From Amyloporia xantha (Eukaryota > Basidiomycota > Agaricomycetes > Polyporales > Adustoporiaceae), in contig JAYKKR010000001.1 of the NCBI GenBank assembly GCA_036971615.1, forward strand, positions 4,588,001 to 4,652,000: a stretch of 64,000 bases of DNA, in the 5' to 3' direction. The notes beneath the pieces were generated by a model. The model worked only from the letters and a program-made list of their open reading frames with translations, had not been told where the DNA came from and did no database searches. Both the position numbers and the translations under genes were made by a program. Shown piece after piece: positions 1 through 64,000 of this stretch; the stretch's first letter is position 1, and the number at the start of each line of letters is the position of its first letter.

Positions 1-130
1 TTTGGTAGTGTGCTAAGTTCTCTAGCTGTCGATGTCGATGCTCCGCTCGAACTGAACCTTACTGTCGGATATATAATCACGTCGATGAGCTCAACCTCCC
101 TTGCTCCCGTTCCCCTCCCTTGTTGCTCAT
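1..130 (+). promoter_or_regulatory. Upstream region of the nitrate reductase gene
   Basis: This short stretch precedes the chosen ATG. It holds a TATATAA-like sequence near 69-76 and pyrimidine-rich DNA just before the start, as is common for fungal promoters. Only 130 bp are visible, so GATA-factor or pathway-specific sites cannot be judged. Confidence 0.35.
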
Positions 131-3100
131 ATGCCGGACTCCAGCCCCCAGCAGCCCAGCTTCCGTCCTCCCTGGAGCGCTCCTCATACCGTCCGCCTCA
201 AATCTGCAGACGCGTACACTACACCCAGTTCTTCCAATGCCAACAGCACTTCCAGGCACCGTCCTCTAGGCCAGACGTACTGGGACGGCGGTAGAAAATC
301 CGGGACGTACGGCATTTCCGGCGCGACATGGCAGCATCCCGACGATGCAGACGAGGACGAGGATGAGAACGATATTGGCAAGTTGCAAGACAGCAGAAAG
401 CAATGGGAGCGTACCAAAGAGGAAGTAGAAGCGAAGGGTGGCGTTGATGCCATCCTAAAGGACCCCTCTACCGTTTTAACCGTACGAGACGTCAAGAAGG
501 CGGTCCCCAAGTAATGTTTGTCTTCCTCACTGCTCTGTTATCTGACACGTCCTCATTTTTAGCTTCAAATTGCTTGACCCACGAGTGAGTAATGGCCATA
601 GAGCTTGAACGTCTCGCGAAACTGATAGCCGCTCCCTTAGCACCACGCCTTTGCCCGTTTCGTTCTTCCGGTTTCTGAGGCAGCCATAAAATCTCAGGAA
701 TGGCCTGGCAAGGAGCATGCAGACGATAAGAAGAACGAGCAGGAAGGCGATGGAAAAGGTGGTCAGGACAACTCGGAACAGAAATCCGACGAAGAGTCAG
801 ACAGCGAAGGCTCGGAGACGCGGGAAGACTCGAAAGAAGGAGAAAACAAGGAAGAAGAAGAAAATGCGCAGAATAAAGGTGGCGAGAATAAAGACGATCA
901 AGATCCTGAGGTTTCGCGCGAACTCTCCATCGTCCTTGCCGACATACAGGCGTCGAAGGTGCTTCGAAATCACAGTGGCGAAGTACGTGAACCGCTCAAG
1001 CTGCTCGATGGTGATGCCGAAGAACAACTCGAGAGCAGAGTCAGCATAGACGACCAGTACTTCAGTTGGTTTTTCCTTGTTGTCATGCTGACTGTAGGCG
1101 GTGTGTAGGACTACGCCTGACTCCTGGATTCCTCGCTCGAGACATCTCCTCCGCCTGACGGGTAAGCACCCGCTCAATGCAGAGCCGAATCTCAGTGCAT
1201 TGTTCGACGCGGGAATGGTTACTCCTACAAAGTGCGTACGTCTCCGCTCGAACACCGGCCATAAGAGCTTACCCCGTGGTATTATCGCGGTCATGCATAG
1301 GCTCCACTATGTTCGAAGTCATGGTCCTGTTCCCGCTCTTGACTGGGACTCCCACCGGCTCTCTGTCACTGTCTATGCCGATCCTGAGCTCCAGGGAAGC
1401 AAGGTCCATATAGCTGGCAGGGCGCACTTTGAGACCGACCATGACGGCGAACTGACGGCAGCTCGTACTTGGACAATGGACGAAATGGCCTATGGCGTAT
1501 TCCCCGTCTGCGAACTCCCAATAACGATTGCCTGCGATGGAAGTTCGTCGTTCACACTTGCCTTTCTTGATCGTCAAATTTTACACGCATTTAATAGATC
1601 GTCGCAAAGAAGTAAACATGATTAAGCGTTCCGCAGGATATAATTGGTCAGCGGCTGGTGCGCCACAGGAGGCACAGAAATATAATGCTGCCTAGTTGAT
1701 CACATCCACTATCCAGGTGTATCGACATGTATATGGCGTGGGATATTTGTGCGCGATTTACTCCTCGCGACGGGTCTCAGGACGACGCTGGACAACGAGG
1801 AATGGTGAGTCGCGCGCTTTTCGTACTTGCGGATCAGGCCCTCATGCTGCCCAGGTTCCTCAACATACAGGGTTCGCTTTCAGAGTACTTACTCGCCTGG
1901 TGTGGCGAGGCTTATTTGTGGGCACTCCATAGGTGCCGACCAGTGCTCTGAAGGGACGTATGAGACTTCTATCCCACTGGCCCATGCGATGGATCCAGCA
2001 AATGACGTACTGCTCGTGTTCGGGCAAAATGGACGGGTACTTCATCCGGATCATGGATATGTACGTCTTGTTGATTTTAGATGAGGCAGGCGAGAAGGTC
2101 TAACGACAGCGTTCACTTAGCCCTTGCGAATCGTCATACCTGTACGTCTTTACCGTGTTAAATATGTCAGGTATTTCTGGGAACGCTAATGGTGTTCGAC
2201 CACTAGGGCTACGTCGGTGGTCGTCAAGTAAAGTGGTTGAAGAAGGTCAGTGACGTTTCCGTAAGTGAAGTCCAAAACGTTCATTCCGTGTAGCTCTGGA
2301 TTTCCAAGGAAGCGAATACATCGCACTATCGTACGTGTTTCGTGTATTCACCTGTTGCATCTATATTAGAATTTGGGTTTTTGAAATAGATATCTGGGAC
2401 AACAAGGTCATTCATGTAGAGTTTATATTGGGAGACGAGCTCAATCTTTTTGGATAGGTGGTCCCTTCTGAAATTCATTCGAAGGAGCACCCACTTGCAA
2501 ACGCCTTCTTTCATCTCGAAGACAGTGCATGTTATGAACAGGTACGCGTTGGCTATCTCTCGCTTAATAAGATGTTTGAGACAATCTTTCTATGTTCGCG
2601 CACCGCGTAACTCCAGATCTTGCAGTCGGTCATTTGCAAACCTGCGCATGACGAATACGTTCCGTTACCGACGGGAGAAGGTGGATTGAATGAGGTATAT
2701 AAAGTCGAGGGTTATGCTTACGACGGAGGTGGAACAAAGATACATCGTGTAGAGCTATCTCTGGATGCAGGTAAGACATGGAGATATTGTTCGCGACGAT
2801 TCATGGAGCAACCAACAAGGTCGATATTCCTGTATTGTTGCTCTCAGAGACTGCACTCATCCATTTTCTGACGTAGACACGGTACCAAGCACTGGGCCTG
2901 GGTCTTCTGGTAAGTGTCTATTCTCGACCGGTCTACACTGAACTCACTAGTCGTTAGGTCATGTGAAGTCTTGCTCAGTGATCTTGTCAATGCGAAAGAG
3001 GTAGTTGTGCGTGCTTTCGACACGAAGAAGAACACACAGCCAGAGCAGTAAGTCTATGCTCTACGGTCGATCCTTACAGCTAATTCCTTGTCCCCTCCTG

Positions 3101-3834
3101 CATTTTTTGGACTGAGCCTCACTTGGTATGTTCGTTGAGCGTATTCTCGCGAGATGATTGACTAATTTGACTGGCAGGAACCTAATGGTATGTATTTTGT
3201 GTATCGGAACTACATTATGGACCCTTAGGTATTCGTGAACTCTAGGGAATGATGAAGTCAGTGACCTTCAATAGTATTGACTTGTATTTCTGGTAATCTT
3301 ACTGATATTCAAAATTTAGTAACTCCTGGTATCGTATTCGGCCTTCTCTGTTGACAGATCCAGATACGAAGCGACCGGCTATTCATTTCCGCCATCCTGT
3401 GGCTCCTGCTTCGGCTGAAGGAGGTTGGATGAAGCCAAACAAAGAAGACGAGCTAGGGTCGCAATCAGGAAGCTCGTCGGACAAGACCTTCTCTATCGAA
3501 GAAGTCGAGAAACACAACAAGAAGGTAGTACCTGAACATACACCTGGGCATGTTCGATGTTAAATAGTGTTGAGTAGGATGATGCTTGGCTGATCCTTGA
3601 CGGGAAAGTGTATGACGTGACATCTGTCCTTGAATGGCACCCAGGTACTTGTTACTGTCGCGATGCGAGTAATTCGGTGTTAACACGATTCCAGGAGGAG
3701 CCAATGCCATTTTGGGCTATGCCGGCAAAGCTACAGTCGATGCGACAAATGAGGTATGTCATCGTAAAATTCTTCGGACGCGAACGTACTGACCGACGTC
3801 GCTGTTTTGTAGTACAAGGGAATTCATGATAATT
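131..3834 (+). pseudogene. niaD: Nitrate reductase, 5' part (Mo-pterin, dimerisation and N-terminal cytochrome b5), interrupted
   Basis: Assimilatory nitrate reductase reduces nitrate to nitrite in the cytosol with NAD(P)H. This part carries the molybdopterin domain: TPDSWIPR then RLTGKHPLN near 1120-1175, GNRRKEVNMIKR after splicing near 1540-1630, VSTCIWRG near 1722, and HAMDPANDVLL near 1984. The Mo-cofactor dimerisation domain follows (ILQSVICKPAHDEYVPLP near 2615, then WYRIRPSLLTDPDTKRP near 3330). Cytochrome b5 begins with TFSIEEVEKHNKK, VYDVTSVLEWHPG and YKGIHDN. Many 45-70 bp introns separate the exons. A long Asp/Glu/Lys-rich insert lies at about 720-915. I start at ATG 131 because the frame upstream offers only TTG. 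The frame is broken after T3834 by the giant insertion. Read-through adds about 28 foreign residues and stops at 3918-3920, so any product lacks the FAD domain. Confidence 0.93.
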
Positions 3835-3844
3835 GTGCGATATT

Positions 3845-3866
3845 CCTGGACACAAAGTGTCTCAGG
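3845..3866 (+). repeat. Hairpin near the Helitron 5' end
   Basis: CCT-GGACAC, a 3-nt AAA loop and GTGTCT-c-AGG form a stem of about nine pairs, with one wobble and one bulge. It starts 10 nt inside the left junction. A terminal hairpin here could be recognised by the Rep domain; that role is inferred. Confidence 0.5.
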
Positions 3867-4425
3867 TCTTGTGGGCAGTATATACGATGTAGCGTGTCAG
3901 GTGATGTTCGACTCATGTGATCGCTATGTTTTGTTTCCCGAGCATACACCTGGGTATGTACGTTGTAGCGTGTCCCGTGATACGTCCTATCGAACAGGAG
4001 TCGTTCATCTCATGTGATGTTATACTTTGACCCTGTGCGTATCTCGTCATGTACGAGGCTTTGGATTTATCCATTTCCGCATATCCGTATGCACTTCGTG
4101 AATCACCTCCGAATCGTTTGCTATAGGACATCGTATTGTACATGGTCTCGTACGTTTTTAGTACAGTATGTAACGATTCTGTTATGTGCTTTACTACAAA
4201 TGTGTCCTGCAGCCCGGCGTGCGCTATTGCGCGATATTACTATTGGGCATTCGTGCCACGTCTGGTGCGGATGTGTGGTATTTCTTTATTTGTGTCGGTA
4301 TGTGCTGGTGGCGGCCGCGAAGCGAGCTATGAGGGCTACGCGGACGTGCTGTTTTATATTCGATTAGTATTATATTCGTAGATGTTGGTCACTACGTACC
4401 ATGCACACGACCAGCTATGCTTATT
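3867..4425. other. Helitron left-end non-coding DNA
   Basis: No convincing gene. The segment GTAGCGTGTC recurs at about 3889 and 3964, followed by loosely similar sequence, suggesting degenerate subterminal repeats. The short open frames here have no recognisable content. Confidence 0.4.
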
Positions 4426-5934
4426 TCAGTCTAGTATGAAATCTGCTCCTCGGAATCTGATGCTTCCCACCGAAAAGAGTCCTGTTATGTGGTTTCTGTG
4501 TGCTTCCTGAGGTTTATCTACCCAACGGGACGCATGGGTGCGCATGAACGTGTACCGTCCTACGGACACTGTCGACAGATTAGCTCTGGTTGCACCGAGA
4601 GTACATACGTTCTCGTATATCTCGTCTCTTCTGTCTAAGGCGCTCGTGGCCGCGTCCCAAGGTGGTTGTATACCTAGAAATATAGATTCCAGTTTAGGCC
4701 ATACTTCGACCTGGTCTTGCAAGCTCTGGAAGATGGTCTGTTGATATGAGGTCATACCCGCTGTCTCGGTATACAAGTATAACATAGGTTGACTGGCGCT
4801 CACCTTATATTGTGCGCGGCAGTCCCGCATGTTACTCTGCAGTGACAGGTGCACGACAGAGGTTAAGGAGAGGAACAGTGCCTGAAATACATGGCCGCTT
4901 GATACGCCGATCAACAGTGACATCGACAGGCCTGTTATAGTCTTGGCCGTGCTGTTCCCTACGAGGAGCTGAATGATCTTATCGGCCTCCAACGTATTGA
5001 GGTCTTTTACGATGGCCACTGTTTTGACGGTTCTCAGCTTCAGCATCTCCTCCAATATCTTGGGGTTCGATATTTTTAGCGTCGTGAGCCGGGGTATCGC
5101 CCACTGGCAACGGTCTTTCTTGATATTTCGAACGCTTGTGAACACCGTAGGGGATCCCCTGATTATATATCGTCGTCTGAGAGCGGACAGTACGAGGTCC
5201 GTCGATTTATCGGGTACGTCGATCTCGAGTCGTCTGAGTATGTCGGTGTGTGTAAGTACGATACCGAGGAGCGGTAAATTCCGGAGGTCATCCGAGTACG
5301 AATTGGAGCAGTAGGACAGCCGCCTGACGCACCCGACGCCCTCCCTGTGGAACCCCGAGTGAGTGGTATCGTGCGTAGAGCGTACCATTGCCCCAAGGCA
5401 TGCCGCAGCAGTTGTCTGATCGACTACTATCACGCTGTACATGATAGGCGTCACTATCTCGTACATGCGTCTGGAGCACTTGGCCAATGCTGCCTGGTCT
5501 GCACGTGGCAGCCTCACCGCGATTTCGTTCACAATTTCTGTCGCCATTCCGCTCATCCCGCGGGTGTAGATGGAATGGTTCGAGGTCGCTGGCTGTAACT
5601 GTAAGGCGTGTATATCTGTCGTCGGCATGACTGTGTCTTGTATCCAGCTGTATATGAGCGGCATAACAATACGAGCATATGTGACTAACCTTTGTGGACC
5701 GTCGACGTCGTCTGGATAGATATTTGTTGCACGAGGCAGTATAGTGTATGGCAATTGTCTTCGAATTCGTTCTATCGGGACAAGTGTATAGAGTCCTACA
5801 ATGGCATGCTGACCTTTATACCATGCGTCGATCATACGACCATATGCGATTCGACCTGTAGCGGCATCCACTATCCGAACTCCTCTCTCGCATTTCCTAA
5901 TCCTGCGCATGACAATGGTACCCGGTGATTGCAT
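4426..5934 (-). CDS. F-box protein
   Basis: A single open frame of 502 residues. An F-box-like stretch sits at about residues 127-172 (MATEIVNEIAVRLPRAD, then LAKCSRRMYEIVTPIMYSVI). F-box proteins bind Skp1 and present substrates to SCF ubiquitin ligases. The region after it is Leu-rich without clear repeats, as in many expanded basidiomycete F-box families. It lies just inside the Helitron left end and is transcribed on the same strand as the ribonucleotide reductase genes. The roughly 125 residues before the F-box are unusual; the true start could be the internal Met at about residue 128. Substrate unknown. Confidence 0.7.
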   Translation of the reverse strand: MQSPGTIVMRRIRKCERGVRIVDAATGRIAYGRMIDAWYKGQHAIVGLYTLVPIERIRRQLPYTILPRATNIYPDDVDGPQRLVTYARIVMPLIYSWIQDTVMPTTDIHALQLQPATSNHSIYTRGMSGMATEIVNEIAVRLPRADQAALAKCSRRMYEIVTPIMYSVIVVDQTTAAACLGAMVRSTHDTTHSGFHREGVGCVRRLSYCSNSYSDDLRNLPLLGIVLTHTDILRRLEIDVPDKSTDLVLSALRRRYIIRGSPTVFTSVRNIKKDRCQWAIPRLTTLKISNPKILEEMLKLRTVKTVAIVKDLNTLEADKIIQLLVGNSTAKTITGLSMSLLIGVSSGHVFQALFLSLTSVVHLSLQSNMRDCRAQYKVSASQPMLYLYTETAGMTSYQQTIFQSLQDQVEVWPKLESIFLGIQPPWDAATSALDRRDEIYENVCTLGATRANLSTVSVGRYTFMRTHASRWVDKPQEAHRNHITGLFSVGSIRFRGADFILD

Positions 5935-6434
5935 ATGTTGTAGGTCTCGGGGTATGGTTGGTGGGCACCCGACATCCCGTACACCGTTACACGCGTCAGC
6001 TGCGCTGCCGTATGTTGATACCTATCGCTGGCATGTACCGTACGTCCGGCTCCGTGATACAGCGGGATCTACCAGCATACCGGCTCTGTTATGGCTTGAG
6101 TACATGACATATTGTTTCCACAATGGTCATACCTTCATCATAGATATGCGGAACTCGTGCGACGCGATCTGCCCCTTGTTTGGAATTGTACGCTGGCGAA
6201 TCATCCTTATGTCATGGGCGCGATGGTGTGCTGTGTGGTGCCTCTCAGGGTTATACGGTGATTGCATGTGTCGAGTATGTTACGGGCACTGGGTGCTGAC
6301 GGACGTGTCAATGATGATGTGTTCAATGTATAATACAGTGTTACATGTACAATCGGTCCATATTGTACGTAATTTGAACCTCGCGTCCAGGGTGTAGACG
6401 GCGTTGGATAGATGAGTCGATGTAACCAGGCTAT
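5935..6434. other. Intergenic DNA between F-box and RNR1-like genes
   Basis: Both neighbours are on the minus strand, so this holds the F-box promoter and the 3' end of the RNR1-like gene. I see no gene or clear motif. Confidence 0.4.
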
Positions 6435-9228
6435 TCAAACCTGATCGACGTTGTTCTCAGCGTCGAGTTGGTTCAGCGGGTCATGCGTGGACTCGGTTCT
6501 GGTAGCCTGATCCTCATTCGTATGTTCGGTCGTGGCGACGTTTGCTACCGTGTGATGCGTCACGGGCATCGTATCCAGTAGGTACATCCCGGCCTTCAGA
6601 CCTGCCTTCCATCCTCTGAACTGCAATTCCATCTTCTTAGTAGTCAGTATTGTTGCACACCCTTCAGAAACATTCGTCTACTGACCAGTAGCCTTTCGTC
6701 TTTGTCATGTATGCTCGTTTTCAGACTCTGGCTGTGGCAGATGAAAGGTCCTCTTTCTGCGGCCATGTCCACGAGAATGCGCGGGTTCATTTCCCAAACC
6801 GTTTTGTATATCTGACGTATGGCTTCCGGTAGTTCGGTAATGCGGCATACAGAACCTACATGATCATATCAGTTCACGTTGCGTGCAACGCTGATTTCCT
6901 ACCATGTGCTATTTGTATCTCTTTGATTATCGCTGGTGTCCACTTTCCGATCGCAGTCAATTCCCGTACGAGCCAGCGACATACGACTTGGACTTCCTGG
7001 TTCGATACTCTGTATGCCCGTAGGTTGCTGGCGGGACAATCGTGATGAGTATATGCAATTGCGCAACGGAATGAACCTCCGTGTACGGGAACGCACCTTG
7101 CATATGGTGAGACGCTGTCGTTCAATGTCGTTATCTGACAGGTTGCGGTGGTTGGCATCACAGACACGAGTAGTGAGTTTCGTAATCCATGTATTTGCAT
7201 GCGCTGACGTATGGATTGCCATTCCCACAGGTTGCTGGGTGTCGCACCCCATAAGTCGAACTGGAGCCTACCTTTCTGCGCTGGAGATCCAGCCCATGTA
7301 TCGTACGGTCCGTCGTCTGCCGCCATGTCCGTGCTGGCATCGAGCGCAGCGTGATATATCGTCTCGAATATCTGTTTGTTGATGTGGCGGGCTGTTGGGG
7401 ATTCAAATGGCACACGCATTTCCATGAACACGTCTGCTAATCCTTGCACCCCTATCCCTATCGCCCTGTTTCGTAGTGCGGATCGGGTAGAGGATTGCGT
7501 GGGGTGATAAGATATGTCAATGGTCCGGTTCAAGTTTCGTACCGTAACCTTTACGACTTTGTGCATAAGGTCGTAATTGACTGTGTTGTCCCCCGATACA
7601 AAAGACGGAAGCACGATGGATGCCATGGCACACACGGCTGTCTCGTCAGGACTGGTGTGTTGCATGATGTCCATGCATAAGCCGGCGCATGTAACATTTC
7701 CGATGTTTATCTGGTTGCTCTTCGCTGTACAACAATCAATAAACATATAATATAGAATAATTCACGAACCGTTGACAGCGTCCTGGTATAGCACGAAAGG
7801 TGTTCCTGTTTCTAGCTGTGATTTGCATATCATAGACATAAGTTCCTTGGCCGGAAGGGTGAAACGCGCGCCTCCAGCGGCTTCGTATCGCTCATATGCG
7901 ATCTCGAACTTCGTGCCATATGTCGTTCTGAGATTTGGGGTATCCTCCGGCTCGAATACGGACCATTTCAACCCGGCCTCCACTCGTCGCATGCTGGGGG
8001 ACTGGTGAGTACATCGGAGTCGGTTCTATGTGGGCGTATTACTCACAAAATATCTGGCACCCACACTGCTGTTCGTATGTAGGGCATGCGCATAGTGTCT
8101 GGGTAGTCTCTGTTCTGGGTGTGTATGAATGTAATTATTTCCACATGCCACAACGCTAAGTAGGCCGTCATTGGTTCTGGTCGTTTGTAACTGTCTAGCG
8201 TCGCGTAGCCGGCAGCGGCATCGAATAGTTTTAGTAGCGGCACAACGCCTGGGGTGTCTGAACTTGTACGCCCTCCTGGTCTACCGAGTAGAGATGAATG
8301 TTCGTGAACGGGTAGTGAGTCTAACATGCTTGAACATACCGGCTGTGTGAAATATGTGCGACGTCGAGACCAAGCTCTCCGGCATGCCCACGTATTTTTG
8401 CGGACTCTCCTACTGCTTTGAACACTGCCGGCGCCGCTGACGTGTCCACTGACAACGCATAACAGGTACTGAGTTGTTGCATCTTGGTACCCGCATTGAT
8501 CAGGGTCTGAGACGCATGGACTATGAACCCTCGGGACAGGAGGTCGTACGTCTCCAACACTCGTTGGATGTCTCGCCCGTGAATTGCGACAGCCACTCGC
8601 ATCCACATATGTTGAGGCCTCTCTTCGGCGATTCCTTTCGAGCGCATCAAGTAATCGCCCTCTAACGTCTTGTACGCAAAACTAAACGATGGATATAGCA
8701 TGTCAGCTGGGTGATACCTCGTATGCCGGGACCACGTACAAATCAAAAGAGTAATCCCTTTGGTGAATGATCGCTGCGTCGAGCACGTGCGCGTTATACA
8801 TTACATCGCTCACGTATTGTGCATCGAGACACGCATCTGCCGTCGGGCATCAGTTGGGTATGGATAGTGTGCCGACCTCCCTACCTTCGTGTAACCGCTT
8901 TGTAACGCCAGAGAATGCCGTCACCGTGTTACGATGCAACCTACTCATTTCAATCCTTCCGGCCAACAGTGCATAATCCGGGTGGTGGTTGGCCATATTC
9001 ACTGCCGTGTGTGAGATCAGAGACTGTGCATCTCGTGTCAGCGTGTATGGTTACAGTCGAATGCGTAACTCACATCTATCTGGTCCGTCGTCATACGGTG
9101 CGTCCGGGCGTTGACCACTATATCGGCCACCCTGTATATGTAGGTAAACTGATGCCTTCCAGCTATTTATGCTTAGCGAGTACTTACTTCTTGATATCGA
9201 CGTATGCTTTGTCTGTTCCGAACGACAT
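6435..9228 (-). CDS. Class I ribonucleotide reductase large-subunit (R1)-like protein, altered active site
   Basis: About ten exons splice with GT-AG introns in a continuous frame to roughly 775 residues. Family landmarks: MANHHPDYALLAGRI, ERPQHMWMRVAVAIHG, QQLSTCYAL, PDIFMRRVEAG, TGTPFVLYQDAVN, SPDETAVCAMAS, IGIGVQGLADVFMEMR, HGLRNSLLVSVMP and GWKAGLKAGMY. R1 reduces ribonucleotides with a radical passed from R2. The three active-site Cys equivalents are present (QLSTC, GLC, TAVC). The canonical N-L-C-T-E, however, reads G-L-C-M-D (about residues 393-397), the radical-relay Tyr pair MYYLR reads MYLLD, and YLEPWHAD reads YLALWHVE. The N-terminal ATP-cone is absent: the protein begins MSFGTDKAYVDIKK, then enters the ten-helix part. 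The start is therefore uncertain. It is Helitron cargo and pairs with the R2-like gene at 28755-30054. Whether it is catalytic is doubtful. Confidence 0.85.
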
Positions 9229-9495
9229 CTACGAATTGTGCATGGTCAGTATAAGATAGTATACGAATGGTGTAAAGACCTGCCGTATGTAAGCGACGCA
9301 ATATCTGCATAAAGTTGTAGCACGTTAATAGTCTAATGGTGTGTCCTATGAATCACTCGCCTTGTCGCTTGTGAACACCTGTCGTCTCCTGGCGATCGAG
9401 GTTGATAGGGATTCATCACGTAAGTATCTACCCGTTTTTCGTTATATGACGACTGAGGCGACTCACCCTCCTAGATACGACAAATATTAGTACGC
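9229..9495. other. RNR1-like upstream region up to the LTR element
   Basis: Probable promoter side of the minus-strand R1-like gene, now separated from its former upstream DNA (21861 onward) by the LTR retrotransposon. No clear TATA or other motif was recognised. Confidence 0.35.
9492..9495. repeat. Target-site duplication ACGC, left copy
   Basis: Matches ACGC at 21857-21860 beyond the right LTR. Four bases is short for the family (five is common), but the next base differs (T versus A). Confidence 0.7.
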
Positions 9496-9881
9496 TGTAA
9501 GGCTTGGTGCTCCTCCCGCTGTGCGATAAGCACACCTGGAAGGAACAGATCAATGAGTCGAAGGGGAAGGGGAGTGAAGACGTTCGCAGCGTCTGGCACG
9601 GAGGATGAGCAAGAGAGAAAAGAGTTGATTGAGCTAGAGACTCGTAGGTATATGGGGGATGCTCTATGTGTGCTATCCCAGTCAAGTCGCAGTCGCAGTC
9701 CTAAGTACGCAGTAGATATCCCGAATCGCAGTAAAATGGGTCAAGCCGCTTGCTCGCCCTCTCGTAGAAGTAAAACGCAGTGTAGCTCCGCTGAGCAATA
9801 AAACCCGGTCGCGTGAAAATCAAAGTCCCAGTCGCAGCTCGTACCAGATGCTAGATCCCCTTCCGCCTCGTCCCCCTTCCT

Positions 9882-9890
9882 CATATATAC
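9882..9890 (+). promoter_or_regulatory. TATA-like element in the left LTR
   Basis: CATATATAC lies about 140 bp before the ATG of the LTR-borne antisense gene, in pyrimidine-rich DNA. It is duplicated at 20788-20796 in the right LTR. It could drive the plus-strand accessory genes; the assignment is by position only. Confidence 0.4.
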
Positions 9891-10025
9891 CTTGTCCCGC
9901 GTGCGCTGCCACGTCACTCTCCCTCCCGCTTCCTCCCGCTACCTCCCGCTACCTCCCCTCCGACTCTTCCCCTGACTTACTTATCCTCCTTCCGCGCGCC
10001 CTTCCCTCCCTTCGCCTCATTCGCC

Positions 10026-10825
10026 ATGTCTGAGCCTGCCGAACCCACCGACCCCATCGGTTCCCTCCATGTCCGCCGCTACCTCCTCCTCGTAGACGTG
10101 CTTCGCGCTGAGTGCGTTGTTGAGCCTTCATTCCGCCCTTCCGATCCGGCTGCTTGGCTTGCCTGGGCGCACGGAGTGCGCTGGCTGCTGGTTTGTCCAC
10201 CTTCTCTTTTACTTCTCTTTCCTTCCCCTCACGTCCCGTCCCGCAGCGCCTTGCCTATGAAGCTCGAGCCCAAGCCATAGCCGCGGGGAACCTCACGCTC
10301 CCTCCGCTCACTGCCTTCGTCACCCTCCGCGAGCTCGTCCACTACATCGACTCGATCTTCCGCTCCTCCCTGAGCCATCGCGGTGCAGTCCCCTATCCTG
10401 GGATCGCCTGGAGCCCCGACGAGGTTCGTTCCAATGCGCAGCGGGACGAAGCTGGTACTCCGCCTCCCCTCCCGTTGTACACGGAAGAGGCCTTCTGGAC
10501 CCCTCCCCGCATCGCCGAGGAACGTACCGATGAAGCTTTAGAACGGCTCGAACTTGTCGCCCGCCAGTTCTCGGACACTTTGGACCGTATGCGTCCCTAT
10601 CCGCGGGCGTTCGAAGACCTAGAGCACTCGATCCGTGTTGCCGCTCATGCTCTGGGAGGGAGGGGAGGACGTCGGGAGGGAGGTCCCTCGCGGGCCCGTA
10701 CCCCTGCGGAGGAGGATTTCCGTTACCACCGGGAGACTATTTATCGTCCCCCGCGCCACCGTTCGTTCTCTGACGTCGGCGGGGAAGGGCCCGACGCTCC
10801 CATCGACTTGTCGACCGTAGATTAG
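10026..10825 (+). CDS. LTR-borne antisense accessory gene A (left copy)
   Basis: Two exons. Exon 1 is 10026-10190 (exactly 55 codons, ending WLAWAHGVRWLL). Intron 10191-10246 (GTTTGT...CCGCAG) is followed by exon 2, 10247-10825, starting RLAYEARAQAIA. The product is about 247 residues, partly helical (EALERLELVARQFSDTLDRM), with a Gly/Arg-rich segment. I recognise no domain. It lies wholly inside the LTR, antisense to gag-pol. Exon 1 has the same length, intron phase and closing motif (DLQNWLRWVNALGQTW) as exon 1 of gene B at 11282, so the two are likely paralogues. Confidence 0.65.
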
Positions 10826-10969
10826 CGTTCCGTCCTGTAGTCGTTCCGTTCGAATGCCATGCTCGCTTCCGCCGAGCTCCTTTGTCCCGCGTGATCGCAT
10901 CTCCTCCGTTCCGCTGTCTCGTCCTGCCCTACCGTCCGTTCATAGGGTAGCGCGTACCCATTCCTTACA

Positions 10970-10983
10970 CCCCCTACCCACTT
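10970..10983 (-). promoter_or_regulatory. Polypurine tract
   Basis: Read on the minus strand, AAGTGGGTAGGGGG directly precedes the TGTAAG start of the downstream LTR. This is the expected position and composition for the primer of plus-strand DNA synthesis. Confidence 0.75.
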
Positions 10984-11281
10984 AAATTCCGACCGTCCTC
11001 GGTCGGTCCGCCGTCCTAATCCCCGAGCGAATCCCCGAGCCTTCAGGCGTCCGATCATCGCAGATGCACGCGATCGGGCCGCGATCGCGTTAAGATCGAT
11101 AGCGCTGGGGCACGCGCCCACCTCGAGGCGCCCCTGCCGCGCATCCCGCTGCTCCCCCAGAGGCTGCCAAACGAGGGGAACGGCACCCGCTTCTTCATCC
11201 CCAACGTCCTCCCCTTCCCTCCGTCCTCGCCCTTTACCTCCCCATCGCCCTCCCCGACCTCGACCTGCTCCCTCCGCAACC

Positions 11282-13075
11282 ATGTCCGTCGACCTCACCA
11301 CCCCTACCGCCGCCCGCCGCTCCCTCCCGGTCATCGAACAGCGCCTCGACACTCTGCGCAGCGCGGAGCCCACGCTCGATGAGGACGCCTCGCCCCAGGA
11401 CCTGCAAAACTGGCTCCGCTGGGTGAACGCGCTGGGTCAGACCTGGGTAAGCAACCGGACCACTCCTCCCCATCTCTGCCGCCTCCTAACTTTGCGACCC
11501 CCGCCAGGTGGCCCTGTCCGCGGCCCACGCTGTGGCCAGCCACCAAACGACTCCGCGCAGCGCTCCCCCCAGGGACCTGCAGGTCTGGGTCGCCGCGACG
11601 CGGCCGGCTCATGGCCTACCGCGACGATTTCCCCGTCGCAGACCAATATTATGACACTCTCCTGCAGCGCCTCTCCCCTTCCCATCACGCCGTCTTTCTC
11701 GCCGGCACCCAGAACTTCACCTGGAACCGCCGGGCTCGCACCCTCCGCAGCCTCTGGCCCCCTGCCTCGTTTCCTCCCAACGACGCCGACACCTCCGCCT
11801 CAGGCTCCCGCTATACGAGCCCGTCGGAAACGGACGGTAAGTCACGCCGCCTCTCCAGGCGGAAGCGTGCCGCTAACCCCGACGACCGAGGAGTTGGGGA
11901 CGATGAGGGAGAGGAGGAGGCAGATCCGTCGTCCGACCTCGCCCCGCCATCCCCGCCGCCACCACGCACCGTAGGCGGCAGGAAGCGGCAAACGAAGGGC
12001 AAGACGGCCGCCCCGAAGCCCCCAAAAGCGCCCCGTCTTTCGATCAAGGTTCCTCCCCGTCGCACCGGCACCGCCGCCGCCTCCGACCTCAAGAAGAACC
12101 TCGCGGATCGTCCGAACCGCGACCGGCGAGGCCCCATCGCCTACCTCAACCATCCGCCCTGCACGTTCTGCACCTACAAGGGTTATCGCTGCGCTGGCGA
12201 CGGCACCCGCCGCCACGTCTGCGAGCCGTGCATGATCGCGCGGAAGAAATGTTCCGTCCGCGACGAGCCGCCGGCGAGTCGTAAGTCCCTTCCCGCCCGT
12301 CCTCCCATAGACCTCCCCTTCACCTGTCTCATTCACAGAACACATCGAGTTCGTGGGCCTGCCATCCGATGAGGACGACGACGAAGAGCCCTACCCCCCC
12401 GAGTTCCCCCTCATCAACCGCCCCCGCCCCGTCGTCGTCATCCCGCCCCGTCCGCGCGCCCCCACCATCCGCGCCCCCGCCGCCTCCCCTGCACCCACGC
12501 CCGTCACTCCCCCTCCGCGTCCCTCCGTACCCTCCTCCGAGATCTTACCGTCCGCCGAGGAACCGTTGTTCCTTCCCGGGACCCCCGACCGCCCGATCTC
12601 CCCTCCATGGGAGCCCTCAAGCCTCCTTCCCGCCTTTTCCCCCCTTCCGCTCCATCCCCCTCCCGTCGTCATTCGCCGTCCTCGCAACCTCGACCTCCTG
12701 GACGTCGCCGCAGAGCCGCCGTGCGAGCCGCAGACCGAGCTCGAGATGTGGCTCGTCGCTCGGTTAGCGGCCACCACCGACTTCCTGTTCCAGATGGCCG
12801 ATCGAGCGCGGGACCTCGGGTACGCAGAGCAGTTCGGGATCGCTGACTACCCCGACAACACGCTCGACCCCGCTCGCTCCGCCAGCCCTGCCCCCGACTT
12901 CGTCGAAGGGTCCTCTAGCGGCCCCGCTCCTCATCCGGCTCCCGACAGCGACGACGCCGTGGCTGAGCTCCTGGCCGCCGAGCTCGACTCCCCTACGCTG
13001 CCGCCGCTGTCGCCCACCGACGAGGACATGTTAGACCTCACCGGGGCGTCCAAAGGGAAAGGGCGCGAAACGTAG
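11282..13075 (+). CDS. Retrotransposon antisense accessory gene B, Cys-rich zinc-binding-like protein
   Basis: Exon 1 is 11282-11446 (55 codons, ending NWLRWVNALGQTW, then GTAAGC). The main coding part follows in the frames of 11611-12280 and 12353-13075, joined by an intron near 12282-12338. It contains CTFCTYKGYRC and, about nine residues later, HVCEPCMIARKKC. That makes two Cys triplets (C-x2-C-x6-C each) resembling a fungal binuclear zinc cluster, flanked by basic residues and followed by a long Pro-rich acidic tail. A DNA- or RNA-binding role is inferred. Exon 2 as read from 11509 runs out of frame with the 11611 frame by one base near 11605, so either a small indel or an unseen intron is present. 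Confidence 0.5.
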
Positions 13076-13080
13076 CGCGG

Positions 13081-13399
13081 GCCTCCCCCTTGATTCGCGT
13101 AGTGTACGAAATGTACTTTTATCTCGTAGTCGTAGTACCCGTCAGTCTGTCGTTTGTACCGCTTTTCTTGTATGTACGCGCCGCCGCCCGCCGTTGATCG
13201 GCTAAAATCAATGCATGTCAGTTACTCGTCCCACAGTCCCCGTCCGCCCCGTGTGCCCCTGCCGCGTGTCTCCCCGCGTTCTGCGTAGAAGCCGCCTCGC
13301 GGCCAGCGCGTGTTGCGCCCCTAGGTATAACTACCGCCGCCCGTCCCCGATTTCCCTGAGTTTCTTCCACCTCGCCCCCCTGCCTTCCTGCCCAGCCTC
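13081..13399. other. Spacer between accessory genes B and C
   Basis: GC-rich internal DNA of the retrotransposon. No gene is supported on either strand; it probably contains the 3' end of gene B and the promoter of gene C. Confidence 0.35.
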
Positions 13400-13971
13400 A
13401 TGAGCGCGACGCCCCCGGTGTTTTCTCCTGAGGAGGCCCGCGAAAGGTACCTGCAAGTCCTCTGTGACACCCCCATCCCCTCCGATCCACCCGCACGCAT
13501 CGCGTGGGTCCACGCCGTAGACACCGCCGAGGTACGTGCTCCCCTTCCGCCCACACCATACTTTGTCCTCGAACTACCACCTAGGCCATCCTTCATTCCA
13601 CGCTCCCGGAGGACTATGATCCTTCGTCCCCGTCGGAGCCCGTCCCCGGGATCGATGTCCTTGCCCGCCGCGCAGTGGTGGACTCCTTCCGCCTGCGGTA
13701 CCTCCCGCATCCCCCACCGGTCCCTATCCGCCTAACTGCCTTAGAACTCCAAAACGTCCAACTCCAAGCCCGCATCGACCAACTCGAGCCCGCTCTCGCT
13801 CAGATCCTTCAAGTGCAAATGGACCCGCTGCGCTCTGACGTCATTGCCCGCGCCCTCGAGATCCTCTCAGAAGTAGATCACCGTTTGTCTCTCCAAGACA
13901 CGGCCCTTTCTTCCGCGCTGGAGTACGTCCATGTCCCTTCTTCGTGCCGAGGTCCACGCGCGTGCCCGTGA
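13400..13971 (+). CDS. Retrotransposon antisense accessory gene C, coiled-coil protein
   Basis: Exon 1 is 13400-13531 (44 codons, closing ARIAWVHAVDTAE). A GTACGT...CCTAG intron is followed by exon 2 from 13582 (AILHSTLPEDYDPSSPSEP). The layout and the x-W-V-H-A-V closing resemble genes A and B. Exon 2 contains a heptad-like helix (LELQNVQLQARIDQLEPAL). The frame ends at 13971, but a one-base shift near 13930 would continue the same style of helix (LLRAEVHARARD) to about 14150. That region overlaps, antisense, the 3' end of the integrase frame; probably only one strand is truly coding there. Confidence 0.45.
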
Positions 13972-15622
13972 TTCCTCGTCCGCCTTGCGTATCCTCCAAG
14001 ACCAGGTCGCCCACGGATTCGATCGAGCCGCCTTTTCCCTCTCTACCCACAACACCGTCATCCAGTCCCTTCTTCGCCGCGTCCTCGCCCTGGAAGCCCG
14101 CCTCCCTTCCCCGACCCTCCTCCCGTACCTTACTCTTCCCCCCGTCATCGGATCCTTCCTCCCCGCTCGATCCCTCCCCTCCCGTTTCCTCCCCATAATT
14201 CTTTTGCTCACTGTCCCGACCCACATCTTCCTCCCCCGCTTCCATTTCGTCCAATACCCCTTTTTGCGCTTCTTCCGCTTCCTCGACGATCTTGCGCACG
14301 TCTAGTGCAACCTCTTTTCGCGCCTTATACGGTACCACACGGAAAGCTGCGTACCGTAGTCTCGACACCGCTCCTGTTAGTTCCGCGAGTATGTAGGCTC
14401 CTCCTTTTGTACGCCGTACGACAACCATAGGCCCGAAATACCGGGGTTTTGATTTCCTGCTATGTTCCGTCTCAATCTGTGAGTTCCGCACTAGCACCAG
14501 ATCCCCCGCCGTGAACACAAAATCCTTGATTGTCCGCGCGAACCGCCGCTCGAAATCCTTCACCGACGCGTATCGAGCCGCTAGCACCCTCCGCCGTACG
14601 TCCCGCAAATCCTCCGCCCGTTTGAGCAGCTGCCGCCCCCGGATTTCAAGTAGGTCCACATCGCTGATCTCCTTCCGGTCGGGCGGCACCAAGTACGTAG
14701 CTTCCGCCAGGTCGAAAGGGAAAACTGGCTCGATCCCGTGCGCGATATAGAAAGGCGAGGTGCCCGTCGATTTCTGAATCGTCACCCGTTCCGCCCAAAA
14801 CACGGCATGCATCACCTTAGGCCACCCCTTCTCGTTCCCTCCACAAAGCTTAACCGCCGCTTCCCGTACGTCCCGGTGCCTCCGCTCCACGATCCCATTC
14901 GCCTGTGAGTTGTACGCTGAGATTCGGATATGGTTGATTTTGTACCGTTCCCGCAAGTGTTCCAACGCCGCGACAAACGGTGTCCCGTTATCCGTAACAA
15001 TTTCCTCCACCGCTCCCCACCGACACAGCAGCTCCTCGTAGATGAAGTTCCCAATCGTAACTCCTGTCTCCTTCCGCAGCATCCGCCATTCCGGGTAAGA
15101 CGACAGGGAACAACGTGCTTGGACGATATGCGTGTACCCGTATGCTGTTGGCATGTGCATCGAGTCCATGTGCACCTTCGAAAACAGCCCCCCCGGCATA
15201 GGTACCGTCGGTGGGATGTGGTACTTGTGCGCCTTGCGGAGCTGACACTCATGGCAGCTTCCCACATACCATTTTACGTCGTGATCGAGACTAACCCACC
15301 AGAATCGTTCGAGGAGCCGGGCGCGCACTGTGAAGATCCCTTTGTGCCCGAGGGAGTCGTGCGCCTCTTTCATCAGGCCGTACCGCTTCCCTTTCTCCAC
15401 CACCACCTTGTGCTTCCCTCCTTTATCTTTCTTCCAGAGCCTCCCCCTTTGACAAAGAACTTGCTGGCGTAACGGACGAACGAGGTGAACTGCCTCTCGT
15501 CCATTCCTTCCGGCCGCCTCGGGTCTCGTAAAAATTCGTCTACCTTCCGCACCCTTTCCTCCCGCGCCCCTCCGTTGCTGACCTCTGGGATCTCCACCCC
15601 CTCTCCCGCGTCCAGCGACCAC
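13841..15622 (-). CDS. Retrotransposon pol frame 3: integrase
   Basis: This frame holds the HHCC zinc module (AHDSLGHKG and, later, SCHECQLRK). It also holds the DDE core: MDSM near 15170, VTDNGTPFVAA near 14985, and NGIVERRHRDVREAA near 14895. A C-terminal part (KPRYFGPMVVVRR) resembles the GPY/F region of Ty3 integrases. Integrase inserts the cDNA into chromosomes. The first coding residues lie before the zinc module, after a one-base shift from the preceding frame near 15445. No chromodomain was seen. The last roughly 150 residues are Gly/Glu/Arg-rich low complexity antisense to accessory gene C and may not be real. Confidence 0.88.
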   Translation of the reverse strand: MVAGRGRGGGDPRGQQRRGAGGKGAEGRRIFTRPEAAGRNGREAVHLVRPLRQQVLCQRGRLWKKDKGGKHKVVVEKGKRYGLMKEAHDSLGHKGIFTVRARLLERFWWVSLDHDVKWYVGSCHECQLRKAHKYHIPPTVPMPGGLFSKVHMDSMHMPTAYGYTHIVQARCSLSSYPEWRMLRKETGVTIGNFIYEELLCRWGAVEEIVTDNGTPFVAALEHLRERYKINHIRISAYNSQANGIVERRHRDVREAAVKLCGGNEKGWPKVMHAVFWAERVTIQKSTGTSPFYIAHGIEPVFPFDLAEATYLVPPDRKEISDVDLLEIRGRQLLKRAEDLRDVRRRVLAARYASVKDFERRFARTIKDFVFTAGDLVLVRNSQIETEHSRKSKPRYFGPMVVVRRTKGGAYILAELTGAVSRLRYAAFRVVPYKARKEVALDVRKIVEEAEEAQKGVLDEMEAGEEDVGRDSEQKNYGEETGGEGSSGEEGSDDGGKSKVREEGRGREAGFQGEDAAKKGLDDGVVGREGKGGSIESVGDLVLEDTQGGRGITGTRVDLGTKKGHGRTPARKKGPCLGETNGDLLLRGSRGRGQ

Positions 15623-15834
15623 ACCATCAGTCCCCCTTCGTCCCTCTTCCCTCCCGGCGTATTCAAGACCTCCATGGTGAACGCGTAGGCCTCGTCAATC
15701 CACTCTTCAAAGTCATCTTCCTCTTCCGGGTCTTCCTCTGCTGCCCCCGCCGCGAAAGCCCATCCGCCCCCGCATGCCGTTCCCCCGGCACGTGTACCAG
15801 CTTGAAGTCGAATAGGAGGATCCCAGCGATCCAT
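15373..15834 (-). CDS. Retrotransposon pol frame 2: RNase H-integrase linker
   Basis: A short frame that bridges pol frames 1 and 3. Meaningful sequence runs from AAEEDPEEEDDFEEWIDEA to FVRYASKFFVKGG. The junction with frame 1 lies in a C-run near 15744-15752, and that with frame 3 in CCCCC near 15442-15451. Each join needs a one-base change. On its own it is not a gene but a piece of one broken pol. Confidence 0.7.
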   Translation of the reverse strand: MDRWDPPIRLQAGTRAGGTACGGGWAFAAGAAEEDPEEEDDFEEWIDEAYAFTMEVLNTPGGKRDEGGLMVWSLDAGEGVEIPEVSNGGAREERVRKVDEFLRDPRRPEGMDERQFTSFVRYASKFFVKGGGSGRKIKEGSTRWWWRKGSGTA

Positions 15835-18602
15835 CTGTTGATAGTGGCGTTTGGTTGGATGTCTGGGTTATTTAGCATCCCCTTAATATATTTGGCGTCG
15901 ACTTCGACGACCAGCTTCTTCACTCCGATAATGTAGATCCGGCACGCCCGCAGCGCCCGGAACAACCCAAACAGCTCTAGCTTGGCTTGCGAGTATCGGG
16001 ATTCGCGTTCGTTCCACGTTATGGACCCGAACCGGTTTGGCCTTCTCTTCCCGTCCTCCCCTTTCTGTAAGATTACGAACCCCACCCCGATCCACGATGA
16101 ATCCACCGCCAGAATTACCTCCCGTTCGGACCCATAGTCAATCGGGACGAGCGCGGGCGAGTTGATTACTGCGTCCTTCAGCTTCCGCATAGCGTCCTCC
16201 TGCGCCTCCTCCCATACGAAGTCGGCTCCCTTCCGAAGCAGGTCGTTGAGTGGGCGCGCCATTTTCCCGAAGTCCTTTACGAACATCCGCACCAGCCCGC
16301 AGGTCCCCAAAAATCCTCGCACGTTTGTTACCGTCTCGCACCGCGGCCAATCCTTGATCTTCTGCACTCGGGACTCCTCCGGGACCCTCCCCTCGTACGT
16401 GCATCGGTGCCCTACCACCACCACCTCTGGGACGCACAAATACGCCTTCTTCCCCGAGAACGTCCCTCCCACGTTCCCGATCCGTTGCAACACCCGATTT
16501 ACGTTCTGTAGGTGTTCCCACACGAATCGCCTTATCCCTGGGTTCCCCTCGATTGTCTCATACCCCCCTTCCAGCTCGTACCGGGTCTTTGGCCCTTTAA
16601 TTGGCACGTCGTCGATGAACGGGACCGTGACATGCGGAATCTCGTCCTGCAGGATGAAGGTCACATCCCCATGCATAATTTGCGCAGAATTGGTATACCC
16701 CATCGGAATCGAGGTCAGCCGAAATGCCCCCAGCGGCGTCTGGAACGAGGTGATGTCCCGCGACCGGGCGTCCAGGGTCCGCTGGTCGAAAGCTACGTAT
16801 AGGTCCAGGATCCCATAACATCCCCTTCCCCCAAAGGACTCCGCCAAATGTTCTACCAGTGGGGGAACCGCCGCGTCCTTGATAGCTACGCCGTTTAGGG
16901 GTTGTAGATCGTGCACCAACCGGAGGGACTTCCCGTCTTTCTTTACCACGCAAAACCACCTGGACCGGTACGACGAGTTCGAGGGCTCGTACACCCCCGA
17001 AGCGATCTTGTCCTTGATGATTTGTACGACCTGATCAAAGATTCCCGGCGGGATAGGGATGTTCTTCAGCACCCACGGAACGTGTTCCACCGTCGGAATC
17101 ATGACCGGGTCGAAGTATTCGTCCGAGAACCTTCCCTTCTCCGTCTCGTCCCAGGCGAACACCCGCTCGTGCTGTCCCACTAAAAAGTCCACCAACTTCA
17201 CTTCCTCCGGCCACAGGAATCCCCCTCCCCCTACGTCCAACGCCTTCCTCCGCTCGTCCGTATAACGCCCCTGCGGGTGGAACTCGGGCGGCCGACGAGG
17301 CAGTTCCGGTAGATTCCTCAGCGGGTCCCCTGGCGCTCTTCGCACGATTCGAAATTCTTCAGGTAGCGTCGTCGCCACCGGCCTTACCTTGTTCGCTACC
17401 TTCTTGTAGGCGTACGCATGTACCACCTCGTCTTCTTCTACCCAGAATCCTTCCTTCCCGCTCCTTCCGCTCCCTTCCGGCACTACAAGTCCTCCCTCCC
17501 GTGTTAAGTGTATCCTCTTCTTCCCTGCTCGCACCACCGGTGGTCGTTCGTTCATCTTGGGTTCGCGCGGCACATACGAGGAAACAGAAATGCATTGAGA
17601 CTGAATATCCTTGCCGATACATGATATGTGCGAATTGTCCAGACGAGACGACGACACCCGGGTGCGATTACCCCTCTCTTCTTCCCCCCGCGCAGTGCTC
17701 CTCTCCGCCGATTTGCCTGCTCTATCTATCGGGTTGGAAGGGGTATACAGAGAGTATAAACGTACGAGTGCGTCTCCGCGAGCGTTGCCCGCATCCTCGA
17801 CTATTGAAAACCCGCCGCGGATGGCTTCCGTCGACCGTTCCGCGGTTTTGTCGCCACCATCACCCGTTCCCCTGTTTCCGGGTCCGTAAGAGTGATTTGT
17901 TGTTCGCCGGAGGAAGTCCCGCGTTTCGCAAGCAGTGAGAGCGAAGAAGGGCCGTCCCAGGAGGACTTCGAACGGCGCGTCGTCCAGCACCTGCAGCTGG
18001 AGGTACAGGTCAACGCTCCCGAACGTGAAACGTACGTTTTGCGCCTTCCCGACCGTTTTCACTTGCGCGCTGTTGGCCGTCTCCATCGTAATGGCTTCGT
18101 CAGGCTTCAGGACGATCCCTGTCTTCTCCCAGATGTCCTTCCGCATGGCCACGATCTGCGCCCCGCCGTCGAGCACACACTCGCATGTGAACTTCCCTTC
18201 GATAACTGGTTCCACTGCTCGCAGCGCCAGCGAGTCGTGCCCGATACTCGCCCCTCCTTCCGTAACCTGGAAGGTTTCCTTCGCGTCCTCCCAATGGTCC
18301 TCGTCGTCGACTTCTACCAGACCGGCGGTGGCTACCCGCGACGTCGTCACATCCCCCTTCACTTCCTTCCGCACCCCTGCCGAGATTGCCAGCACCTCCC
18401 CCACCGTCATCTCCACCTTCGTCCCGTAGAGCTTCTTCGTCGCTTCCGCCACCGAGTACCGTTGTTCGATCTCCGTCTGGTACTTGTATTGCCCCGTGGT
18501 TCCTCCCGCCCCCTTTCCTTCGCTTCCCTTAGCCTTTTCCTCGCTCGTCCGTGGTATGTTGGCCGCAGGTATCCCCGGCGGTTTCCCTCCTGGGCCCCGC
18601 AA
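15663..18602 (-). CDS. Retrotransposon pol frame 1: protease, reverse transcriptase, RNase H
   Basis: A 979-residue open frame. A retropepsin-like domain has CVLDGGAQIVAM and later EVLLGRPFF; note DGG in place of the usual D-S/T-G. The reverse transcriptase has RLVHDLQPLNGV, YGILDLYVAFDQRTLD, IPMGYTNSAQIM and the catalytic FIDD (where YVDD or FIDD is expected). RNase H has LAVDSSWIGVG, KLELFGLFRAL, VEVDAKYIKGML and HAGADGLSRR. The frame's last residues after GLSRR are out of frame with the true product. It joins gag by a one-base shift near 18606-18616. Confidence 0.93.
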   Translation of the reverse strand: MRGPGGKPPGIPAANIPRTSEEKAKGSEGKGAGGTTGQYKYQTEIEQRYSVAEATKKLYGTKVEMTVGEVLAISAGVRKEVKGDVTTSRVATAGLVEVDDEDHWEDAKETFQVTEGGASIGHDSLALRAVEPVIEGKFTCECVLDGGAQIVAMRKDIWEKTGIVLKPDEAITMETANSAQVKTVGKAQNVRFTFGSVDLYLQLQVLDDAPFEVLLGRPFFALTACETRDFLRRTTNHSYGPGNRGTGDGGDKTAERSTEAIRGGFSIVEDAGNARGDALVRLYSLYTPSNPIDRAGKSAERSTARGEEERGNRTRVSSSRLDNSHISCIGKDIQSQCISVSSYVPREPKMNERPPVVRAGKKRIHLTREGGLVVPEGSGRSGKEGFWVEEDEVVHAYAYKKVANKVRPVATTLPEEFRIVRRAPGDPLRNLPELPRRPPEFHPQGRYTDERRKALDVGGGGFLWPEEVKLVDFLVGQHERVFAWDETEKGRFSDEYFDPVMIPTVEHVPWVLKNIPIPPGIFDQVVQIIKDKIASGVYEPSNSSYRSRWFCVVKKDGKSLRLVHDLQPLNGVAIKDAAVPPLVEHLAESFGGRGCYGILDLYVAFDQRTLDARSRDITSFQTPLGAFRLTSIPMGYTNSAQIMHGDVTFILQDEIPHVTVPFIDDVPIKGPKTRYELEGGYETIEGNPGIRRFVWEHLQNVNRVLQRIGNVGGTFSGKKAYLCVPEVVVVGHRCTYEGRVPEESRVQKIKDWPRCETVTNVRGFLGTCGLVRMFVKDFGKMARPLNDLLRKGADFVWEEAQEDAMRKLKDAVINSPALVPIDYGSEREVILAVDSSWIGVGFVILQKGEDGKRRPNRFGSITWNERESRYSQAKLELFGLFRALRACRIYIIGVKKLVVEVDAKYIKGMLNNPDIQPNATINRWIAGILLFDFKLVHVPGERHAGADGLSRRGQQRKTRKRKMTLKSGLTRPTRSPWRS

Positions 18603-19591
18603 CGCCGCCCCGTCCTTGCCCCTGTCTTCTTCACTTCTTCGAACCGCACTTCCTTCTTCTTCGCCCGCGCCAACTCTGCTTGGAGAACCCGGACCCTTTC
18701 CGACGGATCTTCCTCATCCGACGAACCTTCGTCCCTCGTCTCCACCATGTTCACGCCCTCGTATATCTGGAAAAGGTTCGCGGCCAAGTGCGGAGGGGCC
18801 TGTCGCTCGTTCCCCGCGACTCGTACCAGTTGCCCAGGGTTCTGGGCGTGCCACGAGTCCACTCGATCCTTCATGTACTCTCCAGGCAGGCCGCGCGGAA
18901 CGAACATGCTGTTCGGCAGCCGTACTTTCCCAGTCTCGTCCCGGTAGATCTTCCGGTCAAGGATATACTGGAGAATAATCCCGCAGTTCCGCATGAAGTG
19001 CTCCGGGTCCCCACAGAAGTTGCACAGGAAGTTGCCCGGCGCTCCTCCCGCTCCTTGCGCGACCCCTCCCCCGGTCCGCGGCGCCCCTCCCGCTCCTCCG
19101 CTGCGTCCCGCCAAGAACGCCTGCATCATCTGTATCGTCTGGTTGAAGAGCGCCAAGTCTACGCCCTCCGTCTTTACCACCGCGGTCGCTGCTGGAGGCG
19201 CTGTCGTCCCGCTCGTCCCTGCTGTGTCTCTTCCGCCCCCTCCCACGGCTCCTCCTCCTACTCCCGGGAGGCACTTCTGCGCCACCTTGTGCATTACGTC
19301 CATCCCCCACGGGTCATCCGGGTCGTGGTCGGGTTCTGCGATCTCCGCCCTCCGGGTAATCGTCCGCAGTTCTTCCTCCCCGAACCCGCGCATGTACACT
19401 TCGTCCCTGTGCCGCGCCGCTATCTTGCTCTTCGATATCAGGAAGGCTGCGACCGGGGAATACTCTCGATAATATGCGGCCTCCTCCCCCCTCGTCCGCA
19501 CCCCCTTGTCTCGCGCCGACTGCGCTATGCGATCGAGGTCTGCCGCGGTGTACCTCTTGTCTCCGTCCGCCCCCGGGTACAAGGCCTTCAC
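18407..19591 (-). CDS. Retrotransposon gag, C-terminal part with zinc knuckle
   Basis: Starts in the Gag helical region (ALYPGADGDKRYTAADLD, YYREYSPVAAFLISKSKIA). It includes a Gly-rich linker and a nucleocapsid-type knuckle CNFCGDPEHFMRNC (C-x2-C-x4-H-x4-C, near 18990-19030). The tail after EVRFEEVKK shifts frame into pol. It overlaps the preceding gag frame by four bases and is a continuation of it, not a separate gene. Confidence 0.85.
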   Translation of the reverse strand: MKALYPGADGDKRYTAADLDRIAQSARDKGVRTRGEEAAYYREYSPVAAFLISKSKIAARHRDEVYMRGFGEEELRTITRRAEIAEPDHDPDDPWGMDVMHKVAQKCLPGVGGGAVGGGGRDTAGTSGTTAPPAATAVVKTEGVDLALFNQTIQMMQAFLAGRSGGAGGAPRTGGGVAQGAGGAPGNFLCNFCGDPEHFMRNCGIILQYILDRKIYRDETGKVRLPNSMFVPRGLPGEYMKDRVDSWHAQNPGQLVRVAGNERQAPPHLAANLFQIYEGVNMVETRDEGSSDEEDPSERVRVLQAELARAKKKEVRFEEVKKTGARTGRRCGAQEGNRRGYLRPTYHGRARKRLREAKERGREEPRGNTSTRRRSNNGTRWRKRRRSSTGRRWR

Positions 19592-20505
19592 CCTCGCTTA
19601 AACACCAGATACACCCGCCCAGTGGCCCCATCCGCCGTCTTCCACAGTTCCTCTTGTTCCACCGTTAGGTACTTCAGCGCGTACCGTATCTTCTCTTCTT
19701 CCGTCGTAATCCCTGCTGCCGCGCACAGGTCCTCTAGGTCCTCGAAGTATCGCAGTAGATTGCGCGGTTCCCCGTCGAAGGTCGGCGCCGTCTTCGCCCC
19801 TCGTACGGGCATGGATGAAGTAGGCATGGCACGCGCGGGTACTGTAGCACTTGTCGATTGGGTAGGTGCGGGACGGGGCGAGCTCGCTCGTGATGGAGGG
19901 AGTGGTATGCTCGCGGGATCTACGTATGTCGACAGGATGGTAGGCTCGACGACCTCGCGTTTGACTTGGACTGAGGGTGGTGCCGAAATCGTTCGTCGGC
20001 GTGGACGTTCGGGAGGAACTGGAGATGAGCGGGTTGACGGGGTCACGGAAGATTTGGTGATTGATGAGATCGTGGATGTTTCTTCGGTACTCCTTCCTTC
20101 CACCGGCGGCTCGTGGTTTACTGGGGAATGGAGCGGAGGCGAAGGATGTTCGAGGGATACGGAGCGCGTGTTGCTTTGTGACCGGAAGGGAGGGATTCTG
20201 ACGTCGAAAGGGTTATCCGAGTCTGAGTCGTCGAACGCGGCCGGTCGGAGGGGAAAGTGAGGAAGGTCGAGATCTAGTCGGGGGGAGATAGGACTGTTCT
20301 GGGCTAAGAGAAGTTCTTGCTGTAGAGTACGGTCCGGCACGGCGATGGTGCGCGAACGAAGTCTTCGAACTATAAGATTCCCCCTCGCGGTGGGCTCCAC
20401 TTGTAAGGCTTGGTGCTCCTCCCGCTGTGCGATAAGCACACCTGGAAGGAACAGATCAATGAGTCGAAGGGGAAGGGGAGTGAAGACGTTCGCAGCGTCT
20501 GGCAC
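19588..20505 (-). CDS. Retrotransposon gag, N-terminal part
   Basis: A 305-residue frame: a Ser/Pro-rich low-complexity N-terminus, then a capsid-like end with APTFDGEPRNLLRYFEDLE and YALKYLTVEQEELWKTADG, typical of basidiomycete gypsy Gag. It stops at a TGA that a one-base shift (FKR to RVKALYPG) would bypass. The first residues overlap the right LTR and the primer-binding site, so the true start is probably an internal codon downstream of 20402. Confidence 0.8.
   Translation of the reverse strand: MPDAANVFTPLPLRLIDLFLPGVLIAQREEHQALQVEPTARGNLIVRRLRSRTIAVPDRTLQQELLLAQNSPISPRLDLDLPHFPLRPAAFDDSDSDNPFDVRIPPFRSQSNTRSVSLEHPSPPLHSPVNHEPPVEGRSTEETSTISSITKSSVTPSTRSSPVPPERPRRRTISAPPSVQVKREVVEPTILSTYVDPASIPLPPSRASSPRPAPTQSTSATVPARAMPTSSMPVRGAKTAPTFDGEPRNLLRYFEDLEDLCAAAGITTEEEKIRYALKYLTVEQEELWKTADGATGRVYLVFKRG
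20382..20399 (-). promoter_or_regulatory. Putative tRNA primer-binding site
   Basis: On the minus strand TGGAGCCCACCGCGAGGG starts 2 nt inside the upstream LTR end (CTTACA-AG-TGG). The leading TGG pairs with a tRNA CCA end. I did not identify which tRNA supplies the remaining 15 bases. Confidence 0.6.
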
Positions 20506-21856
20506 GGAGGATGAGCAAGAGAGAAAAGAGTTGATTGAGCTAGAGACTCGTAGGTATATGGGGGATGCTCTATGTGTGCTATCCCAGTCAAGTCGCAGTC
20601 GCAGTCCTAAGTACGCAGTAGATATCCCGAATCGCAGTAAAATGGGTCAAGCCGCTTGCTCGCCCTCTCGTAGAAGTAAAACGCAGTGTAGCTCCGCTGA
20701 GCAATAAAACCCGGTCGCGTGAAAATCAAAGTCCCAGTCGCAGCTCGTACCAGATGCTAGATCCCCTTCCGCCTCGTCCCCCTTCCTCATATATACCTTG
20801 TCCCGCGTGCGCTGCCACGTCACTCTCCCTCCCGCTTCCTCCCGCTACCTCCCGCTACCTCCCCTCCGACTCTTCCCCTGACTTACTTATCCTCCTTCCG
20901 CGCGCCCTTCCCTCCCTTCGCCTCATTCGCCATGTCTGAGCCTGCCGAACCCACCGACCCCATCGGTTCCCTCCATGTCCGCCGCTACCTCCTCCTCGTA
21001 GACGTGCTTCGCGCTGAGTGCGTTGTTGAGCCTTCATTCCGCCCTTCCGATCCGGCTGCTTGGCTTGCCTGGGCGCACGGAGTGCGCTGGCTGCTGGTTT
21101 GTCCACCTTCTCTTTTACTTCTCTTTCCTTCCCCTCACGTCCCGTCCCGCAGCGCCTTGCCTATGAAGCTCGAGCCCAAGCCATAGCCGCGGGGAACCTC
21201 ACGCTCCCTCCGCTCACTGCCTTCGTCACCCTCCGCGAGCTCGTCCACTACATCGACTCGATCTTCCGCTCCTCCCTGAGCCATCGCGGTGCAGTCCCCT
21301 ATCCTGGGATCGCCTGGAGCCCCGACGAGGTTCGTTCCAATGCGCAGCGGGACGAAGCTGGTACTCCGCCTCCCCTCCCGTTGTACACGGAAGAGGCCTT
21401 CTGGACCCCTCCCCGCATCGCCGAGGAACGTACCGATGAAGCTTTAGAACGGCTCGAACTTGTCGCCCGCCAGTTCTCGGACACTTTGGACCGTATGCGT
21501 CCCTATCCGCGGGCGTTCGAAGACCTAGAGCACTCGATCCGTGTTGCCGCTCATGCTCTGGGAGGGAGGGGAGGACGTCGGGAGGGAGGTCCCTCGCGGG
21601 CCCGTACCCCTGCGGAGGAGGATTTCCGTTACCACCGGGAGACTATTTATCGTCCCCCGCGCCACCGTTCGTTCTCTGACGTCGGCGGGGAAGGGCCCGA
21701 CGCTCCCATCGACTTGTCGACCGTAGATTAGCGTTCCGTCCTGTAGTCGTTCCGTTCGAATGCCATGCTCGCTTCCGCCGAGCTCCTTTGTCCCGCGTGA
21801 TCGCATCTCCTCCGTTCCCCGTCCGTTCATAGGGTAGCGCGTACCCATTCCTTACA
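20402..21856 (-). repeat. Right LTR (upstream LTR for the gag-pol transcript), 1455 bp
   Basis: Identical by eye to the left LTR, except that it lacks the 19-bp segment around position 10918-10936 of the left copy. It starts TGTAAGG and ends CCTTACA. It should carry the gag-pol promoter on the minus strand. Confidence 0.95.
20932..21731 (+). CDS. LTR-borne antisense accessory gene A (right copy)
   Basis: Same two-exon gene as 10026-10825 (exons 20932-21096 and 21153-21731) with an identical predicted protein. From this LTR it would be transcribed outward into the Helitron rather than across the retrotransposon. Confidence 0.65.
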
Positions 21857-21860
21857 ACGC
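21857..21860. repeat. Target-site duplication ACGC, right copy
   Basis: Pairs with 9492-9495. Confidence 0.7.
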
Positions 21861-23617
21861 AGTACGTCGGTCATGTAGTTCAATGTTCTCACCACGTTTG
21901 ACCACGACACAATGCATATTAGCGAAGAAGACAATAGGCATACAGCGTATTATCCCGGACACCGGGTACGTATCATTATATGTATGTTGTTTGACGCCTT
22001 TATCGGTAGAGACGAAGGAGCGAATCAATACGCTACGCGCGGTGGATTGTGTTTGACCCCGTACAACGATTAGACGTAAGACCGAATCGGGCTCGTTTAT
22101 GCTATATTGCGTACACGGCGCTGTGTCTTGCCGGAGTAAGGGTCTGGAATGTCACCATTCTCTACCATAGTCGACCCTGTGTTTGAAACACTTACAACGA
22201 ACTTTATTGGTCGGGTCTATTCCTTTACCGACGCCACAGCAGTGGATATGGTCAGCGGGACACGACAATGTACGATCGGCATGACCGCGAGATCTCAATT
22301 AATGATCATGCTGTCCGATAACAAATGGGGAAACGCAACCCTGACCGTAGCTCCTATTCTCCGCACGAATCCATCCGTTAGTTGATACATAGGGCACTCG
22401 ATTACCACGCACCTCATGGACCATTGTCGGGTGCTGAATCCCTTTTTACTAACACAATGCCCATGTATATACCATACTGTGGGCGGACGTACTGTATCCT
22501 AACAGTCTAGACTGCATACCGTCGACCACGATCCCATAGTGGCATCCGACTATGGCTGTCGCGCCAGGTTCATGGGTCGTGTCGCATCAGTTACTAGTGC
22601 ATTATTACCCGACGATGCGACTATATCGCGTCAGCGGGCTCTTTGGTGCAGGGTCGTTGGGTCTTGATTTGTGCATCTGTTTGGCAGTACGTACGTACTT
22701 GGGCCGCGCCGCATTATCGACCCTGTTGATTAAAATGAACCTTAATTGTTAGTCCAGACGACCAGAGACTGCATCATATATACCATATTGTGGAATTCAA
22801 ACGTCTGCGTCCATCTGACGTATTTCGTTCGGTTTTGTAGTCCTATATAGGAACGACCGAGTCGGATGTCGTGTTGTGTAATGTCGTAGCCTCTACGCAA
22901 TAACGATGCAAACGTGGGACCAAGATTGTCGGTAGTCTATGTCATGTGATGTGATCGAAGGTGAGTCCGTGATCTCGTAACTCGGGATCATTTGTCCGAC
23001 ACATTGGGTTCCACCCCATTTCTGTCAATTTGTACGAATCAGCTGCCTCTGTCTGTACCTACGTGCTGGTAGTTCGCGGTGGTTGTACTTCGCGCCTTGA
23101 CGTCCGGGAACTACGGCTCTGTGTCATGAGGTTTGGTCTTCATTATCAGAGCGTCTATACTATATGTCATCTGCTGGGATTTCGACATAGTGAGTATTGC
23201 GGCTGGTCTTGGCCATTTGCAATCCAGATTACTGACCGTCTTGCGATAATTGACTCTTGCGTAGACGCATTACCCTACGGATGCCACGTGTTACACACCA
23301 GGATGTACCCAATACGTCGATCTCCCGGTACTGTGTACCTAAACGGCCGATGATTTAGGTATGTATGTAGTTTCATCATTAACATTTGTTTGTATGCTAC
23401 TGTCTATTTGGTATTGCTCGTCTCATGTGCGATGCCGAATGTAACTCGTTGTCTATTTCAGTTCACAGTGCATGGACCCTGATGCGCAGTCGCGGTGGCT
23501 GCATAAGACAATTAGTCTCTGTTTCGACCCGTCGGTTCTCTCTGTTTGCTTCAAGGTTCAATAGTGAGTTGTTGTCGTAGTGTGTCTGACGGTTCTCTAA
23601 TTACACGTCCTAGCTGT
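21861..23617. other. Helitron non-coding DNA right of the LTR element
   Basis: About 1.75 kb with only short open frames lacking recognisable content or convincing splice structure. It was contiguous with the R1-like upstream region (to 9495) before the LTR element inserted. Confidence 0.4.
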
Positions 23618-23711
23618 GATGTCTGACCAGACCCATTCACCGTTGCTGTTGTCTCCTCTGGAGACTTTCGTACTGTCCGCGCCCAATCGTCTGGTCGATC
23701 GTGTGTTCGAG

Positions 23712-23718
23712 CGTTGTA
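23712..23718. repeat. Target-site duplication of E1, left (CGTTGTA)
   Basis: Repeated exactly at 27165-27171. Removing E1 and one copy restores the host reading frame. Confidence 0.85.
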
Positions 23719-24079
23719 CAGCTGCTTATGTACTAATGATGCACCAACATGAGGGGTAGGCCCAGGAACGCTTATGCACCAGGCAGCGCATTGGCCTGGC
23801 TGTTGATGCATCACTTCCTGGGGCTTCGCCGGAACCTCCGGGGCCTCCTCCCTTTCGCCGTAGGCCCCCTTCGGCATCACGGCTTAATACCATATCAGGT
23901 AGGTAGATTTCCAAAAGGGTCTGGGTCACAAAATATGTGGCGGAATTTATATCAGGGGTGGCACAGACTTATTTGGGCACCAAAAATGTATTAAAATGGC
24001 AAAAAATATGGGATTTCTTTTTTCACTTCAGTAGCTAGGGTACAATGATAACAAAAGCTATATACAATAGGTATAGCGA

Positions 24080-24790
24080 GCGTGGACAGACGCAGGAGCG
24101 TGCACGGACGGCGAGCGCGGACGGATGAAGCGGCGTGGACGGACGAAGCGAGCGCGGACGGACGGAGCGAGCGCGGACGGATGGAGCGAGCGCGGACGGT
24201 CGGGCGAGCGCGGACGGACGGAGCGAGCGCGGACGGACGGGCGAGCGCGGACGGACGGGCGAGCTAGCAAGGGACGGGCGAGCGTGCAAGGGACGGGTGA
24301 GCGAGTATGGGGCAGCATGGACGGACGGGGCAGCTTGCATGGGCAGGAGCAGCGTGCAAGGGCCGGGCGGCGTGCAAGGGCGGGGTGAGCGAGCACGGAC
24401 AGGGGAGCGGCAGGCATGCAGCAGCGAGCGGCGGGCGTGCAGTGGACGGGGAGCGGCGGACGTGCAGTGGACGGGGGAGCAGCGGACGTGCAGCGGACGG
24501 GGAGCAGCAGCCCGCGGCGCGATCGAGCGGCGTGCAGCGGAGTAGGCAGGGCGAGCAAATGTGCGGCGGCGTGAGACGAGTCAGGCAGGGCGGGGTGAGC
24601 GCGCAGCAAGGGTGCTGATTGTACAACGGGGGCTGGAAGTGTGCAGTGCGAGCGGTGAGCGTGCAACGGGAATAAAGACGGCACAGCGGGGATGGCGACG
24701 GCGCAGCTGGGACAGCGACGGTGCAGCGGGGATAGCGACGGTGCAGCGGGGACAGCGACGCCGCAGCAGCAGGAGGGTAGGCAGGGGAGT
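24080..24790 (+). repeat. G-rich tandem-repeat arm of E1
   Basis: Variants of GAGCGCGGACGG/ACGGGCGAGC repeat for about 700 bp with strong G over C skew. Long low-complexity frames on both strands here are by-products of the repeat. Confidence 0.85.
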
Positions 24791-24921
24791 GGGCAGGGGA
24801 GTGAGCCTTGATGCGGGGATGTGCGCTGTCGGACTGTGTTTACAGATAGCCAGTCAGTAATTGAAAGATACAAAATAATGTTGTTAACTTACTTTATCAC
24901 GCTGCTCGCGGGCAGCAGCGG

Positions 24922-25033
24922 GACGTCGTCAACGTTGTGGACGACGTCGAGGAGACGACCAACGCTGACGCGTCGCTGTTGGCGCGCACTACGGGAACAG
25001 CCGGACTACCCGATTTGGGTGTGTGGCTGAAGT
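24922..25033 (+). other. Conserved peptide-like segment in the E1 centre
   Basis: Reads SLLARTTGTAGLPDLGVWLK in one frame. The E2 counterpart reads SLLARTTGTAGIPDLGLWLK with several silent third-base differences. This suggests past protein-level constraint, perhaps a remnant of a captured exon or transposase. No family recognised. Confidence 0.45.
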
Positions 25034-25849
25034 TTTGCTCGCGCTGCTCAGTGAGTACGGCTATTTTGAGGAAATATCTTCGGCATGTAACCTATGGATA
25101 GTAGTAAGAATGTATAGAATAGTATGTCTCTTAGTTATTTTGATTATTTCTCACTTCCTCAGAGAGATATAAACAAAACATATGTATTTTGGGTCCAGGA
25201 TAGTAAACATCCGGCATATTTTGGTAAATAGAATATGGACTAGCCTATGAATTGAGAGACTGAAATACAACCTGTAATAGAGAGTATATATAAATAAGTT
25301 TTAGGGTGGATAGGTAGACGTTGGCGGCCGCAATATTCGAAACGGCCGTGTAAGTAGGTTAACAGACGTTTTGAGCATCGAGTTGCGCCTGGCTGAGCGC
25401 GCCACCTGATTGGCTGCGCCAGGCCTCGGCCGACTCGGGACACTTCCTGTACATGCACTCTTCATCGTGCATCCCTCAAATTTGGTGAGCTTATTCTAAT
25501 ATTACTTTACTGCTCTAATATGAATTCTTGGAAAGATTAAGGCACTGCTGAGAGCATAGTAATGTTCTCAATATGCGTAAGACGAATATAAGACGTTTAA
25601 GACGCCTTCCGCTTTTGGTAAGCCGGTACTTCCCGGACTGCCCAAGGTGACGCGTCTCCTTCTGTAGCTACTCGATGACAACGACAACGACAACGACAGC
25701 GTCGTCGTCCCGCTGCTGCCTGCGAGCAGCGTCAAAAGGTATAATTTTCTTTCTTTGACTGTATTCCTGCACAGCTAATCTGTGCTACATCAGGAGCTTC
25801 TGCTGCACACCTGCTAGCCGGCCCTGTGGATGCCCTGCTCCGCACGCCT

Positions 25850-26780
25850 GCGCCGACATCGCTGGGCCGCCCCGCTGCTCGTACAACCTCGCCGCTCGTA
25901 CGCTCCGCCCCGCCGCTCGTACGCCCCACCCCGCCCCGCCGCTCATTGCCACCATCCCATCCCTGCCGCTCGCTCCTGCCGCTGGTATGTCCCACTCCCG
26001 CAGCCGTCTGCCTCGCCGCTCGTCTGCACCCGCCCCACTGCTCGCGTGTCCCACCCCTACTGCTTGCACACCCCCGCTGCTCGCACCCGCACAGCTTGTG
26101 CGTCTTGCCCCGCTGCTCGTATGTCCCCGCTGCTCGTCCCGGTGCTCATATCTCCTGCCCTCGTACATTCCCGCCCCGTCGCTCGTATGTCCCGCTGCGT
26201 TTCTCATACATCCTGGCCCCGCCGCTCGTACGTCCCCCTAACTCATCAACCCCCGCTCGCACGTCCGACCGCTGCCACACATCACCTCTACTGTGCCGCC
26301 CGTACGTCCCCCGCGCTGCTTGCATCCTCGCTCTTCTCATCGCTGCGCACTCGCCCCGTCGCTGCTCACTCCACCGCCTGTCGCCTCTCGCTCGCCTACC
26401 CAACGATCGACCCATCCCGTTCGCTCGCTTGCCCCATCCCTGCCTGCTCGCTTGGCCGGCACTTGACCCATTTATTCGACGGTCCCTGTTCGCTCACCTG
26501 CCTGACGCTCGACCCATCCCCGCTCGACCCATTCCTGCTCGCTCGCCCGCTTGATGCTCGCCCGATCCCCACTCGCTCGCCTGCCTAACGCTCGTCCGCC
26601 CGCCGCTCGTCCCCTCCACACTCGCTCACTCGATCCGTGCCTGCTTCCCCATCCGTGCTCGCTCGCTTGCCCGGTCCCCACTCGCTCGCACAGCCACGCT
26701 CGGGTCCCCCCGTCATCCGTCGGCGCTCGCTCGGTCTGCGCTCGCCCGCCCAGCCCCCCCCTCGTTCGATCTGCATTCGC
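25850..26780 (-). repeat. C-rich tandem-repeat arm of E1
   Basis: Complementary in style to the G-rich arm (CGCTCGCCCGCCT-like units), forming the right half of the foldback. Confidence 0.85.
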
Positions 26781-27164
26781 TCACACTGCAGCAGGCCACG
26801 GGTTATATACGAGTTTTCATATTTGTATTGCTATAGCCTGTAGCTACTGTAGCTACTGAAGAAAATAAAAATATATTTTTTTGCTATTTGTATACAGTTT
26901 TTGATGCCCAAATGAGTCTGTGGCACCCGAAATAACTATTCCACCATAAATAAATAATCAAAGGCCTTTGAACTACATGCCTACCCGTTATGGTAATAAG
27001 CCGTGATGCCGAAGGGGGCCTACGGCGAACGCTAGGGGGCCCCGGAGGTTCCGGCGAAGCCCCAGGAAGTGATGCATCAACAGCCAGGCCAATGCGCTGC
27101 CTGGTGCATAAGCGTTCCTGGGCCTACCCCTCATGTTGGTGCATCAGGTGTACATAAGTTGGTG

Positions 27165-27171
27165 CGTTGTA
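27165..27171. repeat. Target-site duplication of E1, right (CGTTGTA)
   Basis: Second copy of the 7-bp duplication. Confidence 0.85.
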
Positions 27172-28304
27172 CGCCGGACACGATTCGTATTCTGTGTCGA
27201 GTGTCACGCAGCACACAGTCGGGGGTGGAGGCGTATAGTCAACGGGCTTGGGATGTCGACCGGTTTTTCAGTCCTTGGTTCGCGGACCCCGTCGGCTTTC
27301 GGCGTAAGCTCGATGCATGTAATGCGGTCGTATCTGGGTCACAGGCGTTGCAGTTTTTTGACCGTACGACTTACGATGACGGTGATCTCGATATCTACGT
27401 CCCCCTGGACGGTCTATTGGAATTGGGTAGATGGATATTTAGTGCTGGGTTTTCTTACACAGGTGGAAGAGCGGAGTACTTCGACGCCGCAGCATTACGC
27501 CTCCCTGGTCGCTTGTATAACAACTACAGGATGCCATCGAGGGATGGTACCCGTTTCACCTTGTTCAACTTCTACCGCGGAGCTAGTTTCTTGGCGCCGA
27601 GAGCTCGATACTCTCACATTCAGTTAATCGTTGTTCCGTACGACCCGGTCACGCACATCTTTGGATTCCATTCGAGTACGTCCAGTTTGTCGTACTCAGA
27701 GGTTCGATCGTATGCTGACTACGAATATGTAGCTGGCGTCATGAACTACATCACAGGATCGTATGCGGTCGCTATGTTTGCACGGCACACTTTCGTCAAT
27801 CGATATTTCTACGTGGTTGGCGACCTATCGGAGGCACCATCCACCCGTGGCTGGTTACAAAAGTACAAAGCCAGGGGGTGGATCATAATCGGGTCGGACA
27901 CGCCTCCGGATGATGATACTGATCGTGCGTGCGGTGATCGGTATGCGGGAGACCGTCGTACATGGACCATGTCATTTAGACTAGGTATGTCGGTATGTGT
28001 ATCGTGACGTGTGATGATTGAGTATAATGCGTTACAGGTCGTGATGGATTTTCAGACGCGGTACGCACCGCGTCAAGCTTACGATTTGAAGTTCTCAGCC
28101 ACTACCATCATACGGTTGCCCCTGGGGCCCACCTTACGATATGTCCCCGTTTCATGTGCAGGTCAGTGTCAGATATTGTATGTGTGGTATTGATGCAATG
28201 CGTCTGACGAGTCTGGTTATCTCAGTCCGTCTGCGTTTATGCGCGGCCGTGGGTGGGAACACTACGGTGGTACCTTCGAGACTATGACGGCATTTGGCGC
28301 TTGA

Positions 28305-28754
28305 CAATTGTGTTATTTGAGTACTGCTCAATTCAATGTCTTTGTCAATATTGGTAGTTTACACTGCTTGGTCCCTTAGCACGATAGTGTATTATACTTC
28401 ACGGTCACAATACGACTTCATATCTTCGTATGTTATGTCGCATAACTGCCTGACTACGGTATCGTCCTTGAACATATGTTTTACGTTGCTATCTGTACAA
28501 AGGATGATGTCTATAATGAGGCGACACGCGACCTCGGTAATCTTACGCTGTGTCCCCTATTCGCTCTGTATATACTTAATATTCGGATGTAGGTCTAGCG
28601 GCCGTTCATTTCTGTTATCTATCGATTTTATGGTGGTCTGAACGTCATCCAATCCTGATGTCGGCTTAATGGTTGTCGTGAGCTTGTAGCTGATTGCGTA
28701 CAACATCTTATTTTGCTCGTATTTGGTTTACCAACTATATTACAATTCAATACA
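28305..28754. other. Intergenic DNA between convergent genes
   Basis: Lies between the stop of the nucleotidyltransferase-like gene (+) and the 3' end of the R2-like gene (-). AT-rich patches could be polyadenylation regions. No gene seen. Confidence 0.4.
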
Positions 28755-30054
28755 CTATGTAGACGAAATCCATGCGTGGGGTGCTCTAATCCTCAGCGCT
28801 GTAACATTTCGATCAGCATGCAATTGTGTGTGGTGTTGAACTACATACGTCACGTAACTGACGCTCGGACTACTTCCATTAGTGTACGAACTCGTTCCGT
28901 TGACGTAGTCTGACATTGCTATGTTTTCGGAGTGTCCGGATGTACCATTCGCCTGCATGCTGTCCATGAAGGAGAACTGCAAGGTATGATGTTTGTTATT
29001 AGGTTGACCTATTCGATATAAAGATGCAACTCACGGGATTCACGCTGTGATACAACGAGGTGTATCCGAGTGCGTTGAGTAGGTTATCAGCAACACTTTC
29101 GATATAATACCCCATACTCTCTGTGCATAGACCCGTTAACGGTTGAGGTAGCGCATCTAATGGGGTTAGTATATTTGATTGCACGGATTCACGTATCTTA
29201 TGTATGCGTACCATTAAAGAACCTCTTCTCCAGATACACTGCATCGGCTATAATCGCATTTGCGTATTCTGACGGCGCCTTCCTTTCCAGGTGTTCGTTC
29301 ATTACGCATGCAAAATCCGTGCGTATTCCCTCGTCTCTTGCGGCGAGTTCGTTACATATGCACAAACCAGGCATCATGCCTCTGCTCCTGAGCCATGAAA
29401 TCGACGCGAACGATGAAGAAAAGAAAATGCCTTCGACCGCAGCAAACGCGATCAACTTCGTAGAGAAAGTATGGCGCTGGGTCGTATGCCAACCCCTGCA
29501 CCAGTTCGCCTTTGCTCGGATACTCTGAGCGGTCCGATTATTAGTGAACAGGGCGTTTCGGGTGTCGGTGTCAGGTATCAAAACCGACATGATCATCGAG
29601 TACGTCTCATACCGTACGTTTTCCCTGTATGCGATGTTATTACGTGAATTATTCATATAACAGGTCACGTACATCATTGTCTGAACACCGTAGAAGGCAC
29701 GGACCTCTGCCACAGGAACATCTGCGCATATCCTGGAGACAAACTCTGTAGTTTGGACGCCATCATACGCCGCGAAGAACGCAAGAATAGTGCCAACAAA
29801 TTGCCGCTCTTCCGTAAGCATATTGTTTTCCCAATGACGGTAGTCGTTGGAAAGATCGATATTCCCCGCCGTCCATATACTCGCCTGTGCGACCTTATAT
29901 ATGTTCCATAGCTACAAGCAATCAGTTGCTGTACTCACACCTGCATCAAGCGGCGTACCGCTGGGTACCGAACTGGATACATCGCAAACCGTGTCGGGTC
30001 GGGGCGTGTGATTGCTTCGCCTGTGGTGCCGACGTGGTTTGTGGTTTGATCCAT
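28755..30054 (-). CDS. Ribonucleotide reductase small-subunit (R2)-like protein lacking both iron-ligand histidines
   Basis: Five exons (30054-29941, 29911-29673, 29624-29212, 29156-29035, 28976-28755) sum to 1110 bp, exactly 369 codons plus stop. Landmarks: RFAMYPVRYP, SIWTAGNIDLSND, LAFFAAYDGV, FAAVEGIFFSSSFASI, SRGMMPGL, GYYIESVADNLLNALGY and VNPFSFMDSM. R2 normally holds a di-iron/tyrosyl radical. Ligands D57, E119, E182 and E216 and the radical Tyr (Y126) are in place. The two His ligands are Arg, however: ENIHSE reads ENVRYE (R122), and DEGLHCDFA reads DEGIRTDFA (R219). The C-terminal tail does not match the usual FFEKRV...DF ending. All introns have clean GT-AG borders, so this is not an ordinary decayed pseudogene. 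It likely pairs with the R1-like protein. Confidence 0.88.
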
Positions 30055-31280
30055 GATGTCGTTTCGGTGTTGGGTGCTCACTGGCATGTGGGATATTATC
30101 GAAGTGGCGAGTGTTACAGAGCCCTTGTGCTGTAAATCAGTCTCGACCCGTTATTGATGCTACGGATCTTTATATTGCAGGGCCAGCGACCGGACGTGCC
30201 GGCGAGAATTATCAGAACAGCACGTCAATAGTTTGCTTGCCTCGCACCATTTGCGATTACCATGCTGTCGGTAATATCTGAGTGGTGTATATCTCGGTAT
30301 GTGGTGTGAACAGTTTAGTCTAGATGTTTGTTACTCAGTTGTGCACAGCCATATTCATCGACACCAGTTGTTCGGACGTGCTACATTACGTGTCCGTCCA
30401 TTCGACTTCGAATGTGTCACCGGACTGGCTTGTCGTTACTCCATGTCCCCAGGTGATTGTCGCTCCCTGAGGTACCCGTCATACTAACTTGTATGGGACA
30501 ATATTGCTACCAGATCCGAGGATCAGGTAACGGTACTATCGGGTGCTGTCCATATACGTATAAACCCCGTCATACGTGCTATCGTTAGGTAGGCCGCCAT
30601 ATGGTCGGGTACAGACTGTATGGTAAACTGTCGGATTGTATCATGTAGTTAGCGATGGCACTGGACCCCGAGTCCGTGGTTATTCTTATCCTACGCCACC
30701 GACGAAACCGGTTGTATATTGGCGCTCGTATGGTTTTTGGTCGCGTGCTCTGATCACCTTGTTTCAGTCCCCTTATATCCTGCCTGGTATGTAATTCGTA
30801 CTCTTATCACATATCAGCGGAACTAAATCTCTTGATTTCTTACACATCGATCGTGAACCTCGTCATCCTCTTGGTTTTCCCCATTCTCGACGTCCAACCT
30901 CCGTCCTCATCGTCTCGCATTTTGAGAGACTAAATCGTGCTGGTCTGCCGATCGTATGTCTGCTCAACGCCCAGACAGTGCGTGCTTGTACCCTTCTCGG
31001 CTTGCCATATTACCTCACACATTCTCGTATATCCAGTGTCTCGCCGTGTATCCAACACAATTGGTCACCCCCCTGCGTTCACTGCTGTCGCAGTCAGTGT
31101 CCCGGCACCGGGTACGTAGAGTTCACCTCTATTGAGCTCGTTTTCTGATGTACGTTATTATGTCTCTGATGTTGTTTCCCGACTCACTTAACGTATCAAA
31201 CTTTAATCATGACACATCCCATATTATGACACATATTTTGCATCATAATAGACGATCATACTATACTATCCGAACTTGTT
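30055..31280. other. Divergent intergenic region between R2-like and RepHel genes
   Basis: About 1.2 kb separating a minus-strand from a plus-strand gene, so it probably holds both promoters. No gene recognised. AT-rich stretches at 31190-31270 precede the RepHel start. Confidence 0.4.
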
Positions 31281-34200
31281 ATGTACCGAGTGGTGTCCAA
31301 CACCCTCGGAAATTGGGAGCTGACACCTTTGAATGTCGAGGTTCGGACACTGAACGACAATTACAGGCTCCTGGCTGTTCGGGCGCATCCTTTAGCACTT
31401 TCAACGTATGATGTCCACATCGATGATATCGTGCTGGACTCGTCTTTGATAATTGCGTTATCCGTTTTTTCGTTCTGGCAGCTCAAACACCTCAAAGATG
31501 TTTGTTTCATGCATAATGTTGTCGTTCGGTCTCGGGACACGACCGCAGTTCTTCGAAGAACTCTGGTCGACCATACTTGTACCGGCAGATGCGTGCAGTG
31601 TTCGTACGTCTTCAGGTTCCTGTCAACTTCTCGATCGAGTCGACGTGTTCAACAGGTGCAAACCGAGATAACTGCATCTGTTGCACCAGATGCACTACCT
31701 GTGAATAACTTTTTGGAACCAGTTAATGCCGAATTGCGAGGTTCTATTATTAGAGAATGGGAGGACGCGATGCGGACCGATGCGTTGCGCCGGTTGCTAT
31801 GTGCCGTTTGTGCTAGGAAAACCTCCCCACCATATTTGTCTATGGTCATGGTCGATGATATTGATTTGCATCTTTTGCAGAACGATGCCCTCCCAGCATG
31901 TACACTACCGACTACGTATAATCTTGCGGCGTATAACAGAGCGATACTAGAACCTGCTGGCCTGGTTTATCTGGCTTGGGCCGGTCCTATGTCAATATGT
32001 ACTCAATGCAAGCATGAGTTGCAGGTAAACAAACGCATGCCCAAATTCGCATTAGCAAATTGGCTTTACTACGGGCATAGCCAATTACCTGTCAATGTGC
32101 AACTAGCATTTCAAGAAGCAACTCGCTGTGACTTGATGCTAGTGGGTCGGGCTAGATCTAGCAAGATATCCTTTCGGTTCAGTGATTTGCGTGACCACCC
32201 TCTATACGGCACGGATCGAGCTACTTCACAACGTTGTATTAAGGGCAATGTAATGGTGATGCCACAGAATGCCACGCAGCTCAATTCTGCTTTGCCGCCT
32301 ACCAATGCTGTTATTGCAGACACGATATGTGCAGTATTCGTAGGATCAACCCGCCCCTCTCGCGCTACTATAGGCAGATTGAGTCCAATCCTAGTCCGAA
32401 AGTCCCACGTGAAGACCATAATAGAGTTTCTCGTTGAACATAATCCATATTACGCTGTTACGACTGAGTTCCGCGGTCTGGACTGTAACGCCTTAGATTC
32501 CTTGTTTGGGCCCAACACATCTCATGTTGACGATGGTATACCATGTGCGATAGAAATAGGGTGTATACTAGACAATGAGGCCATTCAAGGGGCGACTGGT
32601 GACTACACCGGCCGCAACATCATACGTGATGAACCACTACCGGGTGACGATATCTTGTTGGAAAACGTCGGATTCACTACAGGTGATGAGACTGCCGAAA
32701 GTTATCGTGAAATGAAGATGAAAGCGCTGTCACATTGTTTGGCTGGCGGTCGGTTCCTGCAGTCTCAGGCTGGAAGTAGGTATGTGCCCGATTTCGAAAA
32801 CCCCTGTCTTCTGTCTTGGTTGTTCCCACATTTGGACCCATGGGGTATAGGGAGCTTCTTTCACCCGCTCCGAGCCAGAACACTCACACTCGAGGACCAG
32901 CTCACGTATTTACTGTCAGTGGGAGACAGACGTTTCGAGATGGATCCTGATTTTGCATTTGTATACTACAACATCAGACAAAAGAAGATGGTTTGTGAGG
33001 CTATAAATTTTAGAGTCCCCACCCCGCAACATGAGGGAATCATTCGTAGCTTGATGGGTGTCCGATTAGATATTCTGGACCAATTGATTATAAAGTACAA
33101 ACACAATAAACTTTACAAGCCTGCTGACGAGGAGGAGCGTTCCATTATACGTGTTCTGTCTCGGGTCGGTCTTGTAGGATATGAAATACCAGGCACCGCT
33201 GCACATAAGTTGACACTAAGGAATCAGATCCGAGGTGTGGTTAATCATATGGGAACACCCACCTTATTCATTACGCTTAATCCTTCTGACGTGGACCATC
33301 CCGTTGTGCGTCTGTATGCCGGTGAATCTATCGATTTGGACGACGCTGCCAGAGGTGAGGATTTATCTGGTTGGAAACGGAAGCTTGTTGCTGCTCGCAA
33401 CCCAGGGGCATGCGCTTTGTTCTTCAATACGATCATGACTAGTTTTATTAGTGTGATACTTCGCTATGGTCGTCCGGGAAGAGGTTTGTTTGGTAGGTGC
33501 ACCGCATACTACGGTACTGTGGAGGCGCAAGGGAAGGGTACCCTTCATTGTCACATGCTGATATGGTTGGAAGGACATCTTAACCCGCAGCAGATGAGAG
33601 ATTCTATAGACGCGTCATCGGAATACAGGGACCGTCTGTTCCGATGGCTAGAGTCTATCATAAAATGCGAACTTTTAGGGGCAACAACTGTAACTCTAGA
33701 ACCAAACGGAGTGCGATTACCACGTCCTCGCCGAAGTGTCGATTCCGGTAATCCACATCCTACCGTGATCGCATCTCCCTCGATTGCGCGTCTTGATGCC
33801 GTGGATTTCACTGAACAATATGAAAGAACCGTCAACGAGTTAGTTAAGGAATACAACTGGCATGAACACACCACTACGTGTTGGAAGTATCTGAAGAAGG
33901 GCACAGAAGGGACCGATGCGACATGTCGCATGAGAATAGACGGATCGACGGCACCTGTTACGACCCTAGATCAGGATACAGGGTCTATAATGCTTCGTCG
34001 GTTGCATCCGCGCATCGCCTGTTACAATGATACTGTCATGTTTCTTGTCAAATCCAATATGGATATTAAGTTCATTGGTTCTGGGGAAGGAGCTAAGGCG
34101 CTCATATACTACATCACGGATTATATCACGAAATCGCCGCTCCAGACTCACGTAGGTCTTGCCGCCTTGTCGTATGCTATACAACGGTCCACGAGTAAGT

Positions 34201-37200
34201 ATGCTGCCATGGGGGAGAGTGTTATCGACGGAAACACTAAAGGTGCTCTTACGATCACAGTCAATAGTATGATGTCTCGGCAGGAAATATCTCACTCACA
34301 AGTGATGAGTTATCTTATCGGAGGCGGGGACCATTATACCAGTCATCAATATCGTGCACTGCATTGGGGCGCCTTCGATAGACGGGTTCGATCGTACACG
34401 TTGATCAGTGTACCTTCTCGCGTTCAAGAAGACCTTAATGACGCCGTATCGGATGACAATTCAAGGAGCACAGAGGATGTGTTGGTGCGGGAAGGTATGT
34501 CGTCTACGAGGAGGACTATATCGATTGAAGAGGACGGAGTGTATCTAGGCAGTGGAAGCTTGACTGAACCAGATGCGGCAATGGAAGCGGAAGAGTCTGA
34601 AGTAGGTGTGGCGTCTGCTGATGATGATCAGGTGATGCTGACATTGGGATCCGGATCTATATCAGCGTCTAGCCAGCAACTTGATTATGTTTACAGGAGT
34701 GATGATCCAATCTTTGACGAACTCCCCCTATATGCTTTCGTAGGTCTCACAGAAAAAATCACCATATCGAGCGAGACGGCTCGGTTGAGCAGACGAGCCG
34801 AGCCAGATTCGTCTAGAGGTCGTCCCGCTGGGCTTAGGGGTACTTTCTGCTCGAATGCTCATCCTCAATATGGTACACATCTTCTTCGTATGCGATCGAC
34901 ATGGGTCATACCTGTTATGCTCGGGAACCGTACGCCGAGATCTGATCGAGGGGTGGAGGAAAAGGATTTGTGGGCGCGTATGATGCTAATCATGTTCGTT
35001 CCGTGGCGAACGCCTGCAGACTTGAAGTTCGACACAGAGACTTGGACGGACGCATTTGACAGGGTGTATGACGGTATTCCAACGCCATACAAAACAATTA
35101 TAGGTAATATGAACGTACTGTCGGAATGCCGAGACGCTCGCGATGCGTCCAACGCCGTCCGCTTTAATTGCAATAGTCACGAGCGGGACTATATAGACGA
35201 TGCAGATATACATACGGACGCCGACTCGAGAACTTTGCACGCGGATTCCATGATGGTAGACGATCCGTCTGATGACCAGTATGATGGTTTCGACAATATG
35301 GAATGGCTTAATGGACCCCAATCAGTTGATTTGGAGAGTACGTTAGATTCATATATTGGATTCGAGGCTAGATGTTCCCTGGATTTATGTTACAGCGGAT
35401 GTGGCGTTGGGTCGGCGGATTTCCTGCTCGATATGGGTAGAGCTGTCGTGCGGTCTGAGGTCGACGATGGGGCTCTTTACGTGCAGAGTCAAATCATGAA
35501 ACAACTGAAACGACAGCGTCGACCGGAACGAACAGTATCCACGGTGGACGCTCGACCGGTCAAGCGTGCTCGACGAGAACACGCACCTACTGTCACTATA
35601 TCCGACTTGGACGTACATACTAACCCTGGGCACCCGCGTCCTGTAATACATGATCCGGACACGGTCCTCAGTGTCGCAAATCAGGTGGTATCAGAGTGGG
35701 GACTGGATGACAACAGAGAACAAGAGAGAGCATTTAGGATATTGGCTGAACATGTCGCGCACGGCAGCGGACAGTTGTTGATGTATATGGCCGGAGTCGG
35801 TGGTACTGGCAAGACACATACTGTCAATGCGATGTTGAGTCTTTTCGACATGCTATCTCGATCGGAGGAGGTGCTGGTCGGCGCGCCGACCGGCGCGTCA
35901 GCTTTGCTCATCGATGGTTTCACGATACATTCCCTTACAATGCTTCCACAGAAGGTCAAAGACTATACGAAACTGAAGGCTATATGGGCCACAGTCCGAT
36001 ACTTGATAATCGACGAGGTGTCAATGGTAGGTGCCCAACTATTATGTCAGATATCGGACAGACTTCGCCACGCAAAGGGCGATGATGAGGAAATATCTGA
36101 TGTCCCGTTCGGAGGGCTTAACATTATATTTACGGGCGATTTCGGCCAGCTGCGCCCCGTAGGTGGTCATACATTGTACAGTCATGCATTGCTGGGTAAA
36201 CTAATGGTATCGCAGAGTCGAAACCCGGGTAAGATAGACTCACTTAATGGTATGTGGCTGTGGAGGCAAGTGGAGACTGTCGTCCAATTAACAAAAAATC
36301 AACGGCAGAAGAGTGATGCTGCATATGCGGAACTTCTTGGTCGAGTCCGCACGGGTACATGTCGGGGAAGTACGTCTAGTCGCCCTTCATTCCATTCCGA
36401 TGTAGATAACAGTGACGTAGCCACACTTCGCCGTAGGCAGCTCAGTCGACTAGCGAATAGCGACCCGGCTACTCTACGCGATTTTGCTGATGCGCCTATT
36501 ATAGTGGGCACCAAGGCTATTCGTGATTGCCTAAATGCCAGAATCATAGCCCATCGCGCCTTAGAATACCATCAAGAAGTTCACCTGTATCATTCACACG
36601 ATATGGTTGCACGGGTGCCTCTTGGACACATCAACCAAGACCTGGCGTGGACCGCATCAAGCACTGTGACGAAAGACCATATGGGTCGTCTGCCGATGTT
36701 CCCAGGTATGAAGGTGATGGTTTGCGAGAATCTTGCGTTCAGTCGTAAGGTAGTTAACGGTTCTGAAGGGACTATCCGTGACATCAAATACACAACAGAT
36801 GCTCGAGGGCGACGGTATGCAACTGTCGTGTATGTTCATATACCTGGGGCTGGTATTGTTAGCGACGACTTGGGCGTGAACGTCGTTCCTATCTTTCCTC
36901 AACGGTCACAGTTTGCTTTCAATCTTCCTGGAATAAACCACTCTAATGGGACGTGCTCTGTTAGTCGAATGCAGGTTCCGCTATTACCAGCTTATGCGTA
37001 CACAGATTACAAGGCTCAAGGGCGGTCTCTGACCCATGCGATCGTGGATTTGGAGAGCGCACATTCTCTTCAAGGTGTCTATGTGATGCTGTCTCGTGTA
37101 AAGACACTCCGAGGACTTGCCGTTCTAAGAGCGTTCAGTCCTAGTAAAATTAATCAGCACTTGTCCGAAGAACTTAGAATCGAGTTGCATCGAATCCATC

Positions 37201-37244
37201 ATCTGGCCGAGCTGACCACATTACGGTACGGAACCCGACACTGA
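31281..37244 (+). CDS. Helitron RepHel: HUH endonuclease plus PIF1-type helicase
   Basis: An uninterrupted 1,987-residue frame. A DUF6570-like region appears at about residues 235-300 (ICTQCKHELQVNKRMPKFALANWLYYGH, written here only as a landmark). The Helitron Rep domain has the HUH motif H-C-H at residues 756-758 (TLHCHMLIW) and the two-tyrosine motif Y944/Y948 (YYITDYITK). These cut and ligate single-stranded DNA in rolling-circle transposition. The PIF1-family helicase has Walker A GVGGTGKT at about 1505-1512, Walker B LIIDEVSM near 1576, FTGDFGQLRPV, and a late YKAQGRSLTHAIVDL motif. All catalytic landmarks are present, so this copy may be active. It is the only transposition gene in the element and runs in the element's 5'-3' sense. 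Confidence 0.95.
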   Translation: MYRVVSNTLGNWELTPLNVEVRTLNDNYRLLAVRAHPLALSTYDVHIDDIVLDSSLIIALSVFSFWQLKHLKDVCFMHNVVVRSRDTTAVLRRTLVDHTCTGRCVQCSYVFRFLSTSRSSRRVQQVQTEITASVAPDALPVNNFLEPVNAELRGSIIREWEDAMRTDALRRLLCAVCARKTSPPYLSMVMVDDIDLHLLQNDALPACTLPTTYNLAAYNRAILEPAGLVYLAWAGPMSICTQCKHELQVNKRMPKFALANWLYYGHSQLPVNVQLAFQEATRCDLMLVGRARSSKISFRFSDLRDHPLYGTDRATSQRCIKGNVMVMPQNATQLNSALPPTNAVIADTICAVFVGSTRPSRATIGRLSPILVRKSHVKTIIEFLVEHNPYYAVTTEFRGLDCNALDSLFGPNTSHVDDGIPCAIEIGCILDNEAIQGATGDYTGRNIIRDEPLPGDDILLENVGFTTGDETAESYREMKMKALSHCLAGGRFLQSQAGSRYVPDFENPCLLSWLFPHLDPWGIGSFFHPLRARTLTLEDQLTYLLSVGDRRFEMDPDFAFVYYNIRQKKMVCEAINFRVPTPQHEGIIRSLMGVRLDILDQLIIKYKHNKLYKPADEEERSIIRVLSRVGLVGYEIPGTAAHKLTLRNQIRGVVNHMGTPTLFITLNPSDVDHPVVRLYAGESIDLDDAARGEDLSGWKRKLVAARNPGACALFFNTIMTSFISVILRYGRPGRGLFGRCTAYYGTVEAQGKGTLHCHMLIWLEGHLNPQQMRDSIDASSEYRDRLFRWLESIIKCELLGATTVTLEPNGVRLPRPRRSVDSGNPHPTVIASPSIARLDAVDFTEQYERTVNELVKEYNWHEHTTTCWKYLKKGTEGTDATCRMRIDGSTAPVTTLDQDTGSIMLRRLHPRIACYNDTVMFLVKSNMDIKFIGSGEGAKALIYYITDYITKSPLQTHVGLAALSYAIQRSTSKYAAMGESVIDGNTKGALTITVNSMMSRQEISHSQVMSYLIGGGDHYTSHQYRALHWGAFDRRVRSYTLISVPSRVQEDLNDAVSDDNSRSTEDVLVREGMSSTRRTISIEEDGVYLGSGSLTEPDAAMEAEESEVGVASADDDQVMLTLGSGSISASSQQLDYVYRSDDPIFDELPLYAFVGLTEKITISSETARLSRRAEPDSSRGRPAGLRGTFCSNAHPQYGTHLLRMRSTWVIPVMLGNRTPRSDRGVEEKDLWARMMLIMFVPWRTPADLKFDTETWTDAFDRVYDGIPTPYKTIIGNMNVLSECRDARDASNAVRFNCNSHERDYIDDADIHTDADSRTLHADSMMVDDPSDDQYDGFDNMEWLNGPQSVDLESTLDSYIGFEARCSLDLCYSGCGVGSADFLLDMGRAVVRSEVDDGALYVQSQIMKQLKRQRRPERTVSTVDARPVKRARREHAPTVTISDLDVHTNPGHPRPVIHDPDTVLSVANQVVSEWGLDDNREQERAFRILAEHVAHGSGQLLMYMAGVGGTGKTHTVNAMLSLFDMLSRSEEVLVGAPTGASALLIDGFTIHSLTMLPQKVKDYTKLKAIWATVRYLIIDEVSMVGAQLLCQISDRLRHAKGDDEEISDVPFGGLNIIFTGDFGQLRPVGGHTLYSHALLGKLMVSQSRNPGKIDSLNGMWLWRQVETVVQLTKNQRQKSDAAYAELLGRVRTGTCRGSTSSRPSFHSDVDNSDVATLRRRQLSRLANSDPATLRDFADAPIIVGTKAIRDCLNARIIAHRALEYHQEVHLYHSHDMVARVPLGHINQDLAWTASSTVTKDHMGRLPMFPGMKVMVCENLAFSRKVVNGSEGTIRDIKYTTDARGRRYATVVYVHIPGAGIVSDDLGVNVVPIFPQRSQFAFNLPGINHSNGTCSVSRMQVPLLPAYAYTDYKAQGRSLTHAIVDLESAHSLQGVYVMLSRVKTLRGLAVLRAFSPSKINQHLSEELRIELHRIHHLAELTTLRYGTRH

Positions 37245-37647
37245 TCATCTGTAATTGTCCTCACCCGTAAGGTGAAGTCGATTGTTCCGCACCCATCAAC
37301 GCCAATATTGTCATGTGGCCCAAAATATCAACCGGGCGCGTTGGCAGAGGGCCTACGGCGTACGCCACTGCAGTTCAATTACGGCGAGTCGCTTCTATCA
37401 TATCACCTACTACCTCATCAGGGAAAAAATCGCCATGTGATACATTTTCGGCCCATCCTTCACGTCGTCTTCTCCGTGCAGCACATGGGACACAATCGTC
37501 ACGTCGGAATGTCATGATGGGTATGTCTTCTGGCGCTGAGTTGCGCAGGGCTGGATACTGCCGATCTAGATACCAGCGTCTGACGCATGTAGCATAAATA
37601 CCCCTCCTGCGCGTGTGATATGTCGACGATACCCCCCTCCCTCACGT
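37245..37647. other. Intergenic DNA downstream of RepHel
   Basis: No gene. A TATA-like GCATAAATAC lies at about 37590-37599, some 50 bp before the next ATG. Confidence 0.4.
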
Positions 37648-38849
37648 ATGAACGTATCGTCTCCTTCCCCATCCGACACCTCTTCGCTGTCCACTGTCGA
37701 CGACCTATCTCTTACTAACCTGTCTCGCAAAATGCGGGATGCGCCGAATGCACCTAGCTTGGACGCGGTAGATACGATATGTGCTCATGCCGCACGGGAT
37801 TGTCGATTCTTGGGCCACCCGCGTTTGATGGCCGAGCTGGCGTGGAGAGGGGATGTAGATGGTCGCGAGGTTCTAGTCACCTCCGCCACCGGCCTACCTG
37901 CTGTGCTCTGGACTACCGGGGAGATTAGTGGGCGCGACTTCTGGTTGCAGGCTTGTGGTAGTTGGAACTCCGAGGTCGCACAAAAAAATCAGCGGACTGA
38001 AAATGCCGGTTTTTCTGGTCACGTGGCGACTGCGTTTGTAACGAACCCGTATGAATCTCGACTGCAAGGTCTGTATGCCGCTAGTATAGCGGGCATCGAA
38101 ACGATAGTCGCCTCAGCCTTGTCCCATGACGGTGGCAATCGAGCGGCAGTGGGAATGCTTGATCGAGAGCGTCGTTTCAAAGTACGGCACGCCGTATTTG
38201 AGGTGGATACACTGCGTGTTGTGTTTATATTCTTATACTGAAGTATGACGTGATCTACAGATGGTTGAACCTATTCGTGATACGCAGATGCAAGAAGGTT
38301 GGTCTCATATATGGTATAAACCTATCATATGTGTTAACATTTATATGTTGATCAGTTTGGAACATTTCCAATTGGCCCTGTGTTTACCCAGAGGCCAGAG
38401 ATGAACGCGACCGGATGTTTCAACTCAAACAGCACCGGCCTCGGCTGCTGCCAGCTTTCAACACACGTGGTCGCTGTATCAATCCGGACCAGTATGAACA
38501 CGCATTGCGTGGCTCGCTGTCGCGAGTCGCAGTCGTCGTGTCCCGGTGGGCCATCAGAGACCGGTTAGTATTTTGTGCAGATGTAGCAGAGATAAACGTC
38601 ATCCGTGACCCGGTCTCGTTGATTCGGTCGCCTGCTGCTCGTTTCAAGGGACGTGAGGAACCGACGTTCCGTATCCCTGTCGTCGAACCTACTTCGTACG
38701 TTACATATCGTATGTTGGGGTGTCCGGCTGACTTTTTATCAGGCGCAATGGTGGTTCAAGTGCGGGACCATCTGTTCTACGTCCATTGTGATCTCATACC
38801 GTACCGTATGTACTCATCTCAGTGGTTCAGAACAGCACCATTGATGTGA
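37648..38849 (+). CDS. Unrecognised cargo protein
   Basis: Three exons are suggested: 37648 to about 38215 (MNVSSPSPSDTSSL to VFEVDTLR), a short exon near 38262-38297 (MVEPIRDTQMQEG), and about 38356-38849 (VWNISNWPCVYPEARDERD, ending WFRTAPLM). Introns show GT-AG borders of about 45-60 bp. The product of roughly 360 residues has a Ser-rich start and no domain I recognise. It sits directly after RepHel on the same strand. The start could also be an upstream non-ATG codon; I took the first ATG of the frame. Confidence 0.55.
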
Positions 38850-40622
38850 TTGTCCTCGTCTGAATGTGTAGTATACTGTAGTTTTGATTGTAACGTGCGC
38901 TTCCCGACCAATTTTCGTTTGTTTTGTTATATTGTCGAGTTGCTGTCGCTGTATTGAATTCTTGAATGTCCTTATCTGTGTTCTGTCCATGTGTGTTTGG
39001 CGGCGTTGTATTGGGCGCCATAGTGCCATTATGTCTTAGTGATTGTGTTTGGCTCGACCTCGTTACATATTCAAGCATGCTATCACATCCCGTGCATCGT
39101 ATCGTGCGATCCTCGCGGGTGCTGTATCCTGTTGGCGCCGACAACGGAGTATACGATATACTGAATCTAGCCTTAGATATGGAGTCCGATAATCCTGAAC
39201 GCATGTCTGTGTAGTCGGGACGCCTCTCGGTGTATCCGCTCGAATTCGAGGGACTTTAGTTCGTGCATGTTGCCCCTACTTCGTCGGTCCCAATCATATA
39301 ACTGATGTATCCATTGTCAGTAGCATTTCGTCGATGTCGGCGGACATTCCCTTGCGTACTTCATCACAGCGGTCCGTATGCATAAGTAATATATCGCCAT
39401 ATACTCTACACTGTTCATGTTACAGCTTCCGACTGTTCGATTCCAGGTTACAGGTTGCGCTGGTGCACGTAACGTAGCCAGGTATCCTGGCTCTGGGAGT
39501 ACCGGATGTAATGTCTGGATTGCTATGGTATGAGGCCGACACTTTTCGTTGTGCGGGTCGCGCGGAATCTTAATAAGCATACTTTATCGAATCTTACGAT
39601 TGCATGTCTGATATCGTATTAGGTAGCCCATATTAATCAGGTCGCCCGTATCGTCGGTTCATCATATCGAAATAATATTCTGAGTGTTATTGGTATCGTG
39701 ACACACGCCATGCACGATATCCCTGCGCCGTTGCTTAAAGCCGATCTATATTCAATCTTCACCGGTAGGCCTCGAAAGTCCGTGATCTCGTGGACGTATC
39801 ATGCGGCGTCTTGTCATAGTCCATTCTGATATCCATTCTGATACCTCGCCTGCATTTTAGGTGATATATATGTTCGATCGACCCCATTGTCGGATCTCCA
39901 CACGGGAGACGGCGTATGTCTGTTGATCATAGTTAGCGTCGGAATGAAGACGCTCCATCTGTGGCTGGTAATTACCCTGTGCGGCACTTTATGACTTGTC
40001 TCATGTTTGTCCTGTTTGGCAGACATAGTCGGGGGTACATTTCGCGCATCGATGACTTACATCCGCTGACTCAAACAAGGAGTTAGACGCCTTCCACTCA
40101 GTTTATGCGCTATATCGGCTGGTAGCTATTGCGAATTGTGTGATTCATTCAGTTATCGACCTGGTCTGAAATACATAGACCGAGTTTGCGGGTGGCGCTA
40201 CCCAACCCAAAAAGCCTAGTTCGTCATCTGCCTCCATGTTGGGCCCACTGCTGGCTGATACGTCTGGTCGACCTATAACGGGAAATCTCCATCAGTATGA
40301 GGCATGCGTTCGTAACGAGTCAGGCGGTGTACAGGGTTCTTCCGACTGCACGGAATGATATAGTACAGTCTGTCCTATCGGTTCGGGATACACTGAATTG
40401 GGCGTACAATAATCAGCCGACTCAGTTTTGACTACTGACCGATATTTGTAAATGTTAGGTGCGGTAATTCGGTTGGCCTATAACCGCTCAACAGGTCTAT
40501 CTCTCTCTCAATTACGATACCACAATCGTACATCGTACTCTGAAATTCCGTTCACAGCATAGGTTCGTCTGTCATCATAGTGTTCGTTTGCGCGTACATA
40601 CATTTGATGTTTCGTTGTCAGC
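38850..40622. other. Helitron non-coding DNA
   Basis: About 1.8 kb without a supported gene on either strand; short frames only. The final part should contain the BTB gene promoter. Confidence 0.4.
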
Positions 40623-41666
40623 ATGTTCCATTACGCTGCCCCATCTGACGACGACAGCGCGGATGTTGTTTTACTGGCTTCCGATGGTACTGGGTTTCGT
40701 GCGCATCGGTCTATGCTACAGCATGCATCCGCTAGTTTTGCGGCTATCGTCCCCGACGAAGTCGTCGCTAGTAGCGAACCCCTAGAATCCGACGACCTTG
40801 ACGCAGTGCCTGTTGTTGTCACTGTACAACTCGTGGATAGCGCTGCGACTCTGCGCGTGTTGTTGCGGTTCTGCTATCCGATGGCCGATCCCGTATTCCC
40901 GACTATGGAAGTCCTCGCGTCGGTTATGAGCGCCGCTTTCAAGTATGAGTTGAAGCGCGCACAGGCCGCATGCACTAATGCACTCATGTCTCCAGATATG
41001 TTAAAGGAATTCCCTTTCGATGTCTACGCCGTGGCTCATCTCAACAAGCTTGGTCGTGAGACGCGATTGGCCGCCCGAAATACGTTGAAATACAAGGTGC
41101 ATTGGGCATCTCCTATGCCCCTTCAGCTGGGATCTACGACTGGATCGGCCGTATATGAACTGCTTCGTTACAGAGAGCAGTGCAGGTCGTCTGCATTGGA
41201 TGCTATGCGAGACTCTATATGGTGGGACACCTTAGGAGACGTGCAGTACTACCCGTGTTTCGCTTGCGACCCGGATGCCGAGGAAAACGAGTCAACCAAG
41301 CACTATTCTCTACAGGTAGAGGATTGTCTCAGGATTACGCATCGCCTCCTCTCCATTCACCCTTGTGGGTCGGACATACTTCGGGAGAAGATATTGGCAA
41401 ACATCATAGTCCTTGCCCCCTTCCACGACGGGTTTATGGGGTCCTGTGACTCTGGCGATTGTCGCGAGCGTGTCGTTACTGCGTTAATCGGTGTGCACCA
41501 AGAAGTGATGGGCGAGATAGACCGCGCGATCCGAGATGTATGTTGTTCTGTTCGCTCGAATATATTTACTGATGATTTATCTATTAGATCGAGCTTCATA
41601 TCAAGTTCTGAACACCTGATCGATGTACAACGAAGTAGCTGCGGTGTAAGATTGGCTCGTATATGA
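40623..41666 (+). CDS. BTB/POZ domain protein
   Basis: A single-exon frame of 347 residues. The N-terminus has the BTB layout ADVVLLASDGTGFRAHRSML, then SASFAAIVPDE and a core YELKRAQAACTNAL at about residues 110-125. BTB domains dimerise and can link substrates to CUL3 ubiquitin ligases. Single-domain BTB proteins of this style form a large Agaricomycete family. Nothing visible disrupts the gene. It is cargo like the two F-box genes. Confidence 0.8.
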   Translation: MFHYAAPSDDDSADVVLLASDGTGFRAHRSMLQHASASFAAIVPDEVVASSEPLESDDLDAVPVVVTVQLVDSAATLRVLLRFCYPMADPVFPTMEVLASVMSAAFKYELKRAQAACTNALMSPDMLKEFPFDVYAVAHLNKLGRETRLAARNTLKYKVHWASPMPLQLGSTTGSAVYELLRYREQCRSSALDAMRDSIWWDTLGDVQYYPCFACDPDAEENESTKHYSLQVEDCLRITHRLLSIHPCGSDILREKILANIIVLAPFHDGFMGSCDSGDCRERVVTALIGVHQEVMGEIDRAIRDVCCSVRSNIFTDDLSIRSSFISSSEHLIDVQRSSCGVRLARI

Positions 41667-42856
41667 CCTCAAACTTACATATGGTCGTATATCTGGAGTG
41701 GTCTGCGGGTGTATGGACACATCAGAGTGCGGATGTTAGGGATCGTATTACGACACGTTGTATTTGTATGATGTAGCAGCTTCGCAACTACGACGTTGTA
41801 GTGTCGTATATGATGCACTGTACTGCGAACTGTATTGACTGCATAAATACATGCTGACATGTTCTATAACCCGGCGGTTCATACAATCACACTGTGGAAT
41901 CGGTCGCATATATGATACGCAGGTCCCATAGGTGCCATACCTGCCAGTACATACCGTATGCACTGTTTGTGCATATCATGGTTACCGATATACCACATAA
42001 TCTGTTTTGATTAGGCTTGATAGTTCTAGTTCGAATGCGGATAACGTGTCGTTATCCTATCGACCTCTTTGTCATATGGCAAATAACGTACCTCATAGCT
42101 TTGTTGCACCCCACAATTTCACGATCTAGAATTCCAGTCGATCTCATGCTATATGTGGCTTTAATGCGCAGGGTCGATACTCTACATGCAGTATATCGTC
42201 GTAACATGTCATCATGAACCCTGAGGCGTAATCGGATCGGTCAATTATGGCCCGATCGAACACTAACATGTGGTCTCGTCCCGAGGTCAATCCATCCGTG
42301 GTCAGGCGATGCATAGACTGATGTGCGCCCCATACATATGACGGCAGGTGACGCGTATTAAGCTATATGTGCATCCATCAGTTGACCGTCGACTAATATC
42401 TATGGCATGCTCCTTGAGGTCCGTTATGGAAATCCGATCGGGTGTGTCAGTCCCCTTCAGTCACCCTACAGCAATCGCGTACCGAGTTGAATAAGTCCGT
42501 AAGTAGCATCGTCGGCTGCGGCATTGTAATGACATGTATTGCATGTAACGGGGTCATGCTGTGTAGTACATGCTTGTTCTCGACATTTCGACCCGGTTAC
42601 TCTTTCCTACGGTCTGATGAGCTCCACACATCATGGGCTTTGTACACCTCGCTCGCTGTGTACGTGTTAAGCAGATGGACCGAATGCCTGGTACCAAACT
42701 ACCAATTGTCATGAGTTGAGATGTGCGACAGGCAGTCGCGCGAACTGCACGAAATATATAAATGTGGTACCGTGCAATGGGTTGGTCCAGTTGTGTCTGC
42801 CCGTCGTCAACGTCTCCTCTTATTGACTTCTACTATTCGCCTCGTTTAACTGCAAG
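41667..42856. other. Helitron non-coding DNA with a TATA box at its right end
   Basis: No gene is supported. TATATAAA at 42755-42762 lies 95 bp before the ATG at 42857 and is a good core-promoter candidate. Confidence 0.45.
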
Positions 42857-44210
42857 ATGGACGAGATTCATACCGAGTTGGATGCTTGGAAGCATCACCA
42901 ATTCCACCCGCAGCGGCTCGACATCAGCCTCGTCGACGGTATCAACTCTTTAAACACCGACAATCCATTGATCGAACTCCGCCAGTACAACTCATCCACG
43001 TGGTCGGTGCGTCGTCTGCGTCTTACCCGCGCGGTCCTTTTCTCAGTCCTTGATGATATGTTTGCAGTTATTCTCTCTCAAGGACAACCAGCTCGCGTCG
43101 TTTCATTACGTAGGTATATGGGACTGGCATACCGATCTGGAGACAGGGAACTATGTTCCTAGTGGAGAAAAGACGACACTATCTCTTCCACAGTCACGCA
43201 TGTACGCAGTCTCATGTCCTGATTCATGTGACCATATGATAACGACTCTCATAGTCAGAGTGTCATCAATTATCGCTGTGAGTTCACGTACGCTATCGAC
43301 ACCAGTGTAGATCGAGAGATATACAATTTGCAACAGGTATGTTTGGCATACCATTGTGGTTCGATTGAACTCACAAATCATTTTGTAGAATCTGGAAGCG
43401 TATGCGTGTTCGCTGCCCGGATTTAATCCTAACGATAAACCGAGGCGGGAGTGGCAATCCGGTATGGATACTGCGCTCAGCCGACGATACCAGATGGCGG
43501 CTTCTATATTCGTTCGTCGTAATCCTATGAACGCGAAGGATGAAAGCAAGGTGCTATATGACATACACCCTTGGATTTCGTCAGCCATCAGGGCCCAATC
43601 GTATTTCTTTCCAAATCCCTACCGGCCGAAATCTTGGGAGTTCAAGGACAACATGTTGTCTCGGCTCACGAAGTCGACCGAGTTCGTACGAGGAGATGTC
43701 GTATGGTTTTCTTGTTCTATATCCATATCCATCGGGACAAACTCTTGGTCCACGGAGTTGACTCCGATAGACTTCATTCGTGTCAGTAAAGTGCCGTCAA
43801 GTATTCTGCAGGGAGCAGACGGGTATGGCGTACCGAACGTAGATAGGTCACATAGGCCGGATTTATTGGCGGGCTCTGCGTGTATCGTTGGTCAGTACGT
43901 TCCGGTGTTTTGTGATGTACATGTCGCTAATCGCTATGTACTCGCGACAGGCACGGAGCGCGCGGAGACTCCCATGCCCGAGCTAGAGCCTTTCGATGAG
44001 GAGGACGAAATGACACTCTGTATGTGCCACCTTTATGCATGGCCTAACCACTTATATGTCCTATGTGTGCAGCCGTGTTCGTGCCCGGCGCACCTGTCGT
44101 ATCTGTTCCGATCATTCGATTCGGGGATGGAAGTCTAACGGATTACAAATTGGTTACCGGACGTAACTCGACTACTGTTATTGTCGATACGGAAGCGGAC
44201 GGTTCGGACA

Positions 44211-44217
44211 CGGAGTG
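44211..44217. repeat. Target-site duplication of E2, left (CGGAGTG)
   Basis: Repeated exactly at 47735-47741. Confidence 0.85.
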
Positions 44218-44579
44218 CACCAACTTATGTACCCCTGATGCACCAACATGACGGGTAGGCCCAGGAACGCTTATGCACCAGGCAGCGCATTGGCCTGGCA
44301 GTTGGTGCATCACTTCCTGGGGCTTCGCCGGAACCTCCGGGGCCTCCTCCCTTTCGCCGTAGGCCCCCTTCGGCATCACGGCTTATTACCATAACTGGAA
44401 GGTACATAGTCTCTAGGCTCTCAGTCACGAAATCTGTGGCGGGATTTGTATTGTGGGTGCCACAGACCAATTTGGGCAACAAAAATGTATAAAAAATAGC
44501 AAAAATATTGAATTTCTTTTTTCACTTCAGTAGCTAGGGTACAATGATAACAAAAGCCATATACGGTAGGTATAGCGAG

Positions 44580-45540
44580 TGCGGGGAGCGTGCACGGACG
44601 AAGCGAGCACAGACGGGGGAGCGCGCACGGACGAAGCGAGCGTGCACGGACGGGCGAGCGTGCACGGACGGAGCATGCACAGACGGGGGAGTGCGCACGG
44701 ACGAAGTGAGCACTGGCGAGGGAGACCGGCGGAGCGAATGCGCACGGACAGGGGAGCGTGCACAGCGAGCGCGCATGGATGGAGCGAGCATGGCCGGGGG
44801 AGTAGACACCGGCGGAACGAGTGCGCACGGACAGGGAATGTGCATGGACGAAGCGAGCACGCACGGACGGGAGAGCGTGCAAGGGCGGGAAGAGCAAGCA
44901 AGGGCGGAGTGAGCTGCACAGGCAGGGCGAGCGTTCAATGGCCGGGCGAAGTGTGCAACGGCCGGGCGAAGCGCGCAACAAGGATGGGGGGAACGTGCAG
45001 GCGCGGACGGGGCAGCGTGGAGAGGGGAGCGTGTGGACGGAACGTGTGAGCGAATTGAGCGGGCGGGGTGGGGGGCAGGGTTGGATGGTAGTAGACAGCG
45101 GGGGAGCCCGGACGGTGGGAGCAGCCATAGCGAAGGGAGCAGGAACCGAGCGAACGCGGGGGCGATGAGCGGCCTGGGCGAGCGAACACGGATGGGGCAA
45201 GCAAACACGGACAGGGGGGGAGCAGGAACCAAGCGAGCGCGGAAAGGGGGAGGGACGAGCGAAGGGAGCAGTGACTGAACGACCGAGCGTGGAAGGGCAG
45301 ATGCAGACCGGGTGAGCAAACGTGGACGAGGTGAGCAAACGTGGACGAGGTGAGCAAACGCGGACAGGGGGGGCGGTGAGCAAACACAGACAGGACGAAT
45401 GTGGACGTGGACAGACGGACGGTGCGGGTGAACGTAGACGCGGACGGACGGACGGTGCAGGTGGACGTAGACGCGGACGGACGGACGGTGCAGGTGGACG
45501 CAAGCCAGCTACGCTGGCTGCGCGAGTGGAGAGGGCAGAG
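44580..45540 (-). repeat. G-rich tandem-repeat arm of E2
   Basis: Includes a 33-bp unit (CGGTGCAGGTGGACG...) repeated about 2.5 times at 45418-45500 and a 19-bp unit (GTGAGCAAACGTGGACGAG) about three times at 45312-45360. Both are absent from E1. Confidence 0.85.
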
Positions 45541-46360
45541 GACGGGGGTGCAGCGTGAGGGAGCGGGCGTGCATTGTGCGCTGTCAATCTAGGTCAGTAA
45601 TTGAAGAATACAAAAGGACAACAAAACTTACTTTATAACGCTGCTCACGAGCAGCAGCGGGTCGTCGTCGCCGACCACAGTGACGACGACGACGACGAGG
45701 AGGAGCAGCCAAAGGCGACGCGTCACCTTTGGCAGTCCGGGAAATGCCTGGTTTCCCAAAGCGGAAGGCGTCTTAAACGTCTTACATTCGTCTTACGACG
45801 GCTGGGGCACTATTGAGAACATTCCCGTGTTCTCAATAGTACATCAATCCATGTAAGAATTTAGATTAGCACAGTAGAATACCATTAGAACATGCTTACC
45901 AAAAATGAGAGGCACAAGACGAGATTTGCGAGGTGAGGAGGTGTCCCGAGTCGGCCGAGGCCTGGCGCAGCCAATCAGGTGGCGCGCTCAGCCTGGCGCG
46001 ACTCGATGGTCGAAACGTTGGCCAGCCTAGCTACACGGCTGTTTCGAACATTGCAGCCGCAAACATTCACTTACTCACACAAAATTTAAATAGTATTCAT
46101 TTTTATAGACTCCATACTACAGGATATCTTCCATTTAATCACTGCATAAGTTAGTGCTCATGGTATTCACTAAAACATGCTAGTTTTCGGTCATTCTGAA
46201 CCCAAAATGGATATGTTTTGTATATAGCTCTCTGAGGAAGTACAGAAAAATTCTCAGAACTAGTACACAGACTTTAAAATACATTATGAGTACTTCCTAC
46301 AACTTATATACAAGATATATGCCTCAGAACACTCGTGCTCGCTGTGCAGAACGAATGAGA

Positions 46361-46473
46361 CTTCAGCCACAGACCCAAATCGGGTATCCCGGCAGTTCCC
46401 GTGGTGCGTGCCAACAGCGACGCGTTGCCAGCGGTCGTCTCCTCGACGTCGTTCACGACATCGACGACGTCCC
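46361..46473 (-). other. Conserved peptide-like segment in the E2 centre
   Basis: Counterpart of 24922-25033 in E1: SLLARTTGTAGIPDLGLWLK with mostly synonymous changes relative to E1. Confidence 0.45.
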
Positions 46474-46599
46474 GCTGCTGCCTGCGAGCAGCGCTACGAA
46501 GTAAGTCTCGTCCCCTTGTTGTCTTTTACGCTTATAACTTACCCATTCTTGACGGTGCTGTCAGTAACCACAGCCCGGCCTTTCTCCCAATCCCCAGCC

Positions 46600-47390
46600 T
46601 GCGCCCACCTGCTTGCCCATCCGTGCATCCGTCCAACCACTCAGCACTCCTGGACCAGCGGTTCGACGCAGCGCCTCCATCCGCGCCCGACCCCATCTGC
46701 TAGCGCAATCAGCGCTGCAGGCTTGCATCAGTCGCTTGCCTGCCTCACTCTGCATACCCGACAGCCCTTCCGCTGCAGCCCGCCCGCTGCACGCCCCGCC
46801 CCGCGCGCCGTCCCAGCCCTGCGCGCCGTCCAAGCCCCGCCCGCTGTCCCAGCCCCTCCCGCTGTCCCCGTCCCTCCGCTCCTCTCGCTGTCCCCGCCCT
46901 CTCGCCCTCTCGATCCCTCCAACCCTGCAGGCGCACCGTCCCCGATGCAGGCGCGCCGTCCCCGCTGCAGGCACGCCGTCCCCTCGCGCCGTCCGCTGCA
47001 CACTTGTTGTGCCAGCCCCTCCCGCCGTGCCAGCCCCTCCTGCCGTTTCCGTCCCTTTCGCTGTCCCCGCCCCTTCTGCTGTCCCCGCCCCTTTTGCTGT
47101 CCCCACCCTTTTGCTGTCTCCATCCCTCCTGCCGTCCGCGCTGCACGCACGCCATCGGCGTCCCGGCCCTTCCTGCCGTCCCAGTCCCTTTCGCCGTCTC
47201 CATCCGTCCCACCATCCCTACTGCACGCACGCCGTCCCTGCTGCACATATGCCGTGCCCGCGCGCCGTCCGCTGCACGCATAGCGTGCCCGCTGCACACG
47301 CGCTGTCCCTGCTGCACATGCGCGGGCATGCTGCTCCCGCTCCCGCTTGCTCGCCCTGCCGCCCACTTGCACGCCCTGCTCGCACGCTCC
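46600..47390 (+). repeat. C-rich arm of E2
   Basis: CCGTCCCTGCTGCACGCACGC-type degenerate units with strong C over G skew, complementary in style to 44580-45540. Confidence 0.8.
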
Positions 47391-47734
47391 CTTTACCTAC
47401 ATAAGTAGCTAGCTTTGATATATTGTACCCTGTAGGTATGCAGTAGCCAGTGAAATAAAATTCCATTTTTTATCCATTTTCCGTACATTTATTGGTGTCC
47501 AAAAGAATATTCCACTATAAAATAAAGGGCTCACGGCCTTGACTATGTACCTACCAGATTAGGTAGTGTGCCGTGATGCCGGGAGGGTCCTACGGCGAAC
47601 ATGAGGGGGCCCCGGAGGGTCCGGCGAAGCCCCAGGAAGTGATGCACCAACTGCCAGGCCAATGCGCTGCCTGGTGCATAAGCGTTCCTGGGCCTACCCG
47701 GCATGTTGGTGCATCATTAGTACATAAGCAGCTG

Positions 47735-47741
47735 CGGAGTG
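47735..47741. repeat. Target-site duplication of E2, right (CGGAGTG)
   Basis: Second copy of the 7-bp duplication. Confidence 0.85.
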
Positions 47742-47991
47742 GGATATTGCGAATGATGCAGACGTATCGGGTGATTCTCCCCTGTCCTATATTTCGGATG
47801 ACGACACCGACTATACTCAAGTTGCGTCTACCTCTACGGCAGTCGATAAGACGGATTCTGGGTACGCCGGGAAGCGGAAGCGTCAATCGACGCCCAAGAT
47901 CGTCGAGGATGATGCTACCGATCAAGAGGACGATCAGGCCATCTTGTCGTCTCCTCGCCGTCTGCGTCGTACAACTGTCGGCAAAGTGTAG

Positions 47992-48428
47992 TAGTCGTGA
48001 TCGTTACCTCTCTGTCTGTGTACCTGCCACCGTATTCACGCTTGCGTGACGGTCTAAATGACTGTGCCGTCCGATACGGAATAGCCCTCGATGGCCTGTA
48101 GTTTTAATGCGATGTGCTCATCAAAGTTAGTGTACGATATTATAACCTGGTCCACATATATGATGCTGTGTGTTCTTGCCAGCATTGTCTACATGGAATG
48201 TTTAAGCTGTCACTTATTGCCAACGAGAATAGTACAAGCTTCATATGTCTTTCATGCAGCACACGTACGCCTTCGCGCGATCGTTCCGACATTGATATAT
48301 GTAAATTCTAACGCGAGCTCTCTTCGATATAAATATGCCCTAAGTTGGGATACCGATGATGTGTGCTTAGCACCTGTAAATTTGTACGCTGGTGCTCCTG
48401 TCACATCGTTATACATATCGGTAGCAAG
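47992..48428. other. Intergenic DNA between convergent genes
   Basis: Lies between the E2-interrupted gene (+) and the F-box/LRR gene (-). No gene seen. Confidence 0.4.
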
Positions 48429-50471
48429 TTATCTAGTCCAGTCACCCTCGTCCTCATCGATCCATACCGCCTCCGATAGTCTGAGGTCTGAACCGGCCCA
48501 CGTAAACATTGATGCTGGGTCGCCGTGTGTACTCCCGCTGTATGCGAGCGCATCCCTCAAACTGTGCTTCAGCTGCGGCTGCTCTGTTCTATCAATATTC
48601 CATGCCCAGCGGACTGGCCGTGCACTGGAGAAAGGGTCTGTGGGATACCATACAAACTCCCTGAGGGACGGGCATTCACTTGCTATACCATCCACTGCAC
48701 TACGCACTGTATTCTCGTGGAGGCGTTTCCATGCCTCGATCAGAAGGGTGTCGTCGTCGTCTTGCCCTGTCAGAATGGAGTTAGGGCCGAATGCGGTACT
48801 CAAGTCACTTATAATGTCATCCACCACTTCTTCGGACTCGCAGTTTCTGCGCACAAAATCCATAGAGACGGGGTCCCCAGAGCAATAACGATTGCATGCG
48901 AGAGGCCCATTGATGTACCCCCATCGCCATACCGGAGGAACAACGCGGCGAAGCCAAGGAACTTCAATGGTGTAGTCATGGGCATCGTCTGGCGTGTCAC
49001 CCTCCCACAGCCATGTCAATGGGATCTTCCAAGATACGACTAGCTTGCGTAAATTGGTCCATGTGCGTAAACCATATGCAATTTCCTTCTGTTTGTCCCG
49101 CACCCACATTTGTTAGATTGTTGATCTTTACTACGAATCCATATGAACGCACCATTGTGGAGGTAAAACTCCCTCTTGTGTGGATATTACCATAGGTGAG
49201 AACCAATTCTTGAACGTCTTGCATACGATACCCTAATGTGAAGAATCTCGGAAGATCCGTAGCTGGCTGGTTGATTCTCCCCCACAGGTCGTGATTGTGT
49301 ATTGGGATGGTAAGCGACGTGACCGAGAACAGAGCTCCTGAATGTTCTGTCTCTTTCCTCTTGCCATCGCCATAAGATATCGGACCCCGTTTGAATGCGA
49401 ATGCCGTATGCGATAACTGGTGTTGCACGTCCTCGATGGACTGCGGACTGATGTGCGGATTGTCGACATTGTAGCCCGGGTGTTCGCCACCTACACAATA
49501 GCCCCATTGCCCAGTCCCGTCCGCGAGTTTCAGTAAACGATCGAAGGACAGGAGTGCTGAGGATCGAAAGCTGATGTTCACTTCGCATATTGTATTATGT
49601 TTGTCGATAAATGCATACACATTTAGCGGGCGTGCGGGGGTCCACTGCAGCGAAAACGTCTTAAGAATTGGTACCGCGAGCCGTTCGCCGTTCATCTCCC
49701 ACCAAGACTTGAGGGGTGTATCTTGAATACACAATGAGGTGAGCGAGGTACAAATCCGATTCTGATTGTAAACCCCTTGCTCAGGAAAGAGGAAGTTACC
49801 CCGGATACACATTCTGAGCGACTGTAAGTTCGGCCAGCTGTCTAGAAGCGGAAATTGGCACATGCTATCCCATTGGACGTCGACAGAAGTCAACTGGGTA
49901 CAGAACTGTATGCATTTGAGGGTGTCGTCTGTCATCACAGCATCTGCGATGACTAACGACCGAAGGTTGATAAACATCGCACAGGGTAGAACGGGTGGTA
50001 TATCGTAGGGCGGATGGATGTAGCATGCACCTCTCGGAAATGGTGTTCCAAACTGCAAGTGTCTAACGTCCAAATTTAATTAGCATGTACGTCTTAATGT
50101 CTCATAATAATATAGTTGGGCACTCACCTTACCCAACCCGATTGTGCAATTGCGACGGTTGAGAATATCTTGAGTATTCCGACGATGTCTGCAGATGATG
50201 GATATGACAGATTTTTGAATACATAGGGGAGTGTGATAGCCCGTAACCTCTTGCAGGTTAGCGACATGGCTTGCACAGAGCTGATTCTGGTATCGTCACT
50301 GGATTTTGCGCCACGTCCTTCCAATACGTCTTCCGTTATTTTCATCAGCATTTCGGTGGGCAACTGGAGGATCCAATCACGTCCTGGTACTACAACTTCA
50401 TGCTCTGTGCGGGAATATGTCGATCTAGCTATCAGAGTTGTATTCTGCATGAATTCATATTCCACAACCAA
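48429..50471 (-). CDS. F-box/leucine-rich-repeat-like protein
   Basis: Three exons on the minus strand. Exon 1 (from 50471) contains the F-box WILQLPTEMLMKITEDVLEG ... MSLTCKRLRAITLPYVFKNL. After an intron near 50075-50125, the second exon starts around MDVRHLQFGTPFPRG and has Leu-rich segments (FINLRSLVIADAV, CTQLTSVDVQ, WPNLQSLRMCI, CTSLTSLCIQDTPLKSW). A short intron near 49100-49140 leads to KEIAYGLRTWTNLRKLVVSW. The end is acidic (WIDEDEGDWTR). This is a typical Agaricomycete SCF substrate-receptor layout. Substrate unknown. All three pieces stay open, so the gene may be functional. Confidence 0.75.
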
Positions 50472-51173
50472 ACATCAGTACCAATTACACAATCCTGCAT
50501 CCGTGTATCAAATACGTACCGACAATGGTAATACCTTCATAACAACACAGTCGTATCCATACCATGTGCTTGGAGTGTCTTCAAAATGGATCGCCATCTT
50601 CCTCCCACTCATGGACAATGTTCCTGTGACTGTTCCCCTCGCACAACATACAGTGAATGTAACTGGGTCAGATCCGCCATCGGATATGAACCCAATATTA
50701 TATTCCTTGAGACGAGCTGTTGGTTTCAATTGGAACCTTAGTTAAACATCATGTTTTCATACGTAATGTTTCACATGCCTCTGAATGGATTACACTTGGC
50801 CCATGCAAGTGCTGTTCTCCATACATATACAAGACGCTCGACAAACCGAGTTGAATCAGTTATAATGTCATTGTTCCTTGAGGAGTCCTGTCCAATTATT
50901 CAGCATTCATCATCCTCTGACATGTGACCCTAGAAACTCGTTCTAATGATCTGGACCGCACATTGCCTTTACACATTCAAGAGCCTAATGTGTTATCTTA
51001 TCCTAACGTGTACATGGCATATGGCATATGATCAATCAAATCATATCAGCTCCAGGTCTATGATCGGGAAAGTCATTTGACCAAACTCCGATATCTTTCC
51101 AATGCAGCCTTGGATATGGCTCCGACATCAAACATCCAATGTCCAACTCGACAAACTGTATTCTGTGATCATG
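50472..51173. other. Helitron non-coding DNA
   Basis: About 700 bp without a supported gene. It holds the F-box/LRR promoter and the 3' side of the next minus-strand gene. Confidence 0.4.
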
Positions 51174-51849
51174 CTAAATAATATGACTTACTGTTGAAGA
51201 TGCGAGCCGTGCAACAGTCTCCACCCACCGATTGCCAGTGGATACATGCATCATAATGCTGTCACCGTTGGCGGATCGATGTAGGTCGATTATAGCAATG
51301 TGCTGATGCTCTATGTTGCTTATGGACTGTAGGAACGCATATAGCCTTTCTGTGATGTCCAACACTGTATATAGGGAAGTAAGTCAGTTTGTACCTTTGA
51401 TATGCGACCTATGTACTCACATGTTTCGGTTTTGCCTCCAAACCGACTATCCATCCTCATGGGCAGTGTAGTGTTCTGCGAAACATTAGTGGCTGACATG
51501 ACGAGGTATGTACTGATGTCCAGTATATGTTTAACTGTTGTGCGAGTTAGAGTAAGACAGCAGGAGTCGTCTTGTTGATGGTCCAACACTGTGTGCGCTT
51601 TATCACAAATGTAAGGCTGCAGACAGCCAATCAGGTGCATCTGCTTGCGTGGCTTTATTCCCACGTACGTGTAGCATGTGCAATGGGCGCTCAGTTTGCG
51701 ACACTGCATTCCTCACAATCTGGGTATTAATTTCCAGGAAGTTGGCGAATAATCCTGTATCCAATAATTTCAAGGTGCATTTCATTCAATACTGTCCGGT
51801 ACATCTGTGTTCCTGCTGCATCTGATGGACCGGGTGGATCCGAATCCAT
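51174..51849 (-). CDS. Small spliced cargo gene of unknown function
   Basis: An ATG near 51849 begins MDSDPPGPSDAAGTQMYRTVL. Further exons carry IVRNAVSQTERPLHMLHVRG, then DKAHTVLDHQQDDSCC and RMDSRFGGKTET. A GTGAGT...ATACAG intron near 51360-51422 joins this to LLDITERLYAFLQSISNIEH, and the frame ends SSTVSHII at 51174. Total is roughly 190 residues. Borders of the first introns are uncertain. No domain recognised. It is divergently placed from the WOPR gene. Confidence 0.4.
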
Positions 51850-52282
51850 CCTTCATTGTTCGGTCACTCTATTGTTCATCATTTGATGCGTAGCATCGCA
51901 TATCTGTCGAAGGAACATGACCCCGTGGATGTTTTGGAACACCCCACTTGGTGCGTGTCCCAGACAGATATGAGGTATTATGCATTAGCTTGTATGTATA
52001 CTATGATGTAAAATCTACGATACATATACCTGAACATGTTACGATACAGTCAATTTGTATCAGACACTGTGCTTACATACATGGGGGCCTGTGATCGTGA
52101 CAAACATAGTATATTCTGACAAGTTGACCGTAAGCAAGGTCAGAATTGATATTTGCATCATCAAATAATTGGATGTATGATTTATAATTCTGACATACAT
52201 TATTGTACACGATGTGTATGTTCCGGGATCACGGGATAGCCTGCACGTAGTCGCATGATTATGCATTTTCACATCGTGTTGC
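51850..52282. other. Divergent promoter region before the WOPR gene
   Basis: AT-rich, no gene seen. Shared upstream space of the small minus-strand gene and the plus-strand WOPR gene. Confidence 0.4.
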
Positions 52283-53217
52283 ATGTCCCGTCTGAAAAGC
52301 ACTGCATTTTACTCTGCTCACCGCCATCATTCTACCCAACTAATGGCCACTGCATCTGATATTTTGCCTGGGACACAGGTAATGTCTGACTCTATTGGAT
52401 GGGTTGAAACCGTCGACGATGCTATTCTTCTCATTGCGTTAGCATCTCGAGGCGAGAGAGGACTGACTTGTCTCACCAATGTCCCACCCATCTCCTACTT
52501 TGAATCAGAACCAATAAAAAGTGGGCATATATTTGTCTATCGAGACACTAAGCCACACCGCATTCCACAAACAAAGTGGATTGATAACCTGCAGTGGTCA
52601 GTGACAGGATTCGTTGATAAATATACAGTGCGTTCAATGCATGACACAGACTGCTATTCATTTATTAATGCTTTGCCAGGTGCAGCAAGAGCTGAACAGC
52701 CAGATTGAGCTGAACAACAACCCATTCTCTCGTACTTATGTTTGGGGTCCACCCAGTGTTGTCCAATCGACCACACCGTCGGCTGTCCCATTGCATCTAC
52801 AAGTTGCCCATATACACAATCGTGTACAACAGGTGCATGCCATGCTCCGTAATCGGCCAGATCATTCAAATGTGTACATACCAGTGAACCCGGAGGCGTT
52901 GCATGGTCCGTGGTTGTGTGCAGATCGTATGGTATCTTCACCCTCGACTTCTCCGTTCAAACGAGGCGGATTGATCCGAAAGGTATGACCCGAATCGAAC
53001 GTTCCTGAATTTATTTATCTCATATCATATTGTGGTGCAGAGCATTTCATTGAAAATTCACGATGAACTCTATCACGTCGTTGTATATTACAACCCTGTA
53101 CGAGTCCTCGAGGGTAAAATCAAACGGCCTACTGATGTTATAGAGAGTCGTAAGTACCCATACGAAACTGGCATCTTACCCAGATATCGTATCAACGACA
53201 TGTCTTTATTATTCTAG
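52283..53217 (+). CDS. WOPR (Gti1/Pac2) family protein
   Basis: Three exons: 52283-52628 (GWVETVDDAILLIALASRG, then IKSGHIFVYRD and WIDNLQWSVTGFVDKYT), about 52683-52985 (VQQELNSQIELNNNPFSR to KRGGLIRK), and 53040-53217 (SISLKIHDELYHVVVYY to NDMSLLF). Introns are GTGCGT...CCAG and GTATGA...TGCAG. The first block matches WOPR-a: a start like GYIETTDDA, and a W-x-D-x-L-x-W-S segment. GLIRKSISLKI plus the YYN stretch matches WOPR-b. WOPR proteins are fungal transcriptional regulators of morphology and development. The gap between the halves is usual. An alternative start is Met 52343. It is the last cargo gene before the Helitron 3' end. Confidence 0.75.
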
Positions 53218-53465
53218 GTAGTTATCCCAATACCATCCTACAGGGAAATGTGGTTACAGTTATCACACCGTCAATATGTGGTTGACTTGTGTTGGTCATG
53301 CATACTTAGTTACGCGCACATGTATATATGTGGATTGATTATGTAATACGTAACCACATGTTTATCCACAATGTTCGTTCATGTCCAGGACTGCCCGGAG
53401 GGCCCTACCTATAGCAACTCTTAGGTCCTCAGCAATGCTGTAATGCTGACGCGAGATTCCGCTAG
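53218..53465 (+). other. Helitron 3' terminal region
   Basis: Non-coding. It ends with the TCAGCA/TGCTGA hairpin (53429-53449) and CTAG (53462-53465). It could provide the terminator for the WOPR transcript. Confidence 0.6.
53429..53449 (+). repeat. Helitron 3' hairpin
   Basis: Stem TCAGCA/TGCTGA with a 9-nt loop, 12 nt before the terminal CTAG. A competing smaller hairpin CAGCA-A-TGCTG overlaps its left arm. Position and form fit the Helitron transposition terminator. Confidence 0.7.
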
Positions 53466-54829
53466 ACGCAAATAGCAAGAGGGACGAGTGCCTGATTGGT
53501 GTACTGTCTTCCGAGGCAATGAAAGTTATGGAAAAAGATGCGGAGAGGGCCGCAAAAGCGCTGGCAAAGGTCAAAGAAGAGCGAAAAGAATTTGCACTTC
53601 AACCAGACGTCTTCGCAGCTGCAAAGCTAGTCAAGCGCAAGGAACTCAACGAAGATACCAGGTTCGTCTCTCTCTCCGATGTCGTCATAGCCGATATAGC
53701 GCCAACCGGTCGCATGAATGTTACCATCTAGACTATATACCTTCGAGTTACCGAAGGGGAAGGATGGAAGCCATGGATTGCTAGGACTTCCGATCGGCAA
53801 ACACGTGCAGATTGTAAGCTGGCCATACTCATTTACCGAATCACAGCGTTGAAGGTGATGAGATCAGGCTGTTCATTTTATGGATCAAGCTGTTATGCGT
53901 TCTTATACCCCCGTAAGACCTGTGTTGCCAAACGAGGAAGATGGCACATTCGACCTATTGGTTAAGACATACATGCCCACCGACGGTGGTCCGTTTCCAC
54001 CCGGAGGTACAGCATCCAATTACCTGGATCTCATGCGAGAAGGCGAGCAGTCTTTTATTCCAAGATCCTCTAGTCTTTATCTTTGATTTACGCATAATGT
54101 AGGAGAGGAAATCGACGTCCTGGGACCAAATGGCGAAATCATGTACAAAGGTCGGGGTGGGTTCGTGATAGAGGGAGAAACACGGAACTTCAGAAAGGTA
54201 TGGCAACATGCGCCTCTTCATGAAGTCATCACACTGATTTATATTGCGCTCTTGCTGCAATAGATCAATCTCATTGCCGGTGGAAGTGGATGTACACCTC
54301 ACTGGCAACTTATACACGCTATCTTGTCAGACAAAAATGATGATACAAAGATCTCCTTGATTGACAGGTGCGAGCGGGTGCTAGTCCCTTGGCCGCACTT
54401 CGTCTGACTGTACTTGTTTCAAAGCAATAAGACATACGACGATATCCTCCTCCGCCAGGAACTCCAAGATTATGCAGAGCAGGAGCCAGAAAGGTTCAAG
54501 CTATGGCATTGTTTATCTAAGACGCCGAAAGACAAAGACTGGAAGGCCAGTGATTAAACATGGTTTCCATCGAAATTGACTAAAGCATATTTCAACAGTA
54601 TACGACTGGCCATTTGACCCAGGACATAATGTGAGTTTGTGTGCTATCTCGGGAGAATTCCTTGTCAATCCTGAAATTTGAATATCACAGGGAAGAACAT
54701 CTCTATCCAGCTTCCGATGACGGGACAGCCACTCTCCTGTGCGGTCCGCCGGGTTTGATTGAGAAGGCTGCCGTCCCAGCTTTGAAGAAGATGGGTTTTG
54801 AGGAAGGAAAAACACTTTTTGGCTTTTAG
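53466..54829 (+). pseudogene. niaD: Nitrate reductase, 3' part (C-terminal cytochrome b5, FAD and NAD(P)H domains)
   Basis: Resumes the frame with ANSKRDECLIG and EKDAERAAKALAKVKEER, closing cytochrome b5. The FAD-binding barrel follows (LVKRKELNEDTRFVSLS, MRSYTPVRP, DLMREGEEIDVLGPNGE across an intron). The nucleotide-binding domain has LIAGGSGCTPHWQLI and CGPPGLIEKAAVPALKK, and the protein ends EGKTLFGF at 54829. Several 45-60 bp introns are present. All family motifs are intact, so inactivation is due only to the insertion and looks recent. Without the 5' part this piece has no promoter of its own that I can identify. Confidence 0.93.
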
Positions 54830-55173
54830 TTCCATGTAGCGCATGTTGCACAATCGTCATGCCTCTTCATGCCTCTTTACTTCAACTATAATGTAACACA
54901 AGACCACCGTATTTGCCCATCGTTAGACTCGTGTAGCGTTAGTTCTTGTGACCGACACTGTCTGCCCCAAATTCACAGAATAAACAAAGCTCCGACCATT
55001 CATTGCAGATGCACATTTCGATAGCGACAAAGTCCGTCTATATTACAAACATTATTACTATAGACAAGCAATCGAAGATCCCCCTATCCATTATGACCCT
55101 GACTTGATATGATACATTGCTCCCGTGATGTTGAAATGCGAATAGAGAGAATCAAATTGGAATGTTTTTGACA
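54830..55173. other. 3' ends of convergent host genes
   Basis: Between the nitrate reductase stop (+) and the stop of the BRE4-like gene (-). AT-rich, no gene. Confidence 0.45.
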
Positions 55174-58100
55174 TTATGCATCCTTGGCCGGCCTCTCAGA
55201 GGCATACGACCTTGAGTCGGGTACACCAATTCCGTGGATATGGTACTGTTCGCCAACCAGTTCCTTTGCGGCGACCATCAGCTTATCCAAGCGTAGAACG
55301 ATGCCGAAAGCGGTTGTAATGCCCACGGCGAAGGTTCTGCGGCAATAACATCAGTCTGACGAAACCAACAACACCCCAAGGACAATACTCACAAATATTG
55401 TTCATTCTCTAACGTATCAATGGTCATCGTCCGAGGGAGACCATAGTCGTCGTCCTCTTCCTGTCGGATTACGTTCAGGCCGTGCGTATAAACCATAAAA
55501 CGATCCAAGAGTGGGCACGGCGTTATCTGTGGCAGAGGAGTACCAGTACGCAACGCGGTCGAGATCATATCTACCATTAGAGAAAGGTGTTAACGATTGA
55601 TAATTTACCATCGAGAAGTACGTACTGATAACGGCCAGAACATCACCCTGGAATTCCGCATCTAGAAAACGAGTGCGGCGAAGAAATGCCCGAGACCAAG
55701 CAGGGTCCAGATGTTCCACAACAGACATCAGATGAGACAGTAGGAACGCCAATTGCCTACAGGAAAAGACAATCAATGAGACGAAGAAAATTGAATCGCT
55801 CGCTAGGAACATTACATTTGAAGCTCCAGGATGCGTTGATACCGATCAGCTGGCCATTTTCCTCGTAGCGAGAACTGAAGGAAGTCAGACGTGAATGTGT
55901 CGAATTATTATACAATGACGCACTTCATAAATGATGTTGGTCTTCAGTACCACCGATCGCTTGAGTTTCATTCGAATGGCCACCAGTGCCTGAACAATCT
56001 CCCCTTTATCCGTTTCGTGACGACCTCGTGTGTTCGCGAAGGAAACGATCGAGCAGTACACTGTACCTAGCTCTGCTGCTGTCGTTGACAGCATCGTACG
56101 CTGATACCGACGAAGGGTGGTGGATGGGGGAAGGAAGGAGAAAAGGCTACCACATGACTGAATGAGACGGTCTTAGTGAATACAAGTAGAGTACACTCAC
56201 AACGCTGCAGTGACACCGGCAGTTACAAGGACAAACCTCCTCTAAAGAACAAAATCTTGAGAACTCCAGACCAAGTGATAGAAAGAAGGTACAAACCCAT
56301 GCGAGGTCGAAGCCGTAGAAGTGAAAAATTACAGGGAAATGCGTATTCTGCCATGAAAATCCGAGCACCTAGGCATAAAAATAGATGAGTCTGCGATGCG
56401 TAGGATTTGTCTCAACGTCGATCAACGCACCAGTGCAGTAGTAACGAAGAAAATGATGTTGGTCATCGGCGGACCTGGCCAGTATAAACGGCCGTAGTAG
56501 AAGAATGGGAAACACACTCCAAGCGTTGCAGCGAAGCCATAAGCGTTCCCCTTTCCCCTCCCGGCGGATATATACCTAACGTGGAAATATTAGGGCCTTG
56601 AGCACTGCGCCCTGTTTTCCGGATCAAGAATCATAATCGTACCATAATACCATCCCCATTAAGCAGCCCAAAAATGTACTGATTAGACGGGCTACTAGCG
56701 CGAAAGTCGTATCACCCCGAAACCGTGCGAGTGTCAACTGGCCCATGAAACTGGAAGGGTAACGGACTGGTCAAACTATGGACGCTGCTCTGTAATGGAT
56801 GACTTACATCCCCCAAACAAATCTTTCAGCTGTGAAGAGTCAGCCGCTAGTACACACAACAGAATGAAATTAACGAACTATATGCGAAATGTGTAGAACT
56901 CTTCAGGAAACTAGGAATACATAGGATGACTGGGATCGAGGCGTCAGTCTCCTTCACATTAGTGACGGCTGGCTTGTTGCTCAACTTGTTAACAGTCCCG
57001 CCTTCAGGGCAAACAGTGCATTACCGCCCGATAGTGCTGCGAGAAGATCATGGAGCCACGACATAACCTCCTCGAAGACGTTCCCAGGCGGCAAGGCATC
57101 GGGGTTTCGACGCGAAGCCAATCCGAGATCTTCTTCCCACTCTGTCTGCATACCCGGGATAACATCTAATAATACAGCAACGATGAGATTGAAGCAAAGG
57201 GATCTAGCGAAGATACCGACCTGGGTCTTCGTCATCATCACGTTCCAATTCAGCTGAGCCATCATAACGGTTCCAGTCGAACAGCTTCTTTAGAGGGAGC
57301 CGGGGAGTCCAGAGTCTCGCCTTCTTGTTGTTTTCTTCCAATTTAGTGATGGCCTCCAGCTGACACAAAGAGTGAGCAATGCACCCATCGCGCGAAATCC
57401 AAGGTTTGACTTACAATTTCAATCAAGATGCAAGAAAAGCGTATGAGATGGTACTGATATACATAGCAATGGAACAAATATCGATGCGGAGGAGGCTCTA
57501 CGGTCCCTTCGGGCGAGCCTACATGGTTCGGATCAAATGCAGAGCGGTATGGATCCACGACGCGTAACCTGATGTCACTGTTAATCACGCGCTCGTAGTG
57601 CCAACGATCAATCCCTACTTACCTGTAATCTTTCCTGAACCGCTCAAGCGCTTGTGTGATCTTTTCCTTGAGCGTTGCCAGAGTGGCTAGGTGCTCCGCC
57701 CTGTCTCTCTCGATGGTAGAGCGCCGAGCAAAGCTTCTCTGCCGTACGCTACCGATCCAAGATTTCACGCCCCTGACGATATCTGCGCAGGCTACCAACA
57801 ATTCGTCACAGCTCTCGCTGAGCAAAACCACGAACTGCTCTGTCACGTCCGGTGAGTCGGGATGGGACAGCCGAGTCGCTTCGAGCGCGAGGTACCGCTG
57901 TGACTCAAACACACCGACGGCCGCCTCTGACGACATCGCATGCGGGACGGAGAGCGAATGCGCCAGGTGCAGGAGGGAGAAGTGGAGCCGCTCGTGGTGG
58001 CTGTCTTCCTCGTGCCGGCGCAGGCGGAAGCTCAGATGCCGCGATATCGTCAGGCGGAGGGACGACGCGCTCGCCTGGTGAGACCTGTTGCCCGTGCGGT

Positions 58101-59701
58101 GGCGCAGCCTGCCCCGATCTGCGCCGGGCGAGGTGGGCCGGGAGGGCATGGGGCTCCAGGCGTTCGGGTCCATCCTGGACGTCGTGGGCGTTATGGCGGG
58201 ACTGGTCGGTCTTGACCCGAACGGTGTCCCTGGCCTTGACGTCACGGGCGTGATCGGTCTCGATCCGATAGGGGTGCTTGGCTTGGAGGGGAGCGGCGTG
58301 ACAGGGAACCTCTCGCGCATCGGCTCGATGAGCGTGAAGAATATGCCTAGGCCGTTTGCACGCGTGACGAGGCGGCGGACGAGCAGCTGCAGGCTGCCTA
58401 CGTCGGCAGGAGCGAAACGGCCCCAGACGATGTCGTGTTTCACGAGACGTAGCGCTGCCGCCGCGGGGGCAAGGCCCGCTTCGGCTTTGTTCACTAGTCC
58501 GGAGACTTTCGAGGCACCTGCGGAAAACTCGGCACCGCTGGGCGTAGTTTTGAGTACGGCGCGATGTTCGATGAGCGCGGTCTCGAGGGGGTCAAGAAGG
58601 CGCGCGAGCGCGGCAGAGTACTGCGCGGTGATCGTGGAGGGGAAAACGATAGCAGCGAACAGGATGCACAGAGCGGCATGAAATACGAGTGGCAAGACAA
58701 TGGCCCTGCCAATGATGTAGTACGGGTAAGGGAATAGGATCGCTGTAATGAGGGAGATGTCGACGGTGATCGCGCCAAAGACGGAGGGGAAGAGGAAGGG
58801 GCCAGGTCCTCGCTTGGCCTTCACGAAGAGAAAGAAGGCTGCGCCGATGAAGAGGAACACGCCCATGACCACTGTGGGGGCGGCTTCGACATATTGCCCG
58901 GTGAGGATGGTTGTGAGCGAGGCGTTATAGTCGGTGTGAGTGCGTGCAAGACTAGCAAGGAATATCCCCAGGCAGCTCCAGCTGAGAAGGGTGAGTTGAA
59001 TAATGAACAAGGACATCAACGATGAACACTCACGCCCAGCCTATTGTTGTAAAACCGGCAAAGATGAGTTCTCGTTCCACGACGGCGATGAAAGGATCGT
59101 GGGGCGGATCAAGCAAGGCAGCTATGGGGTTATTGTTATACTCGGCACGTAGAGTAAGATATGATCATGCGACAAACCTACGAGGAGCAGAAACGTTGCC
59201 TGTATGTACAGTCGTGAGCGCATGTTCGAATGAGCAACCTGCCACACAAAGGAGCAACGAACAGGGGCGACATACCTGACCGAGGACACTCTCGACCTTG
59301 GGAATGACCATGAACAGAACAGATACCCAACCTACTATAGCGCTTCGAATGACTGGCTTGATCTTGGACCATGACCAGTTGGCCGGGACCCACTGTAGAT
59401 CGAGGGGGAACTTGTGCACGAGAAATTTGCCTATCCGACGCAGCCGGTGCGACCGTGGATGGGATTCACTGCCCGCTGGTTTCTCTTTGTTGGTGGCTTG
59501 ATCTGGGGTCGAACGGGAAGTGTTCCATGAAGGGGTCTCGATACGGACATGCCTGAGGGTATGTGGGTGATCCTGGGTGCGAGTCTCGTCCGTGTCCTCA
59601 TCACCGAGACGCGGATCGTAGCGCAAGCTTGAGCGCCAGCTGATGTCAAGAACCTCAGGATATTGAGTTTCGCGATCGACGTAGGTTGCGGCAAGGGCCA
59701 T
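55174..59701 (-). CDS. BRE4-like putative ER transporter / aromatic-acid-exporter-type membrane protein
   Basis: A multi-exon gene from MALAATYVDRETQYPEVLD at 59701 to ERPAKDA with stop at 55174-55176. The N-terminus is cytosolic and Ser/Thr-rich, followed by hydrophobic helices (IVGWVSVLFMVIPKV). The family motif LDPPHDPF precedes ELIFAGFTTIGWA and GVFLFIGAAFFLFV, then LITAILFPYPYYIIGRA. This fits the 6-TM N-terminal module of the fungal putative ER transporter family. A long cytosolic middle contains repeats of the type SRPxTPxxSRP. A second membrane block lies toward 56400-57260 (FALKAGLLTS, SLCFNLIVAVLLDVIP). Budding-yeast Bre4 affects brefeldin A sensitivity; substrate here unknown. It shares a divergent promoter with LSM6. 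Confidence 0.75.
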
Positions 59702-60013
59702 TGTGAATGGTACTTACTGGGAGGGACGGGGTGGGTCGCCCTCTTGATGCTGCTGCATGAGGGCTCTGTCCGTTTTGAAGGGTGTGCGAGAGGGGAAGCG
59801 CACAGAGGACCCGAGTGGTGGTTCTGAACAAGTTGGAAATTGGGCGGGTGGCCACAGCACGCGCCGACTTTATTGCTGAGGAGGATCATCAGGAAGCAGA
59901 TGCCGCGCTCTCGCCCGCATTCAATACAGAAGCGGCCCGATCTCCCGTCAGCCAACGGCACCCCGCCCTTTTCCCACGCCTCTCGTCCACCACAGCTGAC
60001 CTCCGACGTCGAT
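59702..60013. promoter_or_regulatory. Divergent promoter of the BRE4-like and LSM6 genes
   Basis: About 310 bp between two head-to-head host genes. No TATA box is obvious, as is common for housekeeping fungal promoters. Confidence 0.45.
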
Positions 60014-60428
60014 ATGGACGACTCCACACCCCCGCCCCCGCCCCCGCCAGCAGAGCTTTCTCCCCCGCCGCCCCCGCCTACAACCACAGGATCCCCCACA
60101 GACTTCCTCAAGGGCGTCGTCGGCAAACGTGTCGTCGTCCGTCTCACATCTGGCGTCGATTACCGGGGTGTGTGTTTTGCCGCAGATCCGCAGTCCCTGT
60201 GGAGACGAATTGACCAACCTCCGTGCTCCAGGCGTGCTGTCTTGCCTCGATGGCTACATGAACATCGCCCTCGAGCAGACCGAGGAGCACGTCAACGGCA
60301 CCGTCACCAACCGCTATGGTGATGCTTTCATTCGCGGAAACAACGGTCAGTCCCCTCGACTCATCCCCGTGAAAACTCAACCTGATCTTTCTCTAGTGTT
60401 GTACATTTCTGCGGCTGAGGCGCTATGA
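60014..60428 (+). CDS. LSM6: U6 snRNA-associated Sm-like protein LSm6
   Basis: Three exons (60014-60167, 60232-60345, 60397-60428) give a 99-residue protein. LSm6 is a subunit of the Lsm1-7 ring (cytoplasmic mRNA decapping and decay) and the Lsm2-8 ring (U6 snRNA binding in the nucleus). Sm1 reads FLKGVVGKRVVVRLTSGVDYRG and Sm2 reads NRYGDAFIRGNNVLYIS. CLDGYMNIALEQTEEHVNG is nearly invariant in the family. The start MDDSTPPPPPPP adds a Pro-rich extension of about 28 residues before SPTDFLKG, which usual LSm6 proteins lack. A shorter start is not available in frame. Confidence 0.93.
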
Positions 60429-61483
60429 CATGCTGTGGAGGATCTGCTGGGGGAGGTCACGGCATAGCGGACGCTGAGGGATCCTTCTCACGAGTCCTCT
60501 CAGGAACATGTTCCGTCAGCCTATGTCATGCCGCTAAAAATAGGCGAGGCTCCATCTCTTCCTTGTCGTCGCTGCTGCGTTGAATCAGCATTAGGTGCTA
60601 CCATCGGACTCGAGTAATGAGAGGACCTCCATGTATTTTATCACCATCATGTCGCTTTGCCGACCAATGCAGTCTTACTTTGAACGACTGTCAACCAATG
60701 TACAGTCCTCTCCTGATCATCAGTCGGCGGCCCTACCCCGAGTAAGCCATCAGTCGAAACCGACAGCGCGCGTCGGTTGTTTCCTTGTTTGAGAGCGAAT
60801 GTTCGCACTTACGAGGAATTGCTGAACTGGGTGAGTGTAACCCGAGGTGCCTTCGGATCACAGGCAGCTAGGCATTCAGACGGCTGGGATCTAGCACCGG
60901 AACTTGTGCGTAGTCAGACTCACATGCCGGCGTGTAGATATACGATGGGGACGGACTTTACTGCGAAGGTATATTAACATTAGGACATTCGGCCGGTTGC
61001 AAGTGGGACCACCCATGCGCAGTGCAGTCAAGGGCTGTGGATGTGAAGGGGTCGACTTCACGAAGGCTCATGTGAAGGCATAAACCGTGTTTGCACATTT
61101 GCGACCTGGCCGTGACTCGTACGTGAATGGCAACGCTTCACGACTGCTCAAGTTCAAGCCTCATGGAACGTGTCCGGTGTCTATTTACCTGTGCTTTGCA
61201 TTTTTTCCGACGCTTCATTCATGGATACAGTTCTGTTCCCTGACGTGGTGCCGTAGATTATGACTTGATATAACTTGATATAGCTTGAAGCCTGCGATGT
61301 CGGTAGAAGTATTTTCTGTTCCCGATTCAAATTCATGATTCGAGTGACTGCATCGTCCGTCAATCTCGATTCTGGTCGTTCCAGCAGCGCGGCGCGTGAT
61401 CGATCGAGTACGACCGACGCGTGAGTCGCGATGCTCACCCGCCACGCTCCGCCACGTCGTCCCCGTTCTCACTACGACACCCA
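60429..61483. other. Intergenic host DNA between LSM6 and the aminopeptidase gene
   Basis: About 1 kb. Short open frames only, none convincing. It contains the LSM6 3' end and the aminopeptidase promoter. Confidence 0.45.

Positions 61484-64000
<2,517 letters not shown>

Follow-up and report, generated by a model that had tools for sequence, protein, structure and literature searches.

Ribonucleotide reductase R1 and R2 genes as cargo of a Helitron-like transposon family in Amyloporia xantha: altered catalytic residues and purifying selection

A family of Helitron-like transposons in the genome of Amyloporia xantha carries genes for both subunits of ribonucleotide reductase (RNR), R1 and R2, at every locus found for one RepHel clade. 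In one branch at least (group B), both proteins were kept under selection after residues of the radical chemistry had been lost, and the element probably uses R1 and R2 for something other than, or besides, the supply of nucleotides. The reading preferred here, to which we give a somewhat better than even chance, is that the family is old and that its RNR core cargo has been turned into a selected non-catalytic pseudo-RNR in group B.

The element in the window

The window analysed is a stretch of 64 000 nucleotides (contig JAYKKR010000001.1, positions 4 588 001–4 652 000, forward strand). A complete Helitron-like element of 49 569 bp, with RepHel on the + strand, spans positions 3843–53411 (+). 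It was delimited by shared termini and by a paralogous empty site (C34:2189983–2191498), in which the flanks of the window element run on uninterrupted, and it sits between A and T with no duplication of the target. It extends beyond both the R1 stop (6435) and the R2 start (30054). The 5′ terminus (3843–3872, +; TTCCTGGACACAAAGTGTC..) forms a strong hairpin (DNA fold −6.6 kcal/mol, z −2.56) and was common, with at most one mismatch, to eight of the ten RNR elements, the window included; a candidate with two mismatches was identified in C58, and none was found for C19 when the RNR elements were compared at their 5′ ends. The 3′ terminus (53381–53411, +) was common to two small elements; it contains a small GCCC-GGA-GGGC stem, which folds no better than shuffled sequence (z 0.40), and ends in CCTA. 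The terminal inverted repeats are asymmetric, with TCCTGGACA at the 5′ end and TGTCCAGGA lying ∼20 bp from the 3′ tip in the window and in the small copy L061; in the small copy L060 the repeat is imperfect. Small non-autonomous copies of the element exist in the genome. The window element and two small copies begin with TTCC and end with CCTA, and all three were inserted without target duplication at flanks reading GATA^T, ACAA^T and AATA^T.

RepHel (31230–37241, +) is an intact open frame of 2004 amino acids with Helitron_like_N and PIF1 helicase domains (PF14214, 1.2e-28; PF05970, 4.3e-25); it carries HCH, YYITDYITK and GGTGKT, which we take to be its HUH Rep, two-Tyr and PIF1-type helicase motifs. 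R1 (6435–9228, −) and R2 (28755–30054, −) are separated by a nested Ty3/gypsy LTR retrotransposon of 12.3 kb (9496–21818, −), which lies between R1 and gene X; its 1417 bp LTRs are 100% identical and the insertion is recent. Gene X (27036–28004, +) is conserved in all four element lineages examined. Its motif SGSQALQFF..DLDIYV resembles a nucleotidyltransferase signature; Pfam and PHROGs searches with the window copy gave no match and the predicted structure had a mean pLDDT of 45. An F-box-like protein (4429–6021, −; 531-amino-acid open frame, PF00646 at E 0.0031, below the cut-off) has a syntenic homolog in C58; in C19 there is part of one. Two conserved unknown proteins, Y (37570–38238, +) and Z (38352–38846, +), gave no match in the Pfam scan and are 37 and 51% identical, respectively, to syntenic homologs in C58, where the BTB/POZ protein (40608–41663, +; PF00651, 1.5e-07) also has one. 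A further unknown protein (49000–50079, −) occurs in the C19 element as well (50% identity over 314 amino acids).

Helitrons are known for capturing gene fragments and some whole genes. The RepHel motifs and the A/T insertion without target duplication place the window element in the Helitron superfamily, although it lacks the 5′-TC and 3′-CTRR ends of canonical Helitron1. With Helitron2 and FoHeli, which are non-canonical fungal Helitrons, it shares RepHel, asymmetric terminal inverted repeats, non-autonomous derivatives and a hairpin at the 5′ end, while its small 3′ stem is a candidate for the weaker one of those elements (PMC5148889). Its target differs from theirs, since Helitron2 inserts after TTTT (FoHelis: TNAT) before T or C and an A/T site is given for Helitron1 (PMC5148889); it also differs in its 50 kb length and fixed RNR pair, which is not mentioned in the part of PMC5148889 at hand. 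The HELPO1 elements of Pleurotus ostreatus are likewise basidiomycete Helitrons with captured genes, which number from one to four and include viral domains in some cases (PMC4289320); the strings ‘ribonucleo’ and ‘reductase’ have no occurrence in the main text of that paper. Among the open-licence papers listed, none linked Helitrons with ribonucleotide reductase in its title or abstract opening.

R1 and R2 in the window and across the family

The window R1 was modelled in 11 exons as a protein of 751 amino acids without internal stop, with matches to the barrel domain PF02867 (3.1e-138) and to PF00317 (1.4e-19). The first-pass annotation had described both genes as open frames, which held, and R2 as having exactly 370 codons, which did not: R2, read in five exons, splices to an open frame whose length is 363 codons and falls to 336 when an extra intron (28849–28799) is taken out. 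Identity to the host proteins is 44% for R1 and 45–46% for R2. Residue positions follow human/mouse numbering and the roles of the residues are those generally assigned to them. The reported G and D around the active-site Cys and the Y-L relay of R1 were recovered (N427G, E431D and Y738L, with C218, C429, C444 and Y737 retained, i.e. four of the seven residues checked), as was the replacement of both di-iron His ligands of R2 by Arg with the carboxylate ligands and radical Tyr kept (H173R and H270R; D139, E170, E233, D266, E267 and Y177 retained). The R1 tail is without CxxC. The ATP cone, noted as missing, is truncated: the full cone is absent, but its last part is retained (profile 34–87 of 88, 19.0 bits against a cut-off of 25.8). 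This truncation was modelled for the window copy; in the copies beyond the window, the first cone exon was not detected by an insensitive search.

R1 and R2 were present at ten of ten RepHel-clade loci found in the genome, whereas the other 33 Helitron_like_N matches had no RNR match within 60 kb. The pair is therefore an old core cargo, and a one-off capture is ruled out; together with the element ends, the empty site and the adjoining RepHel, the pairs sought and found beside the other RepHel genes of the clade bear out the proposal of Helitron cargo. Matches to R1 in the genome numbered at least 32 (30 inside these elements and two in the host gene at C58:1370k) and those to R2 at least 27 (23 inside and four in the two host genes at C2:148–150k), these counts being lower bounds. 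Chance similarity or wrong gene calls were ruled out by conserved introns and the Pfam matches: the host R1 intron phases 1,2,2,2,1,2 recur in order in R1 of C19, C58 and group B, which have two introns more. Gene X belongs to the same core cargo beside RepHel in the four lineages read. The group B copies C45a, C45b and C5 are 99.3–99.9% identical in the long stretches compared, which indicates that their carriers moved recently.

The element proteins share the fold domains of canonical fungal class Ia RNR; unlike in the latter, the catalytic residues of the element copies are altered, with the exception of C19, in which seven of seven R1 and nine of nine R2 residues checked are present, R2 ligands and Tyr included, in addition to a CISC tail. 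Of the seven R1 residues, five are retained in C58, four in C45a as in the window, three each in C26 and C1b and one in C3. The losses in C58 are C429S and Y738N in R1 and D139H and E170K, two ligands, in R2. Four of four group B lineages share N427S, Y737F and Y738H in R1 and Y177N and E267K in R2. One R2 ligand and the Tyr are missing in C45a, C26 and C1b, and two ligands and the Tyr in C3. At least three lineages have thus changed residues of the radical chemistry in both subunits by different substitutions, presumably with loss of activity.

In column sampling the catalytic columns were lost no faster than other invariant columns. R1 of C3 alone was low in catalytic columns (P 0.0027, uncorrected). 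The R2 of group B tended, if anything, to preserve these columns better (P 0.04–0.17, uncorrected), with only 42–45% of other invariant columns retained. Targeted active-site loss is thus not supported, and the ‘matched active-site loss’ of the earlier description is not borne out, the catalytic columns not being lost preferentially. The losses differ between lineages.

In the R1 tree used (a careful 23-row tree), the R1s P0053, P0085 (Trametes cingulata) and P0098 (Polyporus arcularius) fall with the elements: a branch with 100/100 support sets the elements and these three divergent paralogs apart from canonical fungal R1s. All seven checked residues and the CxxC tail are intact in the three, and N-terminal cone sequence is present (below the Pfam cut-off in P0053); five of the other-species R1s among the matches listed were aligned for the residue check. 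The C19 copy and these three intact relatives in other polypores suggest that the family probably started out with a functional class I RNR as its cargo. Forcing the elements into one group with their three relatives and with four R1s of Polyporales cost 8.4 log units (p-AU 0.055), so that a recent capture from a Polyporales host gene is disfavoured by that amount without being rejected outright; the elements alone as a single clade were not rejected (p-AU 0.179). Among the 120 top-ranking matches from each of two sets (4142 and 3490 in all), no element-type R1 of another species exceeded 46 and 42% identity, respectively; degenerate R1s may still occur elsewhere.

Selection and possible roles of the pair

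The common losses of group B are older than the split of its lineages. In six pairs from the four lineages, dN/dS was 0.049–0.120 for R1 (upper 95% bounds ≤0.156) and 0.121–0.201 for R2 (upper 95% bounds ≤0.287), and neutral decay is therefore rejected for group B. Selection for a non-catalytic role, in line with the non-canonical one first suggested for the window pair, is the best reading in group B; dS is saturated for the window and C58, and the dN/dS result applies to group B.

Strong purifying selection on both proteins after the common losses suggests that the pair was kept as a non-catalytic complex, the pseudo-RNR. R1 with a truncated cone, as modelled for the window copy, and R2 would remain able to fold and to associate with one another or with subunits of the host. 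Such complexes might interfere with the dATP-inhibited assembly of host RNR, which depends on the cone, and thereby increase the dNTPs available for copying a 50 kb element. We regard this as the most likely mechanism and put it forward tentatively. It is conceivable, at something short of an even chance, that in several lineages independently a transposon-made pseudo-RNR controls host nucleotide supply or a restriction factor for rolling-circle copying.

That the pair is still a catalytic RNR, with the C19 type supplying dNTPs and the altered lineages using unusual chemistry or mixed complexes with host subunits, appears unlikely. Yeast Rnr4, a host-encoded R2 paralog which lacks metal ligands, partners Rnr2 and is still required for the complex, is a precedent for mixed RNR complexes, and element R2s without metal ligands are similar to it in this general respect. 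C19 is canonical at all residues checked, an R1 C-terminal CxxC is also present in C26 (CYKC) and C3 (CFEC), and group B R2 retains W103, D139, H173, E233, D266 and H270 in four of four lineages and E170 in three of four. Against this, all four group B lineages lack the radical Tyr as well as the two Tyr residues of the R1 relay, and C58 and C3 are without the thiyl-radical Cys. The C19 RepHel is moreover interrupted by an in-frame TGA and, with no 5′ terminus found, the canonical RNR copy is not clearly mobile.

Alternatively, the same R1 and R2 surfaces could bind a host defence or regulatory factor, by analogy with herpesvirus R1 against APOBEC3B or NF-κB signalling. Betaherpesvirus R1 (UL45, M45, U28) is conserved but inactive and that of HHV-6B sequesters a host protein (PMC11772975), while EBV BORF2 inhibits APOBEC3B (PMC9747160). 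Betaherpesviruses are without R2 (PMC11772975); both subunits are kept here, which points to an R1–R2 complex, and we consider binding of such a factor by the pair rather improbable. The large subunit would in both cases have been kept after loss of enzyme activity, which for the element is read from its residues; the likeness, between animal viruses with R1 alone and a fungal element with R1 and R2, is one of description. A pseudo-RNR with host control may be the transposon counterpart of betaherpesvirus R1 with both subunits kept, which we think possible but not probable.

Under neutral decay, captured host genes would hitchhike on the Helitron and gather substitutions without function. The variation of the losses by lineage, catalytic columns that are not specially lost and the saturated dS of the window and C58 are compatible with this, as are apparent frameshifts in two R1 copies (C5 and C23) and four R2 copies (C23, C45b, C3 and C1b). 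The modelled frames are uninterrupted in eight of ten R1 and six of ten R2 copies; of the decay signature looked for in sister copies, frame-breaking lesions are therefore present (R1 2/10, R2 4/10), but dN/dS is far from 1. Several of the frameshifts may be assembly errors, since near-identical copies differ by 43 gap openings against 14 mismatches and 28 of the 43 gaps are one base long and lie next to an identical base. Frames of ∼675–750 codons are open across lineages of only 37–52% identity, both genes persist at all ten loci and, unless the models are wrong, the group B dN/dS of 0.05–0.20 after the common losses refutes decay there; overall we hold it to be quite improbable. Large DNA viruses commonly encode RNR pairs, but that the window contains an endogenous virus of this kind, or a cluster of chromosomal RNR paralogs, is extremely improbable in view of the exact ends, the empty site, the insertion at A^T and the small non-autonomous copies, of a Pfam scan of eight window proteins without any capsid or packaging family and of a PHROGs scan of five with helicase-region matches only. 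IMG/VR scans with RepHel and P0098 as queries found no relative.

Both RNR subunits accompany one RepHel clade at every locus found, and with the preferred reading of a pseudo-RNR in group B, nucleotide supply or its control would belong to the life cycle of a transposon, as is the case in large viruses. The family offers natural replicates in one genome, a copy with its catalytic residues intact beside three lineages that lost different ones, so that the reason for the retention of inactive RNRs by mobile elements can be tested directly.

Association of the RNR pair with one RepHel clade

Gene capture by Helitrons is documented (PMC4289320, PMC5148889), and at title and abstract level no report of a ribonucleotide reductase (RNR) pair in a Helitron was found. 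The genome (46.8 Mb, 60 contigs; window at C1:4588001–4652000) yielded 32 matches to the large subunit (R1), 27 to the small subunit (R2) and 45 to Helitron_like_N. Thirty of the R1 and 23 of the R2 matches clustered at ten places, each with a replication-helicase protein (RepHel); the remaining matches were host genes. Two canonical host R2 genes lie head to head at C2:147616–150518 (80% protein identity, ∼1.2 kb between them). Twelve of the 45 Helitron_like_N matches fell inside the ten elements, and genome-wide no R1 or R2 match was found within 60 kb of the other 33. The window RepHel, an open frame of 2004 amino acids with the expected motifs, matched long pieces at 43–64% identity at ten loci, all of them RNR elements; other scored RepHels were 28–31% identical to it over long pieces and reached 40% only across a helicase stretch of ∼230 residues. 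As 23 of 88 candidates were scored, these locus counts are lower bounds. The one-off capture entertained in the first-pass annotation is not what was found: similar pairs occur at at least ten loci of the window-type RepHel, all with both R1 and R2, which are co-mobile and in fixed association with this clade.

Gene order in the C58 element was that of the window (F-box-like, R1, X, R2, RepHel, Y, Z, BTB; protein identity 37–57%), where X, Y and Z are conserved element genes. RepHel, R1, R2 and X were found in all four lineages with surroundings examined (window, C58, C19 and C45a), and the order and orientation of element genes varied from lineage to lineage. The further core gene X (window 27036–28004; L040:2943–3914, L048:2710–3627 and L044:7395–8129 in extracted genome stretches) has a motif that we take to resemble a nucleotidyltransferase signature; its C45a copy gave one HTH_33 match, below threshold. 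A Ty3/gypsy retrotransposon (9496–21818; 1417 bp LTRs, 100% identical) is inserted 268 bp upstream of the window R1 start and may affect R1 expression. GC-rich tandem-repeat blocks lie inside the element at 23719–27165 and 44217–47734, with direct and inverted copies 76–90% identical to each other.

Element termini and insertion site

The 5′ terminus of the window element is TTCCTGGACACAAAGTGTC at 3843. Counting the window, eight of the ten RNR elements have this 19-base sequence on their 5′ side, exact or with a single mismatch; C58 has a two-mismatch candidate 21 kb left of R1, and no copy was found for C19. At this terminus the near-identical C45a, C45b and C5 sequences part from one another. 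The 3′ end was located because window 50400–57400 matches two small elements with the same 5′ terminus and a common stop point. Both flanks continue unbroken in C34:2189983–2191498, and the extracted stretch L059 reads GCGATA then CAGCAA where the window reads GCGATA, element, TAGCAA. The element therefore occupies 3843–53411 and entered between an A and a T, with no duplication. The ArAE_2_N transporter-like gene to its right (57622–59040) is probably an ordinary host gene.

L060 and L061 each contain a small non-autonomous copy bounded by both termini (563 and 251 bp, respectively). Further 5′ termini without a nearby RNR match lie at C12:939354, C34:1054587, C3:137506, C12:3056093 and C58:1459713. 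In C45:1044715–1149100, C45b begins at GAAACAA^TATTTATT, within the 3′ part of C45a; the two starts are 52.1 kb apart, and one family copy has apparently inserted into another.

Catalytic residues, selection and reading frames

Gene models were generated with a spliced-alignment script and residues were placed through alignments, at positions that we take to follow the human/mouse numbering. All checked residues were intact in C19 (R1 7/7, R2 9/9; tail CISC). The replacement of catalytic residues in both window subunits was borne out (R1 N427G, E431D, Y738L; R2 H173R, H270R). C58 carries R1 C429S and Y738N with R2 D139H and E170K. Group B, represented by C45a (for the near-identical C45b, C5 and C23), C26, C1b and C3, carries R1 N427S, Y737F and Y738H with R2 Y177N and E267K in all four lineages, R1 C218, C429 and E431 also being altered in some. 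Both subunits were changed in six of six altered rows, and Y738 was substituted in all three altered lineages (window, C58, group B) by a different residue each time. Catalysis has presumably been lost in these lineages.

In column sampling, catalytic columns showed no excess loss over other columns invariant in functional RNRs. Only C3 was low among seven R1 tests (P = 0.0027, uncorrected); group B R2 gave uncorrected P values of 0.04, 0.06, 0.04 and 0.17 and may keep catalytic columns better than other invariant columns. R1 retained 72–85% of non-catalytic invariant columns at 41–49% overall identity to the host; R2 retained 74% in C19 and 42–45% in group B. Targeted, matched active-site loss is thus not upheld, and the substitutions are better described as relaxation of chemistry in a protein still constrained overall.

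Among the four group B lineages, pairwise Nei–Gojobori dN/dS with codon bootstrap was 0.049–0.120 for R1 and 0.121–0.201 for R2. C45a–C26, the R1 pair with the least saturation, gave 0.113 (0.085–0.147), and 0.121 (0.072–0.185) for R2; in C45a–C1b the R1 dS was near saturation, which left just 269 usable samples out of 500 in the bootstrap. Residue losses common to all four lineages most simply predate their split, so that selection acted on proteins already without radical-path residues. The suggested selection on a residue-altered pair therefore holds for group B; dS was saturated in every pair between the window, C58, C19 and group B, so that in the window copy selection may have acted before or after the losses. 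Both window frames are open in their modelled part, as annotated. Frame-breaking lesions, which would suit neutral decay, do occur in sister copies (R1 in two of ten, C5 and C23; R2 in four of ten, C1b, C23, C45b and C3), but group B dN/dS lies far under 1. Near-identical copies differed by 14 mismatches versus 43 gap openings, 28 of these being a single base beside the same base, which makes assembly error a possible source of some frameshifts; the C1b R2 mark, near an exon edge, may be a model error.

Origin and possible role

Host R1 intron phases (1,2,2,2,1,2) recur in the element R1s, which carry additional introns; the source was therefore a fungal genome and not cDNA. In the careful tree a 100/100 branch parted canonical fungal R1s, with that of this genome grouping with Laetiporus and Fomitopsis and so marking the host as a probable polypore, from the elements and three divergent R1s: P0053 and P0085 (both Trametes cingulata, 58% identical to each other) and P0098 (Polyporus arcularius), each with seven of seven R1 residues and a CxxC tail. 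Element R1s alone did not form one clade in the best tree and a single element clade was not rejected (p-AU 0.179); long branches make these placements unsure. Among the matches listed, Trametes pubescens and T. cubensis carry RepHels of ∼50% identity.

The ATP cone, annotated as missing from window R1, is truncated to its C-terminal part. The host first cone exon, which recovers the host at E = 1.5e-06, was undetected at all ten element R1 loci (lowest E 2.6, and 1.4–13 with longer element stretches). The search was insensitive: Trametes cones matched the host cone at no better than E = 0.09, and several copies had little upstream sequence. Truncation is therefore shown for the window, the exon going undetected elsewhere.

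In class Ia RNR, inhibition by dATP acts through the ATP cone, and a cone-truncated R1 in the host complex could therefore relieve that inhibition. The main alternative, by analogy with herpesvirus R1 proteins described as binding host factors (PMC11772975, PMC9747160), is that the element RNR proteins bind such a factor. Relief of dATP inhibition is our preferred model, tentatively: R1/R2 complex formation may be retained, the cone-truncated R1 would join host R1, and the mixed R1 would relieve dATP inhibition of host RNR with no catalysis by the element R1 required, which may alter host dNTPs.
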